A stretch of 64,000 nt of DNA from contig NC_018518.1 in the NCBI RefSeq assembly GCF_000306945.1, forward strand, positions 3,596,001-3,660,000. The letters are read 5' to 3'. Numbering within the stretch: the first letter of the stretch is position 1; each line of letters begins with the position of its first letter. Below the pieces are notes generated by a model. It was not told the DNA's origin, searched no databases, and saw nothing but the letters and a program-made list of their open reading frames with translations. Shown here in pieces: positions 1 through 64,000 of the stretch. The translations under genes and the position numbers were made by a program. The DNA comes from Bordetella pertussis 18323 (GTDB lineage: Bacteria; Pseudomonadota; Gammaproteobacteria; Burkholderiales; Burkholderiaceae_B).

Positions 1-42
1 CGGTGGCGCTTTTTCTACAACTATGAGACAAGGAGAAATCAT

Positions 43-1062
43 ATGTGCATTCAAATCGCTGCAAGAACAAGCCGTCTGTTGCGCAGGCTGTTGTTTTCGC
101 TGTCCGCGCCGCTGCTGTTGGGCGCGTGGGCGCCGACGGCGATGGCCGCGGATGTGGCGTGGCCCGGCCTCAAGCCGGTGACGCTGATCGTGGGCTATCC
201 GGCCGGCGGCGGCGCCGATACGGTGGCCCGCCTGGTGGCGGACCGGCTGGGCAAGAAGTACAACCAGCGCTTCATCGTGGAAAACCGTTCCGGCGCCAGC
301 GGCACGATCGCGGCGACGGTCGTCGCGCGGGCCCCGGCCGACGGCTATACCTTGCTGGCGTCGGCCTCCTCGGAATTGACGGTCGTGCCCACCATCAGGA
401 CCTCCCTGCAATACGATCCGGCGAAGGATTTCGAACCCGTCGCGGTCACCAGCCAGACGACCTATCTGCTGGTGTCGAACCTGGAGTTCCCGGCCAATAC
501 GCTGCAGGAGCTGGTCGCTTACGCCAAGAAGAATCCGGGCAAGGTCAGCTACGGCTCGTATGGGCAGAACACCTTCACGCACCTGACGGGCGAGTATCTG
601 CAGTTGCTGACGGGCACGAAGCTGCTGCATGTGCCCTACAAGGGCGGCGGCGACCTGATTCCGGCGCTGCTCGGCAACCAGATCGAGATCTCGTTCAATT
701 CGCCGGCCGAAGTGCTCAGCCAGGTCCAGGCCGGCCGCATGAAGGCGCTGGCCGTGCTGTCGCCGCAGCGCCTGAAGGAAATGCCTTCGTTGCCGACCAG
801 CGCCGAAGCGGGCTATCCCGATCTGACCGCGCGCGGGTGGAACGGCCTGATGGCGCCCAAGGGCACGCCGACCCAGGTGCTCGATGAACTGAACGCCGCC
901 GTCAACGAGATCATGTGTTCCGAGGATGTCGTGCGCGACCTGCAGGCGCGCGGCATCGAGCCCGGCGGCGGCACGCGCCAGGCCGCGCGCGAGCGGATCG
1001 ACAACGAGCTGCAGCGCTGGCGCGACGTGGTCGAGAAGGTCGGATTGCAGCGGATCGACTGA
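43..1062 (+). CDS. Bug-family (TctC-like) periplasmic solute receptor
   Basis: A 339-residue protein with a basic, hydrophobic N-terminus ending near TAMAAD, which reads as a Sec signal peptide. It then follows the Bug pattern: VTLIVGYPAGGGADTVARLV near residue 48, VENRSGASG, PADGYTLL, and HVPYKGGG near the middle. Family members bind carboxylates in the periplasm for tripartite tricarboxylate transporters or as sensors. The ATG is preceded by AAGGAG at the right distance. No TctA or TctB membrane gene is nearby. Two acyl-CoA dehydrogenases follow on the same strand, so the ligand may be a carboxylic acid degraded through CoA esters; that is inference from context. Confidence 0.93.
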   Translation: MCIQIAARTSRLLRRLLFSLSAPLLLGAWAPTAMAADVAWPGLKPVTLIVGYPAGGGADTVARLVADRLGKKYNQRFIVENRSGASGTIAATVVARAPADGYTLLASASSELTVVPTIRTSLQYDPAKDFEPVAVTSQTTYLLVSNLEFPANTLQELVAYAKKNPGKVSYGSYGQNTFTHLTGEYLQLLTGTKLLHVPYKGGGDLIPALLGNQIEISFNSPAEVLSQVQAGRMKALAVLSPQRLKEMPSLPTSAEAGYPDLTARGWNGLMAPKGTPTQVLDELNAAVNEIMCSEDVVRDLQARGIEPGGGTRQAARERIDNELQRWRDVVEKVGLQRID

Positions 1063-1242
1063 TCGCGGCGGGCGCCCGCGGCCCGGGCGCCCGTTGTGCC
1101 GTGTCGGTTCGGTTCGATGCCGGCCTTCTGCGCGAGCAGTTCGCCGGATATTTTTTCCCTCAATCCGCAATGAGGAGGCTATCCTGGCTGGACGTGGACG
1201 CGTTGGGCGTTCCGCTCTCCACCTACAAGAAAGAGATATCTC

Positions 1243-2433
<1,191 letters not shown>

Positions 2434-2446
2434 GCGAGAGGCGGAT

Positions 2447-3577
2447 ATGGACTTCAGTTACAGCGAAGAGCAGCGCATGCTGGCCGACAGCCTGCGGCGC
2501 TTCATCGAGACCGGCTACACGTTCGAGAAGCGCCGCGCCATCGTCTGCGGCGACGCGGGCATGGACCCCGCCATCTGGGCAGGCCTGGCCGAGCTGGGCA
2601 TACAGGGCCTGAATGTGCGCGCCGAGCATGGCGGCTTCGGCGCGGACGCGGCCACCCAGCTGGTGGTGCAGCACGAGCTCGGCCGGGGCCTGGTGAGCGA
2701 GCCCATCACGCCGAGCGCGGTGATCGCCACCACGATCATCCAGGGGCATGGCAACGACGAACAGCGACGGGCATGGCTGCCCGGCCTGGCGGCCGGCGCA
2801 TGCATCGCCGCGACCGCCTATCTGGAACAGGGCGGCCGGTCCAACCCCGAAGCGGTGCAGACCGTGGCCGAGCGCGCGGGCGAGGCCTATGTGCTCAATG
2901 GCGCCAAGACCCTGGTCTGGCATGGCGCGGCGGCGGACGTGCTGGTGGTCAGCGCCAGGCTGGCCGGCACGGACGGGCTCAGCCTGTTCCTGGTTCCCAC
3001 TCGCGGCACGGCCGGCCTGGCGCTGGCCAGCCAGCCCACCATGGACGGCCAGCGCGCGGCCAGCGTCAGGCTGGCCGATGTCCGGCTGCCGGCGTCGGCG
3101 CTGCTGGGCGCGCCGGGCGCGGGCCTGGCCGCATTGCAGGCCGGCCTGGACTGGGGCATCGCCGCGCTGTGCGCGGAGGCCGCCGGCGCCATGGAGCGCC
3201 TGATCGAGCTGACGGCGGAATACCTGCGCACGCGCAAGCAGTTCGGCGTACCGCTGGCCAGCTTCCAGGCCCTGCAGCATCGCATGGCGGACATGCTGGT
3301 ACAGAAAGAGCTCGCGCTTTCAATGGCCTACGTGGCCGCCCAGGCGCTCGATGAGGCCGACGCGGCCGCGCGCCAGCGCAAGCTGTCGGCCGCCAAGGTC
3401 GTGGTCGCGCGCGCCGGCCGCTATGTGGGCGAGCAGGCCATCCAGCTGCATGGCGGCATGGGCATGACCGACGAGATGGCGCCGGGCGATTACTTCAAGC
3501 GGCTGGCCATGATCGACCCCCTGCTCGGCGGCACCGACCATCATCTGGACCGGTACGCCGCGTTGCTGCAAGCCTGA
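2447..3577 (+). CDS. Acyl-CoA dehydrogenase family protein, second of pair
   Basis: A 376-residue acyl-CoA dehydrogenase-like protein beginning MDFSYSEEQRMLADSLRRF. The C-terminal part has QLHGGMGMTDEMAPGDYFKR, the usual flavin-side helix region of the family. The substrate-binding middle is less conserved than in the upstream gene, which suits the partner subunit of a heteromeric enzyme. It starts 13 bases after gene 1243-2433 behind GAGAGGCGG, so the two are probably co-transcribed. Specific substrate cannot be read from the sequence. Confidence 0.92.
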   Translation: MDFSYSEEQRMLADSLRRFIETGYTFEKRRAIVCGDAGMDPAIWAGLAELGIQGLNVRAEHGGFGADAATQLVVQHELGRGLVSEPITPSAVIATTIIQGHGNDEQRRAWLPGLAAGACIAATAYLEQGGRSNPEAVQTVAERAGEAYVLNGAKTLVWHGAAADVLVVSARLAGTDGLSLFLVPTRGTAGLALASQPTMDGQRAASVRLADVRLPASALLGAPGAGLAALQAGLDWGIAALCAEAAGAMERLIELTAEYLRTRKQFGVPLASFQALQHRMADMLVQKELALSMAYVAAQALDEADAAARQRKLSAAKVVVARAGRYVGEQAIQLHGGMGMTDEMAPGDYFKRLAMIDPLLGGTDHHLDRYAALLQA

Positions 3578-3620
3578 ACCGCGCACGGGCGAGGGCAGCC
3601 CTCGCCCGTGCGCATCCGCC

Positions 3621-5342
3621 CTAGCGCCATCCCTGCAGTTTCGAGGTGCGGCCGATGCCCGGGTTGAACTGATTGCACGGATCGAGGCCGCGATAGAACG
3701 CCTTCAGTTCGGGCTTGGCGTCGTACAGGTGGCCGACGTTGTGTTCGGCGGGGTATTCGGCGCCGCGCTCGTCCAGCAGCTTCCACATCCGGTGTTCCAG
3801 CGCCAGGCAATCTTCGCCCTTCTTGACGATATAGTCCTGGTGGAATACGTGGCAGAAAAAATGCCCGTAGTACAGCTTCATCAGGATCGGCGCCTCGACG
3901 TCGGGCGGCAGCTGTTCCAGCCAGTCCCGGTCATTGCGCTTGAGCGCGATATCGAGCGCGACGATGTCTTCCACCTGGCCGGCATGCACGGCGCGATACC
4001 GCACGGCGGCGCCGGCCGCCGCGAAGCGCAGGAGAAAGGCCGCCTTCCCTTCCTCGGGCGTGCATTCGAAGCTGGCGCCGGTGGCGTCGTCGAAGTAGGC
4101 CTGCAGGAAACGCCGGGTCTGGTCGCCGATCTTGCCCGGCACCTTGATCATCAGGTGGTGCGCGTAGGCGTCGCGGTATTCGCGCAGCCGCCTGGGCAGG
4201 TGGTCGGGGAACAGCCGGCTGGCAAATTGCAGGACGCGGTCGCTGAGGTACTTCGGCAGCAGCGGGACGCGCTCGCAGAAGCTGTCGATCCGGGCCTTGA
4301 TCGCGAACAGCCTGGGCAGGCGGGCGGTGCCCAGCTGGCGTATCGCCAGGAAGGTGTCCTTGCCGTAGACGTCGGCGATATCGAACGCGTCGCGGTGCAG
4401 GTACTCGCCGGCGATCGGCAGCGCCGGCAGCCTGGTCAGCATGTGGCGGCGTATCGCCGTCAGCTCGCCGGGATCGTTGGTGCCGATATAGAAGACGCGC
4501 GTCTGGGTTTCGGCGGGAAACGTGTCCAGCCGCACCGCGAAGAGAATCAGCTTGCCGGCGCTGCCCGAGGCCTCGAACAGGCGACGCGGGTCGGCGTTGT
4601 AGCGCGCCGGCGAGTCCGCGTCGACGGCGCGCACGTGCTCGGCGTATTCGTGGTCCGAGCCGCTGCCCACCGCGGTCTCCACGTCGTTCGCGCCGAATTG
4701 GCCCTGGTCGAGGCGGCCCAGGATTTCCTCGGGAGAGTCGCCCAGCGCGACGCCGAGATGGTTGACGAGCCGCAGCCGGCCGTCTTCGCCCAGTTGCGCA
4801 TAGACCGCCAGTTCGGTGTAGGCCGGGCCGCGCTGGATCAGCGAGCCCCCGGAGTTGTTGCATATGCCGCCGAACACCGAGGCGCCCAGGCACGACGAGC
4901 CGATCAGCGAATGCGGTTCGCGCCCCAGCGGCGCGAGCGTCTGTTCGAGCTGGTCCAGGGTCGATCCGGGAAAGCAGATGACCTGGCGGCCGTCCAGGAT
5001 GAGCTGGATCTTCTTCATGCGCATCGTGCTGATGATCACGATCTCGCGGTCATAGTCATTGCCGTCCGGCGTCGATCCGCCGGTCAGGCCGGTGTTGGCC
5101 GCCTGCATGATGACGATCTTGCCGTGCGCCACGCAGGCCTGGACGATGCGCCACTGTTCCAGCAGGCTGCCGGGCCGGACGACCGCGATGGCGCGCCCGA
5201 AGCCGAAGCGAAAGCCGGCGCGGTAGCGGCGGGTGCGATGTTCGTCGGTCAGGACGTGCGCGGCGCCGACGATGCCGCGCAGTTGCTCGACAAAGCCGCG
5301 GCTGTCGCCCGGGCCGGGCGTGGGGGGCGTGGCGTGTACCAC
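3621..5342 (-). CDS. dld: Quinone-dependent D-lactate dehydrogenase
   Basis: A membrane-associated FAD enzyme that oxidises D-lactate to pyruvate and passes electrons to quinone. The protein shows the FAD-domain stretches MQAANTGLTGGSTPDGNDYD and LIGSSCLGASVFGGICNNSG, then AVRYRAVHAGQVEDI, YYGHFFCHVFHQDYIVKKG and PAEHNVGHLY, all closely like E. coli Dld. I chose the GTG at 5342 because CGGAG lies five bases upstream and the resulting 573 residues match the usual length of about 571; an upstream ATG at 5450 would add 36 unrelated residues. A LysR gene lies upstream on the same strand, separated by an inverted-repeat region. Confidence 0.95.
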   Translation of the reverse strand: MVHATPPTPGPGDSRGFVEQLRGIVGAAHVLTDEHRTRRYRAGFRFGFGRAIAVVRPGSLLEQWRIVQACVAHGKIVIMQAANTGLTGGSTPDGNDYDREIVIISTMRMKKIQLILDGRQVICFPGSTLDQLEQTLAPLGREPHSLIGSSCLGASVFGGICNNSGGSLIQRGPAYTELAVYAQLGEDGRLRLVNHLGVALGDSPEEILGRLDQGQFGANDVETAVGSGSDHEYAEHVRAVDADSPARYNADPRRLFEASGSAGKLILFAVRLDTFPAETQTRVFYIGTNDPGELTAIRRHMLTRLPALPIAGEYLHRDAFDIADVYGKDTFLAIRQLGTARLPRLFAIKARIDSFCERVPLLPKYLSDRVLQFASRLFPDHLPRRLREYRDAYAHHLMIKVPGKIGDQTRRFLQAYFDDATGASFECTPEEGKAAFLLRFAAAGAAVRYRAVHAGQVEDIVALDIALKRNDRDWLEQLPPDVEAPILMKLYYGHFFCHVFHQDYIVKKGEDCLALEHRMWKLLDERGAEYPAEHNVGHLYDAKPELKAFYRGLDPCNQFNPGIGRTSKLQGWR

Positions 5343-5404
5343 TGAAACTCCGGAGAAAAGGGGCGGGATCGGGCCAGGCGCATAGTGTGCATCAAAGATC
5401 ATTC

Positions 5405-5454
5405 CCCGGTGATCAGTTATTGGGCGGAGGTGATAAACACCAGTGATCACCGGG
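5405..5454. repeat. Inverted repeat upstream of dld
   Basis: Perfect 11-base arms, CCCGGTGATCA at 5405-5415 and TGATCACCGGG at 5444-5454, separated by 28 bases. Each arm holds the palindrome TGATCA, and the spacer holds a smaller inverted repeat GGTGATAAACACC. The structure lies between the LysR stop and the dld start. No T-tract follows in the minus direction, so an operator or mRNA structure controlling dld is more likely than an intrinsic terminator. Function is inferred. Confidence 0.6.
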
Positions 5455-5460
5455 CGCTGT

Positions 5461-6423
5461 TCAGGCCTGGCCGAGGTCCCGGGCGGCCCGCAGGACGATG
5501 GCCTCGAACTGCCGCACGACGGGCGGCTGCTCGAAGTCCTGGCGCGAGATCAGGCTGATCGGGGCGAACCGCGCCCGCTCCGCGGGGGAAAGCCTGGCGA
5601 TGTCGCCCTGCGCCTCGCCTTGCAGGGCGACGGAGGTGGGCAGCAGCCCGATCAGCTGGCTGCCCGCGATGACGTAGCGCATCTGGTGGAAACTGCTGTA
5701 CTCGACCGAGACGACGGGGCGCAGGATGCCGCGGCCGGTGAACAACTGCTCGGCCATGTCGCGCAGCGGCGACCCGGTTGCCGGCAGGATCCAGCGTGCC
5801 TGGCTCAGGTCTTCCCAGCTGACGCGCGCCTTGCGCGCCAGCGGGTGGCCCGCCGCGCTGACCACCTCGAAGGACTCGGTATAGACCTCGACCACGCGCA
5901 GCTCGGAGATGCGCGCCCGGTCCAGGATGCGGCCGAAGATGAGGTCGAGATCGTTACGCCGCAAGCCCTCCATCAACCGGTCGGTGGCGCCTTCGGTCAG
6001 TTCCAGCCGCACGTTGGGGTGGGCCGACAGCAGGTCGTCGGTAATGCGCGCAAGCAGCTGCGCGGACAGCGACGGGACGATGCCCAGCCTGACCACGCCC
6101 GCGCCGCCGCTGGCGTACAAGGCCAATTCGTCGCACATATGGCCGACATCGGACATCACCACGTTGAAGTGCCGCTTGATCAGATCCCCATGCGCGTTGG
6201 GGCGCATGCCGCGCCGGTCGCGCTCGAACAGCGGGACGCCGAACATGCTTTCCAGCTCCTGGATCAGCTTGGTCGCCGCCGGCTGCGTCATGCTGGAGGC
6301 CTCGGCGGCCTTGCGCAACGAGTGCAGCTCGCAGAGATTGCGAAAGAGTTCCAGGTGCTTCATCCGCAGCCGTGATTTGAATACGGCCGGCACCGAACCG
6401 CCCGCCAGTCGTTGCTGTGCCAT
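5461..6423 (-). CDS. LysR-family transcriptional regulator
   Basis: A 320-residue LysR regulator. The winged helix-turn-helix begins at MKHLELFRNLCELHSLRKAA and continues MTQPAATKLIQELE; the rest is a periplasmic-binding-protein-like effector domain. The ATG at 6423 has GGAGAAGG in front of it, so the longer frame to 6570 is unnecessary. It diverges from the Bug receptor at 6530 and lies upstream of dld on the same strand. LysR proteins usually control the divergent gene, so the Bug/aconitase-X genes are the likely targets. Confidence 0.92.
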   Translation of the reverse strand: MAQQRLAGGSVPAVFKSRLRMKHLELFRNLCELHSLRKAAEASSMTQPAATKLIQELESMFGVPLFERDRRGMRPNAHGDLIKRHFNVVMSDVGHMCDELALYASGGAGVVRLGIVPSLSAQLLARITDDLLSAHPNVRLELTEGATDRLMEGLRRNDLDLIFGRILDRARISELRVVEVYTESFEVVSAAGHPLARKARVSWEDLSQARWILPATGSPLRDMAEQLFTGRGILRPVVSVEYSSFHQMRYVIAGSQLIGLLPTSVALQGEAQGDIARLSPAERARFAPISLISRQDFEQPPVVRQFEAIVLRAARDLGQA

Positions 6424-6440
6424 GGCCTTCTCCACGGGGT

Positions 6441-6481
6441 GATAACGAAAATATGTCACATAGCCTGTTTTCGTGATTATC
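6441..6481. promoter_or_regulatory. Candidate LysR-binding inverted repeat
   Basis: In the 106-base divergent intergenic region, GATAACGAAAA at 6441-6451 is mirrored by TTTTCGTGATTATC at 6468-6481, whose complement reads GATAATCACGAAAA. The arms match except for a three-base insertion. Position between a LysR gene and its divergent neighbour is where LysR operators are normally found. No binding evidence exists. Confidence 0.45.
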
Positions 6482-6529
6482 CAAGAATGCCTGGAGCGCG
6501 CATAGTCACGTCCAGCAAGAGGAGACATC

Positions 6530-7501
6530 ATGAAACTCAGAAACCTGATCGCCGGCGGCCTGGCCGCCACGGCACTGGGCCTGGGCAGCGTGGCGGCCGC
6601 TGCCTATCCCGACAAGCCCATACGCATCATCGTGCCCTTCCCGGCCGGCGGCGCGACGGATGTAGTGGCGCGCATGCTGGGCGCCCGCCTGGGCGAGGAG
6701 CTGGGGCAATCCGTCATCGTCGAGAACCGCTCCGGCGCCGGCGGCAATATCGGCGCCGACACGGTGGCGCGCTCGCCCGCCGATGGCTATACCTTGCTGG
6801 TCGGCTCGCCCGCCGAGGTGGCGATCAACCCGCTGCTCTACGCCAAGATGCCCTATGACCCGGCCAAGGATCTCGTCGCGGTGGCGCGGGTGGCGTCCGC
6901 GCCCCTGGTGCTGGTGGTCAACGCGCGCAGCCCCGCCCATTCGGTGGCCGACCTGCTGGCCCAGATCAAGGGCAAGGACGGCGCGGCGAACTATGCCTCG
7001 TCCGGTACTGGCGGGCCGCAACACCTGGCCGGCGAATGGTTCCGGCTGGAGTCCAGGGCGGGCATTGCCCATATCCCGTACAAGGGCGGCGCGCCGGCGA
7101 TGACCGACCTGCTGGGCGGCCAGGTCGACATGTTCTTCTCCGGCCTGCCGCCGGCGCTGCCGCACCTGAAGGCCGGCAAGCTGCGGGCGCTGGCCGTCAC
7201 CACGCCCCAGCGCTCCGCGCTGTTGCCTGAGGTGCCGACCATGGCTGAGCAGGGCTTTGCGGGTTTCGCCATCGAGAACTGGCAGGGCGTGTTCGCGCCG
7301 GCCGGAACGCCGCCGGAGGTGATCAAGCTGCTGTCCGGGAAGATCGGCGCGATTACCCGCGAGCCGGGTTTCGCCGAGCGCCTGCAGGCGCAGGGCGCCA
7401 GCCCCGCGTTCATGGACGCCGGCGATATGGCCCGGTTCGTTGACGCGGAACGGCGGAAGTACGGCAAGTTGGTCAAGGAATCAGGCGCGAAAGCGGACTG
7501 A
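6530..7501 (+). CDS. Bug-family periplasmic solute receptor
   Basis: A 323-residue Bug receptor with signal peptide MKLRNLIAGGLAATALG up to about residue 23, then IIVPFPAGGATDVVARMLG, VENRSGAGGNIGADTVA, SPADGYTLL and HIPYKGGAPAMTDLLGG. The ATG follows AGAGGAGA. It is first in a plus-strand run with the two aconitase-X genes, 17 bases before the large subunit, and diverges from a LysR gene. The context suggests uptake or sensing of an organic acid or hydroxy amino acid processed by aconitase X. Confidence 0.93.
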   Translation: MKLRNLIAGGLAATALGLGSVAAAAYPDKPIRIIVPFPAGGATDVVARMLGARLGEELGQSVIVENRSGAGGNIGADTVARSPADGYTLLVGSPAEVAINPLLYAKMPYDPAKDLVAVARVASAPLVLVVNARSPAHSVADLLAQIKGKDGAANYASSGTGGPQHLAGEWFRLESRAGIAHIPYKGGAPAMTDLLGGQVDMFFSGLPPALPHLKAGKLRALAVTTPQRSALLPEVPTMAEQGFAGFAIENWQGVFAPAGTPPEVIKLLSGKIGAITREPGFAERLQAQGASPAFMDAGDMARFVDAERRKYGKLVKESGAKAD

Positions 7502-7518
7502 ACAACGAAGGAAAGGCG

Positions 7519-8788
7519 ATGAGCAACACAACTACGTTGGATCAAGGGACCATGCGGCTGAGCGAGGAAGAACTCGCGATGCTGCGCGGCGACAAGGGCG
7601 CCGCGGTGCAGGAAGCGATCGAATTCCAGATTCAGGTCGGCAACTTCTTCGGCGCCGAGCGCTTCGTTCCCATCACCCATGCCCATGTGATGGGCGACAT
7701 CGAGGTGATGGGCGATGGCGGGCTGCAGCATCTGCGGCACATGACCGACCAGCATGCGAGCTGTGCCGTGCCCGCATCGAGCAATGCGCAATGCATGCAT
7801 TTCCACGCCGATCCCAGGATGGCGCAGGACGCCGAGGAAGAGGAAAAAGAGAAGGATATCCTCTCGCGCTACAAGACGATGCGCATCGCGGCCACCGATT
7901 CGTGCATCCCGTATCAGCACGTGTACCAGCCGAAGATCGGCGAGCACGTGGCCTGGGGCGACACCGGCACCGTCATCTACGCGAACTCGGTGCTGGGCGC
8001 GCGCACGAACTTCGAGGCCGGCAAGTCCAGTTTCGCCGCGGCGCTGACCGGCCGCACGCCGGAGTACGGCTTTCACCTCGACGCGGCGCGGAACCCTCCA
8101 TGTCAGGCTGCAGGCGCAGATGCGCGACTTCGCGGACTGGGGCGCGCTGGGCAAGATCATCGGGCATCCCAACCAGGACTATTTCGCGGTTCCCGTGATC
8201 GACGGCTACGGCAAGACGCCGATGTCCGACGAACTGAAGCATCTCGGCGCCTCGCTGGCGAGCTACGGCTCGATGGCGATGTTCCACATGGTCGGCGCGA
8301 CGCCGGAAGCGCCGACGCTGGAGGCCGCCTTCGGCGGCGTGGCGCCCGCCGCGGCCATGACCGTCACGGATGCCGACCTGCAGGCCGTCTTCGACGCCTA
8401 CCAGTACAAGGACGGCGGCGCGAACATCGTGGTCTTCTCGGGCCCGCAGCTTTCGTTGTACGAAATGCAGTCGCTCTCCGAGCGGTTCGCGGGGCGCCGC
8501 GTGGCGCCGGGCATGACCGCGGTCGTGACGACCAACCACATGATCTACAGCGATGCGAAACGGCTGGGCTATGTCGACGTGCTGGAAGCCGCCGGCGTGA
8601 CGATCCTGCAGGGCGTCTGCTTCTACATCCTGCAGCGCCTGTCGAAGATCCGCGAGGAAAACGGCTGGACCAACCTGATCTCCAATTCGGGGAAGCTGGT
8701 CAACACCATTACCGCCCATCGCTTCAACACCATCTTGCGCCGCACGGCGGATTGCGTGGACATTGCCTGCACGGGAGAACTCCGATGA
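7519..8788 (+). pseudogene. Aconitase X large (catalytic) subunit, frameshifted
   Basis: Two reading frames together encode a normal-length (about 423-codon) AcnX catalytic protein (old DUF521). The first runs from MSNTTTLDQGTMRLSEEELA to GFHLDAARN near 8090; the second starts with LHVRLQAQMRDFADWG and runs to CTGELR. Removing one C from the CCC near 8094 restores a single frame, so a one-base insertion is the simplest explanation. AcnX enzymes dehydrate substrates such as cis-3-hydroxy-L-proline or mevalonate phosphate. The product as read would lack most of the catalytic domain. The stop overlaps the small-subunit ATG (ATGA). Confidence 0.87.
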
Positions 8789-9192
8789 GTGAAGTTTTTG
8801 CGGTCGATCGCGCCTGGGGGCCGGTCGTCGAGGGCCAGGCCCTGGTCATGCGGGAGGGGTTCAGCCCGCGCTACGACCTGGACCGCTGGAGCGGCGTGAT
8901 CTCGCGCATCGGGCACAGCGCGGAAGGCGAATCCATCAAGGATCGCATCCTCGTCATCCCGACCGCCAAGGGTGGCGTGGCGGGCGGCTGGGCGTTCTAC
9001 GACCTGCTGCACAAGGGCATCGCGCCCAAGGCCCTGGTGTTCGGCAAGCTCAACCCGGTCATGGTCCAGGGAGCGGTGCTGGCCGGCATGCCCATCATGG
9101 AAGGCTTCGACGCGCGCCTGCTGCAGGCCATCGCCAGCGGAGCCGCCCTGCGCCTGGACCCGGCGGCCAAATCCATCGCGCTGCTCGGCTAG
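8785..9192 (+). CDS. Aconitase X small (swivel) subunit
   Basis: A 135-residue AcnX swivel-domain protein (old DUF126), normally a partner of the large subunit. Visible segments are GHSAEGESIKDRILVIPTAKG, AFYDLLHKGIAPKALVFGKL and MVQGAVLAGMPIM. The ATG overlaps the stop of the large-subunit frame by four bases, so translation was probably coupled. In other swivel proteins a serine-rich loop follows the PxxxG region; here it reads AKGGVAGGW, so substrate class is uncertain. The TAG stop is part of the CTAG at the edge of IS481 copy 1. With the large subunit broken, this subunit is probably orphaned. Confidence 0.85.
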   Translation: MSEVFAVDRAWGPVVEGQALVMREGFSPRYDLDRWSGVISRIGHSAEGESIKDRILVIPTAKGGVAGGWAFYDLLHKGIAPKALVFGKLNPVMVQGAVLAGMPIMEGFDARLLQAIASGAALRLDPAAKSIALLG

Positions 9193-10139
9193 GTGTGAAC
9201 TGTCAATAGGTTGTATTCGTCCAGGTTGAGTCTGGAGATGGGTACAGCGCGCCCGATGCCTTGGTGGGGTCGATGCCAGTTGTAGTGGTGTAGCCAGGAT
9301 TTCATGGCATCGGCTCGGTGTTGGGAGTTCTGGTAGGTGTGAGCGTAAGCCCACTCACGCAAGGCCGACTGGATGAAGCGTTCGGCCTTGCCATTGGTCT
9401 GTGGGCGGTAAGGTCGGGTAAAGCGGTGCTTGATGCCCAGCTCATGGCACAGCGCGGCGAAGGCGCGGCTGCGAAAGGCCGAGCCATTGTCGGTGAGCAA
9501 GCGCTGGATGGTCACGCCCAGGCGCTGGTAGTAGGCCACTGCGTCCTTGAGGAACTGGACGGCGCTGGGGAAGCGCTCGTCGGGGTGGATGTCGGTGAAG
9601 GCCACGCGGGCGTGGTCATCGATGGCCACGAAGACGAAGTCCCAGCCGGCCCCCTCAACGGTATCGCGTCGGTTGCCCGTGACCCGGTGGCCAGGGCGCT
9701 GGATACGTCCCAGCTTCTTGATGTCGATGTGCAGCAGATCGCCGGGGGCCTGATGCTCGTAGCGCACCACCGGCTCGGCCGGCTCCAGGTCGGCCAGGTG
9801 CGACAGACCGGCGCGGGCCAGGACGCGGCTGACGGTGCTGGCTGACACGCCCAGCGCCTGGGCGATGCGCGCTTGGGTCAGCCGCTTGCGGCGCAGCTCC
9901 ACGATAGCCAGCGCCTTGGCCGGCGCAATCGCTCGGGGCGAGACCGTCGGGCGCGAGGACGCATCGGCCAAGCCCGCCTGGCCCTGAGCCAGGAAGCGGC
10001 CCAGCCATTTGCGCACAGTCGGCGCGGTGACCCCATAGGCGCGGGCCGCTTCAGGCACACAAACTTGATGGGCGATCAATTGCTGGACCATTTCGAGTCG
10101 ACGTAGGAAGGTCAATCGGGCATGCTTATGGGTGTTCAT
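9189..10139 (-). CDS. IS481 transposase (copy 1)
   Basis: A 316-residue IS481-family transposase: N-terminal helix-turn-helix region from MNTHKHARLTFLRRLEMVQQ, a second HTH near ALGVSASTVSRVLARA, and a DDE integrase core with HIDIKKLGR, TDNGSAF and a Glu in NGKAERFIQ. The last codon and the TAG stop lie in the flanking target sequence (ACC TAG), not in the element. The reading frame is intact. Confidence 0.96.
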   Translation of the reverse strand: MNTHKHARLTFLRRLEMVQQLIAHQVCVPEAARAYGVTAPTVRKWLGRFLAQGQAGLADASSRPTVSPRAIAPAKALAIVELRRKRLTQARIAQALGVSASTVSRVLARAGLSHLADLEPAEPVVRYEHQAPGDLLHIDIKKLGRIQRPGHRVTGNRRDTVEGAGWDFVFVAIDDHARVAFTDIHPDERFPSAVQFLKDAVAYYQRLGVTIQRLLTDNGSAFRSRAFAALCHELGIKHRFTRPYRPQTNGKAERFIQSALREWAYAHTYQNSQHRADAMKSWLHHYNWHRPHQGIGRAVPISRLNLDEYNLLTVHT

Positions 10140-10236
10140 CCGGCCGGGCTCCTTGAGTGAACTGGGGGGTCGGCGATTTCCAGTTTCTCAAATCCGGTTC
10201 GGATGAACCATGCATACAACCTATTGAATCTTCACA
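9194..10236 (-). mobile_element. IS481: IS481, copy 1
   Basis: A complete 1,043-bp IS481. The ends are TGTGAACTGTCAATAGGTTG at 9194 and the complement of TGTGAAGATTCAATAGGTTG ending at 10236, imperfect inverted repeats. It is nearly identical to the four other copies in the window. The flanking 6-mers are GCTAGG (9188-9193) and GCTAGC (10237-10242), which differ in the last base; three other copies have perfectly matching flanks. It sits between the stop codons of two convergent genes. Confidence 0.97.
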
Positions 10237-10237
10237 G

Positions 10238-10693
10238 CTAGCGCGCCGCGGCGTCGGCGCCCGGCGCGCGCGCCGGCGACAGCGCCTTCCAGGTGGAGGT
10301 GGCCATGGCCAGCGGCTCGCCTTGCGCGTCGGTCAGGGTCGACTTCAGGAACGAGATGCTGCGCCCGCGCTGCAGGAACTCGCCGCGGCAGTACACCGTG
10401 CCCTGGCGTACGGCCTTCAGGTACTGGGTCTTCATTTCCAGCGTCAGGCCGGCGCCCTGTACGTGGTTGAGCAGGTGTCCCATCGAGATGTCCATCACGG
10501 TGGCGATGATGCCGCCGTGCAGGCTGCCCTGCGGATTGAACAGGAAATCCTGGGGTTCGAAGACGATCAGGCACTGGCCGTCGGGGTAGCTGATGTCCAG
10601 GCCCAGCAGGCGGGCCAGGAAAAACTGCCCGAACTCGGGGCGCTGGGTGCGCAATGCGTCCTGGAAGGCGCGCAGGGCGGCGCTTTCGTCCAT
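10238..10693 (-). CDS. PaaI-family (hotdog) thioesterase
   Basis: A 151-residue hotdog-fold protein. The segment NPQGSLHGGIIATVMDISMG is the usual PaaI-type active-site region, with HGG and an Asp on the long helix. Such enzymes hydrolyse acyl- or aroyl-CoA thioesters in the cytoplasm. It starts 12 bases after the broken CoA-transferase gene and is the last gene of a minus-strand operon (dehalogenase, CoA-transferase, thioesterase). Its stop codon is the TAG of the CTAG bordering IS481 copy 1, so the insertion did not change its coding sequence. Confidence 0.88.
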   Translation of the reverse strand: MDESAALRAFQDALRTQRPEFGQFFLARLLGLDISYPDGQCLIVFEPQDFLFNPQGSLHGGIIATVMDISMGHLLNHVQGAGLTLEMKTQYLKAVRQGTVYCRGEFLQRGRSISFLKSTLTDAQGEPLAMATSTWKALSPARAPGADAAAR

Positions 10694-10705
10694 CGATGAT
10701 TCTCC

Positions 10706-11879
10706 TCAGTTGCTGGTGGCGTGGGTGCGTATGATGCCGCGCGCGGCCAGGTCCGCCACGCGTTCGGGCCGCAAGCCGGCATGTTCGCACAGGATCGCCG
10801 CCGTATGCTCGCCCAGCAGCGGGGGCGCGCGATGCGCCGCCGTCCCGGCCCCGTCGAAGCGGAACGGGCTGGCGATGTTGCGCACCTGTCCGGCGCTCGG
10901 GTGCGGCATGTCGAACACCATGCCGCGCGACACCAGTTGCTCGGCCTCGCAGACCTCGGCCACCGAGCGTATGTCGCCGCACGGCACGCCGGCTTCGCGC
11001 AGCGCGGCGATCCAGTATGCGCGCGGTTTCGCGGCGATCAGGGCGGCGATGCGCGGCACCAGTTCGGCGCGCAGCGCGACGCGGTCGGCGGCGCGCGATC
11101 ACGCCGCAGAACAATTGCCAGAACTTGTCGTTGGCCACGCCGATGTTCAGCCAGCCGTCGGCGGCCTGGAACGTCTCGTACGGGGCGATGGTCGGGTGCG
11201 CGTTGCCGCGCCGCGTGGGGCTGGCGCCGGTGGTGAAGTAGATGCCGGCGTTGAAGGTCAGCAGCGACGCCATGCAGTCGAGCATGGCGATGCCGACATG
11301 GCGGCCCTGTCCGCTGGACGCGCGTTCCAGCAGCGCCGCGGTGATGGCCTGGGAGGCGAACTGGCCGGTGATCAGGTCGGCGATGGAGGTGCCGATCTTG
11401 GTCGGCAGGCCGGCCGGGTCGCCCGTGATGTCCATGATGCCCGATTCGCCCTGGATGATCAGGTCGTAGCCGGGCCGCTGCGCGTCCGGGCCGCTGTCGC
11501 CGAAGCCGGTGATCGAGCAGCTGACCAGGCGCGGGTTAGCGGCCCGCAGCGCGTCGTATCCGAGGTCGAGCCGCTCCATCGTGCCGGGCCGGAAGTTGTC
11601 GATGACGACGTCGCTGGCGCGCGCCAGCGCGCGCAGCAGCTCCTTGCCTTCGGGCTGCTTGAGGTCGATGGCGCAGCTGCGCTTGTTGCGGTTGACCGAA
11701 AGGAAATAGGCGCTTTCGCCGCCGCTGAACGGAGGCCCGAAGGCGCGGCTGTCGTCGCCATGGACCGGCTCCTCGATCTTGATGACCTCGGCGCCCAGGT
11801 CGCCCAGCAGCATGGTGCAGAACGGGCCGGACACCACGCGCGTCAAGTCCAGGACGCGTATTCCGTGCAGCGGCGACAT
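10706..11879 (-). pseudogene. CaiB/BaiF CoA-transferase, frameshifted with small deletion
   Basis: The first part, from MSPLHGIRVLDLTRVVSGPF through NFRPGTMERLDLGYDALR to KFWQLFCGVI near 11110, is a type III CoA-transferase. The C-terminal part continues in another frame with RVALRAELVPRIAALIAAK to RGIIRTHATSN. About 15-18 residues expected between them are missing (the paralogue at 54308-55503 has them), so a deletion of a few tens of bases with a frame change is likely. The family moves CoA between carboxylic acids. It lies between the dehalogenase (2-base gap) and the thioesterase. Confidence 0.85.
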
Positions 11880-11881
11880 GC

Positions 11882-12589
11882 TCAGCCCACCATCGCGTCG
11901 GCCAGCGACTTCATGTCGTCGACCCACAGGTCGGGCTGGTGCGGCGTGCCGCCGAACGGACGCTTGCGGCGGTCGATGAAGGCGCTGTGCATGCCGGCCG
12001 ATTTGGCGCCCAGGCAGTCGAACGCGTGGTTGGCCACGAACAGCACCTCATCCATGCGTACCCCTTCGATTTCGGCGGCCTTGGCGTACGTGGCCACGTG
12101 CGGCTTGAACGAATTGGCCTCGGCCACCGAGATGACGTTGTCGAACGGGATGCCGTGATGGCGCTTGGCGGTTTCCAGCATGTCGCGGTCGCCGTTGGAC
12201 AGCACCACGATGCGGTAGCGGGTCTGCAGGCGCGCCAATGCCTCGGGCACGTCCGGGAAGGGCTTGAGCTGTTCGATGCAGCCGACCAGGTAGCGCACCT
12301 CCTCGGCGGTGTGCGCGATGCCGGCGCGCTCCAGCGTGTAGGCCACGGCGCGGTGGCCGATTTCGCGGTACGGCGTGTGTTCCTGGTGCAGCAAGGCGTC
12401 GATCATCGAGTTCTCGAAGTGCGTGCGGCGCCACCAGGTCACGAACGAATTGGGGTTGCCGGTCCAGCCCTTTTCCTTGAGATAGGGGGCGGCGATCTCC
12501 ACCAGCCCTTTCTGCATGTCGACCACCGTTCCGTACTGGTCGAACATGACTACCTTGATCTTTTGCTTGAGAGTTTCTGCGGTCGCCAT
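11882..12589 (-). CDS. Haloacid dehalogenase type II-like hydrolase
   Basis: A 235-residue HAD hydrolase. The nucleophile motif is VMFDQYGTVVD near residue 14, motif II is VVLSNGD, and the C-terminal core has FKPHVATYAKA and VLFVANHAFDCLGAKSAG. The spacing matches L-2-haloacid dehalogenases, although the usual SSN before the last motif is replaced by ANH, so the true substrate may differ. It is the first gene of the operon with the CoA-transferase and thioesterase and diverges from a LysR gene 228 bases away. Confidence 0.85.
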   Translation of the reverse strand: MATAETLKQKIKVVMFDQYGTVVDMQKGLVEIAAPYLKEKGWTGNPNSFVTWWRRTHFENSMIDALLHQEHTPYREIGHRAVAYTLERAGIAHTAEEVRYLVGCIEQLKPFPDVPEALARLQTRYRIVVLSNGDRDMLETAKRHHGIPFDNVISVAEANSFKPHVATYAKAAEIEGVRMDEVLFVANHAFDCLGAKSAGMHSAFIDRRKRPFGGTPHQPDLWVDDMKSLADAMVG

Positions 12590-12817
12590 GTGGTTTCTCC
12601 TGGTTGGCGTGAAAGCGCGTGTGTCGCGGCCCTGCCATGTTCGGTTCCGGCTATATATTCGTCCAATGGATAGTCATTATGGAATTATTCTTTATTTCAA
12701 TAATTGTCCTGGGCAGGCTGGAATAACGCTGGTCACGAGGAATCGTTGCGATAGAACGCGCCGGCGCGGCGTCGCCTGCATTAGAATTCGGCAGTCTTTT
12801 CCGCTACGGGAACTGTC

Positions 12818-13762
12818 ATGCGCGCCGCCGTCAATCTGCGATCGGTCGATCTGAACCTGCTGGTGTTTTTCGACGCGCTCATGACCGAGCGTCATGTCAC
12901 CCGCGCCGCCGACCGCATCGCGGTCAGCCAGCCCGCGATGAGCAACGCGTTGTCGCGGCTGCGCATGGTGTTCAAGGACGAGCTGTTCGTGCGCACGGCC
13001 AAGGGCATGGAGCCCACGCCGCGCGCGCTGGAGCTGGGCGAGAGCGTGCACGCCACGCTGCAGCAGGCCGCGCGCCTGATGACCAGCGACATCCAGTTCG
13101 ATCCATCCAGCACGCAGCGCCAGTTCAGCCTGCGCATGTCGGACCTGGTGGGCACGCTGGTCCTGCCGGCCCTGATGGCGCGGGTGGACGCGGCCGCGCC
13201 CGGGCTGGCCATCGATACCGTGCATCTTTCGCCCGAGCAGACCATCGAGGCGCTGGAGGCCGATCGCCTGGACCTGGCCGTCAGCATGGAGCTGCAGCAC
13301 ACCAGCGCGATCCGCGCCGAGGCCCTGTTCAGCGACAGGATGGTGTGCGTGCTGCGCAAGGGGCACCCGCTGGCCGGGCGCCGGTTGACGCTCAAGCAGT
13401 TCCTCGCGTACCGCCATGTGCGCGTTTCGATGAGCCCTACCGACATCCGCTTCGTCGACAGCGTGCTGGCCGGCCAGGGCCTGCGCCGCGAGGTGGCGCT
13501 GAACGTGACGCACTGGCTGCTGGTGCCGGCCGTGCTGCGCGACACGGACCTGCTGGTGGTGAAGTCCGAGCGGGCGGCGCAGCGCATCGCGGGGCCGGAC
13601 ACCATGATCCGGCCCTTGCCGTTCGCCACGCCCGGCTTTCAATGGACCTTGTACTGGCATCGGCGCTACGAGCACAGCCGCGCCCATCAATGGCTGCGCG
13701 AGCAGGTGCGGGCGGTGGCGCCGCAGGGCCAGGGCCTGTCCACGCCCGGCGCGGCGGGGTGA
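12818..13762 (+). CDS. LysR-family transcriptional regulator
   Basis: A 314-residue LysR regulator of the NodD/LeuO-like branch: LRSVDLNLLVFFDALMTERH, then the recognition region VSQPAMSNALSRLRMVFKDE with LFVRTAKGMEPTPRA. It is transcribed away from the dehalogenase/CoA-transferase/thioesterase operon and is its probable regulator. The 228-base region between them (12590-12817) is comparatively AT-rich and must hold both promoters. The gene is intact. Confidence 0.92.
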   Translation: MRAAVNLRSVDLNLLVFFDALMTERHVTRAADRIAVSQPAMSNALSRLRMVFKDELFVRTAKGMEPTPRALELGESVHATLQQAARLMTSDIQFDPSSTQRQFSLRMSDLVGTLVLPALMARVDAAAPGLAIDTVHLSPEQTIEALEADRLDLAVSMELQHTSAIRAEALFSDRMVCVLRKGHPLAGRRLTLKQFLAYRHVRVSMSPTDIRFVDSVLAGQGLRREVALNVTHWLLVPAVLRDTDLLVVKSERAAQRIAGPDTMIRPLPFATPGFQWTLYWHRRYEHSRAHQWLREQVRAVAPQGQGLSTPGAAG

Positions 13763-13777
13763 ACAGGCCGCCGGCGG

Positions 13778-14746
13778 TCAGCCGATCTTGATGCCCAGTT
13801 CGCGCACCGCTTTCTGCCAGCGCTGGTTCTCGGCGCGCACGTAGTCCTGCAGGGCGGCCGGCTCCATGGCCGGCGGGACTTCGGCGCCCTGGCTGCGCCA
13901 GGCCTCCAGCACCGCCGGGGCCTGCAGCGATTGCGCGATGCCGGCGCGCAGGCGCGCCAGTACGTCGGCCGGCGTGCCCGCCGGCGCCCACCAGGCATAC
14001 CAGATCGATGCATCCATCGCCGGTCCGCCGGCTTCCTTGAGCGTGGGCGCATCGGGAAAGGCCGGGCTGCGGGCGTTGGAAGTGACGGCCAGCAGCCTGA
14101 TGTTGCCGGTCCTCACCTGCGGCGCGGAGGTGCCCAGCCCGTCGAACATCAGGTCGCACTGGCCGCCGATCAGGTCCTGCATGGCGGGCGCGGTGCCGCG
14201 GTACGGAATGTGCGTCATGGAAACGCCGGCCAGCTGGCTGAAGGTGGCGGCCACGATGTGCTGCGCCGTGCCGCTGCCCGACGAGCAATAGTTCAGCTTG
14301 CCGGGGTTCTTCCTGGCATATGCGATCAGCTCCTCGACGTTGCGAAACGGCGCCTTGTTGGTGACCACCAGCACGTTGGGCACTTTGGCCACCAGCGCCA
14401 CCGGCACGAAATCGCGGTCCATGTCGTAGCCGCGGTTCGGATAGAGGCCCTCGGCCATCATCTGGTGCACGCCGCCGGCCAGCAGGTGATAGCCGTCGGG
14501 CGGCGCCGTGGCGGCGCGCTGCACGCCGATGGTGCCGCCGGCGCCCGGGCGGTTGTCCACCACCACCGTCTGGCCCAGTTCCTCGCCCAGCTTGGCGGCC
14601 ACCGGGCGCGTGAACGTATCGACGCCGCCGCCCGGGTTGTACGGCACCACGACTTGCACGGGCTTGTCGGGCCAGGCCGCCGTCGCCGCCGCCGTGGCGC
14701 AGGCCAGCGCGAGGATGCCGGCCGCTTGGCATACCTTCTTCTTCAT
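13778..14746 (-). CDS. Bug-family periplasmic solute receptor
   Basis: A 322-residue Bug receptor. The signal peptide MKKKVCQAAGILALACATAA precedes VVVPYNPGGGVDTFTRPVAA, VDNRPGAGGTIGVQRAA, APPDGYHLL and HIPYRGTAPAMQDLIGG. The ATG at 14746 has AAGGAGA nine bases upstream; the frame extends further but adds nothing Bug-like. It converges on the LysR gene at 12818-13762. Confidence 0.92.
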   Translation of the reverse strand: MKKKVCQAAGILALACATAAATAAWPDKPVQVVVPYNPGGGVDTFTRPVAAKLGEELGQTVVVDNRPGAGGTIGVQRAATAPPDGYHLLAGGVHQMMAEGLYPNRGYDMDRDFVPVALVAKVPNVLVVTNKAPFRNVEELIAYARKNPGKLNYCSSGSGTAQHIVAATFSQLAGVSMTHIPYRGTAPAMQDLIGGQCDLMFDGLGTSAPQVRTGNIRLLAVTSNARSPAFPDAPTLKEAGGPAMDASIWYAWWAPAGTPADVLARLRAGIAQSLQAPAVLEAWRSQGAEVPPAMEPAALQDYVRAENQRWQKAVRELGIKIG

Positions 14747-15108
14747 CTCGTTGTCTCCTTTGTGCCGGCCCGCCGGTGTGCAGGGGGTGGTCCGGCCGCG
14801 CGCGCTTGGCGCTGGCGGTCCGGGCGGGCTTGACAAAATGGTAGGTAGCCGGCGCAGATACGACTAATGGATAGTTGGTATGGATATATTGACCGCGTCA
14901 ATGATGCGGCGCGGCCGCGCGGTGCGCGCGGCCTGCCTTATGGGGCCGCATCAAAGACCATGCTGGCGGTGTGCTTGCGGTGGCGCAGCGGCGCCATAAG
15001 GCGTACAACTGAGCGCTGGAGCCGATCCGGCTCCCGGCCGCCACCCTGGCGGCGGGCTCGGCAGCATAGGCCCGGCCGGTGGCGCCGCCATGTTCCCGGA
15101 GGCGCGAC
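14747..15108. other. Intergenic region ahead of the oxidase gene
   Basis: About 360 bases without a convincing gene. It must hold the promoters of the Bug gene (minus) and ctaD (plus). A TTGACA at 14830-14835 is a possible -35 element, but no clear -10 box at the right spacing follows. GGAGG at 15098-15102 is the ctaD ribosome site. No remnant of oxidase subunit II could be recognised in any frame. Confidence 0.5.
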
Positions 15109-16704
15109 ATGAGTACCATTGTCCACGATCACAGTCCTTCGGCCGGCCATGCCGACCATCACGCCGCGCCCAGCGGGTGGCGACGATGGTTGTTCGCGAC
15201 CAACCACAAGGACATCGGGACGATGTACCTGATCTTTTCGCTGGTGATGCTCATGGTGGGCGGCGTGCTGGCGCTGGCCGTGCGCACCGAGCTGTTCGAG
15301 CCGGGCCTGCAGTTCTTCCGCCCCGAACTGTTCAACCAGTTCACCACCATGCACGGCCTGATCATGGTGTTCGGCGCCGTCATGCCGGCGTTCGTGGGCT
15401 TCGCCAACTGGATGATCCCCTTGCAGATCGGCGCCTCCAACATGGCGTTCGCCCGCATGAACAACTTCAGCTTCTGGCTGCTGCCGGTGGCTTCGGTGCT
15501 TCTGCTCAGTTCGTTCTGGGTCGACGGCGGCGCCACCGCCGCCGGCTGGACGCTGTATGCGCCGCTGTCGGCCCAGATGGGCCCGGGCATGGACCTGACC
15601 ATTTTCGCGCTGCACATCATGGGCGCCTCGTCCATCATGGGCGCGATCAACATCATGGTGACCATCCTCAACATGCGCGCGCCCGGCATGACGCTGATGC
15701 GCATGCCGCTGTTCTGCTGGACCTGGCTGATCACCGCGTTCCTACTGCTGGCCGTGATGCCGGTGCTGGCGGCGGGCATCACCATGCTGCTGGCCGACCG
15801 CCATTTCGGCACCGGCTTCTTCAACGCGGCGGCGGGCGGCGACCCGGTGATGTACCAGCACGTGTTCTGGTTCTTCGGGCATCCCGAGGTCTACATCATG
15901 ATCCTGCCGGCCTTCGGCATCGTATCGGCGGTGGTGCCGGCGTTCTCGCGCAAGAAGCTGTTCGGCTATGCGTCCATGGTGTACGCCACGGCGTCGATCG
16001 CGGTGCTGTCGTTCCTGGTGTGGGCGCACCACATGTTCACCACGGGCATGCCGGTGACCGGGCAGCTGTACTTCATGTACGCCACCATGCTGATCTCGAT
16101 CCCGACCGGCGTGAAGGTGTTCAATTGGGTGGCCACCATATGGCGCGGCTCGCTCAGTTTCGAGACGCCGATGCTGTTCGCGGTGGGTTTCATCTTCGTG
16201 TTCACGGTCGGCGGCTTCACCGGCCTCATCCTGGCGGTGGCGCCGATCGACATCCAGGTGCACGACACCTACTACGTGGTGGCGCACTTCCACTACGTGC
16301 TGGTGGCGGGCTCGCTGTTCGCGCTGTTTGCCGGCGCGTATTACTGGCTGCCCAAATGGACCGGCCGCATGTACGACGAGAAGCTGGGCAAGCTGCACTT
16401 CTGGTCCACCATGATCTCGTTCAACGTGACCTTCTTCCCGATGCACTTCCTGGGCCTGGCCGGCATGCCGCGCCGCTACGCCGACTACGCCGCGCAGTTC
16501 ACCACCTTCCACCAGGTGGCCACCATCGGCGCGATCTGGTTCGGCCTGTCGCAGTTCATCTTCGTCTGGGCGGCGCTGCGCTGCTACCGCGGCAAGGGCG
16601 AGGCGGCCACGGCCAAGCCGTGGGACGGCGCCGAGGGGCTGGAGTGGACCGTGCCGTCGCCCGCGCCGCATCATACGTTCGTGACCCCGCCCGAGGTCAA
16701 GTAG
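15109..16704 (+). CDS. ctaD: Cytochrome c oxidase subunit I
   Basis: The heme-copper catalytic subunit of an aa3-type oxidase in the inner membrane. The 531-residue protein has the [11 protein letters not shown] heme-a ligand region, [16 protein letters not shown] with the CuB His and cross-linked Tyr, [11 protein letters not shown] with the two CuB His, and [14 protein letters not shown] with the heme-a3 and heme-a ligands. About twelve membrane helices are visible. I chose the ATG at 15109 because GGAGG is six bases upstream. Unusually, no subunit II gene lies upstream, and only a DUF2244 gene follows before a minus-strand regulator. Confidence 0.96.
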
Positions 16705-16731
16705 GCCCCGGAACCCCCAGGCTGGCAGGCC

Positions 16732-17277
16732 ATGCGCGACACGCTTTCCCATCCTCTTCTGCCGCAGGCCGGCGCGCAGGGCGCCGCGCCGTGCCGCTGG
16801 AGCCTGCGGCGCAGCAGCGTGGCGCCGGCCCAGTTCATGGCCGGCATGGGCATCATGGCGGCCATCGCCGTGCTGGTGGGGCTGGCGGGCGCGGCCTACG
16901 GATTGTGGGCGATCACCGCCTGGTGCGTGGTCGAGCTGGCGTTCATCGCGCTGGCCGGCTGGCATTTCGCGCGCCATGCGCGCGATGGCGAGGACATCGA
17001 ACTGCGGGCCGACGGCACGCTGGTCGTCGAGGTCCACGACGGCGAACGCGTGTCGCGCCATGTCTTCGACCGCGGCCGCGCGCGCGTCATCCGCCACCGC
17101 GCCTGGTCGGCCGCGGACGAATCGCTCTGGCTGCATTGCGGCCGCCGCCAGGTGCGGCTGGCGCGCTACCTGGACCGGCGCCGCACCTGTGCGTTCGAGA
17201 CCGACATCCGCCAGGCGCTGGGCACGGGCCCATCCAGGGCGCCGCGCCTGGGCGCGGCCGATACGCTGTTTGAATGA
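16732..17277 (+). CDS. DUF2244 membrane protein
   Basis: A 181-residue protein with two close hydrophobic segments (about residues 35-80) followed by a soluble basic domain containing HFARHARDGEDIELRADGTL and VFDRGRARVIRH. This matches the DUF2244 family, which is commonly encoded with cytochrome oxidase genes and has no settled function. It starts 27 bases after ctaD and is probably in the same transcript. Confidence 0.82.
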   Translation: MRDTLSHPLLPQAGAQGAAPCRWSLRRSSVAPAQFMAGMGIMAAIAVLVGLAGAAYGLWAITAWCVVELAFIALAGWHFARHARDGEDIELRADGTLVVEVHDGERVSRHVFDRGRARVIRHRAWSAADESLWLHCGRRQVRLARYLDRRRTCAFETDIRQALGTGPSRAPRLGAADTLFE

Positions 17278-17308
17278 GCAGGATCCTGGCGCCGGGGGAC
17301 CGCGGCGA

Positions 17309-18019
17309 TCAACGGATCCCGGACGCCGCCGCCAGGCTGCGCAGCGCCGCCTCGCACTTGCGCCGCAGGTGGCCGCGCATGAGGTCGGCCAGCCGTTCGG
17401 CGTCGCGCGCCTGCAGGGCGTCGGCCATCGCCATGTGCTCGCGCATCGCCTCGTCCCATTTGTGGCGGTCTTCGTTGGAAACGAAGCGCAGGTTCTGGAT
17501 GCGCGCGTTCTGCGCGTCGTACAGCTGCTTGAGCAGGGCGTTGCGCGCGGCCAGGCCGATGCGTTCGTGGATGGCGCGGTTGGTGCGGAAGTACGACGGC
17601 AGGTCGCGCCGCGCGTGGCTGGCCATCATCTCGTAGGTCAGCGCGCGGATCTCGGCGATCTCCCGGTCGGTGGCGCGCGCGCAGGCCAGGCGGCACGACA
17701 TCTCTTCCAGGCCGCCGATGACTTCGAAGGCTTCGCGGATATCGGCGGCGGACAGGGCCACTACCTGGGCGCCGCGCTTGGGTTCGATGCGCACCAGGCC
17801 CTCGGCCGCCAGCGCGCGCAGCGCCTCGCGCAGCGGCGTGCGCGATACGCCCAGCTGGTCGCACAGCGCGCGTTCGTTGAGCCGCGCGCCGGGCGGGAAA
17901 TCGCCCTGGATGATGCGTTCGCGCAGGCGTGCGGCCACGGCGGCAGGCAGGGTGCCAGCGCCGGCAGCGCCGTCGGCGCAGGCGCTGGCCGAGGGCGGCT
18001 GGCTGACTTCTAGGCTCAT
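17309..18019 (-). CDS. GntR-family regulator, FCD type
   Basis: A 236-residue regulator. The winged helix region reads LRERIIQGDFPPGARLNERA and LGVSRTPLREALRALAAEGL; the C-terminal all-alpha FCD domain has metal-ligand-like residues in FRTNRAIHERIG and MREHMAMADALQ. I start at the ATG at 18019, where the palindrome TTGGTATACCAG begins; the longer frame to 18109 is not needed. It diverges from an aminotransferase gene whose promoter carries the same palindrome, so it probably represses both. Confidence 0.9.
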   Translation of the reverse strand: MSLEVSQPPSASACADGAAGAGTLPAAVAARLRERIIQGDFPPGARLNERALCDQLGVSRTPLREALRALAAEGLVRIEPKRGAQVVALSAADIREAFEVIGGLEEMSCRLACARATDREIAEIRALTYEMMASHARRDLPSYFRTNRAIHERIGLAARNALLKQLYDAQNARIQNLRFVSNEDRHKWDEAMREHMAMADALQARDAERLADLMRGHLRRKCEAALRSLAAASGIR

Positions 18020-18030
18020 TGGTATACCAG
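18019..18030. promoter_or_regulatory. GntR operator candidate 1
   Basis: TTGGTATACCAG, an 11 of 12 match to the perfect palindrome at 18185-18196. It abuts the GntR start codon, where binding would block its own expression. Confidence 0.6.
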
Positions 18031-18184
18031 GTTTCGGCAGTCTGCCCACGACTATACGTGTCTCGGCCGCGCCGCGATCATGCGTGAATACCCTAGGCCA
18101 TCGCGCCAATTCAATAGGCTAGAGTGGCATGAGCCCGGCGCGGGATGGCCGGGCCTGTATCGCCCGCCCGCGTCGCGGCTTGAG

Positions 18185-18196
18185 TTGGTATACCAA
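18185..18196. promoter_or_regulatory. GntR operator candidate 2
   Basis: TTGGTATACCAA, a perfect 12-base palindrome 21 bases before the aminotransferase ATG. FCD-type GntR proteins typically bind short sites with a TNGTNNNACNA-like core, which this fits. Together with the copy at 18019 it suggests one regulator controlling both divergent genes. Confidence 0.65.
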
Positions 18197-18217
18197 TAAT
18201 CCAATGCGAGGCCCTGC

Positions 18218-19414
18218 ATGTTCGCCCTGAACCCGCATCCGTCCGGTCGCCACTTCCTGCAGATTCCCGGCCCCACCAATGTGCCGGATCGCGTGCTGCG
18301 CGCCATCGACCAGCCCACCATCGACCACCGCGGCCCGGTGTTCGGCCAGCTGGGGCTGGCGGTGCTGGACGGACTGAAGCACGTCTTCCGCACCGAGTCG
18401 CCGGTGCTCATCTTCCCCGCGTCCGGCACCGGCGCGTGGGAGGCGGCGCTGGTCAATACGCTGTCGCCGGGCGATGCCGTGCTGATGGCCGAGACAGGCC
18501 ATTTCGCCAGCCTGTGGCGTCGGCTGGCCGGCCGCCTGGGCCTGGAGGTCGATTGCCTGGAAAGCGACTGGCGCCATCCGGCCGACCCGCAGGCCATCGG
18601 CGCCAGGCTGGCGCAGGACACGCAACACCGCATCAAGGCCGTGTGCGTGGTGCACAACGAAACCTCCACCGGCGTCACCAGCGACATCGCGGCGGTGCGC
18701 GCGGCCATCGACCAGGCCGGCCATCCCGCCCTGCTGATGGTCGACACGATATCCTCGCTGGGCTCGATCGATTATCGCCACGACGAATGGGGCGTGGACG
18801 TGACCGTGGCCGGCTCGCAGAAAGGCCTGATGTTGCCGCCCGGGCTGTCGTTCAACGCCGTCGGCCCGCGTGCGCTGGCCGCCGCCGGGCAGGCCCGCCT
18901 GCCGCGTTCGTACTGGGACTGGCGCGAGATGCTGGCGGCCAACGAGCGCGGCTACTTCCCGTACACGCCCGCCACCAACCTGCTTTACGGCCTGCACGAA
19001 GCGCTGGCGATGCTGCGCGAGGAGGGCCTGCCGCAGGTCTACGCGCGCCATCGCCGCCACGCGCACGCAACGCGGCTGGCGGTGGCCGCCTGGGAGCTGG
19101 AGCTGCTGTGCCTGGATCCGGCGCAATGCAGCCCGGCGCTCACGGCGGTCCTGATGCCGGGCGGCCACAGCGCCGATGCGTTTCGCCAGCGGGCGCTGGC
19201 GCGTTTCGATATCTCGCTGGGTCAGGGCCTGGGCAAGCTGGCCGACCGCGTATTCCGCATCGGCCACCTGGGCTATTTCAACGACTTGATGCTGTGCGGC
19301 ACGCTGGCCGGCGTCGAGATGGGCCTGGCGGCCGCGGGCGTGCCGCACCGCGCCGGCGGCGTGCAGGCCGCCATGGCGTTCCTGGCCCAGACCCCGGTCG
19401 GGCAGCCTGCCTGA
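18218..19414 (+). CDS. Class V aminotransferase (serine/alanine-glyoxylate type)
   Basis: A 398-residue PLP enzyme. The start PHPSGRHFLQIPGPTNVPDR is typical of serine-glyoxylate and alanine-glyoxylate aminotransferases. The PLP lysine is the K in VAGSQKGLMLPPG, residue 202, and VVHNETSTGV and VDTISSLGS form the cofactor site. It works in the cytoplasm on small amino acids and glyoxylate. It diverges from a GntR gene and is followed 23 bases later by a serine hydrolase gene, so the two are probably co-transcribed. Confidence 0.92.
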   Translation: MFALNPHPSGRHFLQIPGPTNVPDRVLRAIDQPTIDHRGPVFGQLGLAVLDGLKHVFRTESPVLIFPASGTGAWEAALVNTLSPGDAVLMAETGHFASLWRRLAGRLGLEVDCLESDWRHPADPQAIGARLAQDTQHRIKAVCVVHNETSTGVTSDIAAVRAAIDQAGHPALLMVDTISSLGSIDYRHDEWGVDVTVAGSQKGLMLPPGLSFNAVGPRALAAAGQARLPRSYWDWREMLAANERGYFPYTPATNLLYGLHEALAMLREEGLPQVYARHRRHAHATRLAVAAWELELLCLDPAQCSPALTAVLMPGGHSADAFRQRALARFDISLGQGLGKLADRVFRIGHLGYFNDLMLCGTLAGVEMGLAAAGVPHRAGGVQAAMAFLAQTPVGQPA

Positions 19415-19437
19415 ACCGCATCATGGAGAGGATAGCG

Positions 19438-20244
19438 ATGAACCCCCTCATGCAGCAGGCGATCCAGTTCGCCAACGATCACGAAACCGCCTGGGACCGC
19501 AGCGTCCAGGGCAACTTCGGCGTGCATCTCGAGGATCCGCCGCCCTGGAACCGCCTGCTGGGTCCGGTGCACGATCGCGGCCCGGTCTCGGGCGTGGTCG
19601 TGGTCGACGGCCAGACGCTGGCGTCGTGGGGCGAGCCCGAGCGCGCCGACCTGACCTTCAGCGTGGCCAAGCTGTACCTGTCCATCCTGGCCGGCGTGGC
19701 GCACGACCGCGGATTGCTGCCGGACGTGGACGAGCCGGTGGGCCGGCGCGTGCCGGGCATCGGTTTCGACGCCGGCCGCAATGCGCGGATCACCTGGCGC
19801 CACTTGCTGCAGCAGACCAGCGAATGGGAGGGCGAGCGCTTCGGCGTGCCCGACCAGGCCGACCGCTACCGGGCGGTGGCCTTCGGCATCCCGCCCGACG
19901 GCAGGAAGGGCGACGCACGGCCGCTGCAGGAGCCCGGCACCTACTGGGAATACAACGACGTACGCATCAACCAGCTGTCGTATGCGCTGCTGCATGTGTT
20001 TCGCCGGCCCTTGCCCGAGGTGTTCCGCGAGGCGGTCACGCGGCCGCTGGGCGCCAGCGAGGACTGGCAGTGGGTGGGCTACGACAATGCCTGGGTGGAC
20101 ATCGACGGCGTGCGCATGCCGTCGGTGCCGGGCGGCACGCAATGGGGCGGCGGCATGTCGATCAGCGCGCGCGGCGGACCACCCGGGAAAGCGATGATGC
20201 CGGTCCGCGCGCTTTGCCTTGCCAAGGGGTCCGCCGCGGGCTAA
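19438..20244 (+). pseudogene. Beta-lactamase-family serine hydrolase, C-terminally truncated
   Basis: The 268-codon frame has the class C beta-lactamase/esterase motifs SxxK (FSVAKLYLSILAGVAHDRG) and YxN (YWEYNDVRIN). Similar proteins run on for about another hundred residues after the GGTQWGGGMSISAR segment, including the third active-site motif. Here the similarity ends at about 20173 and the frame continues into unrelated DNA for about 22 codons before a stop. A deletion reaching from inside the gene into its downstream spacer is the simplest reading. The start ATG follows GAGAGG. Function in the aminotransferase operon is unknown. Confidence 0.7.
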
Positions 20245-20269
20245 AACCGGCGGCATGGAGGAGGCGAGG

Positions 20270-20962
20270 ATGTGGGATACGGCGCTTGAAGGTCTGTCCG
20301 AAACCGAGCGGCAACGCATCGAGGCGTGCATGACGCGGCGCCAGCTTGCGCCCCGCCGCATGCTGCTGCGCCAGGGCAGGAAGGCCGGCTGCATCAGCGT
20401 GATCCTGAGCGGCCGGATACGCAGCGCCCAGCTTGCCTGGGACGGCCGGGAGTCGAGCAATGTGTTCGGCAAGGGCGCCATGCTGGGCGTGATCTCGACC
20501 ATGCTGGACGAGCCGGCCTTCGCGTCGCTGGAAACCCTGGACCGGGCCGAGGTGGCGCAGCTGGACCGCGCCAGCCTGCTGCGCCTGATGCAGGCCATCC
20601 CGCGCCTGTCGCTCAATATCGCCATGACGCTGGCGCGCTTTGGCGCCACCAGCGTGCAACGCCGCTACCGCGCCGAAGAACAGACGCCCCTGCGGCTGGC
20701 GCAGGTGCTGTGCGAACTGGCCATGCTGGATGAGGCCGGGGAGCGCGGCGAAATCCGCGGCCTTACCCAGCAGGACCTGGCCACCATGGTCAATGCGTCG
20801 CGCAGCTGGGTGGCGCTGAAGCTGGGCTGCCTGGAAAGCCAGGGCCTGATCGATTACCGGCGCGCCATCATCGTCATTCCCGACCTGCCGGCGCTGGCGC
20901 GCTACAGCCGCGGGCAGGCGGACATGGCCGAGGCGGCGCGCCCGCGCCGCGCCGCCGCCTAG
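20270..20962 (+). CDS. Crp/Fnr-family transcriptional regulator
   Basis: A 230-residue regulator with an N-terminal cNMP-binding-like beta barrel (LRQGRKAGCISVILSGRIRS) and a C-terminal winged helix (RGLTQQDLATMVNASRSWVA). No Cys cluster for an iron-sulfur site is present, so it is not an Fnr type. The ATG at 20270 has GGAGGAGG upstream; an in-frame ATG at 20255 is less well placed. The TAG stop lies in the CTAG target of IS481 copy 2. Before the insertion it shared that CTAG with the stop of the convergent gene now at 22008. Confidence 0.88.
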   Translation: MWDTALEGLSETERQRIEACMTRRQLAPRRMLLRQGRKAGCISVILSGRIRSAQLAWDGRESSNVFGKGAMLGVISTMLDEPAFASLETLDRAEVAQLDRASLLRLMQAIPRLSLNIAMTLARFGATSVQRRYRAEEQTPLRLAQVLCELAMLDEAGERGEIRGLTQQDLATMVNASRSWVALKLGCLESQGLIDYRRAIIVIPDLPALARYSRGQADMAEAARPRRAAA

Positions 20963-20963
20963 T

Positions 20964-22006
20964 TGTGAAGATTCAATAGGTTGTATGCATGGTTCATCCG
21001 AACCGGATTTGAGAAACTGGAAATCGCCACCCCCCCAGTTCACTCAAGGAGCCCGGCCGGATGAACACCCATAAGCATGCCCGATTGACCTTCCTACGTC
21101 GACTCGAAATGGTCCAGCAATTGATCGCCCATCAAGTTTGTGTGCCTGAAGCGGCCCGCGCCTATGGGGTCACCGCGCCGACTGTGCGCAAATGGCTGGG
21201 CCGCTTCCTGGCTCAGGGCCAGGCGGGCTTGGCCGATGCGTCCTCGCGCCCGACGGTCTCGCCCCGAGCGATTGCGCCGGCCAAGGCGCTGGCTATCGTG
21301 GAGCTGCGCCGCAAGCGGCTGACCCAAGCGCGCATCGCCCAGGCGCTGGGCGTGTCAGCCAGCACCGTCAGCCGCGTCCTGGCCCGCGCCGGTCTGTCGC
21401 ACCTGGCCGACCTGGAGCCGGCCGAGCCGGTGGTGCGCTACGAGCATCAGGCCCCCGGCGATCTGCTGCACATCGACATCAAGAAGCTGGGACGTATCCA
21501 GCGCCCTGGCCACCGGGTCACGGGCAACCGACGCGATACCGTTGAGGGGGCCGGCTGGGACTTCGTCTTCGTGGCCATCGATGACCACGCCCGCGTGGCC
21601 TTCACCGACATCCACCCCGACGAGCGCTTCCCCAGCGCCGTCCAGTTCCTCAAGGACGCAGTGGCCTACTACCAGCGCCTGGGCGTGACCATCCAGCGCT
21701 TGCTCACCGACAATGGCTCGGCCTTTCGCAGCCGCGCCTTCGCCGCGCTGTGCCATGAGCTGGGCATCAAGCACCGCTTTACCCGACCTTACCGCCCACA
21801 GACCAATGGCAAGGCCGAACGCTTCATCCAGTCGGCCTTGCGTGAGTGGGCTTACGCTCACACCTACCAGAACTCCCAACACCGAGCCGATGCCATGAAA
21901 TCCTGGCTACACCACTACAACTGGCATCGACCCCACCAAGGCATCGGGCGCGCTGTACCCATCTCCAGACTCAACCTGGACGAATACAACCTATTGACAG
22001 TTCACA
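20964..22006 (+). mobile_element. IS481: IS481, copy 2
   Basis: A complete 1,043-bp IS481 with matching 6-base target duplications CCTAGT at 20958-20963 and 22007-22012. The matching flanks show a simple insertion that has not recombined. It separates two convergent genes whose stop codons both lie in the duplicated CTAG, so neither lost its stop. Confidence 0.98.
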
Positions 22007-22011
22007 CCTAG
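21061..22011 (+). CDS. IS481 transposase (copy 2)
   Basis: Intact 316-residue IS481 transposase, identical in protein sequence to copy 1. Its last codon and TAG (ACC TAG) are provided by the target duplication CCTAGT. Confidence 0.96.
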   Translation: MNTHKHARLTFLRRLEMVQQLIAHQVCVPEAARAYGVTAPTVRKWLGRFLAQGQAGLADASSRPTVSPRAIAPAKALAIVELRRKRLTQARIAQALGVSASTVSRVLARAGLSHLADLEPAEPVVRYEHQAPGDLLHIDIKKLGRIQRPGHRVTGNRRDTVEGAGWDFVFVAIDDHARVAFTDIHPDERFPSAVQFLKDAVAYYQRLGVTIQRLLTDNGSAFRSRAFAALCHELGIKHRFTRPYRPQTNGKAERFIQSALREWAYAHTYQNSQHRADAMKSWLHHYNWHRPHQGIGRAVPISRLNLDEYNLLTVHT

Positions 22012-22382
22012 TCCCGCAACGTGATGCCGCCCGCGCCATCGGGCGCGAACACGGGTGTGGCGGCGGTGAACACGTAGGCCAGACGCTGCTCGGCCAGCGC
22101 ATCGGACATGCGCATGGCGGCCGTGTCCGGGCGCGCCATCAGGTCGTCCAGCGTGGCCTGCAGATCGTCGGTGTCGATCTCCAGGATGGTCAGGTAGCGC
22201 CACGTCTGGGCGTGCGGCTTGGCCTGTGCGTGCGCCCAGGTGAAGCGCTGCCCGGAAACAAAGCCCGGCACGCGCATGACGTCCGGCATGTGGGTATTCA
22301 TGTACCAGTCGTCGAACTCCTGTTCGCGTCCTTCGACCGGGTTGGTCAGGACCACCAGTTTGTGCCTGGGCATGGCGTTCAT
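22008..22382 (-). CDS. EthD-like small alpha/beta-barrel protein
   Basis: A protein of 121-124 residues with LVVLTNPVEGREQEFDDWYM followed by NTHMPDVMRVPGF, the pattern of EthD/dimeric alpha-beta barrel proteins. These often act as small isomerases or accessory proteins in catabolic operons. An ATG at 22382 overlaps the stop of the CoA-ligase gene (ATGA), but GGAGG directly touches it; the ATG at 22373 (MPRHKL) is nine bases from GGAGG and may be the real start. The stop is the TAG in the target duplication of IS481 copy 2. It is the last gene of the seven-gene operon. Confidence 0.78.
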   Translation of the reverse strand: MNAMPRHKLVVLTNPVEGREQEFDDWYMNTHMPDVMRVPGFVSGQRFTWAHAQAKPHAQTWRYLTILEIDTDDLQATLDDLMARPDTAAMRMSDALAEQRLAYVFTAATPVFAPDGAGGITLRD

Positions 22383-24058
22383 CCTCCGGTTGCCGCCGCG
22401 CGGGCCGTCCCGCCGGCGTGTTGCTGGCTATCCCACAGCGCGGCCGGATCGGCTTCGGCGCGCGCCCGCAGCTTGTACTTCTCCACCTTGTTGGTCAGCG
22501 TCAGCGGCAGCTCGGCCACGAACTCGACAAAGCGCGGCACCATGAAACTGCTCATGTTGTCGCGGCAATGCAGCACCAGGGCCTCGGGCGTGAGGGCCTG
22601 GCCGTCGTGCAGCACGATCGAGGCGGCCACTTCGTCCTCGGTGAACTCGGAGCGCACCGGGTAGACGGCGGCCTGGCGCACGGCCGGGTGGCCGAGGATG
22701 ATGGCCTCGACCTCGTAGGCCGAGATGTTCTCGCCGCGCCGCCGGATGGCGTCCTTCTTGCGATCGGTGAAATGCAGGTAGCCGTCGGCGTCGAGGCGGC
22801 CGCGGTCGCCGGTGTGGAACCAGCCGTTGCGGTGCGCGGCGAGGGTGGCCTCGGGCATCTTGTAGTAGCCCAGCGGCGTGCCCCACGGCTGCTCGACGCG
22901 CAGCAGGATCTCGCCGGGCGAGTCGGCGGGCAGGTCGAAGTCGTCGTCGTCGACGATGCGCACCCGCACGCTGTCGCGCGCCAGGCCGGCGCTGAAGACC
23001 TTCTGCGGCGGTGCGTCCAGCGGGCTCCAGGTGGCGGCGCAATAGTCGCTCAGCGCATAGCCGTTGAGCACCTTGATGCCGAAGCGGCGCTCGAAGTCGT
23101 GCACGAACGGCGGCGGCGGCGCCAGCGAGCACAGCCGCACCTTGTGGTCGCGGTCGCGCGGGTCGGGGGGCTGCGAATACAGGAAGTTGCCCACGGCGCC
23201 GATGGCGTTGAAGCGCGTGGCGCCCGCCGTGCGTACGTCGCTCCAGAACCGGCTGGTCGAGAAGCGGCGCGCCAGCGCCACCGTGGTGCCGGCCATCAGC
23301 GCCGAGGTGACGCCCAGCAGCAGCGCATTGGCGTGGAACAGCGGCAGGAAGACATAATCCACCTCGCCAGGCAGGAAGTGGCGGTAGCGGATGTTCTGCT
23401 CGCCCCAGAAGTGCGCGCAGGCGTGCGTGATCATGATGGCCTTGGACGGGCCGGTGGTGCCCGAGGTGTACAGCAGGTAGGCCAGGTCGTCGAACCGCAC
23501 CGGGACGCGCGGCGCGGCATCGCTGCCGTCCACGTCCGGAAAGGGATGCACGGCGACGCCGTCGGGCAGTCCTGCCGCCGCGGCGCGCGCCTGGCCCAGC
23601 ACGATCACGCGTTGGAGGCGCGGCAGGGCCGCGATGATGTCGGCCAGCTGCGCGGCCAGCGTGTCCGAGACCACGATGGCGGTGCAATCGGCATGGTCCA
23701 GGTAGTAGCGCAGCAGCTGGCCCTTGGCGGCCGTATTGATGGGCACCGAGACCGCGCCCAGCTTGCCGAGCGCCACGTAGCTGAACACCTGTTCCGGACA
23801 GTTCTCCAGCATGACCGCGACGTGGTCGCCATGGCCGATGCCCAGCGCCGCCAGCGCCTGCGCGATGCCGTTAGTCTGGCGATGCAGGTCCAGGTAGGTA
23901 TGGCAGCGGCCGTCGGCCATATTGCGCAGGAAAGTCTGCGAGCCCGACAGCGCGGCGCGCCGGGCCACGATGTGGCCGGTCGTCCAGTGGCGCATTTCGC
24001 CGAAGGCGGCGTGCACGTCGATGGCCGCCGCCGGGGGAGTTGGCTGGGTTTGCTTCAT
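22379..24058 (-). CDS. AMP-dependent acyl-CoA synthetase/ligase
   Basis: A 559-residue ANL-superfamily ligase that activates a carboxylic acid with ATP and CoA. The P-loop motif is YTSGTTGPSKAIMITHA; the A5 region is NGYALSDYCAA and the hinge region GWFHTGDRGRLDADGYLHF followed by DRKKDAIRRRGENIS. The catalytic Lys lies in LTNKVEKYKL near the C-terminus. It starts nine bases after the Bug gene 24068-25084 and overlaps the EthD-like gene. The substrate is probably the acid bound by the operon's Bug receptors, which is inference. Confidence 0.92.
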   Translation of the reverse strand: MKQTQPTPPAAAIDVHAAFGEMRHWTTGHIVARRAALSGSQTFLRNMADGRCHTYLDLHRQTNGIAQALAALGIGHGDHVAVMLENCPEQVFSYVALGKLGAVSVPINTAAKGQLLRYYLDHADCTAIVVSDTLAAQLADIIAALPRLQRVIVLGQARAAAAGLPDGVAVHPFPDVDGSDAAPRVPVRFDDLAYLLYTSGTTGPSKAIMITHACAHFWGEQNIRYRHFLPGEVDYVFLPLFHANALLLGVTSALMAGTTVALARRFSTSRFWSDVRTAGATRFNAIGAVGNFLYSQPPDPRDRDHKVRLCSLAPPPPFVHDFERRFGIKVLNGYALSDYCAATWSPLDAPPQKVFSAGLARDSVRVRIVDDDDFDLPADSPGEILLRVEQPWGTPLGYYKMPEATLAAHRNGWFHTGDRGRLDADGYLHFTDRKKDAIRRRGENISAYEVEAIILGHPAVRQAAVYPVRSEFTEDEVAASIVLHDGQALTPEALVLHCRDNMSSFMVPRFVEFVAELPLTLTNKVEKYKLRARAEADPAALWDSQQHAGGTARAAATGG

Positions 24059-24067
24059 GGATGGTGG

Positions 24068-25084
24068 TCAGCCCTGTTTCGGTTTGATGAGTCCTGCTTC
24101 GCGCAGCAGTCCGGACCAGCGCGCCTGCTGGTCGGCGGCCTCGGCCGGCCAGGCGTCGGGGCCCATGAACGCCGGCTCCACGCCCTGCTCGCGCGCGAAT
24201 TCGCGGAACTCGGCGCTGGCCGCCACGGCGCCCATGCCCTCGGCCAGGCGGGCGATGGCGGCCTCTGGCGTGCCGCTGCGCACGAAGGCGGCGTTCCACG
24301 ACACGAATCCGAAGCCCGGCGCGCCGGCCTCGGCCAGGGTGGGAATCTCCGGCACGGCCAGCGAACGCGTCGGGCCGCTTACACCCAGCGCGTTGAGCAT
24401 GCCCGAGCGCACCAGCGGCGCGACGCCGGCGATGGCCGCGGCCACGGCGTCGACATGGCCGGCGGCGGCGTCGGTGATGGCTTGCGAAGTGCTGGTATAG
24501 GGCACGATGTTCAGCCGCGCCCCGGTGGCGTTCTTGAGCGCGGTCGCCACCGCCATGGCGGCCGAGCCCGAGACGGCGATGTCGGCCGCGCGGCCCTGGC
24601 GCTTGTCCAGCGCGATCAGTTCGGCCAGGTTGGCGAACGGCGCCTGCCTGCCGGCGGCGAACAGCCACATCGCGCTGGAGACGCGCGCCACCGGCTGGAA
24701 GTCGCGCAGCGGAACGTACGGCGCGGTCTGCAGCATTTCGGTGTTGTAGAGAAAGGGCGGGCCGGTGAACAGCACCATGTGTCCGTCGGCGGGCGCCTGC
24801 AGCACGGCGCGCGTGCCCACCACGCCGTCGGCTCCGGCCTTGTTCTCGACCAGCACGGTGGTGCCCCACAGCGCCGTCAGCTTGGCGGCGATGAAGCGCG
24901 CCACCGCGTCGGCCGCCGTGCCGGCCGTGTAAGGCACCAGCAGGGTGACGCGATGCGCGGGGTAGGCGGCGGGCTGCGCGCGCGCAACGGCGCCCAGCAT
25001 CAGGCCGGGGATGGCCGCCAGCAGCGAGCGGCGGACGGCGTCGGGGCCGGCGGCCCCGGCGCGATGGACAGGCATGGGTTTCAT
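24068..25084 (-). CDS. Bug-family periplasmic solute receptor
   Basis: A 338-residue Bug receptor. After a basic N-terminus and hydrophobic segment (SLLAAIPGLMLGAVARAQ) come LLVPYTAGTAADAVARFIAA, VENKAGADGVVGTRAV, APADGHMVLF and NIVPYTSTSQAITDAAAGHV. The usual PGGxxD motif is replaced by TAGTAAD, and the second half lacks the common HVPYKG, so it is a divergent member. GAAGGAGA precedes the ATG. It lies between the OB-fold gene (12-base gap) and the CoA ligase. Confidence 0.88.
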   Translation of the reverse strand: MKPMPVHRAGAAGPDAVRRSLLAAIPGLMLGAVARAQPAAYPAHRVTLLVPYTAGTAADAVARFIAAKLTALWGTTVLVENKAGADGVVGTRAVLQAPADGHMVLFTGPPFLYNTEMLQTAPYVPLRDFQPVARVSSAMWLFAAGRQAPFANLAELIALDKRQGRAADIAVSGSAAMAVATALKNATGARLNIVPYTSTSQAITDAAAGHVDAVAAAIAGVAPLVRSGMLNALGVSGPTRSLAVPEIPTLAEAGAPGFGFVSWNAAFVRSGTPEAAIARLAEGMGAVAASAEFREFAREQGVEPAFMGPDAWPAEAADQQARWSGLLREAGLIKPKQG

Positions 25085-25096
25085 GGTGAGTCTCCT

Positions 25097-25510
25097 TCAA
25101 TCCGCCAGCGCGACGAAAACCGGCGCGCTGCGTCCTTCCTGGGTACGCTGGAACGCGACCCGCACCGGTTGGCCGATGCGCAGCCGCTCGAGATCGCTGT
25201 CGACGATATTGGTCAGGACCAGGGGGCCTTCGGCCAGCTGCACATAGGCAATGGCATAGGGCTGCGGCGCGGCGCGCATCACGCTGTACGAATACAGCGT
25301 GCCCGTGCCCGCGGCGTCCTGCCATTCGAGCGCGGTCGAGCCGCACAGCGGGCACAGGCCGCGCGGGTACCAGTGACTTTGCCCGCAGTCGCGGCAGCGC
25401 GGCAGCACGAACCGGCCTTGCGCCGCGGCCTCCCAGAAGGCGCGGGTTTCCGGATACGCCTGTACGTAAGGATCCTGGTCCAGGATCGGGGCGGGGTTCT
25501 CGATATTCAT
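25097..25510 (-). CDS. Zn-ribbon/OB-fold protein (DUF35)
   Basis: A 137-residue protein with a rubredoxin-like zinc ribbon (PRCRDCGQSHWYPRGLCPLCG, four Cys) followed by an OB-fold. DUF35 proteins form complexes with thiolase-like partners in steroid side-chain degradation and other CoA pathways. The ATG overlaps the stop of the thiolase-like gene by four bases (ATGA), which supports a physical partnership. Similar thiolase/DUF35 pairs act as aldolases or acyltransferases; which one applies here is not clear. Confidence 0.9.
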   Translation of the reverse strand: MNIENPAPILDQDPYVQAYPETRAFWEAAAQGRFVLPRCRDCGQSHWYPRGLCPLCGSTALEWQDAAGTGTLYSYSVMRAAPQPYAIAYVQLAEGPLVLTNIVDSDLERLRIGQPVRVAFQRTQEGRSAPVFVALAD

Positions 25511-26676
25511 TCGCGCTCCAGGATGACGGTGGCGTGCGAGTGGCCGACGCCGAACACCAGGCCGGGGCCGGCGGCCAGCGCCAGGTCGCAGTTGGGAACT
25601 TGCACGGATGGATGCGCTTCGCCGCGCAACTGGCGCACCGCTTCGATGGCCTTGGTGATGCCGCCGCGATTGGCCGGATGGTTGTTGCACAGTCCGCCGC
25701 CATCGGTGTTCCAGGGCAGCCGGCCCGTGCCGGAGATCAGGTTGCCGTCGGCGACGAAGCGGCCGCCGGCGCCTTTCTCGCAAAAGCCCAGGTCTTCGAG
25801 CTGCATGATCACCATGATGGTGAAGTTGTCGTAGACCGATGCGTACTTGATGTCGGCGGGCGTGACGCCGGCCTCGGCAAAGGCGGCCGGGCCGGAGCGC
25901 TGCGCGCCGGTGTGCAGCATGTCGGCGTGGTGGCCGCCGTTGTTGGTGCGTATGGTCTCGCCGCAACCCAGCACCCGGATGCGCGGGCGGGCGAGGCTGC
26001 GCGCTACCTCGGGCGCGGCCAGCACCAGCGCGCCGCCGCCGTCGGTGATGACGCAGCAGTCCAGCCGGTGCAGCGGGTCGGCGATCATGGGCGAGGCCAG
26101 CACGTCCTCGACGCTGTAGACTTTGCGCAGCAGCGCGTGCTCGTTGTGCTGGGCGTGGTGCGAGGCCGCCACCTTGACCCAGGCCAGTTGTTCGCTGGTG
26201 GTGCCGTACTCGTGCATGTGGCGGCGCGCGAAATTGCCGTAGATGCCTGCCACCGTCCAGCGATAAGGCGCCTCCCAGGCCGAGGCCGGACGGTCCGGTC
26301 CCGGCTGGCGCGCCTCCGTGCCGGTGGCCTGGCCGGCGCTGCGCGGCTTGCCCGCCAGCGTGATCAGCGCCACGCGGCACTTGCCGCTGGCGATGGCCTG
26401 GGCGGCGTGGCCGATCAGCGCCAGGTACGAGCCGCCGCCGATTTCCGTGCCATCGACGTGGCGCAGCCGCAGGTTCATGTGGTCGACCAGCGTGGCCGGA
26501 CTGGCCCCGGCGTCGCCGGCGCAGAAATAGCCGTCCACGTCGGCCAGGGTGAGGCCGGCGTCGGCCAGCGCGCCCAGCGCGCATTCGGCATGCAGTTGGG
26601 CCACGGAATGCGCTGGCGCGTAGCGCAGGGGGTGTTCGAAGGCGCCGACGATGTAGGCTTTGCCGCGTATGCTCAA
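25507..26676 (-). CDS. Thiolase-like (SCP-x/lipid-transfer type) protein
   Basis: A thiolase-superfamily protein of about 389 residues: IRGKAYIVGAFEHPLRYAPA, VDGYFCAGDAGASPATLVDH, ITDGGGALVLAAPEVARSL and the C-terminal GGGLCNNHPANRGG and PGLVFGVGHSHATVIL. The usual nucleophilic Cys position of degradative thiolases is not obvious, as in SCP-x-like aldolases. I favour the TTG at 26676, which has GGGAGA seven bases upstream; an ATG at 26703 without a ribosome site would add nine residues. It overlaps the DUF35 gene, its probable partner. Confidence 0.86.
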   Translation of the reverse strand: MSIRGKAYIVGAFEHPLRYAPAHSVAQLHAECALGALADAGLTLADVDGYFCAGDAGASPATLVDHMNLRLRHVDGTEIGGGSYLALIGHAAQAIASGKCRVALITLAGKPRSAGQATGTEARQPGPDRPASAWEAPYRWTVAGIYGNFARRHMHEYGTTSEQLAWVKVAASHHAQHNEHALLRKVYSVEDVLASPMIADPLHRLDCCVITDGGGALVLAAPEVARSLARPRIRVLGCGETIRTNNGGHHADMLHTGAQRSGPAAFAEAGVTPADIKYASVYDNFTIMVIMQLEDLGFCEKGAGGRFVADGNLISGTGRLPWNTDGGGLCNNHPANRGGITKAIEAVRQLRGEAHPSVQVPNCDLALAAGPGLVFGVGHSHATVILERE

Positions 26677-26789
26677 GTTGGTCTCCCGCTGTTCGCCGCC
26701 CATCCGGGGATGGGCGGGCGTGTCGGGAGCAATCTACGCGGGTCGGCCGCGCGCTGTCTGTTTACTTGTCGACAGATCGGCGCGCGGCT

Positions 26790-27674
26790 TCAGTCCAGCC
26801 GGGTCTGGCGCGGACCGGCGAAGGGGATCTCCATGCCGTCCTCGCCGAAGAAGATATTGCCCCGGTAGATCTCCCCGACTTCGCGCACGATCCGCTCGCG
26901 CATGCCGGGGTGGTCGAACTGTTCGGTCACGTGCGAGATGACCAGGTTGCGGACGTTGGCCTCGGCGGCCAGCTCGGCCAGCTCACGGTGCCCCATCGTG
27001 AACGCGGCGAAGGTCTTGCTGGGGGCGGTGCCCGAGACGTAGTGGCACATATGGACCAGCACGTCGCAATCCTGGGCCAGTTCGCGCAGCGCGCGGCTGG
27101 GGCCGGTATCGCCGGAATACACGAAGGACTGTCCGTCCGCGTCCAGGCGGTAGCCATACGACACCAGGTGCGGCGCGAAGTGGTTCACGGGCGCCACGCG
27201 CACGGTCCAGCCCGGCGTGCGCACCACCGCATCCGCGGCCAGTTCGTGCAGGTGGGGCTGCGGGCGGGCGCGCATGCCCGTGCCGCCGCGCGCCTGGTAC
27301 ACGTCGATGCTGCACTGGTTCTCCGTGCGCGAGATCAGGTCCGGGCCGAAGGCGCCGTCGTCGCCGATCAGGCGCTCGGTGATCAGCTTCAGCGGCGGCG
27401 GTCCGTAGACGTCCATGTCGTCGATCCTGCCCACGCCCTGGTCCCAGCGGGTCAGCAGTAGGCGCGGATAGTCGCCCATGTGATCGTAATGGTGATGGCT
27501 GAAGAAGGCGTGCGAGACCTGGGTGGCGCGCACGCCCAGTTCGAGCATGCGATGGTGCGCGCCGAACCCGTGGTCGAAGACCAGGTATTCGTCGCCGACG
27601 CGCACGAGATAGCCCGAACACATGCGCCACAAGGACGGCGTGGGCGTTCCGGTGCCCAGTAACCACAGATTCAT
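26790..27674 (-). CDS. Metallo-beta-lactamase-fold hydrolase
   Basis: A 294-residue MBL-fold enzyme resembling RNase Z/arylsulfatase-type members. The metal motif is SHHHYDHMGDYPRLLL near residue 59, with further ligands in NHFAPHL, YSGDTGPSRAL and ISHVTEQFDHPGM. It is probably a cytoplasmic hydrolase acting on an ester or lactone intermediate of the operon. It starts 12 bases after the Bug gene 27687-28664; 113 bases separate it from the thiolase-like gene. Confidence 0.88.
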   Translation of the reverse strand: MNLWLLGTGTPTPSLWRMCSGYLVRVGDEYLVFDHGFGAHHRMLELGVRATQVSHAFFSHHHYDHMGDYPRLLLTRWDQGVGRIDDMDVYGPPPLKLITERLIGDDGAFGPDLISRTENQCSIDVYQARGGTGMRARPQPHLHELAADAVVRTPGWTVRVAPVNHFAPHLVSYGYRLDADGQSFVYSGDTGPSRALRELAQDCDVLVHMCHYVSGTAPSKTFAAFTMGHRELAELAAEANVRNLVISHVTEQFDHPGMRERIVREVGEIYRGNIFFGEDGMEIPFAGPRQTRLD

Positions 27675-27686
27675 GCTTGTTCCTCG

Positions 27687-28664
27687 TTATTCGGCCGCGA
27701 TGCCGAGTTCGTCGATGAAGCGCGCGTACTTCTTCTGTTCGGCGGCCACGAAGTCGCCGAAGGCCTGCGCGCTCATCGGCCGGGTTTCCACGCCCTGCAC
27801 GGCCAGCGCCTGCCTGATGTCGTCGGCGGCCAGGGCGGCGGTGATGCGGTCGTGCAGCGCAGCCTGCACCGGCGCCGGCACCTCGCGCGGCGCGAAAAAG
27901 CCGAACCAGCCGGCCAGGTCCAGCCGCGGGTAGTCCTGCGCGGCCAGCGCCGGCACATCGGGCAGGGCGGGGCTGGGCTGGCGGGCGGTGACGCCCAGCG
28001 CCGTCAGCTTGCCGTTCTTGACGAACGGAACCGCCGGCGGCATGCCCGAGAAGTAGATGCTGACCACGCCGCCCACCGTGTCGGTGACCGCCTGGCTGCC
28101 GCCCTTGTATGGGACGTGCAGCAGCTGTATGCCTGCCTCGCGCGCCAGCAGCGCGCCGGCGATATGGGCCGGGCTGCCGGGGCCTGCCGAGGCATACGAA
28201 AGGCGGTTGGGCTTGGCCTTGGCCAGCGCGACCAGCTCGGCGATCGAGTTGACGCCGACCGTCGGGTTGGCTACCAGCAGCAGCGGCGTCGAACCCGCCA
28301 GCGCCACGGGCGCGAAGTCGCGCGCCACGTCGTAGCTCACGCCTTTTTGAACGATGGGGTTGATGACCATCTCGGAGGTGTAGCCCAGCAGCAGGGTATT
28401 GCCGTCGGCCGCCGCGCGGGCCACGGTCGACGCGCCGATCGAGCCGGCCGCGCCGGGCTTGTTCTCGACCACGACCGATTGCCCGGATTGCTCGCCCAGT
28501 TTCTTCGCGACCAGCCTGGCGATGACGTCGCCGGTGCCGCCGGGCGCGTAGGGGACGACGATGCGCAGGGGCTGGTCGGACGGCGCGGCGCCGGCCTGCG
28601 CGAACGCGGTGGTGATGATGGCTATCGCGCCCATGAGCCGCGTAGGTCTGTGTAGATGCTGCAT
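27687..28664 (-). CDS. Bug-family periplasmic solute receptor
   Basis: A 325-residue Bug receptor. The signal peptide LMGAIAIITTAFAQAGAA is followed by IVVPYAPGGTGDVIARLVAK, VENKPGAAGSIGASTVA, AADGNTLLLG and HVPYKGGSQAVTDTVGG. The ATG at 28664 gives a normal length; the frame extends to 28769 without Bug-like sequence. It is the first gene of the seven-gene operon and diverges from a broken LysR gene. Confidence 0.91.
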   Translation of the reverse strand: MQHLHRPTRLMGAIAIITTAFAQAGAAPSDQPLRIVVPYAPGGTGDVIARLVAKKLGEQSGQSVVVENKPGAAGSIGASTVARAAADGNTLLLGYTSEMVINPIVQKGVSYDVARDFAPVALAGSTPLLLVANPTVGVNSIAELVALAKAKPNRLSYASAGPGSPAHIAGALLAREAGIQLLHVPYKGGSQAVTDTVGGVVSIYFSGMPPAVPFVKNGKLTALGVTARQPSPALPDVPALAAQDYPRLDLAGWFGFFAPREVPAPVQAALHDRITAALAADDIRQALAVQGVETRPMSAQAFGDFVAAEQKKYARFIDELGIAAE

Positions 28665-28768
28665 GGCATTCCCCGTATGGTGGTTTTCCTGAGTTGCATG
28701 ATTTTCGTGTGATTCCGTTGTTTGAAGTGATACCATTTTTGTTATGCAAAACCCAGGGTTTACCCGCA

Positions 28769-29723
28769 ATGCACGATTCCGCCCCTAGCGACCCGGTTCC
28801 GTTTGCCCGGCTGCGGTTTCGCGATCTGCAGTTGCTGCGCGAGATCGCCGCGGCCCGCTCCCTGACCGCCGTGGCCGAACGGCGCGGGCTCACGCAGCCG
28901 GCGCTCAGCCGTACCTTGCGCGACATCGAGGCGGAACTGGGCGCCCAGGTGTTCTCGCGCGAGCGGGGCGCGGCTGGCGCCCACCGCGGTGGGCCGGCAC
29001 ATCCTGGCGCGCGTGGACCTGCTGATGGCCGACGCCGGCGCGCTGCACAGCGAGTTGCGCGCGTTCGAGGAAGGGCGCGGCGCCCACCTGCGGCTGGGGG
29101 TGATTCCGTTCGTGTCCAACGCCCTGATGCAGGAAGTGCTCAAGACGCTCACGGGCGAGCCCTTGCGCATGTCGGTGAGCACCTTCGAAGGGGCCACGGA
29201 CCAGTTGGTGCTTGCGCTGCGGCGCCAGGAGCTCGACATCGTGATCGGGCGGCTTTCGGCGGACGCCGGCGCCGACACGTTGGCGCAGGAGGGCCTGTTC
29301 TCGCAGACCGCGTCCATCGTAATGAGCGAGGCGCTGTACGAGCGGCGCGCCAGCCTGACGCTGGCGTCGCTGCACGGCCATCCATGGGTGCTGCCGCCCG
29401 CGTCCAGCCCGACGCGCATGGCGTTCGTGGAGGCCTTCGTCAGCCGCAATGCCGTCGCGCCGGTGGCGCGCATCGAAACCACCTCGGCGCGCCTGGTCCA
29501 CTCCGCCATCAGCAGCAACATGGCGTCGCTGGGCCTGCTGCCGCTCGATATCGGGCAGGAGCTCGAGCGCTGGGGCGGCGTGCGCTGCATGGCGTTTCCC
29601 GTCCCGTTCCGCATGCCGACCGTGGGCCTGATCGTGCTGGCCGAACGCCGGGCGCTGGCCATGAACCGGGTGGTGCGCGATGTGTTGCATCGCTGCATTG
29701 CGCGGGTGGCGGCCTACGCCTGA
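28769..29723 (+). pseudogene. LysR-family regulator, frameshifted
   Basis: The first frame encodes the DNA-binding domain (LRFRDLQLLREIAAARSLTA, GLTQPALSRTLRDIEAELGA) up to FSRERG near 28968. The effector domain continues in the +1 frame with RLAPTAVGRHILARVDLLMA through to VLHRCIARVAAYA. Deleting one G in the GGGCGCGG near 28970 joins them as RERGRLAPTAVG, a normal LysR sequence. The divergent position relative to the seven-gene operon suggests it was that operon's regulator. The operon may now be unregulated or silent. Confidence 0.87.
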
Positions 29724-29832
29724 GCGCCACGCGCTGCTTCTCAAATTGCGCGCCAGCCGTTACGCTGGCAAGCGGCGTTCCTCGGACCGGGGGGCACCGG
29801 CCGTCCGACGGGCAAACTCCTGGGAGTGGGAT

Positions 29833-31152
29833 ATGTTGCGATTGCGCTATCTGCTTGTGAGTCTGCTGTATCTGGGGGCGATATGGGCCAGTCCGGCGCA
29901 GGCGCAGGCGCAGGCCAAGCTGGACAACGCCCGGCTCGACCAGTTGCTGGCGCCGGTGGCCCTGTATCCCGATTCGCTGCTGTCGCAGGTGCTGATGGCC
30001 GCCACCTATCCCGACGACGTGGCCGCCGCGGCCAAATGGTCCGCCGATCATCCCAAGGATTCGGGCGACGCCGCCGTCAAGGCCGCCGAAGGCCAGCCGT
30101 GGGATCCCAGCGTCAAGTCCCTGGTGGCGTTTCCGTCGGTCATGGATCTGATGGGGCGCCAGCCGCAATGGGTCAAGTCGCTGGGCGATGCTTTCCTGGC
30201 GCAGCCCGACGACGTCATGGATTCCGTGCAGCGCCTGCGCGCCGAGGCCAGGAAGGCCGGCACGCTGAGCAGCAACAAGCAGCAGAAAGTCACCACCACC
30301 GAAAGCGCCGGCAAGACCGTCGTGGTGGTCGAGCCGGCCGATCCGCAAGTGGTCTACGTTCCCAGTTACAACCCCACCGTGGTGTACGGCGCCTGGCCGT
30401 ATCCGGCCTATCCGCCCTATTACTATCCGCCGCCGCCCGGCTCGGCCTTCGCGACCGCCCTGGTCGGCGGCATCGGCTTCGGCCTGGGCGTGGCGGCGGT
30501 CGACGCCATGTGGGGCGGCTTCGACTGGGGCCACAATGACGTCGATATCGACGTCAATCGCTACAACAACGTCAATATCAACCACCGTATCGACACCAGC
30601 AACACGCGGGTGGACTGGCAGCACAACGCCGCCAATCGCGGCAGCGCGGCCTACGCCGACAGCGCCAGCCGCCAGCGCTTCGACGCGCAGCGCCAGGCCG
30701 GCCAGCAGCGCCGCGCGCAGGCCGGCCAGCGCGCGGGCGGAGGGTCGATCGACGCCGAGCGGCAGCGCGCCGCGCAGGCGTTCGAAGGCCATACCGGCCA
30801 TGCCGTCGCCGGTTACGGCGGTCCCGGCCATGGCGGCGAGCGCGCCGGGGCGCCTGGGCTCGACGCCCGGCCGACCGGCAGCCGGCCGGGCCAGGCGGGC
30901 GCCGGGCAGCGCCAACCGGGCCAGCACAATCCGGCTCACGCGGACGGCATGCAACGCCAGCGCGCCGACCAGGCCGCGGCGCGCGAGCGAGCCGAGCAAT
31001 TCAACCGCACGCCGGCGCTGCACGACGCCGGCGACGGCGCGCGCATGCGCCAGCAGACCCAGCGCGGCGACTTCGCGCAACAGCGCGGCGGCTTTGGCGG
31101 CCGCGGCGGCACGGGCGGCGGCGCCCACCATTTCGGTCATGGCCGGAGATGA
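29833..31152 (+). CDS. DUF3300 envelope protein
   Basis: A 439-residue exported protein. After a signal peptide ending near SPAQA comes the DUF3300 core (LDQLLAPVALYPDSLLSQVL, MAATYPDDVAAAAKW, VYVPSYNPTVVYGAWPYPAY). A glycine-rich hydrophobic stretch near residues 205-225 and a long Gln/Arg/Gly-rich low-complexity tail follow. Function of the family is unknown. The GGGAGTGGG before the ATG is the likely ribosome site. Its stop overlaps the start of the DUF2950 gene (ATGA), a pairing seen in many Proteobacteria. Confidence 0.88.
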   Translation: MLRLRYLLVSLLYLGAIWASPAQAQAQAKLDNARLDQLLAPVALYPDSLLSQVLMAATYPDDVAAAAKWSADHPKDSGDAAVKAAEGQPWDPSVKSLVAFPSVMDLMGRQPQWVKSLGDAFLAQPDDVMDSVQRLRAEARKAGTLSSNKQQKVTTTESAGKTVVVVEPADPQVVYVPSYNPTVVYGAWPYPAYPPYYYPPPPGSAFATALVGGIGFGLGVAAVDAMWGGFDWGHNDVDIDVNRYNNVNINHRIDTSNTRVDWQHNAANRGSAAYADSASRQRFDAQRQAGQQRRAQAGQRAGGGSIDAERQRAAQAFEGHTGHAVAGYGGPGHGGERAGAPGLDARPTGSRPGQAGAGQRQPGQHNPAHADGMQRQRADQAAARERAEQFNRTPALHDAGDGARMRQQTQRGDFAQQRGGFGGRGGTGGGAHHFGHGRR

Positions 31153-31979
31153 GCATGCACAACAAGCATTCGATGGTCCGGCGCGCCCTGGGCGCCCTGG
31201 CGCTGGCCTGGGCGACCGCCGGCGCGGCCATGGCCCAGGCGCCTTACCCCACGGCCCAGGCCGCCGGCGATGCGCTGGTCGACGCCATCGCCACGTCCGA
31301 CGACGTGGCGATGGCGCGCGTGCTGGGCGCCAATTACCGCCAGGTGTTCCCGGCCGGCGATCACACGCAGGCGATCTACCGTTTCCTGGCCGCGTGGGCC
31401 GATCGCCACGACATCCAGAGCGAGGGCGACCGCCGCGCCTGGCTGGCGGTGGGGCTCTCGGGCTGGACCTTCCCGGTTCCGATGGCGCGCGGCGGCCAGG
31501 GGCAATGGCGCTTCGACCTGCAGGCGGGCGTGGCCGAAATGCGCCGGCGCACCATCGGGCGCAACGAACTGGTCGCCATCGACGGCGTGAGGCAGTTGGT
31601 GCAGGCGCAGGCGCGCTATGCGCAGGGGCCGGGGCAGGGACGCTACGCAAGCCGGCTGGTCAGCCGGCCCGAGCATCGCGACGGCCTGTACTGGCCGGCG
31701 GCGGACCAGGCCGACGCGCCGCCCTTCGGGCCCGACGCCCTGGCCATGGGCGCGGACACGCCGCTCGACCAGGCGTATGCCGGCTACCGGTTCCGGGTGG
31801 AGGCTGCGCCCGACGGCAAGGATTTCCGCGTGGTGGCCTGGCCGGCCCAATACCGGCGCAGCGGCGTGTACACCTTTGCCGCCGACGCCAGCGGCCAGGT
31901 GCTGCAGCGCGACCTGGGCGGCGCGGGCGCGGTGGGCATGCGCACCGACCTGGCCGGCTGGCAGCCGGTCGCGCAGTAG
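31149..31979 (+). CDS. DUF2950 secreted protein
   Basis: A 276-residue protein with signal peptide (ALGALALAWATAGAAMAQA) and the DUF2950 pattern: GDALVDAIATSDDVAMARVL, then RRTIGRNELVAIDGVRQLVQ and GVYTFAADASGQVLQRDLG. The function is unknown; it is translationally coupled to the DUF3300 gene and the two probably act together in the periplasm or cell surface. Confidence 0.87.
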   Translation: MSMHNKHSMVRRALGALALAWATAGAAMAQAPYPTAQAAGDALVDAIATSDDVAMARVLGANYRQVFPAGDHTQAIYRFLAAWADRHDIQSEGDRRAWLAVGLSGWTFPVPMARGGQGQWRFDLQAGVAEMRRRTIGRNELVAIDGVRQLVQAQARYAQGPGQGRYASRLVSRPEHRDGLYWPAADQADAPPFGPDALAMGADTPLDQAYAGYRFRVEAAPDGKDFRVVAWPAQYRRSGVYTFAADASGQVLQRDLGGAGAVGMRTDLAGWQPVAQ

Positions 31980-31988
31980 CCCGGCCGC

Positions 31989-33127
31989 TCAGGCGGCCAG
32001 CGCGGTACGCGACTTGCCGGCCGACTTGGCCAGGTACAGCGCCCGGTCGGCGGCCTTGAGGATGGCCGTCATCTCCTGGCCATGGCGGGGCACCAGCGCG
32101 ATGCCGACGCTGCCGCCAATGCGGACCGGGCGCGGCGTCCCCAGGTCGTAAAGCTCGCAGATCCGCGCCACGATGCGATCGCCCAACGCGGTGGCGCAGG
32201 CCTCGTCGCAATCCCGCACCAGCAGCACGAACTCGTCGCCGCCGATGCGCGCGATCGCCGCGTCGGCCGGCGCCAGCTCCGTCAGCCGCGCCGCCACGTC
32301 GCGCAGCAGCCGGTCGCCGGCGGCATGGCCGTGGGTGTCATTGACCGACTTGAAACCATCCAGGTCCAGGTACAGCAGGGCGAACTCGTTTCCGTCGCGG
32401 CGCGTCGCCGCCACGGCGCGCTCCAGCGCGAAGCCCAGGCCGAAGCGATTCATCAGCCCGGTCAGCGCGTCGCACCGCGCCAGCCGGTCGCTGTCGCGCT
32501 CGGCCTGCATGGTCGCCACCAGCATGCGATTGAAGCGGTACGCCGCCACCGTCATGCTGGCCAGGTAGAGCGGCAATTGCACGCTGACGATCCACAGGCT
32601 GTGCTCGCCGGTGAACCAGGGCAGGGTAGTGCAAGGCCCCAGGCTCACGCAGATCATCAGCGCGGTCAGGCGCGGCGCGCTGAAATTGCGGAAACAGATG
32701 CCGCCCACCATGGCGGCGGCGGACAGGCAGGCCAGGATCGCCGCGACCCAGTCGCCGCTGGCCACGCTGATGAGCGTGCCGTAGCCCACGCTGCACGACC
32801 ACAGCACGGTCAACACGATATAGGCGTCGGTATGGGTGGGCCGGCCGCGGCGGCGCGGCGCGCCGACACCAGCACGACGGCGCGCGCCAGGCAGCAGGCC
32901 AGCTCGAACGCCAGCCATGCGATGAACGGCGCCTGCGGCAGGCGGATGGCGATGATCAGCGCCACCAGCACGCTGTTGAGCACGCCGCCCACGAAGATCG
33001 AAATCGTGCCGAACAGGCCTCCGAGCAGCGCCTGGCGGATGTCGTCCGGCACGTTCCGTCCGGGATCGGCCAGCCAGCGGGTCACAGGCCAGGCAGGGGG
33101 GCTGTAGAGGCGGTCGGTGCGGTACAT
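31989..33127 (-). pseudogene. Diguanylate cyclase (GGDEF), frameshifted
   Basis: The N-terminal half (MYRTDRLYSPPAWPVTRWLA, several membrane helices to SARRAAAAG) and the C-terminal half (THTDAYIVLTVLWSC, further helices, then the GGDEF domain) are in different frames, meeting at about 32841-32860 in a GC-rich stretch. The GGDEF domain itself is intact, with RIGGDEFVLLVRDCD and LYLDLDGFKSVNDTHGHA. A one-base deletion explains the break (1,139 bases, one short of a multiple of three). If the frameshift is real, the membrane sensor is separated from the cyclase that makes cyclic di-GMP. Confidence 0.83.
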
Positions 33128-33221
33128 GCGGCGGGCGCCAGGGTGCGGGAGAAGAAGTTCCGCGACGGTACAACGTCCTTGCCCGCTTGTATATGGCGCC
33201 GTTGCCGGCGTTGCAAACGGC

Positions 33222-33752
33222 TCAGCCGGCCTCGCGCAACAGCCCCGCCGCGGCGTTCTCGTGCGCCAGCAGCCAGCGCTTGCGCTCCAGCCCCCAGGCA
33301 TAGCCCTTGAGCGCGCCATCCTTGCCGATGACGCGGTGGCACGGCACGATGAGGGCGATGGGGTTGGCCGCGTTGGCGCCGCCGATGGCGCGCGCTGCCT
33401 GGCGGTCGTCATGCCCCAGTTGCCGCGCCAGCGCGCCGTAGCTGGTGACCTCGCCGGCCGGAATCCGGCGCAGCGCCTGCCAGACCCGCTGCTGCAGCGC
33501 GCTGCCGCCGGTGGCGGTGGCAATGCCGTCCAGCGCGTCGCACTGCCCCGAGAAGTAGTGCGCCAGCGCAGTGACGATGGCCGCCGGGGCCGGCGCCTCG
33601 CGCAGGGTGTATGTCCCGTAGTGCAGATGCAGCAGCCGCTGCAGGCGTTGCGGCGAGTCGGCGAACTCCAGCGCGCGTACCTGCTGCCGGTCGTCGGTGA
33701 CCAGGCTCAGGGCGCCGAGGGGCGATTCGAGTTGGGCCTGAAAGAATTGCAT
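33222..33752 (-). CDS. ogt: Methylated-DNA-protein cysteine methyltransferase
   Basis: A 176-residue suicide repair protein that transfers alkyl groups from O6-alkylguanine to its own Cys. The active site is IALIVPCHRVIGKDGALKGY, and the helix-turn-helix is IPAGEVTSYGALARQLG with AARAIGGANAANP. The ATG at 33752 follows AGGAGCG. It lies 77 bases downstream of alkB on the same strand, forming an alkylation-repair group. Confidence 0.95.
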   Translation of the reverse strand: MQFFQAQLESPLGALSLVTDDRQQVRALEFADSPQRLQRLLHLHYGTYTLREAPAPAAIVTALAHYFSGQCDALDGIATATGGSALQQRVWQALRRIPAGEVTSYGALARQLGHDDRQAARAIGGANAANPIALIVPCHRVIGKDGALKGYAWGLERKRWLLAHENAAAGLLREAG

Positions 33753-33829
33753 GATGCGCTCCTGGTTTGATGGCGCCTTGACTGTATGCGGCGCGCGCGT
33801 GCCGCGCATCCCGGCACTTGCGGCCGAAT

Positions 33830-34480
33830 TCAGGCGCCGGCGCGGCGCAGCGTGAAGTTGATGCGCTGGCGGCCCAGCAGCGGATGTTGGCCCTCGGCCA
33901 GCGGCATCACGCCGTGGTAGCGCAGCCGGTCCACGCCGCCCCATACGGCCACGTCGCCGTGCAGCAGCGGTATGCGGGCGGGCCGCTCGTCGCGCCGCGC
34001 GCCGCCGAACAGGAACATGGCGGGCAGGCCCAGCGACACCGACACGATGGGCGCGCCGAAGTCGCGCTCGTTCTTGTCCTGGTGCAGCGACATGCGCGCG
34101 CCGGGCGCATAGCGGTTGACCAGGCAGGCGTCGGGATCGAAGCCGGCAAAGCCCGCCTGCGCCGCCGCCTCGCGCGCCAGTTGCGCGAACGCCTGCGGCA
34201 TCGGCGGCCACGGCAAGCCGGTCTGCGGATCGTCGGGCCGGTAGCGGTAGCCGTGCGCGTCGGTGGTCCAGCCCAGCGCGCCGCAATTGGTCAGCGCCAC
34301 CGACATGGTGAAACCGCCTGGCGTGGCCATATGGCGCAGCGGCGCCTGCGCGATGACCGCGCGCAAGGCGGGCAGCAAGGCGTCCAGCCAGGGCAGGGCG
34401 AAACCCCGCAGCACCCACGCCTGCTCGCCCAGGCGCGTGCGGATGCCGGTTTGCTCGGCGTCGAAGAGGTCGGCTTGCAT
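33830..34480 (-). CDS. alkB: Alkylated DNA repair dioxygenase AlkB
   Basis: A 216-residue 2-oxoglutarate/Fe(II) dioxygenase that removes methyl groups from 1-methyladenine and 3-methylcytosine. The iron ligands are in SLHQDKNERDFGAPIVSVSL (HxD) and the distal His in RLRYHGV, with the 2OG Arg in RINFTLRRA. NRYAPGARM and FLFGG are typical of AlkB. It starts 11 bases after the neighbouring 2OG oxygenase gene. Confidence 0.95.
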   Translation of the reverse strand: MQADLFDAEQTGIRTRLGEQAWVLRGFALPWLDALLPALRAVIAQAPLRHMATPGGFTMSVALTNCGALGWTTDAHGYRYRPDDPQTGLPWPPMPQAFAQLAREAAAQAGFAGFDPDACLVNRYAPGARMSLHQDKNERDFGAPIVSVSLGLPAMFLFGGARRDERPARIPLLHGDVAVWGGVDRLRYHGVMPLAEGQHPLLGRQRINFTLRRAGA

Positions 34481-34491
34481 GGCGCTGCGTC

Positions 34492-35214
34492 TCAGGTGGC
34501 GTCGTGGAAGATGATGCCTATCGTATAGCGTTGGCCGGCCCGCAGTTCGCTCACCCCATGGCGCAGGCTGGCCTGCACCGGCCCGCGCGCGCCTTGCGCC
34601 GGCCGCCGGTTGACCGCGAAAACCAGCGCGTCGCCCTGCGCCAGCGGCATGACCTCGGCGCGCGCCGCGTGTCCGGAGCGCTGCTCGGTCATCACGAACT
34701 CGCCGCCGTCGAAGTCGCGGCCGGGCCGCGACAGCAGGATGGCCACCTGCAAGGGGAACACCCGTTCGCCGTACAGGTCCTGGTGCAGGCAGTTGTAATC
34801 GCCCGGCCCATACTTGAGCAGCAGCGGCGTGGGGCGCGCCTGGTCGGCCTGGTGGCAGGTATGCAGCCAGTCGGCATGCCGCGCCGGATAGCGCATGGGA
34901 TCGCGCAGCGCCGCATTCCAGCGGTTGGCCACGGCCGCCAGCGGCGGATAGAACGCCGTGCGCAGCTGCGCCACCAGCGGCGGCAGCGGATAGGCGAAAT
35001 ACTGGTACTCGCCGCGGCCGAAGCCGTGCCGGGCCATGACGATGCGGCTGCGGAACAGCCGCGGCTGTGCGTACAGGGCGGCCAGCTCGCCGCATTCGCG
35101 CGCATCCAGCAGGCCGTGCGCGACGGCGGCGCCGCGCGCATCGAGCGCGGTTTCCAGGGCCGGCCAGTCCAGCGCGCCGATGCGCGCCTGCACCGTGTTC
35201 GGGCAAGTATCCAT
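34492..35214 (-). CDS. 2OG-Fe(II) oxygenase, alkylation-repair-associated
   Basis: A 240-residue oxygenase. The HxD of the metal site is in YNCLHQDLYGERVFPLQVAI and the distal His and 2OG Arg are in SLRHGVSELRAGQRYTIGII. Homologues are often encoded with ada, alkB or ogt, but their substrate is not established. It is the first gene of the run to alkB and ogt. Confidence 0.86.
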   Translation of the reverse strand: MDTCPNTVQARIGALDWPALETALDARGAAVAHGLLDARECGELAALYAQPRLFRSRIVMARHGFGRGEYQYFAYPLPPLVAQLRTAFYPPLAAVANRWNAALRDPMRYPARHADWLHTCHQADQARPTPLLLKYGPGDYNCLHQDLYGERVFPLQVAILLSRPGRDFDGGEFVMTEQRSGHAARAEVMPLAQGDALVFAVNRRPAQGARGPVQASLRHGVSELRAGQRYTIGIIFHDAT

Positions 35215-35358
35215 ACCGGCCAGTCTAGCGCCGCGCGGCCGCGCCGGCCTCCGGCGGCTTGCGTCCGAATTCGGCCGTGCCCCCGCGCCCGCGCCGGGGG
35301 CGGCGCGACAGCGCTACAGTAGCGGCTGTAGCGCCCGCCGGGCGCCGGGAGAGCCGCG

Positions 35359-35859
35359 ATGGAATGGGTCTTGGTCAGTGCCTGCCTGCTGGGCCGGCCG
35401 GTGCGCTACGACGGACGCGATGCCGCGACCGGGCATCCGGTGCTGGCGCGCTGGCAGGCCGAGCGGCGCGTGGTGGCGGTGTGCCCGGAAGTCGCCGGCG
35501 GCTTGCCCACGCCGCGTCCGCCGGCGGAAATCGCCGCCGGCGCCGGGGGCGCCGCGGTGCTCGACGGCCTGGCGCAGGTGCGCGAGGCCTCGGGCGTCGA
35601 CGTCAGCGCCGCTTTCGTCGAGGGCGCGCGGCAGGCGCTGGCGCTGGTGCGCGAGCGCGGCATCCGCGTTGCCGTGCTCAAGGAGGGCAGCCCGTCGTGC
35701 GGCAGCGGGTACACGTACGACGGCAGTTTCAGCGGCGCGCGCATCGCGCGCGAAGGCGTGACGGCGGCCAGCCTGAGGCGCGCCGGCGTGCGCGTGTTCA
35801 GCGAGCACGAGCTCGACGCCGCCCAGGCCTGGCTGCGCCACCTCGAAACCGGCGCCTGA
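35359..35859 (+). CDS. DUF523 family protein
   Basis: A 166-residue protein with the family's Cys motifs: VSACLLGRPVRYDG at the start, VAVCPEVAGGLPTPRP, and VLKEGSPSCGSGYTYDG. The conserved Cys residues suggest metal or thiol chemistry; the function is unknown. Several residues match TudS-like thiouracil desulfidases, which carry an iron-sulfur cluster held by three Cys, a reasonable alternative call. GGGAGAG precedes the ATG. It converges on the heme locus. Confidence 0.85.
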   Translation: MEWVLVSACLLGRPVRYDGRDAATGHPVLARWQAERRVVAVCPEVAGGLPTPRPPAEIAAGAGGAAVLDGLAQVREASGVDVSAAFVEGARQALALVRERGIRVAVLKEGSPSCGSGYTYDGSFSGARIAREGVTAASLRRAGVRVFSEHELDAAQAWLRHLETGA

Positions 35860-35862
35860 GGT

Positions 35863-36651
35863 TCAGCGCGCCAGCACCAGCAGGCGGCCGGGCAGGGTGG
35901 GATGCGCCAGCACATCGGCCTCGATGCCATAGACGCGCCGCATGTGGTCCGGCGTCAGCACGTCGGCGGGCGGCCCCAGCGCGGCCAGCCGGTCATCGGC
36001 CAGCAGTGCCAGCGTGTCGCACCAGCGCGCCGCCTGATTGATGTCATGCACGATCACCAGCACCCCCATGCCGGCCTCGTGGGCCAGCGCCCGCGCCGTG
36101 GCCAGCAATTCCATCTGGTGCCTGGGGTCCAGGTTGGAAATGGGTTCGTCCAGCATCAGGTAGCGGGTCTGGCCGGGCGCGTGCATGGCATGGCACTGCG
36201 CCAGCACGCGCGCGAACTGCACGCGCTGCTGCTCGCCGCCGGACAGCTGCGGATAGCGCCGCTGCGCCAGGTGGGTCACGCCCGCCTGCTCCAGCGCGTC
36301 GCGCACCAGCTGGCGCACGGCGGCCGGATCCAGTTCCGGAAACGGATAGGCGCCCATGCCGACCACGTCGCTGACGCCCAGGTCGAACGACAGCGAGGGT
36401 TTTTGCGGCAGCACGGCGCGGCGGCGCGCCAGCTGCCGCGCGCTCAACGTCGCCAGGTCTGCATCGCCCAGGAAGACCTGGCCCGAGCGCGGCGCCAGTT
36501 CGCCGGCCAGCGCCGCCAGCAGGGTGGACTTGCCGGCGCCATTGGCGCCCAGCAGGCCCACCAGCGCGCCGGGCGCCAGCGTCAGCGACACGTCGGTGAG
36601 GATGGGCGCGCCGCCGCGCGCCAAGGTCAGATTGCGGGCTTGCAGGGTCAT
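35863..36651 (-). CDS. bhuV: Heme ABC transporter ATP-binding protein
   Basis: A 262-residue ABC ATPase energising heme import across the inner membrane. Walker A is GANGAGKSTLLAALAG, the signature is LSGGEQQRVQFARVL, Walker B YLMLDEPISNLD, and the switch His lies in VLVIVHDINQAA. It is the last gene of the heme operon, 14 bases after bhuU. Confidence 0.95.
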   Translation of the reverse strand: MTLQARNLTLARGGAPILTDVSLTLAPGALVGLLGANGAGKSTLLAALAGELAPRSGQVFLGDADLATLSARQLARRRAVLPQKPSLSFDLGVSDVVGMGAYPFPELDPAAVRQLVRDALEQAGVTHLAQRRYPQLSGGEQQRVQFARVLAQCHAMHAPGQTRYLMLDEPISNLDPRHQMELLATARALAHEAGMGVLVIVHDINQAARWCDTLALLADDRLAALGPPADVLTPDHMRRVYGIEADVLAHPTLPGRLLVLAR

Positions 36652-36665
36652 GGGCGTTGCTGCGG

Positions 36666-37688
36666 TCAGAGACGGCGGCCGCGCGCCAGCAGCCACAGGA
36701 AAAAGGGGCCGCCCACCAGGCTGGTGACCAGTCCGATGGGCAGTTCCGCCGGTACGATGACCACCCGCGCCAGCCAGTCCGCCAGCGTCAGGGCCAGGGC
36801 GCCGGCCAGCATCGAGGCGGGCAGCAGCCAGCGGTGGTCGGCGCCCAGCGTCATGCGTATCAGGTGGGGCACGACCAGGCCGACGAACCCGATGCCGCCG
36901 GTGGCCGCCACCAGGGGGCCGACGATCAGCGCGGTGGCCAGCACCAGTTGCCGCCGTACCGAGCGCAGCGCGAGACCGAGGTGGTGCGCCTCGCGCTCGC
37001 CCAGCAGCAGTGCGTTCATGGCGCGCCACTGGCGCATCAGCCACCACGACCACAGCAAGGTCCAGGGCGCCAGAAACGCCAGCAACGACCAGCGCGCGCC
37101 GGCCAGGCTGCCCATGCTCCAGAACGTGAGGTCGCGCAGTTGCGCGTCCGAGGCCATGAAGGTCAGCAGGCCGATCACGCTGCCGGCCACCGTGTTGATG
37201 GCGATGCCGGCCAGCAGCAGGCCCGCCACGCCATGCGCGCGGCGTCCCAGCACGTAGGCGCAGCCGGTAGCCAGCAGGCTGCCGGCGAAGGCCGCGGGCG
37301 CCGTGATGGCGAAGCCGCCGGAGGTCAGCACGATGGCCAGCACCGCGCCCATCGCGCCGCCGGCCGAAATGCCTACCAGCCCGGGCTCGGCCAGCGGATT
37401 GCGAAACAGCGCCTGCATGGCCGCGCCGCAGATCGCCAGCGCCGCGCCCGCGGTGGCCGCGAACAGCACGCGCGGCAGGCGGATGTCGAACAGCACGTTG
37501 CGCCACAGCGCATCCCGCGGCGTACTGTCGCCGCCGATCAGGCGCGCCAGGTCGGCCAGCGGAATATGCACCGCGCCGCTGGCGGCGGCGAGAATGCCCA
37601 CCGCCAGCAGGGCAGCGCCCAGCGCCAGCAGCAGCGCGACCGGATGGCGCCGGCTAGCGGGCGGGCGGGGCGCCGTGGCCAGCGACAC
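36666..37688 (-). CDS. bhuU: Heme ABC transporter permease
   Basis: A 340-residue FecCD-type permease with about ten membrane helices. Typical segments are LPRVLFAATAGAALAICGAA, NPLAEPGLVGISAGGAMGA and GGIGFVGLVVPHLIRMTLG. I start at GTG 37688 because AAGGAG is eight bases upstream. The first 35 bases overlap the end of bhuT, so the two are translationally linked. It forms the channel with BhuV. Confidence 0.94.
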   Translation of the reverse strand: MSLATAPRPPASRRHPVALLLALGAALLAVGILAAASGAVHIPLADLARLIGGDSTPRDALWRNVLFDIRLPRVLFAATAGAALAICGAAMQALFRNPLAEPGLVGISAGGAMGAVLAIVLTSGGFAITAPAAFAGSLLATGCAYVLGRRAHGVAGLLLAGIAINTVAGSVIGLLTFMASDAQLRDLTFWSMGSLAGARWSLLAFLAPWTLLWSWWLMRQWRAMNALLLGEREAHHLGLALRSVRRQLVLATALIVGPLVAATGGIGFVGLVVPHLIRMTLGADHRWLLPASMLAGALALTLADWLARVVIVPAELPIGLVTSLVGGPFFLWLLARGRRL

Positions 37689-38511
37689 AAGGCGTCTCCT
37701 TGAGTTGGCGGATCGCCTGCGGCAGGCGCGGGCCGGTTCCCAGCGCCAGCAGGTCGTCCATGACCACGATGCACTGGCGTTGCGCGGCGGGCGTGGCGGC
37801 GATTCCTGGTTGCGCGCGCAGCTTCTCCAGGCCGCCCGATGCCGCCAGCGAGGCCGCGGTCACCACGATGACCTCGGGCGCCAGCGCCCCGAGCGCTTCG
37901 GCCGACAAGGGCTTGTAGCCCTCCTGGCCGGCCAGCGCGTTGGCCAGCCCCGACAGGCGCAGCAGCAGGTCCGCCGCGGTGTCGCGCCCGGCGCCCAGGG
38001 GTGTGCCGGTGCGGTTCATCAGCAGCAGCGCGCGCGCGCCCGAGGCCGGCAGCGCCTCGGCCCGGGCCAGCTCGGCATCGAGCTGGGCGGCCAGGCGCTC
38101 GCCTTCTGGCACGGCATCCAACGCCTGGGCGATGGCGCGTATGCGCGCATGCAGCGACTTCACCGACGCCTGGTCGGAGACGACCGCGACACGGACGCCC
38201 ACCGCCTTCAGGCGCTCGATGGCGTCGGGCGGTCCGGCCTGTTCGGAGGCCAGCACCAGGTCGGGTTCGAGCGCCAGCACGCCCTCGACCGGCACCGCCC
38301 GGTAGTAGCCGATGCGCGGCAGTTGCGTGGCCGCCTGCGGGTACAGGCTGGACAGGTCGTCGCCGACCAGGCGGCCGCCCTGGCCCAGCGCATAGACGAT
38401 TTCGGTAACGGTGCCGCCCAGCGTGACGACGCGCTGCGCCGGCGCGGTCTGCGCCGCGGCCGCGGCCCCGGCGCAGGCCATCGCCAATAGCCATGCCAGC
38501 AAGCGCTTCAT
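37654..38511 (-). CDS. bhuT: Periplasmic heme-binding protein
   Basis: A 285-residue substrate-binding protein with signal peptide MKRLLAWLLAMACAGAAAA. It then shows RVVTLGGTVTEIVYALGQG, RIGYYRAVPVEGVLALEPDL and VYxY-like heme-protein features, as in HmuT/PhuT. It delivers heme from the outer-membrane receptor to BhuUV. It lies eight bases after bhuS. Confidence 0.94.
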   Translation of the reverse strand: MKRLLAWLLAMACAGAAAAAQTAPAQRVVTLGGTVTEIVYALGQGGRLVGDDLSSLYPQAATQLPRIGYYRAVPVEGVLALEPDLVLASEQAGPPDAIERLKAVGVRVAVVSDQASVKSLHARIRAIAQALDAVPEGERLAAQLDAELARAEALPASGARALLLMNRTGTPLGAGRDTAADLLLRLSGLANALAGQEGYKPLSAEALGALAPEVIVVTAASLAASGGLEKLRAQPGIAATPAAQRQCIVVMDDLLALGTGPRLPQAIRQLKETPCVAGHGAPPAR

Positions 38512-38519
38512 GGCCTGCC

Positions 38520-39566
38520 TCACTCGGCCAGCGGCTGGCCGCACAGGCCAGACAGCAGTTGGCGCCAGGCGGTCAGTTCGGGCTTGCCGGGCTTGCGCTC
38601 GCCGAAGAACTGCACGATCAGCTCGCCGCCGGCCGTGTACAGCTCCAGCGAGGTGACCCAGCCGTCGCTGGTGGGCTTGCTGACCACCCAGGCCGAATCG
38701 ACGGTCTCGGTGTTCAGGTGCAGGTTGAAGCGCGGGTCCAGCACGTTGTACCAGGGGCCGGTACGGCGCAGCTTCTCGACCGGGCCGGTATGGATCTGGA
38801 TCATGCCACGGTTGCCGACGAAGCACATGATGGACAGGCCGCTGGCCGCGGCCTGCGTCAGCATGTGCTCGACCGTCTCGGCCGGCACCTGTTGCGCCAG
38901 GTCGGCGCCGGCGGCCTTCAGGGCCGCCAGCCGCCCGACCTTCAGCCTGCGCAGCAGCGGGAAGAACTCGTGCGTGTCCTGCATGGCCAGCCAGTCACGC
39001 CGCAGCGCGGCCGGATCGTCCACGGCGGCGGCGTCGGCGGCGGGCGGATAGGGCTGCGGCTCGGGCCATTCGGGCTCGCCCGCGTAGCGGGCGACCAGCG
39101 CCTCCCAGGCCGCGCCGTCGGTCGCTTCGGTGCGGTACACCTTGTGCACCGCCACGCCCGCGCCGTCGAAGAATTGCAGGCTGGTGTGGCCGTCCTGTTC
39201 GACGGCCCAGGCGCTGGCCCAACAGTTGAAGAACACGCGCAGGTCGATATCCGGCCCCAGCACCAGGCCCACCGGCCCCTCGGCCTGGATGTCCTCGTAG
39301 CGGCCGTGCCGTTCATGCACGCACCAGTCGTTGCGGGTGAGGGCCATGACTTCGCCCAGCTCGCCCAGGTCGCGGAAGATGGCTTGCGGCTTGCCGCGCA
39401 GCGCGGTGACGCGCGCGCCGTTGCAGCCGGCCGCGATCCATTCGGCTTCCGAGACGCCGAGCGCCTGGGCCAGGTTGCGGGCACGCTGGCCGGGCTGGCT
39501 GGCGGCCAGCTCGTCGTTGCGCTGGCGCAGCGCCGCGGCGCGGGTGGCAAAGGTCGGTTCGGTCAT
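38520..39566 (-). CDS. bhuS: Cytoplasmic heme-handling protein (HemS/HmuS family)
   Basis: A 348-residue duplicated-domain protein of the HemS/HmuS/PhuS family, which binds imported heme and passes it to or degrades it with a heme oxygenase. Segments such as FFNCWASAWAVEQDG, SLQFFDGAGVAVHKVYRTEA, IMCFVGNRGMIQIHTGPVEK and RFNLHLNTETVDSAWVVSKP are typical. The ATG at 39566 has GGAGAA upstream. It lies between bhuR and bhuT. Confidence 0.94.
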   Translation of the reverse strand: MTEPTFATRAAALRQRNDELAASQPGQRARNLAQALGVSEAEWIAAGCNGARVTALRGKPQAIFRDLGELGEVMALTRNDWCVHERHGRYEDIQAEGPVGLVLGPDIDLRVFFNCWASAWAVEQDGHTSLQFFDGAGVAVHKVYRTEATDGAAWEALVARYAGEPEWPEPQPYPPAADAAAVDDPAALRRDWLAMQDTHEFFPLLRRLKVGRLAALKAAGADLAQQVPAETVEHMLTQAAASGLSIMCFVGNRGMIQIHTGPVEKLRRTGPWYNVLDPRFNLHLNTETVDSAWVVSKPTSDGWVTSLELYTAGGELIVQFFGERKPGKPELTAWRQLLSGLCGQPLAE

Positions 39567-39601
39567 TGCATTCTCCAGGGTATGGTTCTGGCGCGCCGGG
39601 T

Positions 39602-42214
39602 TCAATACTGGTAGGTCAACGATACGCGCACGCTGCGGCCTGGCTCGTTGTACCAGTCTAACGGTCGCGGAATCGCAATGGCACCCGCCGTGGGCACGTT
39701 GATGGCTTCCCAGTATTTCTTGTCGAACAGGTTGAACACGCCCGCCTGCAGCTGCAGGCCCTTGACGGCGGCCGGGCGCCAGTAGGCGGACAGATCCACC
39801 ACGCCGTAGCCCGGGGCCTGGAAATCGGCGTAGCGCGCGCTGGCGGAGGCCTCGGGGTATTGCACGTCGTCGCGGCGCGTGGCGGCCGTCAGCATGGCGT
39901 CGATGCCCCATTCGTCGCGCTGGTAGCCCAGGCCGAGGATGGCCTTGAGCGGCGGCACCGAATTCAGGTGCTGGCCGGTGTTTTCGTCCTTGCCCACGGC
40001 CCAGGCCAGCGAGCCCCAGGTGCGCCAGTTGGGCGCGAACCGCCAGTGCGCCGAGGCTTCGGCGCCATAGATGCGCACGCGCGCCCGGTTGGCCAGCCCG
40101 GTGACGCCCAGCGGGTACTGGCCGTCCCAGGCCGGCTGCCATTGCGGCGAACCCTTGCCCAGCGGCACGTTCTTGTCGATGAAGTTCTGGTAGCGGTTGT
40201 CGAACAGCGATACGGCGCCTCCCAACTGGTCGTCGCCCAGGCGGGCGCCCAGTTCCCAGCCCTTGCTGGTCTCGGGCTTCAAGGAGGGATTGCCCACGCG
40301 CAGATAGGTTCCCGGGCCGCCGTAGTTGGTGTACAGCTCGGTGGCCGACGGCGCCCGGTAGCCGAAGCCGTATTGCGCATACAGCGTCAGCGCCTCGCGC
40401 GCCTTCCAGGTGCCCAGCAGCTTGGGCGAGAAGCGGCCCCCCGACGACGACGGCGGCAGCGCGCCGGCGTTGGGGTTGTTCTGGTAGCCGCCGCCTTGCT
40501 GCGGCTTCTGCTCGTAATGGTCGTAGCGCAGTGACGGGGTCAGGATGTAGCGCCCGTCGGCGAAGGCGATTTCGTCCTGCGCCCAGATGGCCCACTGGCT
40601 GCCCTTGACCCGGGGCATGTCGGCCTGGTTGGTATGCAGCATGTCGCACAGGCGCGGCCCCATCGGCGCGGGCGTGCCGGGCGGGATGGCGGGGCAGTTG
40701 TCGTAGCCGTCCGAGTACTGCTCGGTGCGGTTGCCGTACCATTCGCCGCCTATCGTCACGCGCTGCGACACCATGCCTTCGAAGCGGCTGGAGAGCTCGC
40801 CGTTGACGCCGAGGATCGATTCCTGGATCGAGTTGCTGCGCCCGTAGGGGCCGCTGGGGTAGCCGTAGAAGTACGGGTCGCCGGGGCGGGCGTAGGCGCG
40901 CCCGTCGCGCGTGCGGCGGGCGTCCTGCGAGCTGTCCAGCCGCAGCCGCTGCCAATACACCATGGCCCGGGCGCTGTCGATCGCGGCGCCGGCCTGCGGG
41001 GCGTTGTACTGGTAGTCCAGCGAGACGCGCTTGCGCGTGGTTTCCTCGTGGGTGCGGTTGGCGCCGTACTGGTAGCTGGTGCCGGCGCCCTGCTGGTACA
41101 TCTGGTCGAGGTCGGCGCGGCGCTTGAAGTATTCGCCCGTCAGGCCGAGGCGATGGCCGCCGTCGATGCGCTGCTGCAGCTTGAGCAGGAAGTTGTTCTG
41201 GGCGTAGTCCTCGGGGCTGGGCTGGCTGCGCTTGCTGCCGTAGCCGCCCGTGTCGGCGCGGTTGTCCAGGTCGTGCCCATTGCGGGTGCCCGCCTGCAAC
41301 AGCCAGCTGGTGTCGTCGTGGACCTGCCCGGCCAGGGCCGCGTTCAGGCCCCAGCTGGCGTCGGCCGAGTCATAGTCGGACTTGGCCAGCGCGCCGAAGC
41401 GGCGCCCGTCGCGCAGCAGGTCGGCGGGTTCGAGCGTGCGCAGGTCGGCCAGGCCGCCCAGCGCGCCGGAGCCGGCCGCGCTGGAGTCGGCGCCGCGCAC
41501 GACGTCCAGGCGCGACAGGGTGTTGAAGTCCACCGCGTTCAGCCCGCCCTGGATGCCGCGCGCGCCGTCGTCGAGCCAGGGCAGGCGGATGCCGTCGATG
41601 CGCGTGACCACGCGGTTTTCGTCCAGGCCGCGGATGTTGATGCTCTTGGTGCGGCGGTTGTAGTTGACGCCGGGATCGACGCGCTTGCCGATATCGCTCC
41701 AGTCGAGCACCTGGCGCGCGTCGAGCTCGCGGCGCGTGGCGGTGCGGGCCCAGGCGGGATCGGCGCGCACGCCGTCAGCCTCGATGGTGACCGGCGCCAG
41801 CTGGGCGACCGGGCCGGCGGGCAGCGCCTGCAGCACGTAGGTGCCGGCGCCGCGCTGGCGCGCGTCCAGGCCGCTGCCATCGAGCAGGCGCGCCAGGCCG
41901 TCGGGCACCGAGTACACGCCTTGCAGGCCGGCGCTGGCGCGGCCGCGCACCGCGGCGGGGTCGTACAGCAGGGTAATGCCGGCCTGGTCGGCAAAGCGCG
42001 CCAGGGCCTCGCCCAGGGGGCCGGCGTCGATGTGCCAGGCGCGCGCGCCCGCCGATGCGGGCGCCGCCGTCGGCTGCGCGGCGGCGGGAGCGGCCGCCAG
42101 CGTACCGGCCAGTGCGCATGCCGCCAGCGCGCCGCGCATGGCCAGTGCCGTTTGGGGGCGCCTTGGCGGCGCGGGACGGGCGCGGCGGGCGCCCTGATCG
42201 CAAGCGTAAACCAT
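39602..42214 (-). CDS. bhuR: TonB-dependent heme receptor with signalling domain
   Basis: An 870-residue outer-membrane receptor. The long signal region ends near PAAAQ; residues about 55-130 form an STN signalling domain (FADQAGITLLYDPAAVRG), then the plug (KSINIRGLDENRVVTRIDGI, VVRGADSSAAGSGALGG) and a 22-strand barrel ending in RSVRVSLTYQY with C-terminal aromatic residue. The FRAP/NPDL region expected in heme receptors reads YGFGYRAPSATELYTN with NPSLKPE. The STN domain signals to HurR when heme binds. AAGGAAG precedes the ATG. Confidence 0.95.
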   Translation of the reverse strand: MVYACDQGARRARPAPPRRPQTALAMRGALAACALAGTLAAAPAAAQPTAAPASAGARAWHIDAGPLGEALARFADQAGITLLYDPAAVRGRASAGLQGVYSVPDGLARLLDGSGLDARQRGAGTYVLQALPAGPVAQLAPVTIEADGVRADPAWARTATRRELDARQVLDWSDIGKRVDPGVNYNRRTKSINIRGLDENRVVTRIDGIRLPWLDDGARGIQGGLNAVDFNTLSRLDVVRGADSSAAGSGALGGLADLRTLEPADLLRDGRRFGALAKSDYDSADASWGLNAALAGQVHDDTSWLLQAGTRNGHDLDNRADTGGYGSKRSQPSPEDYAQNNFLLKLQQRIDGGHRLGLTGEYFKRRADLDQMYQQGAGTSYQYGANRTHEETTRKRVSLDYQYNAPQAGAAIDSARAMVYWQRLRLDSSQDARRTRDGRAYARPGDPYFYGYPSGPYGRSNSIQESILGVNGELSSRFEGMVSQRVTIGGEWYGNRTEQYSDGYDNCPAIPPGTPAPMGPRLCDMLHTNQADMPRVKGSQWAIWAQDEIAFADGRYILTPSLRYDHYEQKPQQGGGYQNNPNAGALPPSSSGGRFSPKLLGTWKAREALTLYAQYGFGYRAPSATELYTNYGGPGTYLRVGNPSLKPETSKGWELGARLGDDQLGGAVSLFDNRYQNFIDKNVPLGKGSPQWQPAWDGQYPLGVTGLANRARVRIYGAEASAHWRFAPNWRTWGSLAWAVGKDENTGQHLNSVPPLKAILGLGYQRDEWGIDAMLTAATRRDDVQYPEASASARYADFQAPGYGVVDLSAYWRPAAVKGLQLQAGVFNLFDKKYWEAINVPTAGAIAIPRPLDWYNEPGRSVRVSLTYQY

Positions 42215-42346
42215 GATCTTCCTTTCCCATCGAGAGCAGGCACGAGCGTGCTTGTGCTGTCGATGACCACCGGCGCGTCGAAACCGGACAGGGAACAGGA
42301 ATTTTTTTTGCCGAGGGACGTTCTGCGCTCATGGCTGGCCGCTTCT

Positions 42347-43321
42347 TCACGTCGTGGCGCCGGCGGGCCGGGGCCCGACGGTGATCCAGTACGGCGTTAC
42401 ATAGGACAGTTGCACCGGCAGCAGCGCCGGCAGGGCGCGCAGGATGTCGTCGGTGTGGGCCAGCTGGAACACGCCGGACAGACGCAGCCCGGCCACCCTG
42501 GGGTCGCAGCGCAGCGTACCCGGGCGGTAGCGGCTCAGTTCGCGCAGGAAGCGGTCCAGGCGCATGGCATCGGCGCGCAGCACGCCGCGCAGCCAGTCCG
42601 GCGAGCCATCCAGCGTTTGCGCCGCGCCCTGCAGGGCGCCGTCGTGCCACGCGATGCGTTGTCCGGCCGCAACCGAGTGGGTGCGGTTGTCGGCGCCCTG
42701 CCAGAAGGCCAGCCCGGCCACCACGCCGAGCAGGCCGTCGGCATCGTCCTGGCGCAGCCAGAGGTGCGCCGCCTGCGTGCGGATCATGCCGCCGCGGGTC
42801 AGCACGCGGCAGGGGCGGTCGGCTTCGAGGTAGATTTCGCCGCGGTGCAGGCGCAGGCTGAGCAAGCCGGAGCCGTCGTCCAGGCTGACGGCGGTGCCGG
42901 TATTCAGGCGCAACTGCGTGCCCGGGCCCAACGCCACCGTGCGGGTTTCGCCGGTGCCGGTGCGCAGGTCGGCCAGCCAGCCGCTGTTCCGGGCGCCCCG
43001 CAGCGCGGCCCAGGCGGCCGGCGGCGCCGCCAGCAGTGCGACCAAGGATTTCAGCATCGCGCGGCGGTCCCGCGCGCGGCCCAGGGCGGCCTGGCCCACG
43101 GCCGGCGGGATGCGGTCGAACATGCTCGTCAGCCGGCGGGCGCGCTGCCAGGCGCGTTCGTGCTCGGCATGGCTGGCGCGCCAGTGGTCGCAGGCCTGGA
43201 TTTCGTCGGCGCTGGCCTGGCCGGAGCCCAGCCGCACGAGCCAGCGGGCGGCCTCGCGCGCCACCCGGCGCTCGATCGGCGCGTCGTCGCCGGGCGGATT
43301 CAGGGGGCCAGCAGGATGCAT
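42347..43321 (-). CDS. hurR: FecR-type anti-sigma/sigma regulator
   Basis: A 324-residue inner-membrane regulator. The cytoplasmic N-terminal domain (ARWLVRLGSGQASADEIQAC, DHWRASHAEHERAWQRARRL) contacts the sigma factor; a membrane segment near residues 90-110 (LVALLAAPPAAWAALRG) leads to a periplasmic FecR domain that reads the BhuR STN domain. It overlaps the sigma gene hurI by 22 bases. By the known Bordetella model, heme at BhuR frees HurI to transcribe bhuRSTUV. Confidence 0.93.
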   Translation of the reverse strand: MHPAGPLNPPGDDAPIERRVAREAARWLVRLGSGQASADEIQACDHWRASHAEHERAWQRARRLTSMFDRIPPAVGQAALGRARDRRAMLKSLVALLAAPPAAWAALRGARNSGWLADLRTGTGETRTVALGPGTQLRLNTGTAVSLDDGSGLLSLRLHRGEIYLEADRPCRVLTRGGMIRTQAAHLWLRQDDADGLLGVVAGLAFWQGADNRTHSVAAGQRIAWHDGALQGAAQTLDGSPDWLRGVLRADAMRLDRFLRELSRYRPGTLRCDPRVAGLRLSGVFQLAHTDDILRALPALLPVQLSYVTPYWITVGPRPAGATT

Positions 43322-43809
43322 TGCTCGTAGCCCTGCGCGATGTAGCGCTGCACGGTGCGTACCGATACCTGCAGGCGCCGGGCGATGTCCGCATATGGCA
43401 GGCGTTCCAGCTGGGCCAGCAGGAACGCCTGGCGCACTTTCGGGGCCAGGCTGTGCAGAAAGGCATCGATCTGGTCCAGGGCTTCCAGGATCAGGGCGCG
43501 TTGTTCGGGCGAGGGGGCGTGCGCCGGCGGCAGGCTGGCCAGGGCCTCGAGGTAGGCCCGTTCGAGCGAGCGGCGCCGGTAGTGGTTGACGACCAGTCGG
43601 CCGGCGATGGTCAGCAGGTAGGCGCGCGGCTCGCGCAGCGTGGCGAGTTCGGCGCGGTGGCGCAGCACGCGCACGAAGGTGTCCTGCGCCAGGTCGGCGG
43701 CGTCGTAGGCATCATTCAGCTTCTTGCGCAGCCAGCTTTGCAGCCAGCCGTGATGTTCGCGGTACAGCGCGTGGACGGCGTCCTGGGGGGCGAGGGAGGT
43801 GAGGGGCAC
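43300..43809 (-). CDS. hurI: ECF sigma factor for heme utilisation
   Basis: A 169-residue FecI-type sigma factor. Region 2 is DAYDAADLAQDTFVRVLRHR, and region 4 is RLPYADIARRLQVSVRTVQR. It directs RNA polymerase to the bhuR promoter. The start is taken as GTG 43809, since the frame is closed upstream by a stop; a strong ribosome site is absent. A Fur-box candidate lies 17 bases upstream, so iron starvation should turn it on. Confidence 0.92.
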   Translation of the reverse strand: MPLTSLAPQDAVHALYREHHGWLQSWLRKKLNDAYDAADLAQDTFVRVLRHRAELATLREPRAYLLTIAGRLVVNHYRRRSLERAYLEALASLPPAHAPSPEQRALILEALDQIDAFLHSLAPKVRQAFLLAQLERLPYADIARRLQVSVRTVQRYIAQGYEQCILLAP

Positions 43810-43825
43810 GGTAGGCAGGCGTGAT

Positions 43826-43844
43826 GATAATGCAAACCACTATC
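43826..43844 (-). promoter_or_regulatory. Fur box upstream of hurI
   Basis: Read toward hurI the 19 bases are GATAGTGGTTTGCATTATC, matching 14 of 19 positions of the classic GATAATGATAATCATTATC. It lies just upstream of the hurI start, where Fur would block initiation under iron-rich conditions. Iron regulation of hurI is established in Bordetella; the site assignment is from sequence. Confidence 0.7.
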
Positions 43845-43982
43845 ATTTTAGATAAAAACCGCGCGCATGCAACCGGTGCCTGCCGGCGCGCCAGCGCCGA
43901 CGGCCCGACGCCGGGCAGGCGCGGGCCAGGTCATGGCAGGGAAATGGGCCGGGGCGCCGGGCCAGGCCGGCCGGCCCGGCGC

Positions 43983-44174
43983 TCAGCGGGCGTCGAGCGC
44001 GGGCTCGTCGGAGCCGGGGCGGTTGGTGGTCTTGCGGCGCAGCGGGGCCAGCAGTTCGGCCAGCGTGAACGGAAACAGCGGGATCGTGCGGCGCAGTTCG
44101 GCGCGCTGGGCGAAGTGCGGCAGCAATTGCTGGCCGATACGGGCGTGTTGCATACGAGGCGTAACGGTTTTCAT
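43983..44174 (-). CDS. Small hypothetical basic protein
   Basis: A 63-residue frame, MKTVTPRMQHARIGQQLLPH onward, rich in Arg and Leu with no recognisable domain. It starts at an ATG behind AGGTACTAACC, a weak ribosome site. The opposite strand here has no better gene. It may be a real small protein or a chance frame in GC-rich DNA. Confidence 0.35.
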   Translation of the reverse strand: MKTVTPRMQHARIGQQLLPHFAQRAELRRTIPLFPFTLAELLAPLRRKTTNRPGSDEPALDAR

Positions 44175-44487
44175 GGTTAGTACCTATTGCTTTATTTACC
44201 AAGCAATTGTACATCGAATACCGTTTCGATGCAGCCCTGGCCCGCTTTGTACAACAATGGCCGTGATTTTTGCCGTCTATATGCCTGATTCAATAGACTA
44301 ATCAAGCAATTGGCGCGGTTTGCAGGCGCGCGATGCAGAACTGTCCGCCTATCGGTGAATTCCCTAGGTCGGCACAAACGGCATACGATATACAATGTTC
44401 ATAACGGTCGCCGAGTATCGGCGCCGGCACGAGCCGGGCCGCCCATGGCGGCCCGGCATTCCAGGACATTGTGAGCGCGAACCGGCC
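44175..44487. other. Intergenic region before the ferredoxin genes
   Basis: About 310 bases that look AT-richer than their neighbours. TTGTACAA occurs near 44249 as a small palindrome, and GCAATTG occurs twice (near 44204 and 44307). The plus-strand promoter for the ferredoxin operon must lie here, but no consensus pair stands out. The ferredoxin frame is open back to 44395, yet the segment before 44488 has no ferredoxin character. Confidence 0.4.
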
Positions 44488-44805
44488 ATGCCTATCGTTG
44501 TATTCCACAAGGGCGACGAAACCTTTACCGATGAGGTGAAGGACAACACCAATCTGGTGGTGCGCGCCGGGATCAAGCAGTTTCCCTATCCGAACCTGCG
44601 CTACCAGTGCGGGATGGGCAAGTGCGCCACCTGCGCGTGCCGCATCCTCGCTGGCGGCGAACACCTGCCCGAGCCGAACTGGAAAGAGAAAAAGCAGCTG
44701 GGAGACCGGCTGGCCCAGGGCTACCGCCTGGCTTGCCAGCTGTGGATTACCCACGATATAGAGCTGCGCCAGGACGCGGCGGCGCCGGCCGGCGGCGGAG
44801 ACTGA
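44488..44805 (+). CDS. [2Fe-2S] ferredoxin
   Basis: A 105-residue plant-type ferredoxin-like protein. The cluster ligands are in RYQCGMGKCATCACRILAGG (CX4CX2C) with the fourth Cys in YRLACQLW. It would carry electrons to an oxygenase or similar enzyme in the cytoplasm. An unknown gene starts one base after its stop, and a second ferredoxin follows, so the three form an operon with the ornithine-cyclodeaminase homologue. Confidence 0.9.
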   Translation: MPIVVFHKGDETFTDEVKDNTNLVVRAGIKQFPYPNLRYQCGMGKCATCACRILAGGEHLPEPNWKEKKQLGDRLAQGYRLACQLWITHDIELRQDAAAPAGGGD

Positions 44806-44806
44806 T

Positions 44807-45106
44807 ATGTACGTGATCCTGACCAACAAGCCGGGCCAGTTCCATACCGAGGCGGGGCCCGAGTTCGAGGTGGTGGAGGAGTACGACTACCTCTTCTATG
44901 GGCAGCGCAAGGCCATCTACCAGATCGCCGCCCTGCGCGGCGAGGCCAAGGTGGCCATCGTCGAGGAAGGGCCCGGCGCGGTGGTCAACCACGTGCCTTC
45001 CAAGTTCCTGGAGAAATTCGAATCGCTGCAGGGCGCGCGCGACGCGCTCACCGATCTGACGCGCTTTGGCAGCATGCAGGCCGAACTGGTTCGGCGCGAC
45101 GCCTGA
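44807..45106 (+). CDS. Unknown 99-residue protein between ferredoxins
   Basis: I do not recognise this family. The protein starts MYVILTNKPGQFHTEAGPEF, is acidic in the first half (VVEEYDYLFYGQRKAIYQIA) and ends with a helical LEKFESLQGARDALTDLTRF. No Cys, membrane segment or signal peptide is present. It is placed one base after one ferredoxin and 27 bases before the next, which suggests a dedicated partner in electron transfer to an oxygenase. Codon use resembles neighbouring genes. Confidence 0.75.
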   Translation: MYVILTNKPGQFHTEAGPEFEVVEEYDYLFYGQRKAIYQIAALRGEAKVAIVEEGPGAVVNHVPSKFLEKFESLQGARDALTDLTRFGSMQAELVRRDA

Positions 45107-45133
45107 GCCGCCGACAACCCAATCGTGAACACC

Positions 45134-45430
45134 ATGGTCGAAATCACCTTCATCACCAACGGCGGCAAGGTCGTCACCGCGCCCGAGAACAGCAATCTGC
45201 TGCGCGTTTCCCTCAAGGAGCAGGGCGGCATTCCCTTCAAGTGCGGCGGCGGGCTGTGCGGGACCTGCAAGTGCCTGATCGAATCGGGGCTGGAGCATAC
45301 CGATGCCATCAAGCCCAAGGAGCGCCGGCACCTGACGCCGGAAGACTTCGAGCGCGGCTACCGCATGGCGTGCCAGACGTTCGTCAACGGCGACATCAAG
45401 GTGTCGTGGCAGAAACCCAAGCCCGTTTGA
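45134..45430 (+). CDS. [2Fe-2S] ferredoxin, second of pair
   Basis: A 98-residue plant-type ferredoxin. The ligands are in PFKCGGGLCGTCKCLIESG (CX4CX2C) and YRMACQTFVNGDI. I start at ATG 45134 (MVEITFITNGG); a GTG at 45125 adds three residues, and neither has a strong ribosome site. It is a different sequence from the upstream ferredoxin. The cyclodeaminase-like gene starts ten bases later. Confidence 0.9.
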   Translation: MVEITFITNGGKVVTAPENSNLLRVSLKEQGGIPFKCGGGLCGTCKCLIESGLEHTDAIKPKERRHLTPEDFERGYRMACQTFVNGDIKVSWQKPKPV

Positions 45431-45440
45431 GGGAGCGCGC

Positions 45441-46373
45441 ATGCTGCACATCGACGACGCAATGATCGAGGACGCGGTCACTCCGCAGGCCGCGCAGGAG
45501 GTGCTGCACGCCGCATTCCTGGACTTCGGCCGGGGCTCGGCCGCCATGCAGCGGCGCGTGCGCACCGAGGCCGGCGGCGTGAAGCTGTCGACCCTGGGCG
45601 CGGTGATTCCCGGCCAGGGCGTGGCCGGCGCCAAGGTGTACACCACGATCAAGGGGCAGTTCCAGTTCGTGATCCTGCTGTTTTCGGCCGCCGACGGCCG
45701 GCCGCTGGCGACGTGCGACGCAGGCACGCTGACGCGCAAGCGCACCGCGGCGTGCACGGTGCTGGCCGCCGGCGCGCTGGCCCGTCCGCGTTCCAGCGTG
45801 CTGGGGCTGTTCGGCGCCGGCACCCAGGGCGCCGAGCATGCGGCGCAGCTGAGCGCGCGCTTTGCCCTGGAGGCCATCCTGGTCCATGACCCGTATGCGT
45901 CGCCCGAGATCCTGGAGCGCATCGGCCGGCGCTGCGGCGTCCCGGCGCGCATGGCCGCGCCCGCCGACATTGCCGCGCAGGCCGATATCGTGGTGACCGC
46001 AACGCGCTCGACCACGCCGCTGTTTGCCGGGCAGGCATTGCGCGCGGGCGCGTTCGTGGGGGCGATCGGGTCCAGCCTGCCGCATACGCGGGAACTGGAC
46101 GACGAGGCCTTGCGCCGCGCGCGGGCGGTCGTGGTGGAGTGGCGCGAGCAGACGCTGTCCGAAGCGGGCGACCTGGTGCTGGCCGCGCCGGATACCGGCC
46201 TGGACGCCAAAGTGGTCGAACTGGCCGATGTGCTGGCCGGGCGGGCGGCGGCGCGCCAGGCGGATGAAGATATCGTGATCTACAAGTCGGTGGGCGTGGG
46301 GCTGGAGGACGTGGCCCTGGCCGGGTACGCCTACCGCCGCCTGGCCGCCCAGCGCGGCTGGCCGGCGCCCTAG
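45441..46373 (+). CDS. Ornithine cyclodeaminase/mu-crystallin family protein
   Basis: A 310-residue NAD(P)-binding protein. The first domain has LDFGRGSAAMQRRVRTEAGG and LGAVIPGQGVAGAKVYTTIK; the Rossmann motif is VLGLFGAGTQGAEHAAQLSA. Family members include ornithine cyclodeaminase, alanine dehydrogenase and delta1-pyrroline-2-carboxylate reductase. GGGAG precedes the ATG. The TAG stop is the CTAG target of IS481 copy 3. It closes the ferredoxin operon, so an imine- or amine-related oxidation is possible. Confidence 0.88.
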   Translation: MLHIDDAMIEDAVTPQAAQEVLHAAFLDFGRGSAAMQRRVRTEAGGVKLSTLGAVIPGQGVAGAKVYTTIKGQFQFVILLFSAADGRPLATCDAGTLTRKRTAACTVLAAGALARPRSSVLGLFGAGTQGAEHAAQLSARFALEAILVHDPYASPEILERIGRRCGVPARMAAPADIAAQADIVVTATRSTTPLFAGQALRAGAFVGAIGSSLPHTRELDDEALRRARAVVVEWREQTLSEAGDLVLAAPDTGLDAKVVELADVLAGRAAARQADEDIVIYKSVGVGLEDVALAGYAYRRLAAQRGWPAP

Positions 46374-47320
46374 CTGTGAACTGTCAATAGGTTGTATTCG
46401 TCCAGGTTGAGTCTGGAGATGGGTACAGCGCGCCCGATGCCTTGGTGGGGTCGCTGCCAGTTGTAGTGGTGTAGCCAGGATTTCATGGCATCGGCTCGGT
46501 GTTGGGAGTTCTGGTAGGTGTGAGCGTAAGCCCACTCACGCAAGGCCGACTGGATGAAGCGTTCGGCCTTGCCATTGGTCTGTGGGCGGTAAGGTCGGGT
46601 AAAGCGGTGCTTGATGCCCAGCTCATGGCACAGCGCGGCGAAGGCGCGGCTGCGAAAGGCCGAGCCATTGTCGGTGAGCAAGCGCTGGATGGTCACGCCC
46701 AGGCGCTGGTAGTAGGCCACTGCGTCCTTGAGGAACTGGACGGCGCTGGGGAAGCGCTCGTCGGGGTGGATGTCGGTGAAGGCCACGCGGGCGTGGTCAT
46801 CGATGGCCACGAAGACGAAGTCCCAGCCGGCCCCCTCAACGGTATCGCGTCGGTTGCCCGTGACCCGGTGGCCAGGGCGCTGGATACGTCCCAGCTTCTT
46901 GATGTCGATGTGCAGCAGATCGCCGGGGGCCTGATGCTCGTAGCGCACCACCGGCTCGGCCGGCTCCAGGTCGGCCAGGTGCGACAGACCGGCGCGGGCC
47001 AGGACGCGGCTGACGGTGCTGGCTGACACGCCCAGCGCCTGGGCGATGCGCGCTTGGGTCAGCCGCTTGCGGCGCAGCTCCACGATAGCCAGCGCCTTGG
47101 CCGGCGCAATCGCTCGGGGCGAGACCGTCGGGCGCGAGGACGCATCGGCCAAGCCCGCCTGGCCCTGAGCCAGGAAGCGGCCCAGCCATTTGCGCACAGT
47201 CGGCGCGGTGACCCCATAGGCGCGGGCCGCTTCAGGCACACAAACTTGATGGGCGATCAATTGCTGGACCATTTCGAGTCGACGTAGGAAGGTCAATCGG
47301 GCATGCTTATGGGTGTTCAT
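46370..47320 (-). CDS. IS481 transposase (copy 3)
   Basis: Intact 316-residue IS481 transposase with one substitution, His to Gln, near residue 292 in YNWQRPHQG. The last codon and stop (AGC TAG) lie in the flanking target sequence. Confidence 0.95.
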   Translation of the reverse strand: MNTHKHARLTFLRRLEMVQQLIAHQVCVPEAARAYGVTAPTVRKWLGRFLAQGQAGLADASSRPTVSPRAIAPAKALAIVELRRKRLTQARIAQALGVSASTVSRVLARAGLSHLADLEPAEPVVRYEHQAPGDLLHIDIKKLGRIQRPGHRVTGNRRDTVEGAGWDFVFVAIDDHARVAFTDIHPDERFPSAVQFLKDAVAYYQRLGVTIQRLLTDNGSAFRSRAFAALCHELGIKHRFTRPYRPQTNGKAERFIQSALREWAYAHTYQNSQHRADAMKSWLHHYNWQRPHQGIGRAVPISRLNLDEYNLLTVHS

Positions 47321-47417
47321 CCGGCCGGGCTCCTTGAGTGAACTGGGGGATCGGCGATTTCCAGTTTCTCAAATCCGGTTCGGATGAACCATGCATACAA
47401 CCTATTGAATCTTCACA
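46375..47417 (-). mobile_element. IS481: IS481, copy 3
   Basis: A complete 1,043-bp IS481 with flanking 6-mers CCTAGC (46369-46374) and CCTAGG (47418-47423), which do not match. The right flank enters the interior of a second transposase gene whose beginning is absent. It carries one amino acid change (YNWQRPHQ instead of YNWHRPHQ) and a distinct sequence near its right end (GGGGGATCGGCG). Confidence 0.97.
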
Positions 47418-48339
47418 CCTAGGTCGAGCCCTTCTTGTTAACAGGGTGATGCAACAGAACTGGACGATGAGGCAGGCCAGCCAGGCGGCAGGGGTGAGCC
47501 TGCGCACCGGTTACAAGTGGCTTGCCCGCTTCCGAAGCGAAGGTCTGGACGGCCTGCTTGACCGCAGTTCTCGCCCGCACCGCAGCCCGAAGGCCTGTGC
47601 GCCCGAGCAGGTTGAGCACTTCGCCCAGCAGCGCCGCCAGCGTCTGCCGCTGTGGCGCATCGCGCGTGAAGCCGGCCGCAGCCTGGCCACCGTGGCGCGG
47701 TATATGGAACGCATCGGCCTGAGTCGACTCGCCTCGTTGGAGCCGCCGGCGCCGGTGCGCCGCTATGAACGCGCCAGCCCAGGCGAGCTGCTGCACATCG
47801 ACACCAAGCGGCTGGGCCGCATCCGGGGCGTGGGCCATCGCATCACCGGCGATCGGGCCCAGAACCGCAACCGCGGCATTGGCTGGGACGCTGTGCACCT
47901 GGCCATCGATGACTTCTCGCGCGTGTCCTTTGCTCGCATCCTCGACGATGAAGGCGGCGATCAGTGCGCTGAGTTCCTGCGCCAAGCCACCGCCTACTAC
48001 GCCAGTCTGGGCGTGCGCATCGACCGCGTGATGACCGACAACGGCAGCGGCTACGTCTCCAGGACCTTTCGGGCGGTGTGCGTGGAGCTGGGAATCCGTC
48101 ACATCCGCACCCGCCCCTACACCCCCAAGACCAACGGCAAGGCCGAGCGCCTCGTGCAGACCTGCTTACGGGAGTGGGCATACGCCAGGCCCTACACGAG
48201 CTCAGCCGAACGACAGGCTGCCTTGCAGCCCTTCATTGACCGCTACAACTGGCATCGACCCCACCAAGGCATCGGGCGCGCTGTACCCATCTCCAGACTC
48301 AACCTGGACGAATACAACCTATTGACAGTTCACATCTAG
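47418..48339 (+). pseudogene. IS1002-like transposase, 5-prime truncated
   Basis: The transposase frame begins at the IS481 junction (LGRALLVNRVMQQNWTMRQA) and runs to NLLTVHI. It has HTH regions AGVSLRTGYKWLARFRSEGL and a DDE core with HIDTKRLGR, TDNGSGYVSRTF and NGKAERLVQ. About 12-14 N-terminal residues are lost. The frame stays open backwards into IS481 to an ATG at 47338, so a fusion protein of 333 residues is possible. The TAG stop is again in the target bases. Confidence 0.82.
47424..48334 (+). mobile_element. IS1002-like element, truncated at its left end
   Basis: About 911 bp of a second IS481-family element, joined to IS481 copy 3. Relative to a full element of roughly 1,040 bp, the left terminal repeat and the first dozen or so transposase codons are missing. 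From about 48243 to 48334 it is identical to the end of IS481, while the rest is clearly divergent. The right end TTCACA is followed by TCTAGC. IS1002 is the likely identity, but IS1663 or another relative could not be excluded without comparison. Confidence 0.75.
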
Positions 48340-48340
48340 C

Positions 48341-48495
48341 CAGACCATCTCCTTGCCCAATTCCGGGCTGAACGCGCTTACCTGGTAATGAAAGTCAGCG
48401 TCGCACAACGACAGAAAATCTTCGTATAACTCTTCGTCCAGCTTTTCCGATAGCAGATAGAGAAAATCACCAATCTCTTCGCGATAATCGCTCAT
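48341..48495 (-). pseudogene. Dioxygenase small (beta) subunit, truncated by IS
   Basis: A 51-codon fragment, MSDYREEIGDFLYLLSEKLD then EELYEDFLSLCDADFHYQVS and SPELGKEMVW, that resembles the start of the beta subunit (SnoaL-like) of ring-hydroxylating dioxygenases. It is cut at the CTAG where the IS1002-like element ends. It lies 57 bases after the alpha subunit gene on the same strand, the usual order. The rest of the gene is absent from this side. The family call is moderate because the fragment is short. Confidence 0.6.
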
Positions 48496-49706
48496 TAATC
48501 ACAACCCCAGATCGTTAAAATTTACGGAAACTTATAAAGGAAAATAGACGAATCAACCCAAGGGATTGCTGGCTGGCTTGCCCATCATGCGTCCCCAGAC
48601 TCGATAATAGGCGCGCATGATTTCATCGTCCTGGGCCTTGAGCCCTTCATGCCGAGCGAATAATCCCCACTTGGATGCTTCGCGGCGATGCGTTTCCGAA
48701 ACGGTTTCAACGAAAATGACGTCTTCGGCCAGATTTCTTCCTAATGGGCCCCATATTTCGTTGTGATGCTTGACTCGCACCTTGCGATCTTGCTCTGACT
48801 CACCGAGAATTCCCAAACCGCGCTGCTCAAGCAAGGTGATACCTGGCGCAATTGGCGTGCTTGTATCTATACGGATCGCTGTCGCCCGCACCAGAATGGT
48901 TGTGTTGGGGAAGAGATCAACCATACGCAATTCGCCGGGCCCCAAGCCAGGTAAAAGATGACCGCTTCGAGTTTCCCAACCCTTGTAGTTGTCATACGAA
49001 ACCTCCATGGGATCCAGTGTTCCGTGACCGTTCTCGTGGATGCACCAGGTACGGTTGTGATAGCCATCGGCAGCGATAGCAGTGGATCTGTTCACGATGT
49101 GCCCCCATTCGTGATATAGCTCCATGTTCGTTTCATGCCATTGCTTCCAATTGGCGTTCATCGTGACCTGGTGATGATGGAAGACCTCCAGGGGCTTGGT
49201 TGTCATCACCTCTTCCAAGCAATCCATGACATTTCCAACGTGCTGATCAAAATCGTCAGCATCGTCATCTAGATTAATAAAGAGCATGCCAAATTTGTTA
49301 TGGCATCGGATCCGGCGAAGCCCTTGCTCGCCCTTACAAACACCCGACTGGGCATAACCGTCTTCGCGCGTAATCTCAATGCATCGCCCCTTATCGTCAA
49401 ATGTCCACAGATGAAAGAAGCAAGCCAGATTCTTCGCATTACCGCGAACATCCGTGACCAGCTTGGATCCTCGATGCGGACAGGCGTTAACAAAGGCACG
49501 TACGCTGCCATCCTCACCCCGGATAACGAAGACGGGAATGCCCGCGTGATTCAATGCTCGATAGTCGCCGAGATTAGGAATTTCGCTTTCATGACATGCA
49601 AATTTCCAGGTCTTTGCGAAAATATTCTTCAACTCGTCGTCAAATATCTGCTGCGACGTGTAGATGTCGACATCAACATAATGGTCATCGGGGAGGTCCG
49701 GGCGAG

Positions 49707-50657
49707 CTAACTGTGAACTGTCAATAGGTTGTATTCGTCCAGGTTGAGTCTGGAGATGGGTACAGCGCGCCCGATGCCTTGGTGGGGTCGATGCCAGTTG
49801 TAGTGGTGTAGCCAGGATTTCATGGCATCGGCTCGGTGTTGGGAGTTCTGGTAGGTGTGAGCGTAAGCCCACTCACGCAAGGCCGACTGGATGAAGCGTT
49901 CGGCCTTGCCATTGGTCTGTGGGCGGTAAGGTCGGGTAAAGCGGTGCTTGATGCCCAGCTCATGGCACAGCGCGGCGAAGGCGCGGCTGCGAAAGGCCGA
50001 GCCATTGTCGGTGAGCAAGCGCTGGATGGTCACGCCCAGGCGCTGGTAGTAGGCCACTGCGTCCTTGAGGAACTGGACGGCGCTGGGGAAGCGCTCGTCG
50101 GGGTGGATGTCGGTGAAGGCCACGCGGGCGTGGTCATCGATGGCCACGAAGACGAAGTCCCAGCCGGCCCCCTCAACGGTATCGCGTCGGTTGCCCGTGA
50201 CCCGGTGGCCAGGGCGCTGGATACGTCCCAGCTTCTTGATGTCGATGTGCAGCAGATCGCCGGGGGCCTGATGCTCGTAGCGCACCACCGGCTCGGCCGG
50301 CTCCAGGTCGGCCAGGTGCGACAGACCGGCGCGGGCCAGGACGCGGCTGACGGTGCTGGCTGACACGCCCAGCGCCTGGGCGATGCGCGCTTGGGTCAGC
50401 CGCTTGCGGCGCAGCTCCACGATAGCCAGCGCCTTGGCCGGCGCAATCGCTCGGGGCGAGACCGTCGGGCGCGAGGACGCATCGGCCAAGCCCGCCTGGC
50501 CCTGAGCCAGGAAGCGGCCCAGCCATTTGCGCACAGTCGGCGCGGTGACCCCATAGGCGCGGGCCGCTTCAGACACACAAACTTGATGGGCGATCAATTG
50601 CTGGACCATTTCGAGTCGACGTAGGAAGGTCAATCGGGCATGCTTATGGGTGTTCAT
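49707..50657 (-). CDS. IS481 transposase (copy 4)
   Basis: Intact 316-residue IS481 transposase with Ser in HQVCVSEAARAYG where other copies have Pro. The final codon and stop read AGT TAG and lie in the duplicated target GTTAGC. Confidence 0.95.
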   Translation of the reverse strand: MNTHKHARLTFLRRLEMVQQLIAHQVCVSEAARAYGVTAPTVRKWLGRFLAQGQAGLADASSRPTVSPRAIAPAKALAIVELRRKRLTQARIAQALGVSASTVSRVLARAGLSHLADLEPAEPVVRYEHQAPGDLLHIDIKKLGRIQRPGHRVTGNRRDTVEGAGWDFVFVAIDDHARVAFTDIHPDERFPSAVQFLKDAVAYYQRLGVTIQRLLTDNGSAFRSRAFAALCHELGIKHRFTRPYRPQTNGKAERFIQSALREWAYAHTYQNSQHRADAMKSWLHHYNWHRPHQGIGRAVPISRLNLDEYNLLTVHS

Positions 50658-50754
50658 CCGGCCGGGCTCCTTGAGTGAACTGGGGGGGTGGCGATTTCCA
50701 GTTTCTCAAATCCGGTTCGGATGAACCATGCATACAACCTATTGAATCTTCACA
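49712..50754 (-). mobile_element. IS481: IS481, copy 4
   Basis: A complete 1,043-bp IS481 with matching 6-base duplications GCTAAC at 49706-49711 and 50755-50760. The target departs from CTAG (CTAA on this strand, TTAG on the other). It sits inside codons 9-10 of the Rieske alpha-subunit gene. One Pro-to-Ser change distinguishes its transposase. Confidence 0.98.
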
Positions 50755-50823
50755 GCTAACCATTGCTGGGAGGATCTGGACATTCTAAGTTTCCTTCAAA
50801 TAGGAGCGAATATTGATGAAATA

Positions 50824-51621
50824 TCAAAAGAGCCAGTCATGAAGCAGTTTCAGCGAACCGGAAACGGTCTGAATGCTTTTCACGCAGCGCAACATTTCTT
50901 CAATCAGGAATGCTTCACGACTCTCATTTAGCGATGCACTGTCTACCGTTAATGTGATGCAACCCACGGTTTTCCCGAGTACCACCACCGGATAGCCGAA
51001 AGCAGACACGCCCTCATAGCCCTCATTCTTGGAAACACAATAGTGTTGTCTCCGGATGGCCTGAATTTCCGCCACCATCTCTTCATACGTCGTAATGGTG
51101 GAAGGCGTGTGGGCCTGGTAAGGCTCATGGCCGATTAAATCGACCCAATTATTCTCAGGAACCGTGCTGAGCAGCAGTTTTCCAGATGCGGATCCGTGCG
51201 TTGGGCTTCTCAGCCACGTCTGGTAGTTAGGACTCAAAAGCCGTTGACCGATTACAAAATCCTGCACCAGCCGTTCGTATCCAATAAACAGCACAAACGC
51301 GGAAGTTTCCCCAGTTCGCTCACGCAGCTCTTCGATTGCCGATCGACACGCCAGCCGCACCAGGGTAATCGGGTGCTGGAAACTCAGTGATGCCAAGACT
51401 TGGGGGGCGGCCAAATAACGCTTACCTCGAGGCTCCCGTACAACCTGACCAAGCTTTGTCAGTGTCCCCAACAGTCAGTGCACGGTACTGGGTCCTAGCG
51501 CTAACTCGTGTGCGAGCTCTGCCAGGCTCATTGGACCTGGCGCATCCAATAAGACACGGATGATCAGGAGGCCTCGCTCCAGGGAGCCCACTGCACTTTC
51601 TTTCTCATTTTGTTCAGACAT
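50824..51621 (-). pseudogene. IclR-family regulator with in-frame stop
   Basis: Read from ATG 51621 the protein begins MSEQNEKESAVGSLERGLLI and has the HTH SLAELAHELALGPSTVH, then a TGA at 51477-51475 where Arg would be expected (a CGA to TGA change would do it), then LLGTLTKLGQVVREPRGKRY and a full effector domain to HDWLF. Ignoring the stop, 265 residues match the family length. The gene lies just upstream of the Rieske gene on the same strand and was probably its regulator. Re-initiation at TTG 51471 would give a protein without a DNA-binding domain. Confidence 0.9.
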
Positions 51622-51630
51622 TTTTTACAA

Positions 51631-51655
51631 TTCCGTATATCGGAATAAATATTCC
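51631..51655. promoter_or_regulatory. Palindromic operator candidate before the IclR gene
   Basis: TTCCGTATATCGGAA at 51631-51645 is a perfect inverted repeat with a five-base centre, overlapped by GGAATAAATATTCC at 51642-51655. It starts nine bases upstream of the IclR ATG. IclR proteins bind short inverted repeats of this size, so autoregulation is plausible. Confidence 0.5.
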
Positions 51656-51813
51656 AACATTAGAAAAAAGTATGCCAGTTTTAGCGATGGCAGTCACATC
51701 CGGGTTATCCCTGGATATGCAAAATCGCGATATTCGGCGGAATTTCGCCCTGAAAATCGGGCAGTTGAGGGCTAGGAGGGTTCAGGCGAAACGAGCCCAG
51801 AGAGGACATCGCC

Positions 51814-52148
51814 ATGAAACAGTCAACGTTCACGCAAGCGCGGATGGCGTTCGACACCACGGCGCCACTCGAGGAGGTCTGCCGCAAGATGGGCATGTTC
51901 GAAGCGGCGTTCTATGCGTGGCTGCATGAAGGCAACCGGATCGCAGTTCGTTATGCGTATGAGTGGCACGACGATGCGGGGAATTGGTTCCGGTCGTACG
52001 GGAACGAGAACTGGGAATTCGAGGCTAACGCCCTCATGCACCGTCGCTCGGCATGCATCAACGACATGCCTATCCAAGAATCGGAGCGGAAGTTCCACTG
52101 GCCGCTTGGTCGTGGACCCGACGGCCATCCCGGACTATCTGACCTCGG
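51814..52148 (+). pseudogene. Chimeric remnant: IS3 OrfA start fused to DUF1348 end
   Basis: The frame begins [13 protein letters not shown] then [17 protein letters not shown], a shortened form of an IS3-family OrfA N-terminus. After LHE it changes to [34 protein letters not shown] and [20 protein letters not shown], the C-terminal half of a DUF1348 (NTF2/SnoaL-like) protein. The N-terminal half of DUF1348 and the rest of the transposase are missing. The frame runs on to 52329 without recognisable sequence. It looks like the scar of an old IS event, not a working gene. Confidence 0.72.
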
Positions 52149-52317
52149 TCTGCAGGGAAAAACTTCGGGCTGCAGCGCGGTGAGTTCACCGAGGCGCCCA
52201 CGCTCGCCAGCGGCACACATGGCCCACGATTCACCGACCCAACCAAAGTGGGCGGTCCGCTTTCGGATCACACTTGGACTTACATCTCAAAGTGACAAGA
52301 TGGATGTGAGCCGTAAT

Positions 52318-52391
52318 TGGAGCGGGTGATGGGAATCGAACCCACGCTTGAGGCTTGGGAAGCCGCCGTTCTACCATTGAACTACACCCGC
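52318..52391 (-). tRNA. glyT-CCC: tRNA-Gly, anticodon CCC
   Basis: Read on the minus strand, GCGGGTGTAGTTCAATGGTA begins the acceptor stem and D-arm, the anticodon loop is TTCCCAA (anticodon CCC), and GGGTTCGATTCCCA forms the T-arm. The 3-prime side CACCCGC pairs with the 5-prime GCGGGTG, and TCCA encodes the CCA end. It is 74 bases long and very like E. coli tRNA-Gly(CCC). It reads GGG codons. The gene borders the chimeric remnant. Confidence 0.95.
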
Positions 52392-52432
52392 TCTGGATGC
52401 CGCCGGCCCGCAAGGGGCCGGGGAAGTTGCGC

Positions 52433-52438
52433 ATTATA
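52433..52438 (-). promoter_or_regulatory. Possible -10 box of the tRNA-Gly promoter
   Basis: On the minus strand TATAAT lies 41 bases before the tRNA 5-prime end, inside otherwise GC-rich DNA. No clear -35 hexamer is present at the usual spacing. Confidence 0.45.
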
Positions 52439-52488
52439 GCGCCCAGCGGCGCCGCGCGCACGCGCGGCGGGCGGGCGATCGCGCAGCC

Positions 52489-53316
52489 TCAGTTGGCGCT
52501 GATATGGGCGGCCTTGACGACCTTGCCCCAGCGGTCCAGTTCTTCCTGGGTGTAGGCGCCCAGTTGCTTCGGATCCATGTAACGCGCCTCGGCGCCCTGC
52601 TCGGCGGCTTTCTGGCGAAAGGCCTCGGTGGCCATGATTTTCCGGATTTCGCCCGACAGCTTCTCGACGATGGCGGGCGGGGTGCCAGCCGGGGCGTACA
52701 TGGCGAACCACGACGAGACGATGAGGTCGGGGTAGCCGGCTTCGGCGGCGGTGGGCACGTCGGGCAGGCTGGGCAGGCGCTTGTCGCCGGTGACGGCCAG
52801 GGCGCGCAGCTTGCCGGCGGCGATGTGGCCCAGCAGCGGCGGCGGGGTGGTGATGGTGAGGTCGACGGCGCCGCCAAGCAGGTCGTTCAAGGCCGGCCCG
52901 GTTCCCTTGTAGGGAATGTGGGTGATCTGGATGCCGGCCATCTGGTTGAGCAGTTCGGTGGCCACCTGCTGCAGCGAACCGTTGCCGGAGGAGGCGTAGT
53001 TCAGCTTGCCCGGGTTGGCCTTGGCGTAGTCGACCAGGTCCTTGAGGGTCTTGATGGGCAGGTCGGGCCGCACGACGACGACTTGCGGGGCCGAGAGCAC
53101 GTTGGCGACGGGCGCGAAGTCCTTGATGGGGTCCCAGCCGAGGTTGCTGGAGACGTGCGGAGTGATGGCCTGGAAGCCCGAGTATTGCAGCAGCAGGGTG
53201 TAGCCGTCGGGCTGGGCGCGCGCGACCATCTGGCCGGCGATGCCGCCGGAGGCGCCGGCGGCCAGGGTGGCGGCCAGGGCGGCGCCGCGCAGCAGGCGTA
53301 GCTTGGCAAGGTGCAT
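52489..53316 (-). CDS. Bug-family receptor with internal deletion
   Basis: A 275-residue Bug-like protein, about 50 residues shorter than its five relatives here. The signal peptide (LRGAALAATLAAGA) runs directly into SGGIAGQMVARAQPDGYTLL, which in others follows the VENRPGASG motif. The mature N-terminus, including the PGGxxD ligand-binding loop, is therefore missing. The remainder (HIPYKGTGPALNDLLGG) is intact and in frame. It is probably non-functional. The ATG at 53316 is preceded by GGAGACCC. It follows the HMG-CoA-lyase gene by 47 bases. Confidence 0.82.
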   Translation of the reverse strand: MHLAKLRLLRGAALAATLAAGASGGIAGQMVARAQPDGYTLLLQYSGFQAITPHVSSNLGWDPIKDFAPVANVLSAPQVVVVRPDLPIKTLKDLVDYAKANPGKLNYASSGNGSLQQVATELLNQMAGIQITHIPYKGTGPALNDLLGGAVDLTITTPPPLLGHIAAGKLRALAVTGDKRLPSLPDVPTAAEAGYPDLIVSSWFAMYAPAGTPPAIVEKLSGEIRKIMATEAFRQKAAEQGAEARYMDPKQLGAYTQEELDRWGKVVKAAHISAN

Positions 53317-53363
53317 GGTGGGTCTCCTGTTTGTTATGGGTACTGAGGTGACGATGGCCGCCG

Positions 53364-54311
53364 TCAGGCGGCCGGGAAACGCTCGGCCAGCCAGGCCGGC
53401 GGCTGGTGGGTGGCCAGGCGTGGGCCGGCCGCCAGCAAGGGGTTGGTCAGGGCGCGCTGCACCAGGCCGGGCAGGCCGTGCACGATGTCGAGCAGGGGCG
53501 CCAGCGCGACGCCGGTGGCCACGCCCATGCACGCGAACATGTGGACGATTTCCTCGGTGTTGACGTTGCCGCTGGCGCCGGGCGCGTAGGGGCAGCCGCC
53601 CAGGCCGCCGGCGGCGGCGTCAAAGCGCGTGACGCCGGTCTGCCAGGCGGCCACGGCGTTGACCAGGGCCATGCCGCGCGTGTTGTGCAGGTGCACGGTC
53701 AGCGCGGCGCCGGGCAAGGCGCGCTGGAAGGTCTCGCACAGCTGCGCGACCTGGGTGGGATAGGCCATGCCGGTGGTGTCGCACAGGGTGATGCCCTGGG
53801 CGCCGGCGTCGGCCAGCCGGCGCGCCAGCCGCATGACGTCGCCGGCGGGCACGTCGCCGTCGAAGGGACAGCCGAAGGCCGTGGACAGCGAGACGTTGCA
53901 CGGCACGCCGGCCTCGCCGGCGCGGCGCAGGATGGCGGCCAGCTCGTCGAAGGACTGGTCGCGCGTCATGCGCAGGTTGGCGCGGTTGTGGGTTTCGCTG
54001 CACGACATGACGAGGTTCATCTCGTCGGTGCCGGCTTCCAGCGCGCGTTCCAGCCCGCGGATGTTGGGGATGAGCGCGGTGTAGACGACGCCGGGCCGGC
54101 GCGCGATGCGGCGCATGACGTCCTGGGCGTCGGCCAGGGCCGGAATGGCCTTGGGCGAGGTGAAGCTGGTGACTTCGATGCGCGCGAAGCCGCAGGCCGA
54201 CAGGGCGTCGACAAAGGCGACTTTGTCGTCGGTGGCGACCAGGGCGCGCTCGATCTGCAGGCCGTCGCGCGGGCCGACTTCGTTGATTTCGATGCGTGGC
54301 GGGCCTTTCAT
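53364..54311 (-). CDS. Hydroxymethylglutaryl-CoA lyase family protein
   Basis: A 315-residue TIM-barrel lyase that splits 3-hydroxy-3-methylglutaryl-CoA or a similar hydroxyacyl-CoA. The catalytic Arg and Asp are in EVGPRDGLQIE, metal-site His in LTVHLHNTRGMA, and the signature is AAAGGLGGCPYAPGASGNVN with the catalytic Cys. The ATG at 54311 overlaps the CoA-transferase stop. Homologous CoA-transferase/lyase/Bug operons are common in this order of bacteria and usually degrade branched dicarboxylic acids such as itaconate or citramalate. Confidence 0.92.
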   Translation of the reverse strand: MKGPPRIEINEVGPRDGLQIERALVATDDKVAFVDALSACGFARIEVTSFTSPKAIPALADAQDVMRRIARRPGVVYTALIPNIRGLERALEAGTDEMNLVMSCSETHNRANLRMTRDQSFDELAAILRRAGEAGVPCNVSLSTAFGCPFDGDVPAGDVMRLARRLADAGAQGITLCDTTGMAYPTQVAQLCETFQRALPGAALTVHLHNTRGMALVNAVAAWQTGVTRFDAAAGGLGGCPYAPGASGNVNTEEIVHMFACMGVATGVALAPLLDIVHGLPGLVQRALTNPLLAAGPRLATHQPPAWLAERFPAA

Positions 54312-55503
54312 GCGATCACTCCACGGGCGCGCAAGCCGGCGCGCGCCGCGTCGTCGAGGCCGGCCTCCTCCAGCACGGCGTCGGTGTGCTCGCCCAGCAG
54401 CGGGGCGCGCTCGCGGATGGCGCCGGGGTTGTCGGACAGGCAGGGAAAGACCGCCGGCATGTCGACGTCGATGCCGCTGGCCGCGCGCAGCCGGGCGATG
54501 GCGCCGCGGGCCTGGTAGTGCGGGTCTTGCGCGATATCGGCCACGCTGTAGATGCGCCCGGCCGGCACGCCGGCCGCGCGCATGGCCTCGAGCACGCTCT
54601 GCCGATGTCGCGCTGGGCGGTCCAGGCGCCGATGGCGGCATCCAGCTCGTGGGCGCGGCGCGCGCGGCCGTCGTTGTGCGCGAGCTCGGGGTCGTCGCCC
54701 AGGTCGGTGCGCTCGATGCGCTGCATGAGGCGCTGGAAGATGGCGTCGCCGTTGCCGGCGATGAGCACGTAGCCGTCGCGGCACGGATAGGCGTTGGACG
54801 GGGCGATGCCCGGCAGCGCGGCGCCGGCCGGCTCGCGCACGGCGCCGAACACGGAGTACTCGGGCAACAGGCTCTCGCTCAGGTTGAAGATGCTCTCGTA
54901 GAGCGCGGCGTCGATGACCTGCCCTTGCCCGCCGCGCGCATCGCGCTGGTACAGGGCCAGCAGCACCCCCATGGCGCCGTGCAGGCCGGCAATGGTGTCG
55001 CCCAGCGACAGGCCGGCGCGCACCGGTGCGCGGCCGGGCTCGCCGTTGAGATAGCGCAGCCCCGCCATGGCTTCGCCGATGGCGGCAAAGCCGGGCTCCT
55101 GCGCCTTGGGGCCGGTCTGGCCGTAGCCCGAGATGCGCAGCATGATCAGACGCGGGTTGAGGGCGTGCAGCGCCTCCCACGACAGGCCCCATTTCTCCAT
55201 GGTGCCGGGGCGGAAGTTCTCGATCAGCACGTCGGCCTGGGCGGCCAGCTGGCGCGCCAGGTCCTGGCCCTCGGGCTGGCGCAGGTCCACGCACACGGAT
55301 TGCTTGTTGCGCGACTGCGCTTCCCACCAGACCGAAGTGCCTTCATGCAGCAGGCGCCACTTGCGCAGCGGGTCGCCCTGCCCGGGCGGCTCGATCTTGA
55401 TGACCTGCGCGCCGAAGTCGGCCAGCGTCTTGGCGGCAAAGGGCCCCGCGATCAGTTGCCCGAGCTCCAGCACCCGTATGCCGGCCAGTATCTGCCCCGC
55501 CAT
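54308..55503 (-). pseudogene. CaiB/BaiF CoA-transferase, frameshifted
   Basis: The first frame from MAGQILAGIRVLELGQLIAG is a type III CoA-transferase with IENFRPGTMEKWGLSWEALH and GDTIAGLHGAMGVLLALYQR. It breaks after AIGAWTAQRDIG near 54604; the next frame continues QSVLEAMRAAGVPAGRIYSV to RGVIA. Adding one base restores a 398-residue protein (1,196 bases, one short of a multiple of three). The Asp nucleophile in the first part is likely present, but the C-terminal domain is lost. It heads the operon with the lyase and the deleted Bug gene. Confidence 0.87.
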
Positions 55504-55618
55504 GTCGTCTCCGTATTCGTGACTTGATATGGAGAAGCAGTGTGCGGGCAATCGCCGCGCGGCAGGTATGGGCAAATGGGCAAGGGGGCTTTCGTGGATG
55601 GAGAAGGCCGGCGGCGCC

Positions 55619-56518
55619 TCAGGCCGCTCCTTCGGCCAGGCTGCGCACCAGCAGCCGCGCGGCCACGGGCAGGCTGTCGAGGTCGCGCACGCCCAGCAGC
55701 AGCCAGCGCTGGGCCCAGTCGTCGGCCAGCGGTATCAGCCGCACCTGCATCGAGCGCGCGTGCGGCTCGGCGGCGATGCGCGGCAGGATGCCGACGCCGC
55801 CGGTGGCCACCACCATGCGGCAGATCGCGTCGAAGCTGCGCACCTGGATGCGCAGCCGGATGCGCTTGTCGAGCCGGGCGCTCTCGTCGGCCAGGCGGGT
55901 GGCCAGCGAGGTGGCGGGCGGCAGCCCGACGTAGTCGCAGTCCAGCGTATCGGCAAACGCCACCTGCGCGCGGGCGGCCAGCGGGTGGCGCGGCGGCGTG
56001 ATCAGCACCAGTTCGTCCAGCCGGTACGGCACGGTGGTCAGCCCGGCGGCGGGCGTGCGGTCGGCGAAGATGCCGACGTCGGCGCGGTTCTCGGCCACGG
56101 CGGTGACGATGTCGCTGCTGTTCTGCTCTTCGAGGTGGATGCGCACCGCCGGATGGCGCTGCATGAAGCCGGCCAGGTCTTCGGGCAGGAACTGGGTGAT
56201 CGACGAGGTATTGGCGGCGATGCGCACCTGGCCGCGCACGCCCTGGGCGAAGTCGGACAGCACGCCGGCCATGTGCTCGACCTCCTGCAGCACCCGCACG
56301 GCGTGCGCCAGGCAGGCCTGGCCGGCGTCGGTCAGCTCGACGCCGGCCGCGGTGCGATACAAGAGCGGCGTGCCCAGCGCGCTCTCCAGGTCGGAAATGC
56401 GCTTGCTGGCCGCGCCCACCGCCAGGTGCGACTGGCGGGCGCCGGCCGAGATGCTGCCCTGGCGCGCCACCGCGACAAACAGCGCCAACGTGACCAGATC
56501 GAAGCGGGCTGGGTTCAT
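55619..56518 (-). CDS. LysR-family transcriptional regulator
   Basis: A 299-residue LysR protein: FDLVTLALFVAVARQGSISA, LAVGAASKRISDLESALGTP and a full effector domain ending LVRSLAEGAA. The ATG at 56518 gives the normal length; the frame continues far upstream only as antisense of trmB. It lies 115 bases before the CoA-transferase gene on the same strand and probably regulates it. Confidence 0.92.
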   Translation of the reverse strand: MNPARFDLVTLALFVAVARQGSISAGARQSHLAVGAASKRISDLESALGTPLLYRTAAGVELTDAGQACLAHAVRVLQEVEHMAGVLSDFAQGVRGQVRIAANTSSITQFLPEDLAGFMQRHPAVRIHLEEQNSSDIVTAVAENRADVGIFADRTPAAGLTTVPYRLDELVLITPPRHPLAARAQVAFADTLDCDYVGLPPATSLATRLADESARLDKRIRLRIQVRSFDAICRMVVATGGVGILPRIAAEPHARSMQVRLIPLADDWAQRWLLLGVRDLDSLPVAARLLVRSLAEGAA

Positions 56519-56611
56519 GGATGGGGTGTCGTGACAGATACGCAGTGATGAACTATACCTGTAGCCAGCGGCCCGCCCGGCCGGGGTCACGGCCCTACTA
56601 CAATTCAGCCT

Positions 56612-57376
56612 ATGAATACGAACACCCCCGCCCATCCCCCCGAAGGCGCCCCGCTGAGCGAGGCCACCCAGGCCGCGCTGGCCAGCGCCGAGCACGCCCC
56701 CGACAGCCCGGGCGCCACCCATATCCGCAGCTTCGTGCACCGCCGCGGCCACATCACGCAGCGCCAGCGCGACGCGCTGGAGCAGCTGATGGGCAAATGG
56801 TCCGTGCCGTACGCGCCGCGCCCCCTGGACATGGCCGCCGCCTTCGGCCGCCAGGCGCCCACCATCCTGGAGATCGGTTTCGGCATGGGCGAGACCACCG
56901 AGAAAATCGCCCTGGCGCGCCCGGGCGACAATTTCCTGGGCGTGGAAGTCTTCAACGCCGGCGTGGGCTCGCTGCTGCACCGCATCGAGGAATCGGCCAT
57001 CTCCAATCTGCGCATCGTCCAGCACGACGCGGTGGAAGTGGTGCGCGACATGATCGCGCCCGACTCGCTGGCCGGCGTGCACGTGTATTTTCCCGATCCG
57101 TGGCCTAAGAAGCGCCACCACAAGCGCCGCCTGCTGCAGCCGCCCTTCGTGGCGCTGCTGGCTAGCCGGCTGGCGCCGGGCGGCTACCTGCACTGCGCCA
57201 CCGACTGGGAAGACTACGCCGTCCAGATGCTGGAAGTGCTGGGCGGCGAGCCGCTGCTGCGCAACACCGCCGACGGCTACGCGCCGCGCCCGGATTTTCG
57301 TCCGCAAACCAAGTTCGAGACGCGCGGCCTGCGCCTGGGCCACGGCGTCTGGGACCTGATGTTCAAGCGAGCCTGA
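56612..57376 (+). CDS. trmB: tRNA (guanine-N7-)-methyltransferase
   Basis: A 254-residue SAM-dependent enzyme forming m7G46 in tRNA. The SAM site is [17 protein letters not shown]; the catalytic region is [18 protein letters not shown], and [13 protein letters not shown] follows. The N-terminal extension (about 45 residues) contains [19 protein letters not shown]. The stop directly precedes the next ATG (TGAATG). Confidence 0.96.
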
Positions 57377-58294
<918 letters not shown>

Positions 58295-58304
58295 GGAGAT
58301 TCGT

Positions 58305-58505
58305 ATGCACATCACATTGAACGGCGAGGCACGCGAGTTCCCTCTGCAGACCACCGTCGTCGAACTGCTGGAAACCCTGGGCTACCAGGGCAAGCGCGTG
58401 GCGGTCGAGCGCAACGGCGAAATCGTGCCCAAAAGCAAACATGGCGATACCCTGCTGGACGATGGCGACCAGATCGAAATCGTCGTGGCGGTGGGTGGCG
58501 GCTAA
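58305..58505 (+). CDS. thiS: Sulfur carrier protein ThiS
   Basis: A 66-residue ubiquitin-like protein, MHITLNGEAREFPLQTTVVE onward, ending in IVVAVGGG. The C-terminal Gly-Gly is the site that carries sulfur as thiocarboxylate for thiazole synthesis in thiamine biosynthesis. GAGGAGA precedes the ATG. It lies ten bases after pip. The usual partner thiG is not in this window. Confidence 0.9.
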   Translation: MHITLNGEAREFPLQTTVVELLETLGYQGKRVAVERNGEIVPKSKHGDTLLDDGDQIEIVVAVGGG

Positions 58506-58646
58506 ATCGCGAGGCCGCCCATCCGCGGGCGCCGCGGCGGCAGCATGAAGCTGCAAGACGTTACATCTTGCTGCATCACCCACGCCGCCGCTGCACCCAT
58601 AATCGTTTTCGCGATCAATGCTTTTTTCAACGCACAAGGAAGAAAA

Positions 58647-59096
58647 ATGGGCTTGCTCAACTTCATCAAGGAAGTCGGAGAGAAACTGTTCGGCGCCAGC
58701 GAAGCGAAGGCCGCGACCGCCGACGAGCTGAAAAAGGAATTGGACAAGCACGGGCTGTCGGCCGAAGGGCTGGACATCTCCGTCGATGGCGACAAGGTCA
58801 CGGTCAAGGGCAGCGTGGCCTCGACCGAGGCGGCCGAGAAAATCGTGCTGGCCCTGGGCAACACCGTGGGCGTGGCGCAGGTGGACAACCAGCTGCAGAC
58901 CGCGCAGGCCGCCCCCGCCGCCGTGATGTACACGGTACAGAAGGGCGACACCCTGTGGAAGATCGCCGAAGCCAACTACGGCAAGGGCAAGGGCGCCAAG
59001 TACCCGACGATTTTCGAGGCCAACAAGCCCATGCTCAGCGACCCGGACAAGATCTACCCGGGCCAGGTGCTGCGCATTCCGCCGCTTGCCGAGTAA
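58647..59096 (+). CDS. kbp: BON/LysM protein Kbp
   Basis: A 149-residue protein, the same length as E. coli Kbp (YgaU). It has a BON domain (LDISVDGDKVTVKGSVASTE) and a C-terminal LysM domain (YTVQKGDTLWKIAEANYG, KIYPGQVLRIP). Kbp binds potassium; it has no signal peptide here (MGLLNFIKEVGEKLFGASEA). The ATG follows AAGGAAG. It is followed by a terminator. Confidence 0.93.
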   Translation: MGLLNFIKEVGEKLFGASEAKAATADELKKELDKHGLSAEGLDISVDGDKVTVKGSVASTEAAEKIVLALGNTVGVAQVDNQLQTAQAAPAAVMYTVQKGDTLWKIAEANYGKGKGAKYPTIFEANKPMLSDPDKIYPGQVLRIPPLAE

Positions 59097-59108
59097 CAAC
59101 CAGGACAG

Positions 59109-59134
59109 ACCGGCAAACCCCGCAGCGTTTGCCG
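59109..59134 (+). terminator. Hairpin after kbp
   Basis: CCGGCAAA and TTTGCCGG form an eight-base stem around a ten-base loop. No T-run follows directly, so it may stabilise the mRNA end or act with the next hairpin. Confidence 0.5.
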
Positions 59135-59176
59135 GTTTGTATCGGGGCGGCTATCCCCGCTTAGCCCCGATCGATT

Positions 59177-59206
59177 CGGCCAGACGCAAAGTCTGGCCGT
59201 TTTTTT
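59177..59206 (+). terminator. Rho-independent terminator after kbp
   Basis: CGGCCAGAC and GTCTGGCCG pair perfectly over nine bases around the loop GCAAA, followed by seven T residues. The direction fits the kbp transcript; ffh converges from the right and lacks a T-run on its own side. Confidence 0.9.
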
Positions 59207-59221
59207 ACTGCGCGCTCGCCG

Positions 59222-60631
59222 CTAGCGCATGCCGCCAAAGCGGCCCAGGCCCTTCATGCCGCCCATGGCGCGCATCATCTTGGCCATGCCGCCTTTTTTC
59301 ATCTGCTTCATCATGCCCTGCATCTGCTCGAACTGAGACAGCAGGCGGTTGACTTCCTGCACCGGCACGCCGGCGCCGGCGGCGATGCGGCGCTTGCGCG
59401 AGGCCTTGATCAACTCGGGCTTGGCGCGCTCGCCCGGCGTCATGGAGTTCAGGATGCCCTCGGTGCGGCGCAGCTGCTTCTCGGCCTGGCCGCCCTGCAG
59501 CTGGCCGGCTGCCTGCTGGAGCTGCGCGGGCAGCTTTTCCAGCAGCGAGCCCATGTCGCCCAGCTTCTTGACCTGGCCGAGTTGGTCGCGGAAGTCGTTC
59601 AAGTCGAACTTGTTGCCGGACTTGATCTTCGAGGCCAGCTTCTGCGCCTCGGCGATGTCGATGTTCTTCTGCGCCTGCTCGACCAGCGACACGATGTCGC
59701 CCATGCCCAGCACGCGCTGCGCCATGCGCTCGGGGTGGAACGGCTCGAGGCCGTCCAGCTTTTCGGAGACGCCGACGAACTTCAGCGGCTTGCCGGTGAC
59801 GTGGCGCACCGACAGCGCCGCGCCGCCGCGCGCGTCGCCGTCCAGCTTGGTCAGCACCACGCCGGTCAGCGGCAGCGCGTCGCCAAAGGCCCGCGCGGTA
59901 TTGACCGCGTCCTGGCCCTGCATCGCGTCGACCACGAACAGCGTCTCGATCGGCTTGACCAGGTCGTGCAGCGCGCGGATCTCGCGCATCATGGCCTCGT
60001 CGATGCCCAGCCGGCCCGCCGTGTCGACGATCAGCACGTCGTAGTGGTGGCGGCGCGCATGGTCGATCGCGTTGCGGGCGATGTCTTCCGGCTTCTGGCT
60101 AACGTCCGACGGCAGAAAATCCACCCCGACCTGGGCGGCCACGGTCTTCAGCTGCTCGATGGCGGCCGGGCGATACACGTCGGCGCTGACCACCAGCACC
60201 TTCTTCTTGCCCGTCTTGCGGCCGCCCTGGACGTGCTGCCCCTCGGACAGCCAGCGCGCCAGCTTGCCGGTGGTGGTGGTCTTGCCCGCGCCCTGCAGGC
60301 CGGCCATCAGGATGACCGCGGGCGGCTGGGTGGCCAGCGACAGCTCGCCGGCGTGCTCGCCCAGGTCGCCGCCCATCAGGCTGGTCAGCTCCTTGTGAAC
60401 CACGCCCACCAGGGCCTGGCCGGGGCTGAGGCTGCCGGCCACTTCTTCGCCCAGGGCCTTTTCCTTGACGCGCGCCACGAAATCGCGCACCACGGGCAGC
60501 GCCACGTCGGCCTCCAGCAGCGCCATGCGCACTTCGCGCAGCATCTCCTGGGTGTTGGCCTCGGTCAGGCGGGCTTCGCCGCGCAGCGTCTTGACGACGC
60601 GCGACAGCCGTTGAGTCAGGTTATCGAGCAT
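59222..60631 (-). CDS. ffh: Signal recognition particle protein
   Basis: A 469-residue SRP GTPase that binds signal sequences of membrane proteins with 4.5S RNA. The N domain is LTQRLSRVVKTLRGEARLTE; the G motifs are GLQGAGKTTTTGKLARWL, DTAGRLGIDE, TKLDGDARGGAAL; and the Met-rich M domain ends MQGMMKQMKKGGMAKMMRAM. It is essential and intact. It diverges from the membrane protein at 60737. Confidence 0.97.
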   Translation of the reverse strand: MLDNLTQRLSRVVKTLRGEARLTEANTQEMLREVRMALLEADVALPVVRDFVARVKEKALGEEVAGSLSPGQALVGVVHKELTSLMGGDLGEHAGELSLATQPPAVILMAGLQGAGKTTTTGKLARWLSEGQHVQGGRKTGKKKVLVVSADVYRPAAIEQLKTVAAQVGVDFLPSDVSQKPEDIARNAIDHARRHHYDVLIVDTAGRLGIDEAMMREIRALHDLVKPIETLFVVDAMQGQDAVNTARAFGDALPLTGVVLTKLDGDARGGAALSVRHVTGKPLKFVGVSEKLDGLEPFHPERMAQRVLGMGDIVSLVEQAQKNIDIAEAQKLASKIKSGNKFDLNDFRDQLGQVKKLGDMGSLLEKLPAQLQQAAGQLQGGQAEKQLRRTEGILNSMTPGERAKPELIKASRKRRIAAGAGVPVQEVNRLLSQFEQMQGMMKQMKKGGMAKMMRAMGGMKGLGRFGGMR

Positions 60632-60736
60632 GAGAGGCGTTTCCGCTTACACTAGTTGATTGAACGAGGCCGCCTGGGCGCAGCTAGCCGCCGGCGGGCG
60701 ACAAGCGCCCATGGCCCCATCCAGACAACGGTTTTT

Positions 60737-61579
60737 ATGTCATCAGGCATTGTATTTCACGCCGTGGCCGCGCTGGCTTATGCGGTACTCGCAGGGTCGC
60801 TGTGGCGACGCCTGCAAGGCCGCGGCAGCGTGGATCAAGCAAGCAAGCTAACCCGAACCGGCCTGCTGGGCGCGCTGGCCCTGCACGGCGTGGCCCTGCA
60901 GCAAGCCATGCTGGGGACGCAACACCTGTACATCGGCTGGGCGCTGGCCCTGTCGGCCGCCGTATGGCTGGGCCTGGTCGTGTTCTGGCTGGAAAGCCTG
61001 CTGATCCGCATCGACGGCCTGCAGCTGCTGTTGCTGCCGGCAGCCGCTATCGTAACCGCAATAGCCGCGCTGTTCCCGCAGGCCCAGCTGGTGCCCCATG
61101 CCAACAACCCCTGGCTGCGCGCCCACCTGCTCATCGCGCTGGCCGCCTACGGCCTGATCACCATCGCCGCGCTGCACGCCATGCTGATGGCCCTGCTCGA
61201 CCGCCACCTGCACCGCCCGCTGGATGCGCCGGCCGAGCGCAGCATCGTCGGCCGCGTGCTGGACGCCCAGCCGCCGCTGCTGGTGCAGGAGCGCCTGCTG
61301 TTTCGCGTCATCTGGATCGGCTTCGTGGTCCTGACCCTGGCGGTGGGCTCCGGCTCGGTCGCCTCCATCACCCTGACCGGCAAATTCCTGCCGTTCGACC
61401 ACAAGACCATCTTCACGCTGCTGTCCTGGGCCACCTTCGGCGTGCTGCTGCTGGGCCGCCACATCTGCGGCTGGCGCGGCCGCGTCGCGCTGCGCTGGAC
61501 CCTGACCGGCTTCGCGTTCCTGATCCTGGCCTACACCGGCAGCCGGTTCGTGCTGGAAGTCATTCTGCATCGAGGTTGA
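60737..61579 (+). CDS. CcsA-like inner membrane protein (YpjD type)
   Basis: A 280-residue membrane protein with about eight helices of the cytochrome c assembly (CcsA/ResC) superfamily: HAVAALAYAVLAGSLWRRLQ, VWLGLVVFWLESLL, WLRAHLLIALAAYGLITIAA and LSWATFGVLLLGRHICGWRG. The His in the WLRAH and HICGW regions fit the family. In many Proteobacteria this gene follows ffh divergently; the function is linked to metal transport or cytochrome handling but not settled. Confidence 0.88.
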   Translation: MSSGIVFHAVAALAYAVLAGSLWRRLQGRGSVDQASKLTRTGLLGALALHGVALQQAMLGTQHLYIGWALALSAAVWLGLVVFWLESLLIRIDGLQLLLLPAAAIVTAIAALFPQAQLVPHANNPWLRAHLLIALAAYGLITIAALHAMLMALLDRHLHRPLDAPAERSIVGRVLDAQPPLLVQERLLFRVIWIGFVVLTLAVGSGSVASITLTGKFLPFDHKTIFTLLSWATFGVLLLGRHICGWRGRVALRWTLTGFAFLILAYTGSRFVLEVILHRG

Positions 61580-61580
61580 A

Positions 61581-61832
61581 GTGGGCAAGCTGATCTTCTG
61601 GTTCGTCGTCATTCTGGCCGTGCTGTTCATCGCGCGCCTGGCCGGCGCCCGCGCCGCCTCCAAGCGCGCCCCGCGCGCCGAGCCGCCCCGCCCCGCCCAG
61701 GACGCCGCCAGCCAGCCCATGGTGCGCTGCGCCCATTGCGGCGTGCACCTGCCGCGTTCCGAGGCCGTGCTGCTGGGCGGGCAGACCTGGTGCAGCAGCG
61801 ACCACGCCCGCCGCGGCGCCGAGCGCGGCTGA
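61581..61832 (+). CDS. Small membrane protein of the PP0621 family
   Basis: An 83-residue protein with one N-terminal membrane helix (LIFWFVVILAVLFIARLAGA), a charged Pro-rich linker and a zinc-ribbon-like end (MVRCAHCGVHLPRSEAVL, TWCSSDHA). It starts at GTG 61581, one base after the upstream stop. Function unknown; it usually precedes a histidine kinase or ampD. Confidence 0.8.
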   Translation: MGKLIFWFVVILAVLFIARLAGARAASKRAPRAEPPRPAQDAASQPMVRCAHCGVHLPRSEAVLLGGQTWCSSDHARRGAERG

Positions 61833-61920
61833 ACGGCGGCCGCCGCAAAACCCCACGGGCTGGAGGATCCGGCCCCATCCTGCATAATGCAGGGTCACCC
61901 GCAACAAGCCTGACCCCATC

Positions 61921-62502
61921 ATGCAACGATTGCTACTGGACCGCCACGGCTGGCTGATCCCCGGGCCCGCGGTCACCCGCGCCCCTTCGCCCAACGTCAA
62001 CGCCCGCCCCGCGGGCACGCAGATCAGCCTGCTGGTCATCCACAACATCAGCCTGCCGCCCAGCCAGTTCGGCGGCCCGTACGTCGCCGACCTGTTCCTG
62101 AACCGCCTGGATTACAGCGCCGACCCGTGGCTCGAGCGCCTGCGCGGCCTGCATGTCTCGGCCCACTTCTTCATCCGCCGCGACGGCGCCGTCATCCAGT
62201 TCGCCGCCACCGAAGCGCGCGCCTGGCACGCCGGCGTATCCCGCTTCAGGGGCCGCGACAACTGCAACGACTTCTCGATCGGCATCGAACTGGAAGGCAC
62301 CGACATCCTGCCCTACGCCGACGCCCAGTACGCCACGCTGGCGCGCCTGGCGCAGGTCCTGCGCGCGCGCTACCCGCTGGCCGACGCGCGCGGCCACGAA
62401 CACATCGCCCCGGGCCGCAAGACCGACCCGGGACGCGCCTTCAACTGGGTGCGCTTCGGCCGCGAAAGCGGGTTCCCGCGGCGCAACCTGCCGCCCGTAT
62501 AG
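61921..62502 (+). CDS. ampD: 1,6-anhydro-N-acetylmuramyl-L-alanine amidase
   Basis: A 193-residue zinc amidase that cleaves anhydromuropeptides in the cytoplasm during cell wall recycling; loss of it induces AmpC in many bacteria. The zinc ligands are in LLVIHNISLPPSQFGG (His), and GHEHIAPGRKTDPGRAFNW (His and Asp), with HFFIRRDGAVIQF and IGIELEGTD typical. The TAG stop lies in the TATAGC target of IS481 copy 5, so the coding sequence is complete. Confidence 0.94.
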   Translation: MQRLLLDRHGWLIPGPAVTRAPSPNVNARPAGTQISLLVIHNISLPPSQFGGPYVADLFLNRLDYSADPWLERLRGLHVSAHFFIRRDGAVIQFAATEARAWHAGVSRFRGRDNCNDFSIGIELEGTDILPYADAQYATLARLAQVLRARYPLADARGHEHIAPGRKTDPGRAFNWVRFGRESGFPRRNLPPV

Positions 62503-62503
62503 C

Positions 62504-63546
62504 TGTGAAGATTCAATAGGTTGTATGCATGGTTCATCCGAACCGGATTTGAGAAACTGGAAATCGCCACCCCCCCAGTTCACTCAAGGAGCCCGGCCGG
62601 ATGAACACCCATAAGCATGCCCGATTGACCTTCCTACGTCGACTCGAAATGGTCCAGCAATTGATCGCCCATCAAGTTTGTGTGCCTGAAGCGGCCCGCG
62701 CCTATGGGGTCACCGCGCCGACTGTGCGCAAATGGCTGGGCCGCTTCCTGGCTCAGGGCCAGGCGGGCTTGGCCGATGCGTCCTCGCGCCCGACGGTCTC
62801 GCCCCGAGCGATTGCGCCGGCCAAGGCGCTGGCTATCGTGGAGCTGCGCCGCAAGCGGCTGACCCAAGCGCGCATCGCCCAGGCGCTGGGCGTGTCAGCC
62901 AGCACCGTCAGCCGCGTCCTGGCCCGCGCCGGTCTGTCGCACCTGGCCGACCTGGAGCCGGCCGAGCCGGTGGTGCGCTACGAGCATCAGGCCCCCGGCG
63001 ATCTGCTGCACATCGACATCAAGAAGCTGGGACGTATCCAGCGCCCTGGTCACCGGGTCACGGGCAACCGACGCGATACCGTTGAGGGGGCCGGCTGGGA
63101 CTTCGTCTTCGTGGCCATCGATGACCACGCCCGCGTGGCCTTCACCGACATCCACCCCGACGAGCGCTTCCCCAGCGCCGTCCAGTTCCTCAAGGACGCA
63201 GTGGCCTACTACCAGCGCCTGGGCGTGACCATCCAGCGCTTGCTCACCGACAATGGCTCGGCCTTTCGCAGCCGCGCCTTCGCCGCGCTGTGCCATGAGC
63301 TGGGCATCAAGCACCGCTTTACCCGACCTTACCGCCCACAGACCAATGGCAAGGCCGAACGCTTCATCCAGTCGGCCTTGCGTGAGTGGGCTTACGCTCA
63401 CACCTACCAGAACTCCCAACACCGAGCCGATGCCATGAAATCCTGGCTACACCACTACAACTGGCATCGACCCCACCAAGGCATCGGGCGCGCTGTACCC
63501 ATCTCCAGACTCAACCTGGACGAATACAACCTATTGACAGTTCACA
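62504..63546 (+). mobile_element. IS481: IS481, copy 5
   Basis: A complete 1,043-bp IS481 with matching duplications TATAGC at 62498-62503 and 63547-63552, a target that departs from CTAG. It lies exactly at the stop codon of ampD and 36 bases before the glutathione S-transferase gene. One synonymous base change (CCTGGTCACC) separates it from the other copies. Confidence 0.98.
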
Positions 63547-63551
63547 TATAG
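62601..63551 (+). CDS. IS481 transposase (copy 5)
   Basis: Intact 316-residue IS481 transposase. It ends NLLTVHI, where the ATA codon for Ile and the TAG stop lie in the duplicated target TATAGC. Confidence 0.96.
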   Translation: MNTHKHARLTFLRRLEMVQQLIAHQVCVPEAARAYGVTAPTVRKWLGRFLAQGQAGLADASSRPTVSPRAIAPAKALAIVELRRKRLTQARIAQALGVSASTVSRVLARAGLSHLADLEPAEPVVRYEHQAPGDLLHIDIKKLGRIQRPGHRVTGNRRDTVEGAGWDFVFVAIDDHARVAFTDIHPDERFPSAVQFLKDAVAYYQRLGVTIQRLLTDNGSAFRSRAFAALCHELGIKHRFTRPYRPQTNGKAERFIQSALREWAYAHTYQNSQHRADAMKSWLHHYNWHRPHQGIGRAVPISRLNLDEYNLLTVHI

Positions 63552-63582
63552 CGGTACCGACAATCAAACCAGGGGTTTCGAC

Positions 63583-64000
63583 ATGCTGAAGATCTGGGGC
63601 CGGCTGAGTTCGGTCAACGTGCAAAAAGTCATGTGGGCCGTGCGCGAACTGGCGCTGCCGCACACCTTCATCGAGGCCGGCGGCCAGTTCGGCGGGCTCG
63701 ACACCCCCGAATACCTCCGCATGAACCCCAACCGCAAGGTACCGCTGATCGACGACGGCGGCTTCATCCTGTGGGAATCCAACGCCATCGTGCGCTACCT
63801 GGGCGCGCGCTACGGCGAAGGCGCCATCAGCCCCGCCGACCCCTGCGTGCGCGCCGACGCCGACCGCTGGATGGACTGGCAGACCACCGAATGGCAACCC
63901 AGCATGCTGGCCGCCTTCATGGGCCTGGTGCGCACCGCGCCCGAACAGCGCGACGCCGCCGCCATCGAAGCCTCGGCCCGCCAGGCCGGCAAGATCGCCC
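63583..64000 (+). CDS. Glutathione S-transferase, cut by window end
   Basis: The first 139 codons of a GST-superfamily protein. The thioredoxin-like N-domain reads MLKIWGRLSSVNVQKVMWAV, NPNRKVPLIDDGGFILWESN and AIVRYLGARYG, with the glutathione-binding VPLI and ES residues. The helical domain begins DADRWMDWQTTEWQPSM. The gene runs off the right edge. The start ATG is 30 bases after the IS481 target duplicate, so its promoter may have been displaced by or replaced with IS481 sequence. Confidence 0.88.
   Translation, partial: MLKIWGRLSSVNVQKVMWAVRELALPHTFIEAGGQFGGLDTPEYLRMNPNRKVPLIDDGGFILWESNAIVRYLGARYGEGAISPADPCVRADADRWMDWQTTEWQPSMLAAFMGLVRTAPEQRDAAAIEASARQAGKIA

Follow-up and report, generated by a model that had tools for sequence, protein, structure and literature searches.

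How does a transposase gene end when its reading frame stays open to the very end of the element, and does the answer bear on the choice of insertion sites? The question is raised by a 64,000-nt stretch of the Bordetella pertussis 18323 genome (NC_018518.1, positions 3,596,001 to 3,660,000; hereafter the window, in whose own coordinates its features are given), which contains five copies of the insertion sequence IS481 and one IS1002-like element.

IS481 and its stop codon in the window

The five copies, located at 9194–10236 (copy 1, minus strand), 20964–22006 (copy 2, plus), 46375–47417 (copy 3, minus), 49712–50754 (copy 4, minus) and 62504–63546 (copy 5, plus), are all 1043 bp long, with terminal inverted repeats of the form TGT...ACA that are imperfect (TGTGAAGATTCAATAGGTTGTA upstream and TGTGAACTGTCAATAGGTTGTA at the coding end; 19 of 22 repeat positions match) and with a 6-bp flank on either side. 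The encoded protein scores 334.6 bits against NCBIfam model NF033577 (cut-off 224), identifying it as an IS481-family transposase, and contains the Pfam domains LZ_Tnp_IS481, rve and rve_3. In every copy the transposase frame is open through the final base of the element and the stop lies in the target: the coding end reads ...LLTVH followed by a split codon and the stop, A|NN TAG, with TAG occupying bases 3–5 of the flanking 6-mer. The 316-aa product of copy 4 (open reading frame 49707–50657), for instance, has the C-terminus LLTVHS. On the strand of the respective element, the TAG codons are found at 9189–9191 for copy 1, within the flank CCTAGC (9188–9193); at 22009–22011 for copy 2, within the duplicated target CCTAGT (22007–22012 and 20958–20963); at 46370–46372 for copy 3, within GCTAGG (46369–46374); at 49707–49709 for copy 4, within the duplicated target GTTAGC (49706–49711 and 50755–50760); and at 63549–63551 for copy 5, within the duplicated target TATAGC (63547–63552 and 62498–62503).

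The first-pass annotation of this DNA had described the same arrangement, and its codons preceding TAG (ACC, ACC, AGC, AGT and ATA), as well as its remark that copies 4 and 5 obtain an in-register TAG from duplicated targets lacking CTAG, were borne out. Its statement that the TAG always falls in the duplicated target has to be narrowed: the TAG is within the flanking 6-mer in all five cases, but the 6-mers, which correspond to a 6-bp target duplication with NCTAGN preferred, are identical on both sides only in copies 2, 4 and 5. The opposite flanks of copies 1 and 3 (GCTAGC and CCTAGG, respectively) are unlike those at the coding end, a pattern that recombination between copies would give. 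Five stops out of five are far from chance, the background stop frequency among random triplets of the window outside the elements being 1.4% (1606/115592), yet they follow directly from the targeting of TA-core sites. CTAG itself is scarce in the window, with 15 occurrences outside the elements compared with about 166 predicted by base composition, so that a notable fraction of these rare sites may be taken up by IS481.

The sixth element, at 47424–48334 on the plus strand, joins a 5'-truncated IS1002 body to an IS481 3' end and is most simply explained as a mosaic originating from recombination. It does end with the codons ATC TAG, as annotated, the stop being located at 48337–48339 in the flank TCTAGC (48335–48340), but because its final 92 nt are identical to those of IS481, it does not constitute independent evidence. 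Six other IS1002 copies were found in the host genome, and these native copies, with the C-terminal coding ...NLLRID(S/N) TAG, resemble IS481 in ending A|NN TAG within an NCTAGN flank, while differing from it in the tail, NLLRID, and in length (1031 bp in the five copies for which the other end was found). Five of the seven IS1002 copies (L334, L337, L339, L341 and L345) abut an IS481 end with a single 6-mer shared between the two, as would be seen if one of them had inserted into the other's copy of the target.

A genome-wide census and the symmetry of the target

The IS481 coding-end pattern occurs 240 times in the host genome, and 185 of the junctions, taken from among the matches listed and not chosen by target, were examined. 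A stop was present at 179 of the 185 (177 TAG and 2 TAA), and none was found at the other six. That the pattern in the window, which holds just five copies, could reflect chance, a few-copy artefact or wrongly placed element boundaries is hardly credible: this reading is refuted by the census when compared with the 1.4% background, and the boundaries are set by copies of 1043 bp that share the same ends but lie at different sites. The last residue of the transposase was confirmed to vary by site, being S in 81, T in 53, N in 22, I in 16, R in 6 and M in 1 of the 179 stopped junctions; the borrowed stop thus explains why the transposases of near-identical IS481 copies differ in their final residue.

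Bases 2–5 of the C-terminal flank were CTAG in 158 of the 175 full-length copies examined, with GTAG (6), CTAC (5), CTAA (2), TTAG (2), ATAG (1) and GCCA (1) accounting for the remainder. Identical 6-mers at both ends were found in 71 of these copies, whereas about 19 would be expected under random pairing; hence, 104 copies have unlike flanks, as inter-copy recombination would give. Recombination between copies is usually discussed in terms of IS481-driven genome rearrangement. At the four tandem junctions, the same 6-mer is kept between the copies. In the genome of a congener, with 50 IS481-type ends, 49 junctions yielded 48 TAG and 1 TAA, and the few off-consensus full-length sites all kept TAG. 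An insertion of IS481 at CCTAAC, outside the NCTAGN consensus, is reported in an earlier study (PMC3053399).

We consider it probable that the TA-centred palindromic target renders an internal stop dispensable, and that stop borrowing is a by-product of the target preference. In IS481 and a large clade of its relatives, the 6-bp target, duplicated on insertion, has a palindromic core centred on TA (preferentially CTAG), and the transposase coding sequence extends across the terminal inverted repeat as far as the final base, with the target read as A|NN TAG. Because the target closes the gene at nearly every new site, the internal stop could have become dispensable, with target specificity presumably arising first and the internal stop being lost afterwards. 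The target preference would then be set by the palindromic specificity of the enzyme rather than by selection for the stop.

The first-pass annotation raised the opposite possibility, namely, that the preference for CTAG persists in part through selection, since the site completes the gene; the transposase of stop-less copies would then be defective or unstable, and such copies would have fewer descendants. Given that an insertion site is chosen before the stop matters, such selection on the site could act only on later generations. Mirror-image targets offer a simple test of this idea. Owing to the palindromic nature of CTAG, a target damaged in one half can be used either way round, but TAG stays in register in just one of the two orientations. 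If the stop mattered at insertion, or if stop-less copies were quickly purged, GTAG should greatly outnumber CTAC. Among the 184 TA-core junctions (of the 185), position 5 was a purine, giving a stop, in 179, and position 2 was a pyrimidine, the mirror requirement, in 176. With only 13 to 17 events, hence low power, and with one flank (L122/L125) counted twice, the TAG half was intact in 10 off-consensus targets and the CTA half in 7 (p = 0.63), and where the two mirror orientations differ in supplying a stop, there were 8 GTAG/ATAG (stop) versus 5 CTAC/CTAT (no stop) sites (p = 0.58). Restricting the comparison to the 71 copies whose two 6-mers agree gave an off-consensus split of 6 to 3, and the 6-mers at the upstream end were symmetric too (position-5 purine and position-2 pyrimidine, 167/173 each). 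The orientation of off-consensus targets therefore leans slightly to the stop-giving side, non-significantly and with low power, whereas complete avoidance of stop-less sites is excluded. So far, the test provides no support for selection.

The six junctions without a target stop show that the 'always' of the first-pass annotation does not extend to the whole genome, two of them being perfect duplications. At L019 (GCTACA) and L074 (GCTACC), the two flanking 6-mers are the same and the stop is missing, and the frame continues for 14 and 62 codons, respectively, including the split codon. The annotation had itself named many copies with targets devoid of an in-register stop, combined with unaffected transposition, as an observation that would speak against its proposal; the six junctions correspond to the first part of this, although one of them, L018 (AGCCAC, with GCCA at bases 2–5), looks like a lost flank. 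Across IS481 copies without a target stop, the read-through extends over 10 to 62 codons or past the 200 nt read. From L116 (G000:C1:2293984-2295244), it enters, still in frame, a stretch resembling aldo/keto reductases (Pfam PF00248, E = 3.3e-13), and from L074 (G000:C1:1473902-1475162), a cupin-like piece with a Cupin_2 match below the Pfam cut-off (E = 3.6e-05).

Read-through of this kind, including the two entries into host-gene-like pieces, together with the lack of a stop in the transposase frame of the element itself, is what might be expected if expression depended on integration, that is, if the gene were closed only at a proper target, whereas free intermediates and wrong-site copies made a non-stop or extended product that regulates activity. 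We regard this as very improbable, considering that the four tandem junctions retain the same 6-mer between copies and that the stop-less junctions of the census are, without exception, listed as single flanks.

Relatives, internal stops and the coding tail

Relatives of IS481 were located at 92 loci (12 + 80), 25 of which were dropped, leaving 67 loci with credible ends identified without use of CTAG, several copies per genome among them; a credible end had to lie at most 45 nt from the point where the protein match finished, a requirement that works against elements whose untranslated ends are long. A stop was present exactly at offset +2 in 59 of the 67 loci (57 TAG and 2 TAA), which span Betaproteobacteria to Nocardia with identity down to 41% and also occur in metagenome bins named Akkermansiaceae and Dehalococcoidia. 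Looser targets found in relatives (GCTAAC, ATTAAT, TGTAAG and GTTAGT) still give TAA or TAG in the copies concerned. The eight loci without an offset +2 stop are L234, L241, L258, L263, L264, L274, L313 and L314. L258 has CCTATC on both sides and no stop, whereas L314, with an internal stop, and L263, L264, L274 and L313, with read-through and unlike flanks, are taken as decayed or rearranged, though still counted within the 67.

Of 29 loci drawn with the NCBIfam model, the stop was borrowed in 13 and internal, in a copy flanked by an exact duplication, in 7, with 9 unresolved; the corresponding numbers for 40 further stretches were 9, 12 and 16, the other 3 being stop-less copies in perfect duplications from genomes G567 and G484. 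In this draw, from which L359 (belonging to the host genome itself) was left out, the best duplication of 4–9 bp was chosen, so that a 4-bp one (L380) may be due to chance. None of the duplications of 13 internal-stop copies from deeper relatives (exact 4, 5 or 7 bp) contained CTAG.

The most instructive exception is an element from genome G577, which is present in six copies with 0 differences across 1034 nt and perfect 6-bp duplications, and which looks recently mobile. Its main transposase frame runs into a stop codon that starts 11 nt short of the element's end, so that this frame does not need a stop from the target; the CTAG-type target is kept nonetheless, the duplications being TCTAAT, CCTAGG, TCTAGA, CCTAGT, CCTAAT and TCTAGG (CTAG in four and CTAA in two). 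The tail, NKVFSIH, is open in the frame of the target, and all six sites happen to keep TAG or TAA. In genome G135, two diverged copies, L234 and L241, have in common a frame change ahead of the inverted-repeat tail and, 30 nt short of the end, an internal TAA; their flanks contain CTAG but are imperfectly matched. The inverted-repeat tail of the G135 element is likewise open in the frame of the target; given the open tails in both genomes, a frameshift product ending at the target's stop could still be made. Unless frameshifting occurs, the G577 element argues against a general need for the target stop, and its apparent recent mobility despite an internal stop also counts against integration-dependent expression.

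In a tree of 56 transposases, with several copies per genome, the G577 and G135 elements sit inside the borrowed-stop clade (bootstrap/SH-aLRT 98/80 and 95/86), and placement of all internal-stop rows in one clade was rejected (p-AU 0.004); L407 and L408 are long branches of uncertain placement. The borrowed stop and the 6-bp TA-core target co-occur on the tree, with 3 changes and 0 of 500 shuffles as low, where L264, L291 and L384 were unlabelled, L258 and L406 were labelled as borrowed by frame although stop-less, and L378 as internal although its duplication is inexact.

The co-occurrence of the borrowed stop and the 6-bp TA-core target on the tree, the long persistence of the register (59/67 loci), the stops obtained by relatives with looser targets and the slight, non-significant lean in orientation are all compatible with selection, and long-term mutual maintenance would equally give both the persistent register and the association on the tree. 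Conversely, the off-target orientation bias is not significant, stop-less perfect duplications exist (three in G567/G484, one at L258 and two in the host genome), and the G577 element retains a CTAG-type target despite its main-frame internal stop. On these grounds, we consider it unlikely that completion of the gene is what maintains the preference, as the first-pass annotation had proposed; such selection may still have acted over long times, but it finds no support in the direct tests, which are of low power. Among the points that count against the by-product explanation, which we prefer, are the small number of internal-stop elements with CTAG targets (six copies in G577 and two in G135), the open tails of both, and the TAG kept at the off-consensus sites of the congener.

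The coding-end inverted repeat encodes NNLLxLH and doubles as a DNA site, raising the question of whether this tail is translated. When the coding and non-coding repeats of the same elements were compared (39 distinct pairs), mean entropy was 0.88 versus 0.45 at third codon positions and 0.38 versus 0.56 at second codon positions. This contrast appears only in the true register (p = 0.015 over positions, and 0 of 5000 end swaps reach it), although the p values are rough because the rows are related; the outer three bases, fixed by the search, were left out. Taken together, the stop register in 59 of 67 loci and the codon rhythm indicate that the tail is probably translated, and the latter suggests that the element end serves as a DNA site and a protein code together. 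Possibly, albeit rather doubtfully, the tail is also functional in the transposase, such that protein tail, DNA end and target stop would form a long-lived triple-use sequence, with the TA-core choice and the missing stop locked in since the ancestor of the clade, apart from occasional escapes such as G577.

Stop borrowing in other insertion sequences

In the literature searched, which had limited coverage, we found no explicit statement of the borrowed stop for IS481 itself. For IS870, a CTAG target is reportedly required to generate the stop codon of the large open reading frame, as the title of Fournier et al. (1993) has it. IS870 belongs to another family of insertion sequences (IS5 type) and is thus an independent case. 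Within the IS481 family, the borrowed stop is already known from two reports (PMC2516522 and PMC6794481). ISLxc2/ISLxx4 of Leifsonia xyli take their stop from the target (PMC2516522); unlike IS481, these are actinobacterial elements, and the accessible part of that report includes neither a census of stop-less sites nor a symmetry test. In ISRe46/TnRErm46 of Rhodococcus equi, the TAG of the right NCTAGN repeat is explicitly described as the UAG stop of the transposase (PMC6794481), so that, as in IS481, the transposase stop comes from the target repeat; in contrast to IS481, this is a transposon with cargo genes, and its left repeat also stops some host genes, such as parB (PMC6794481).
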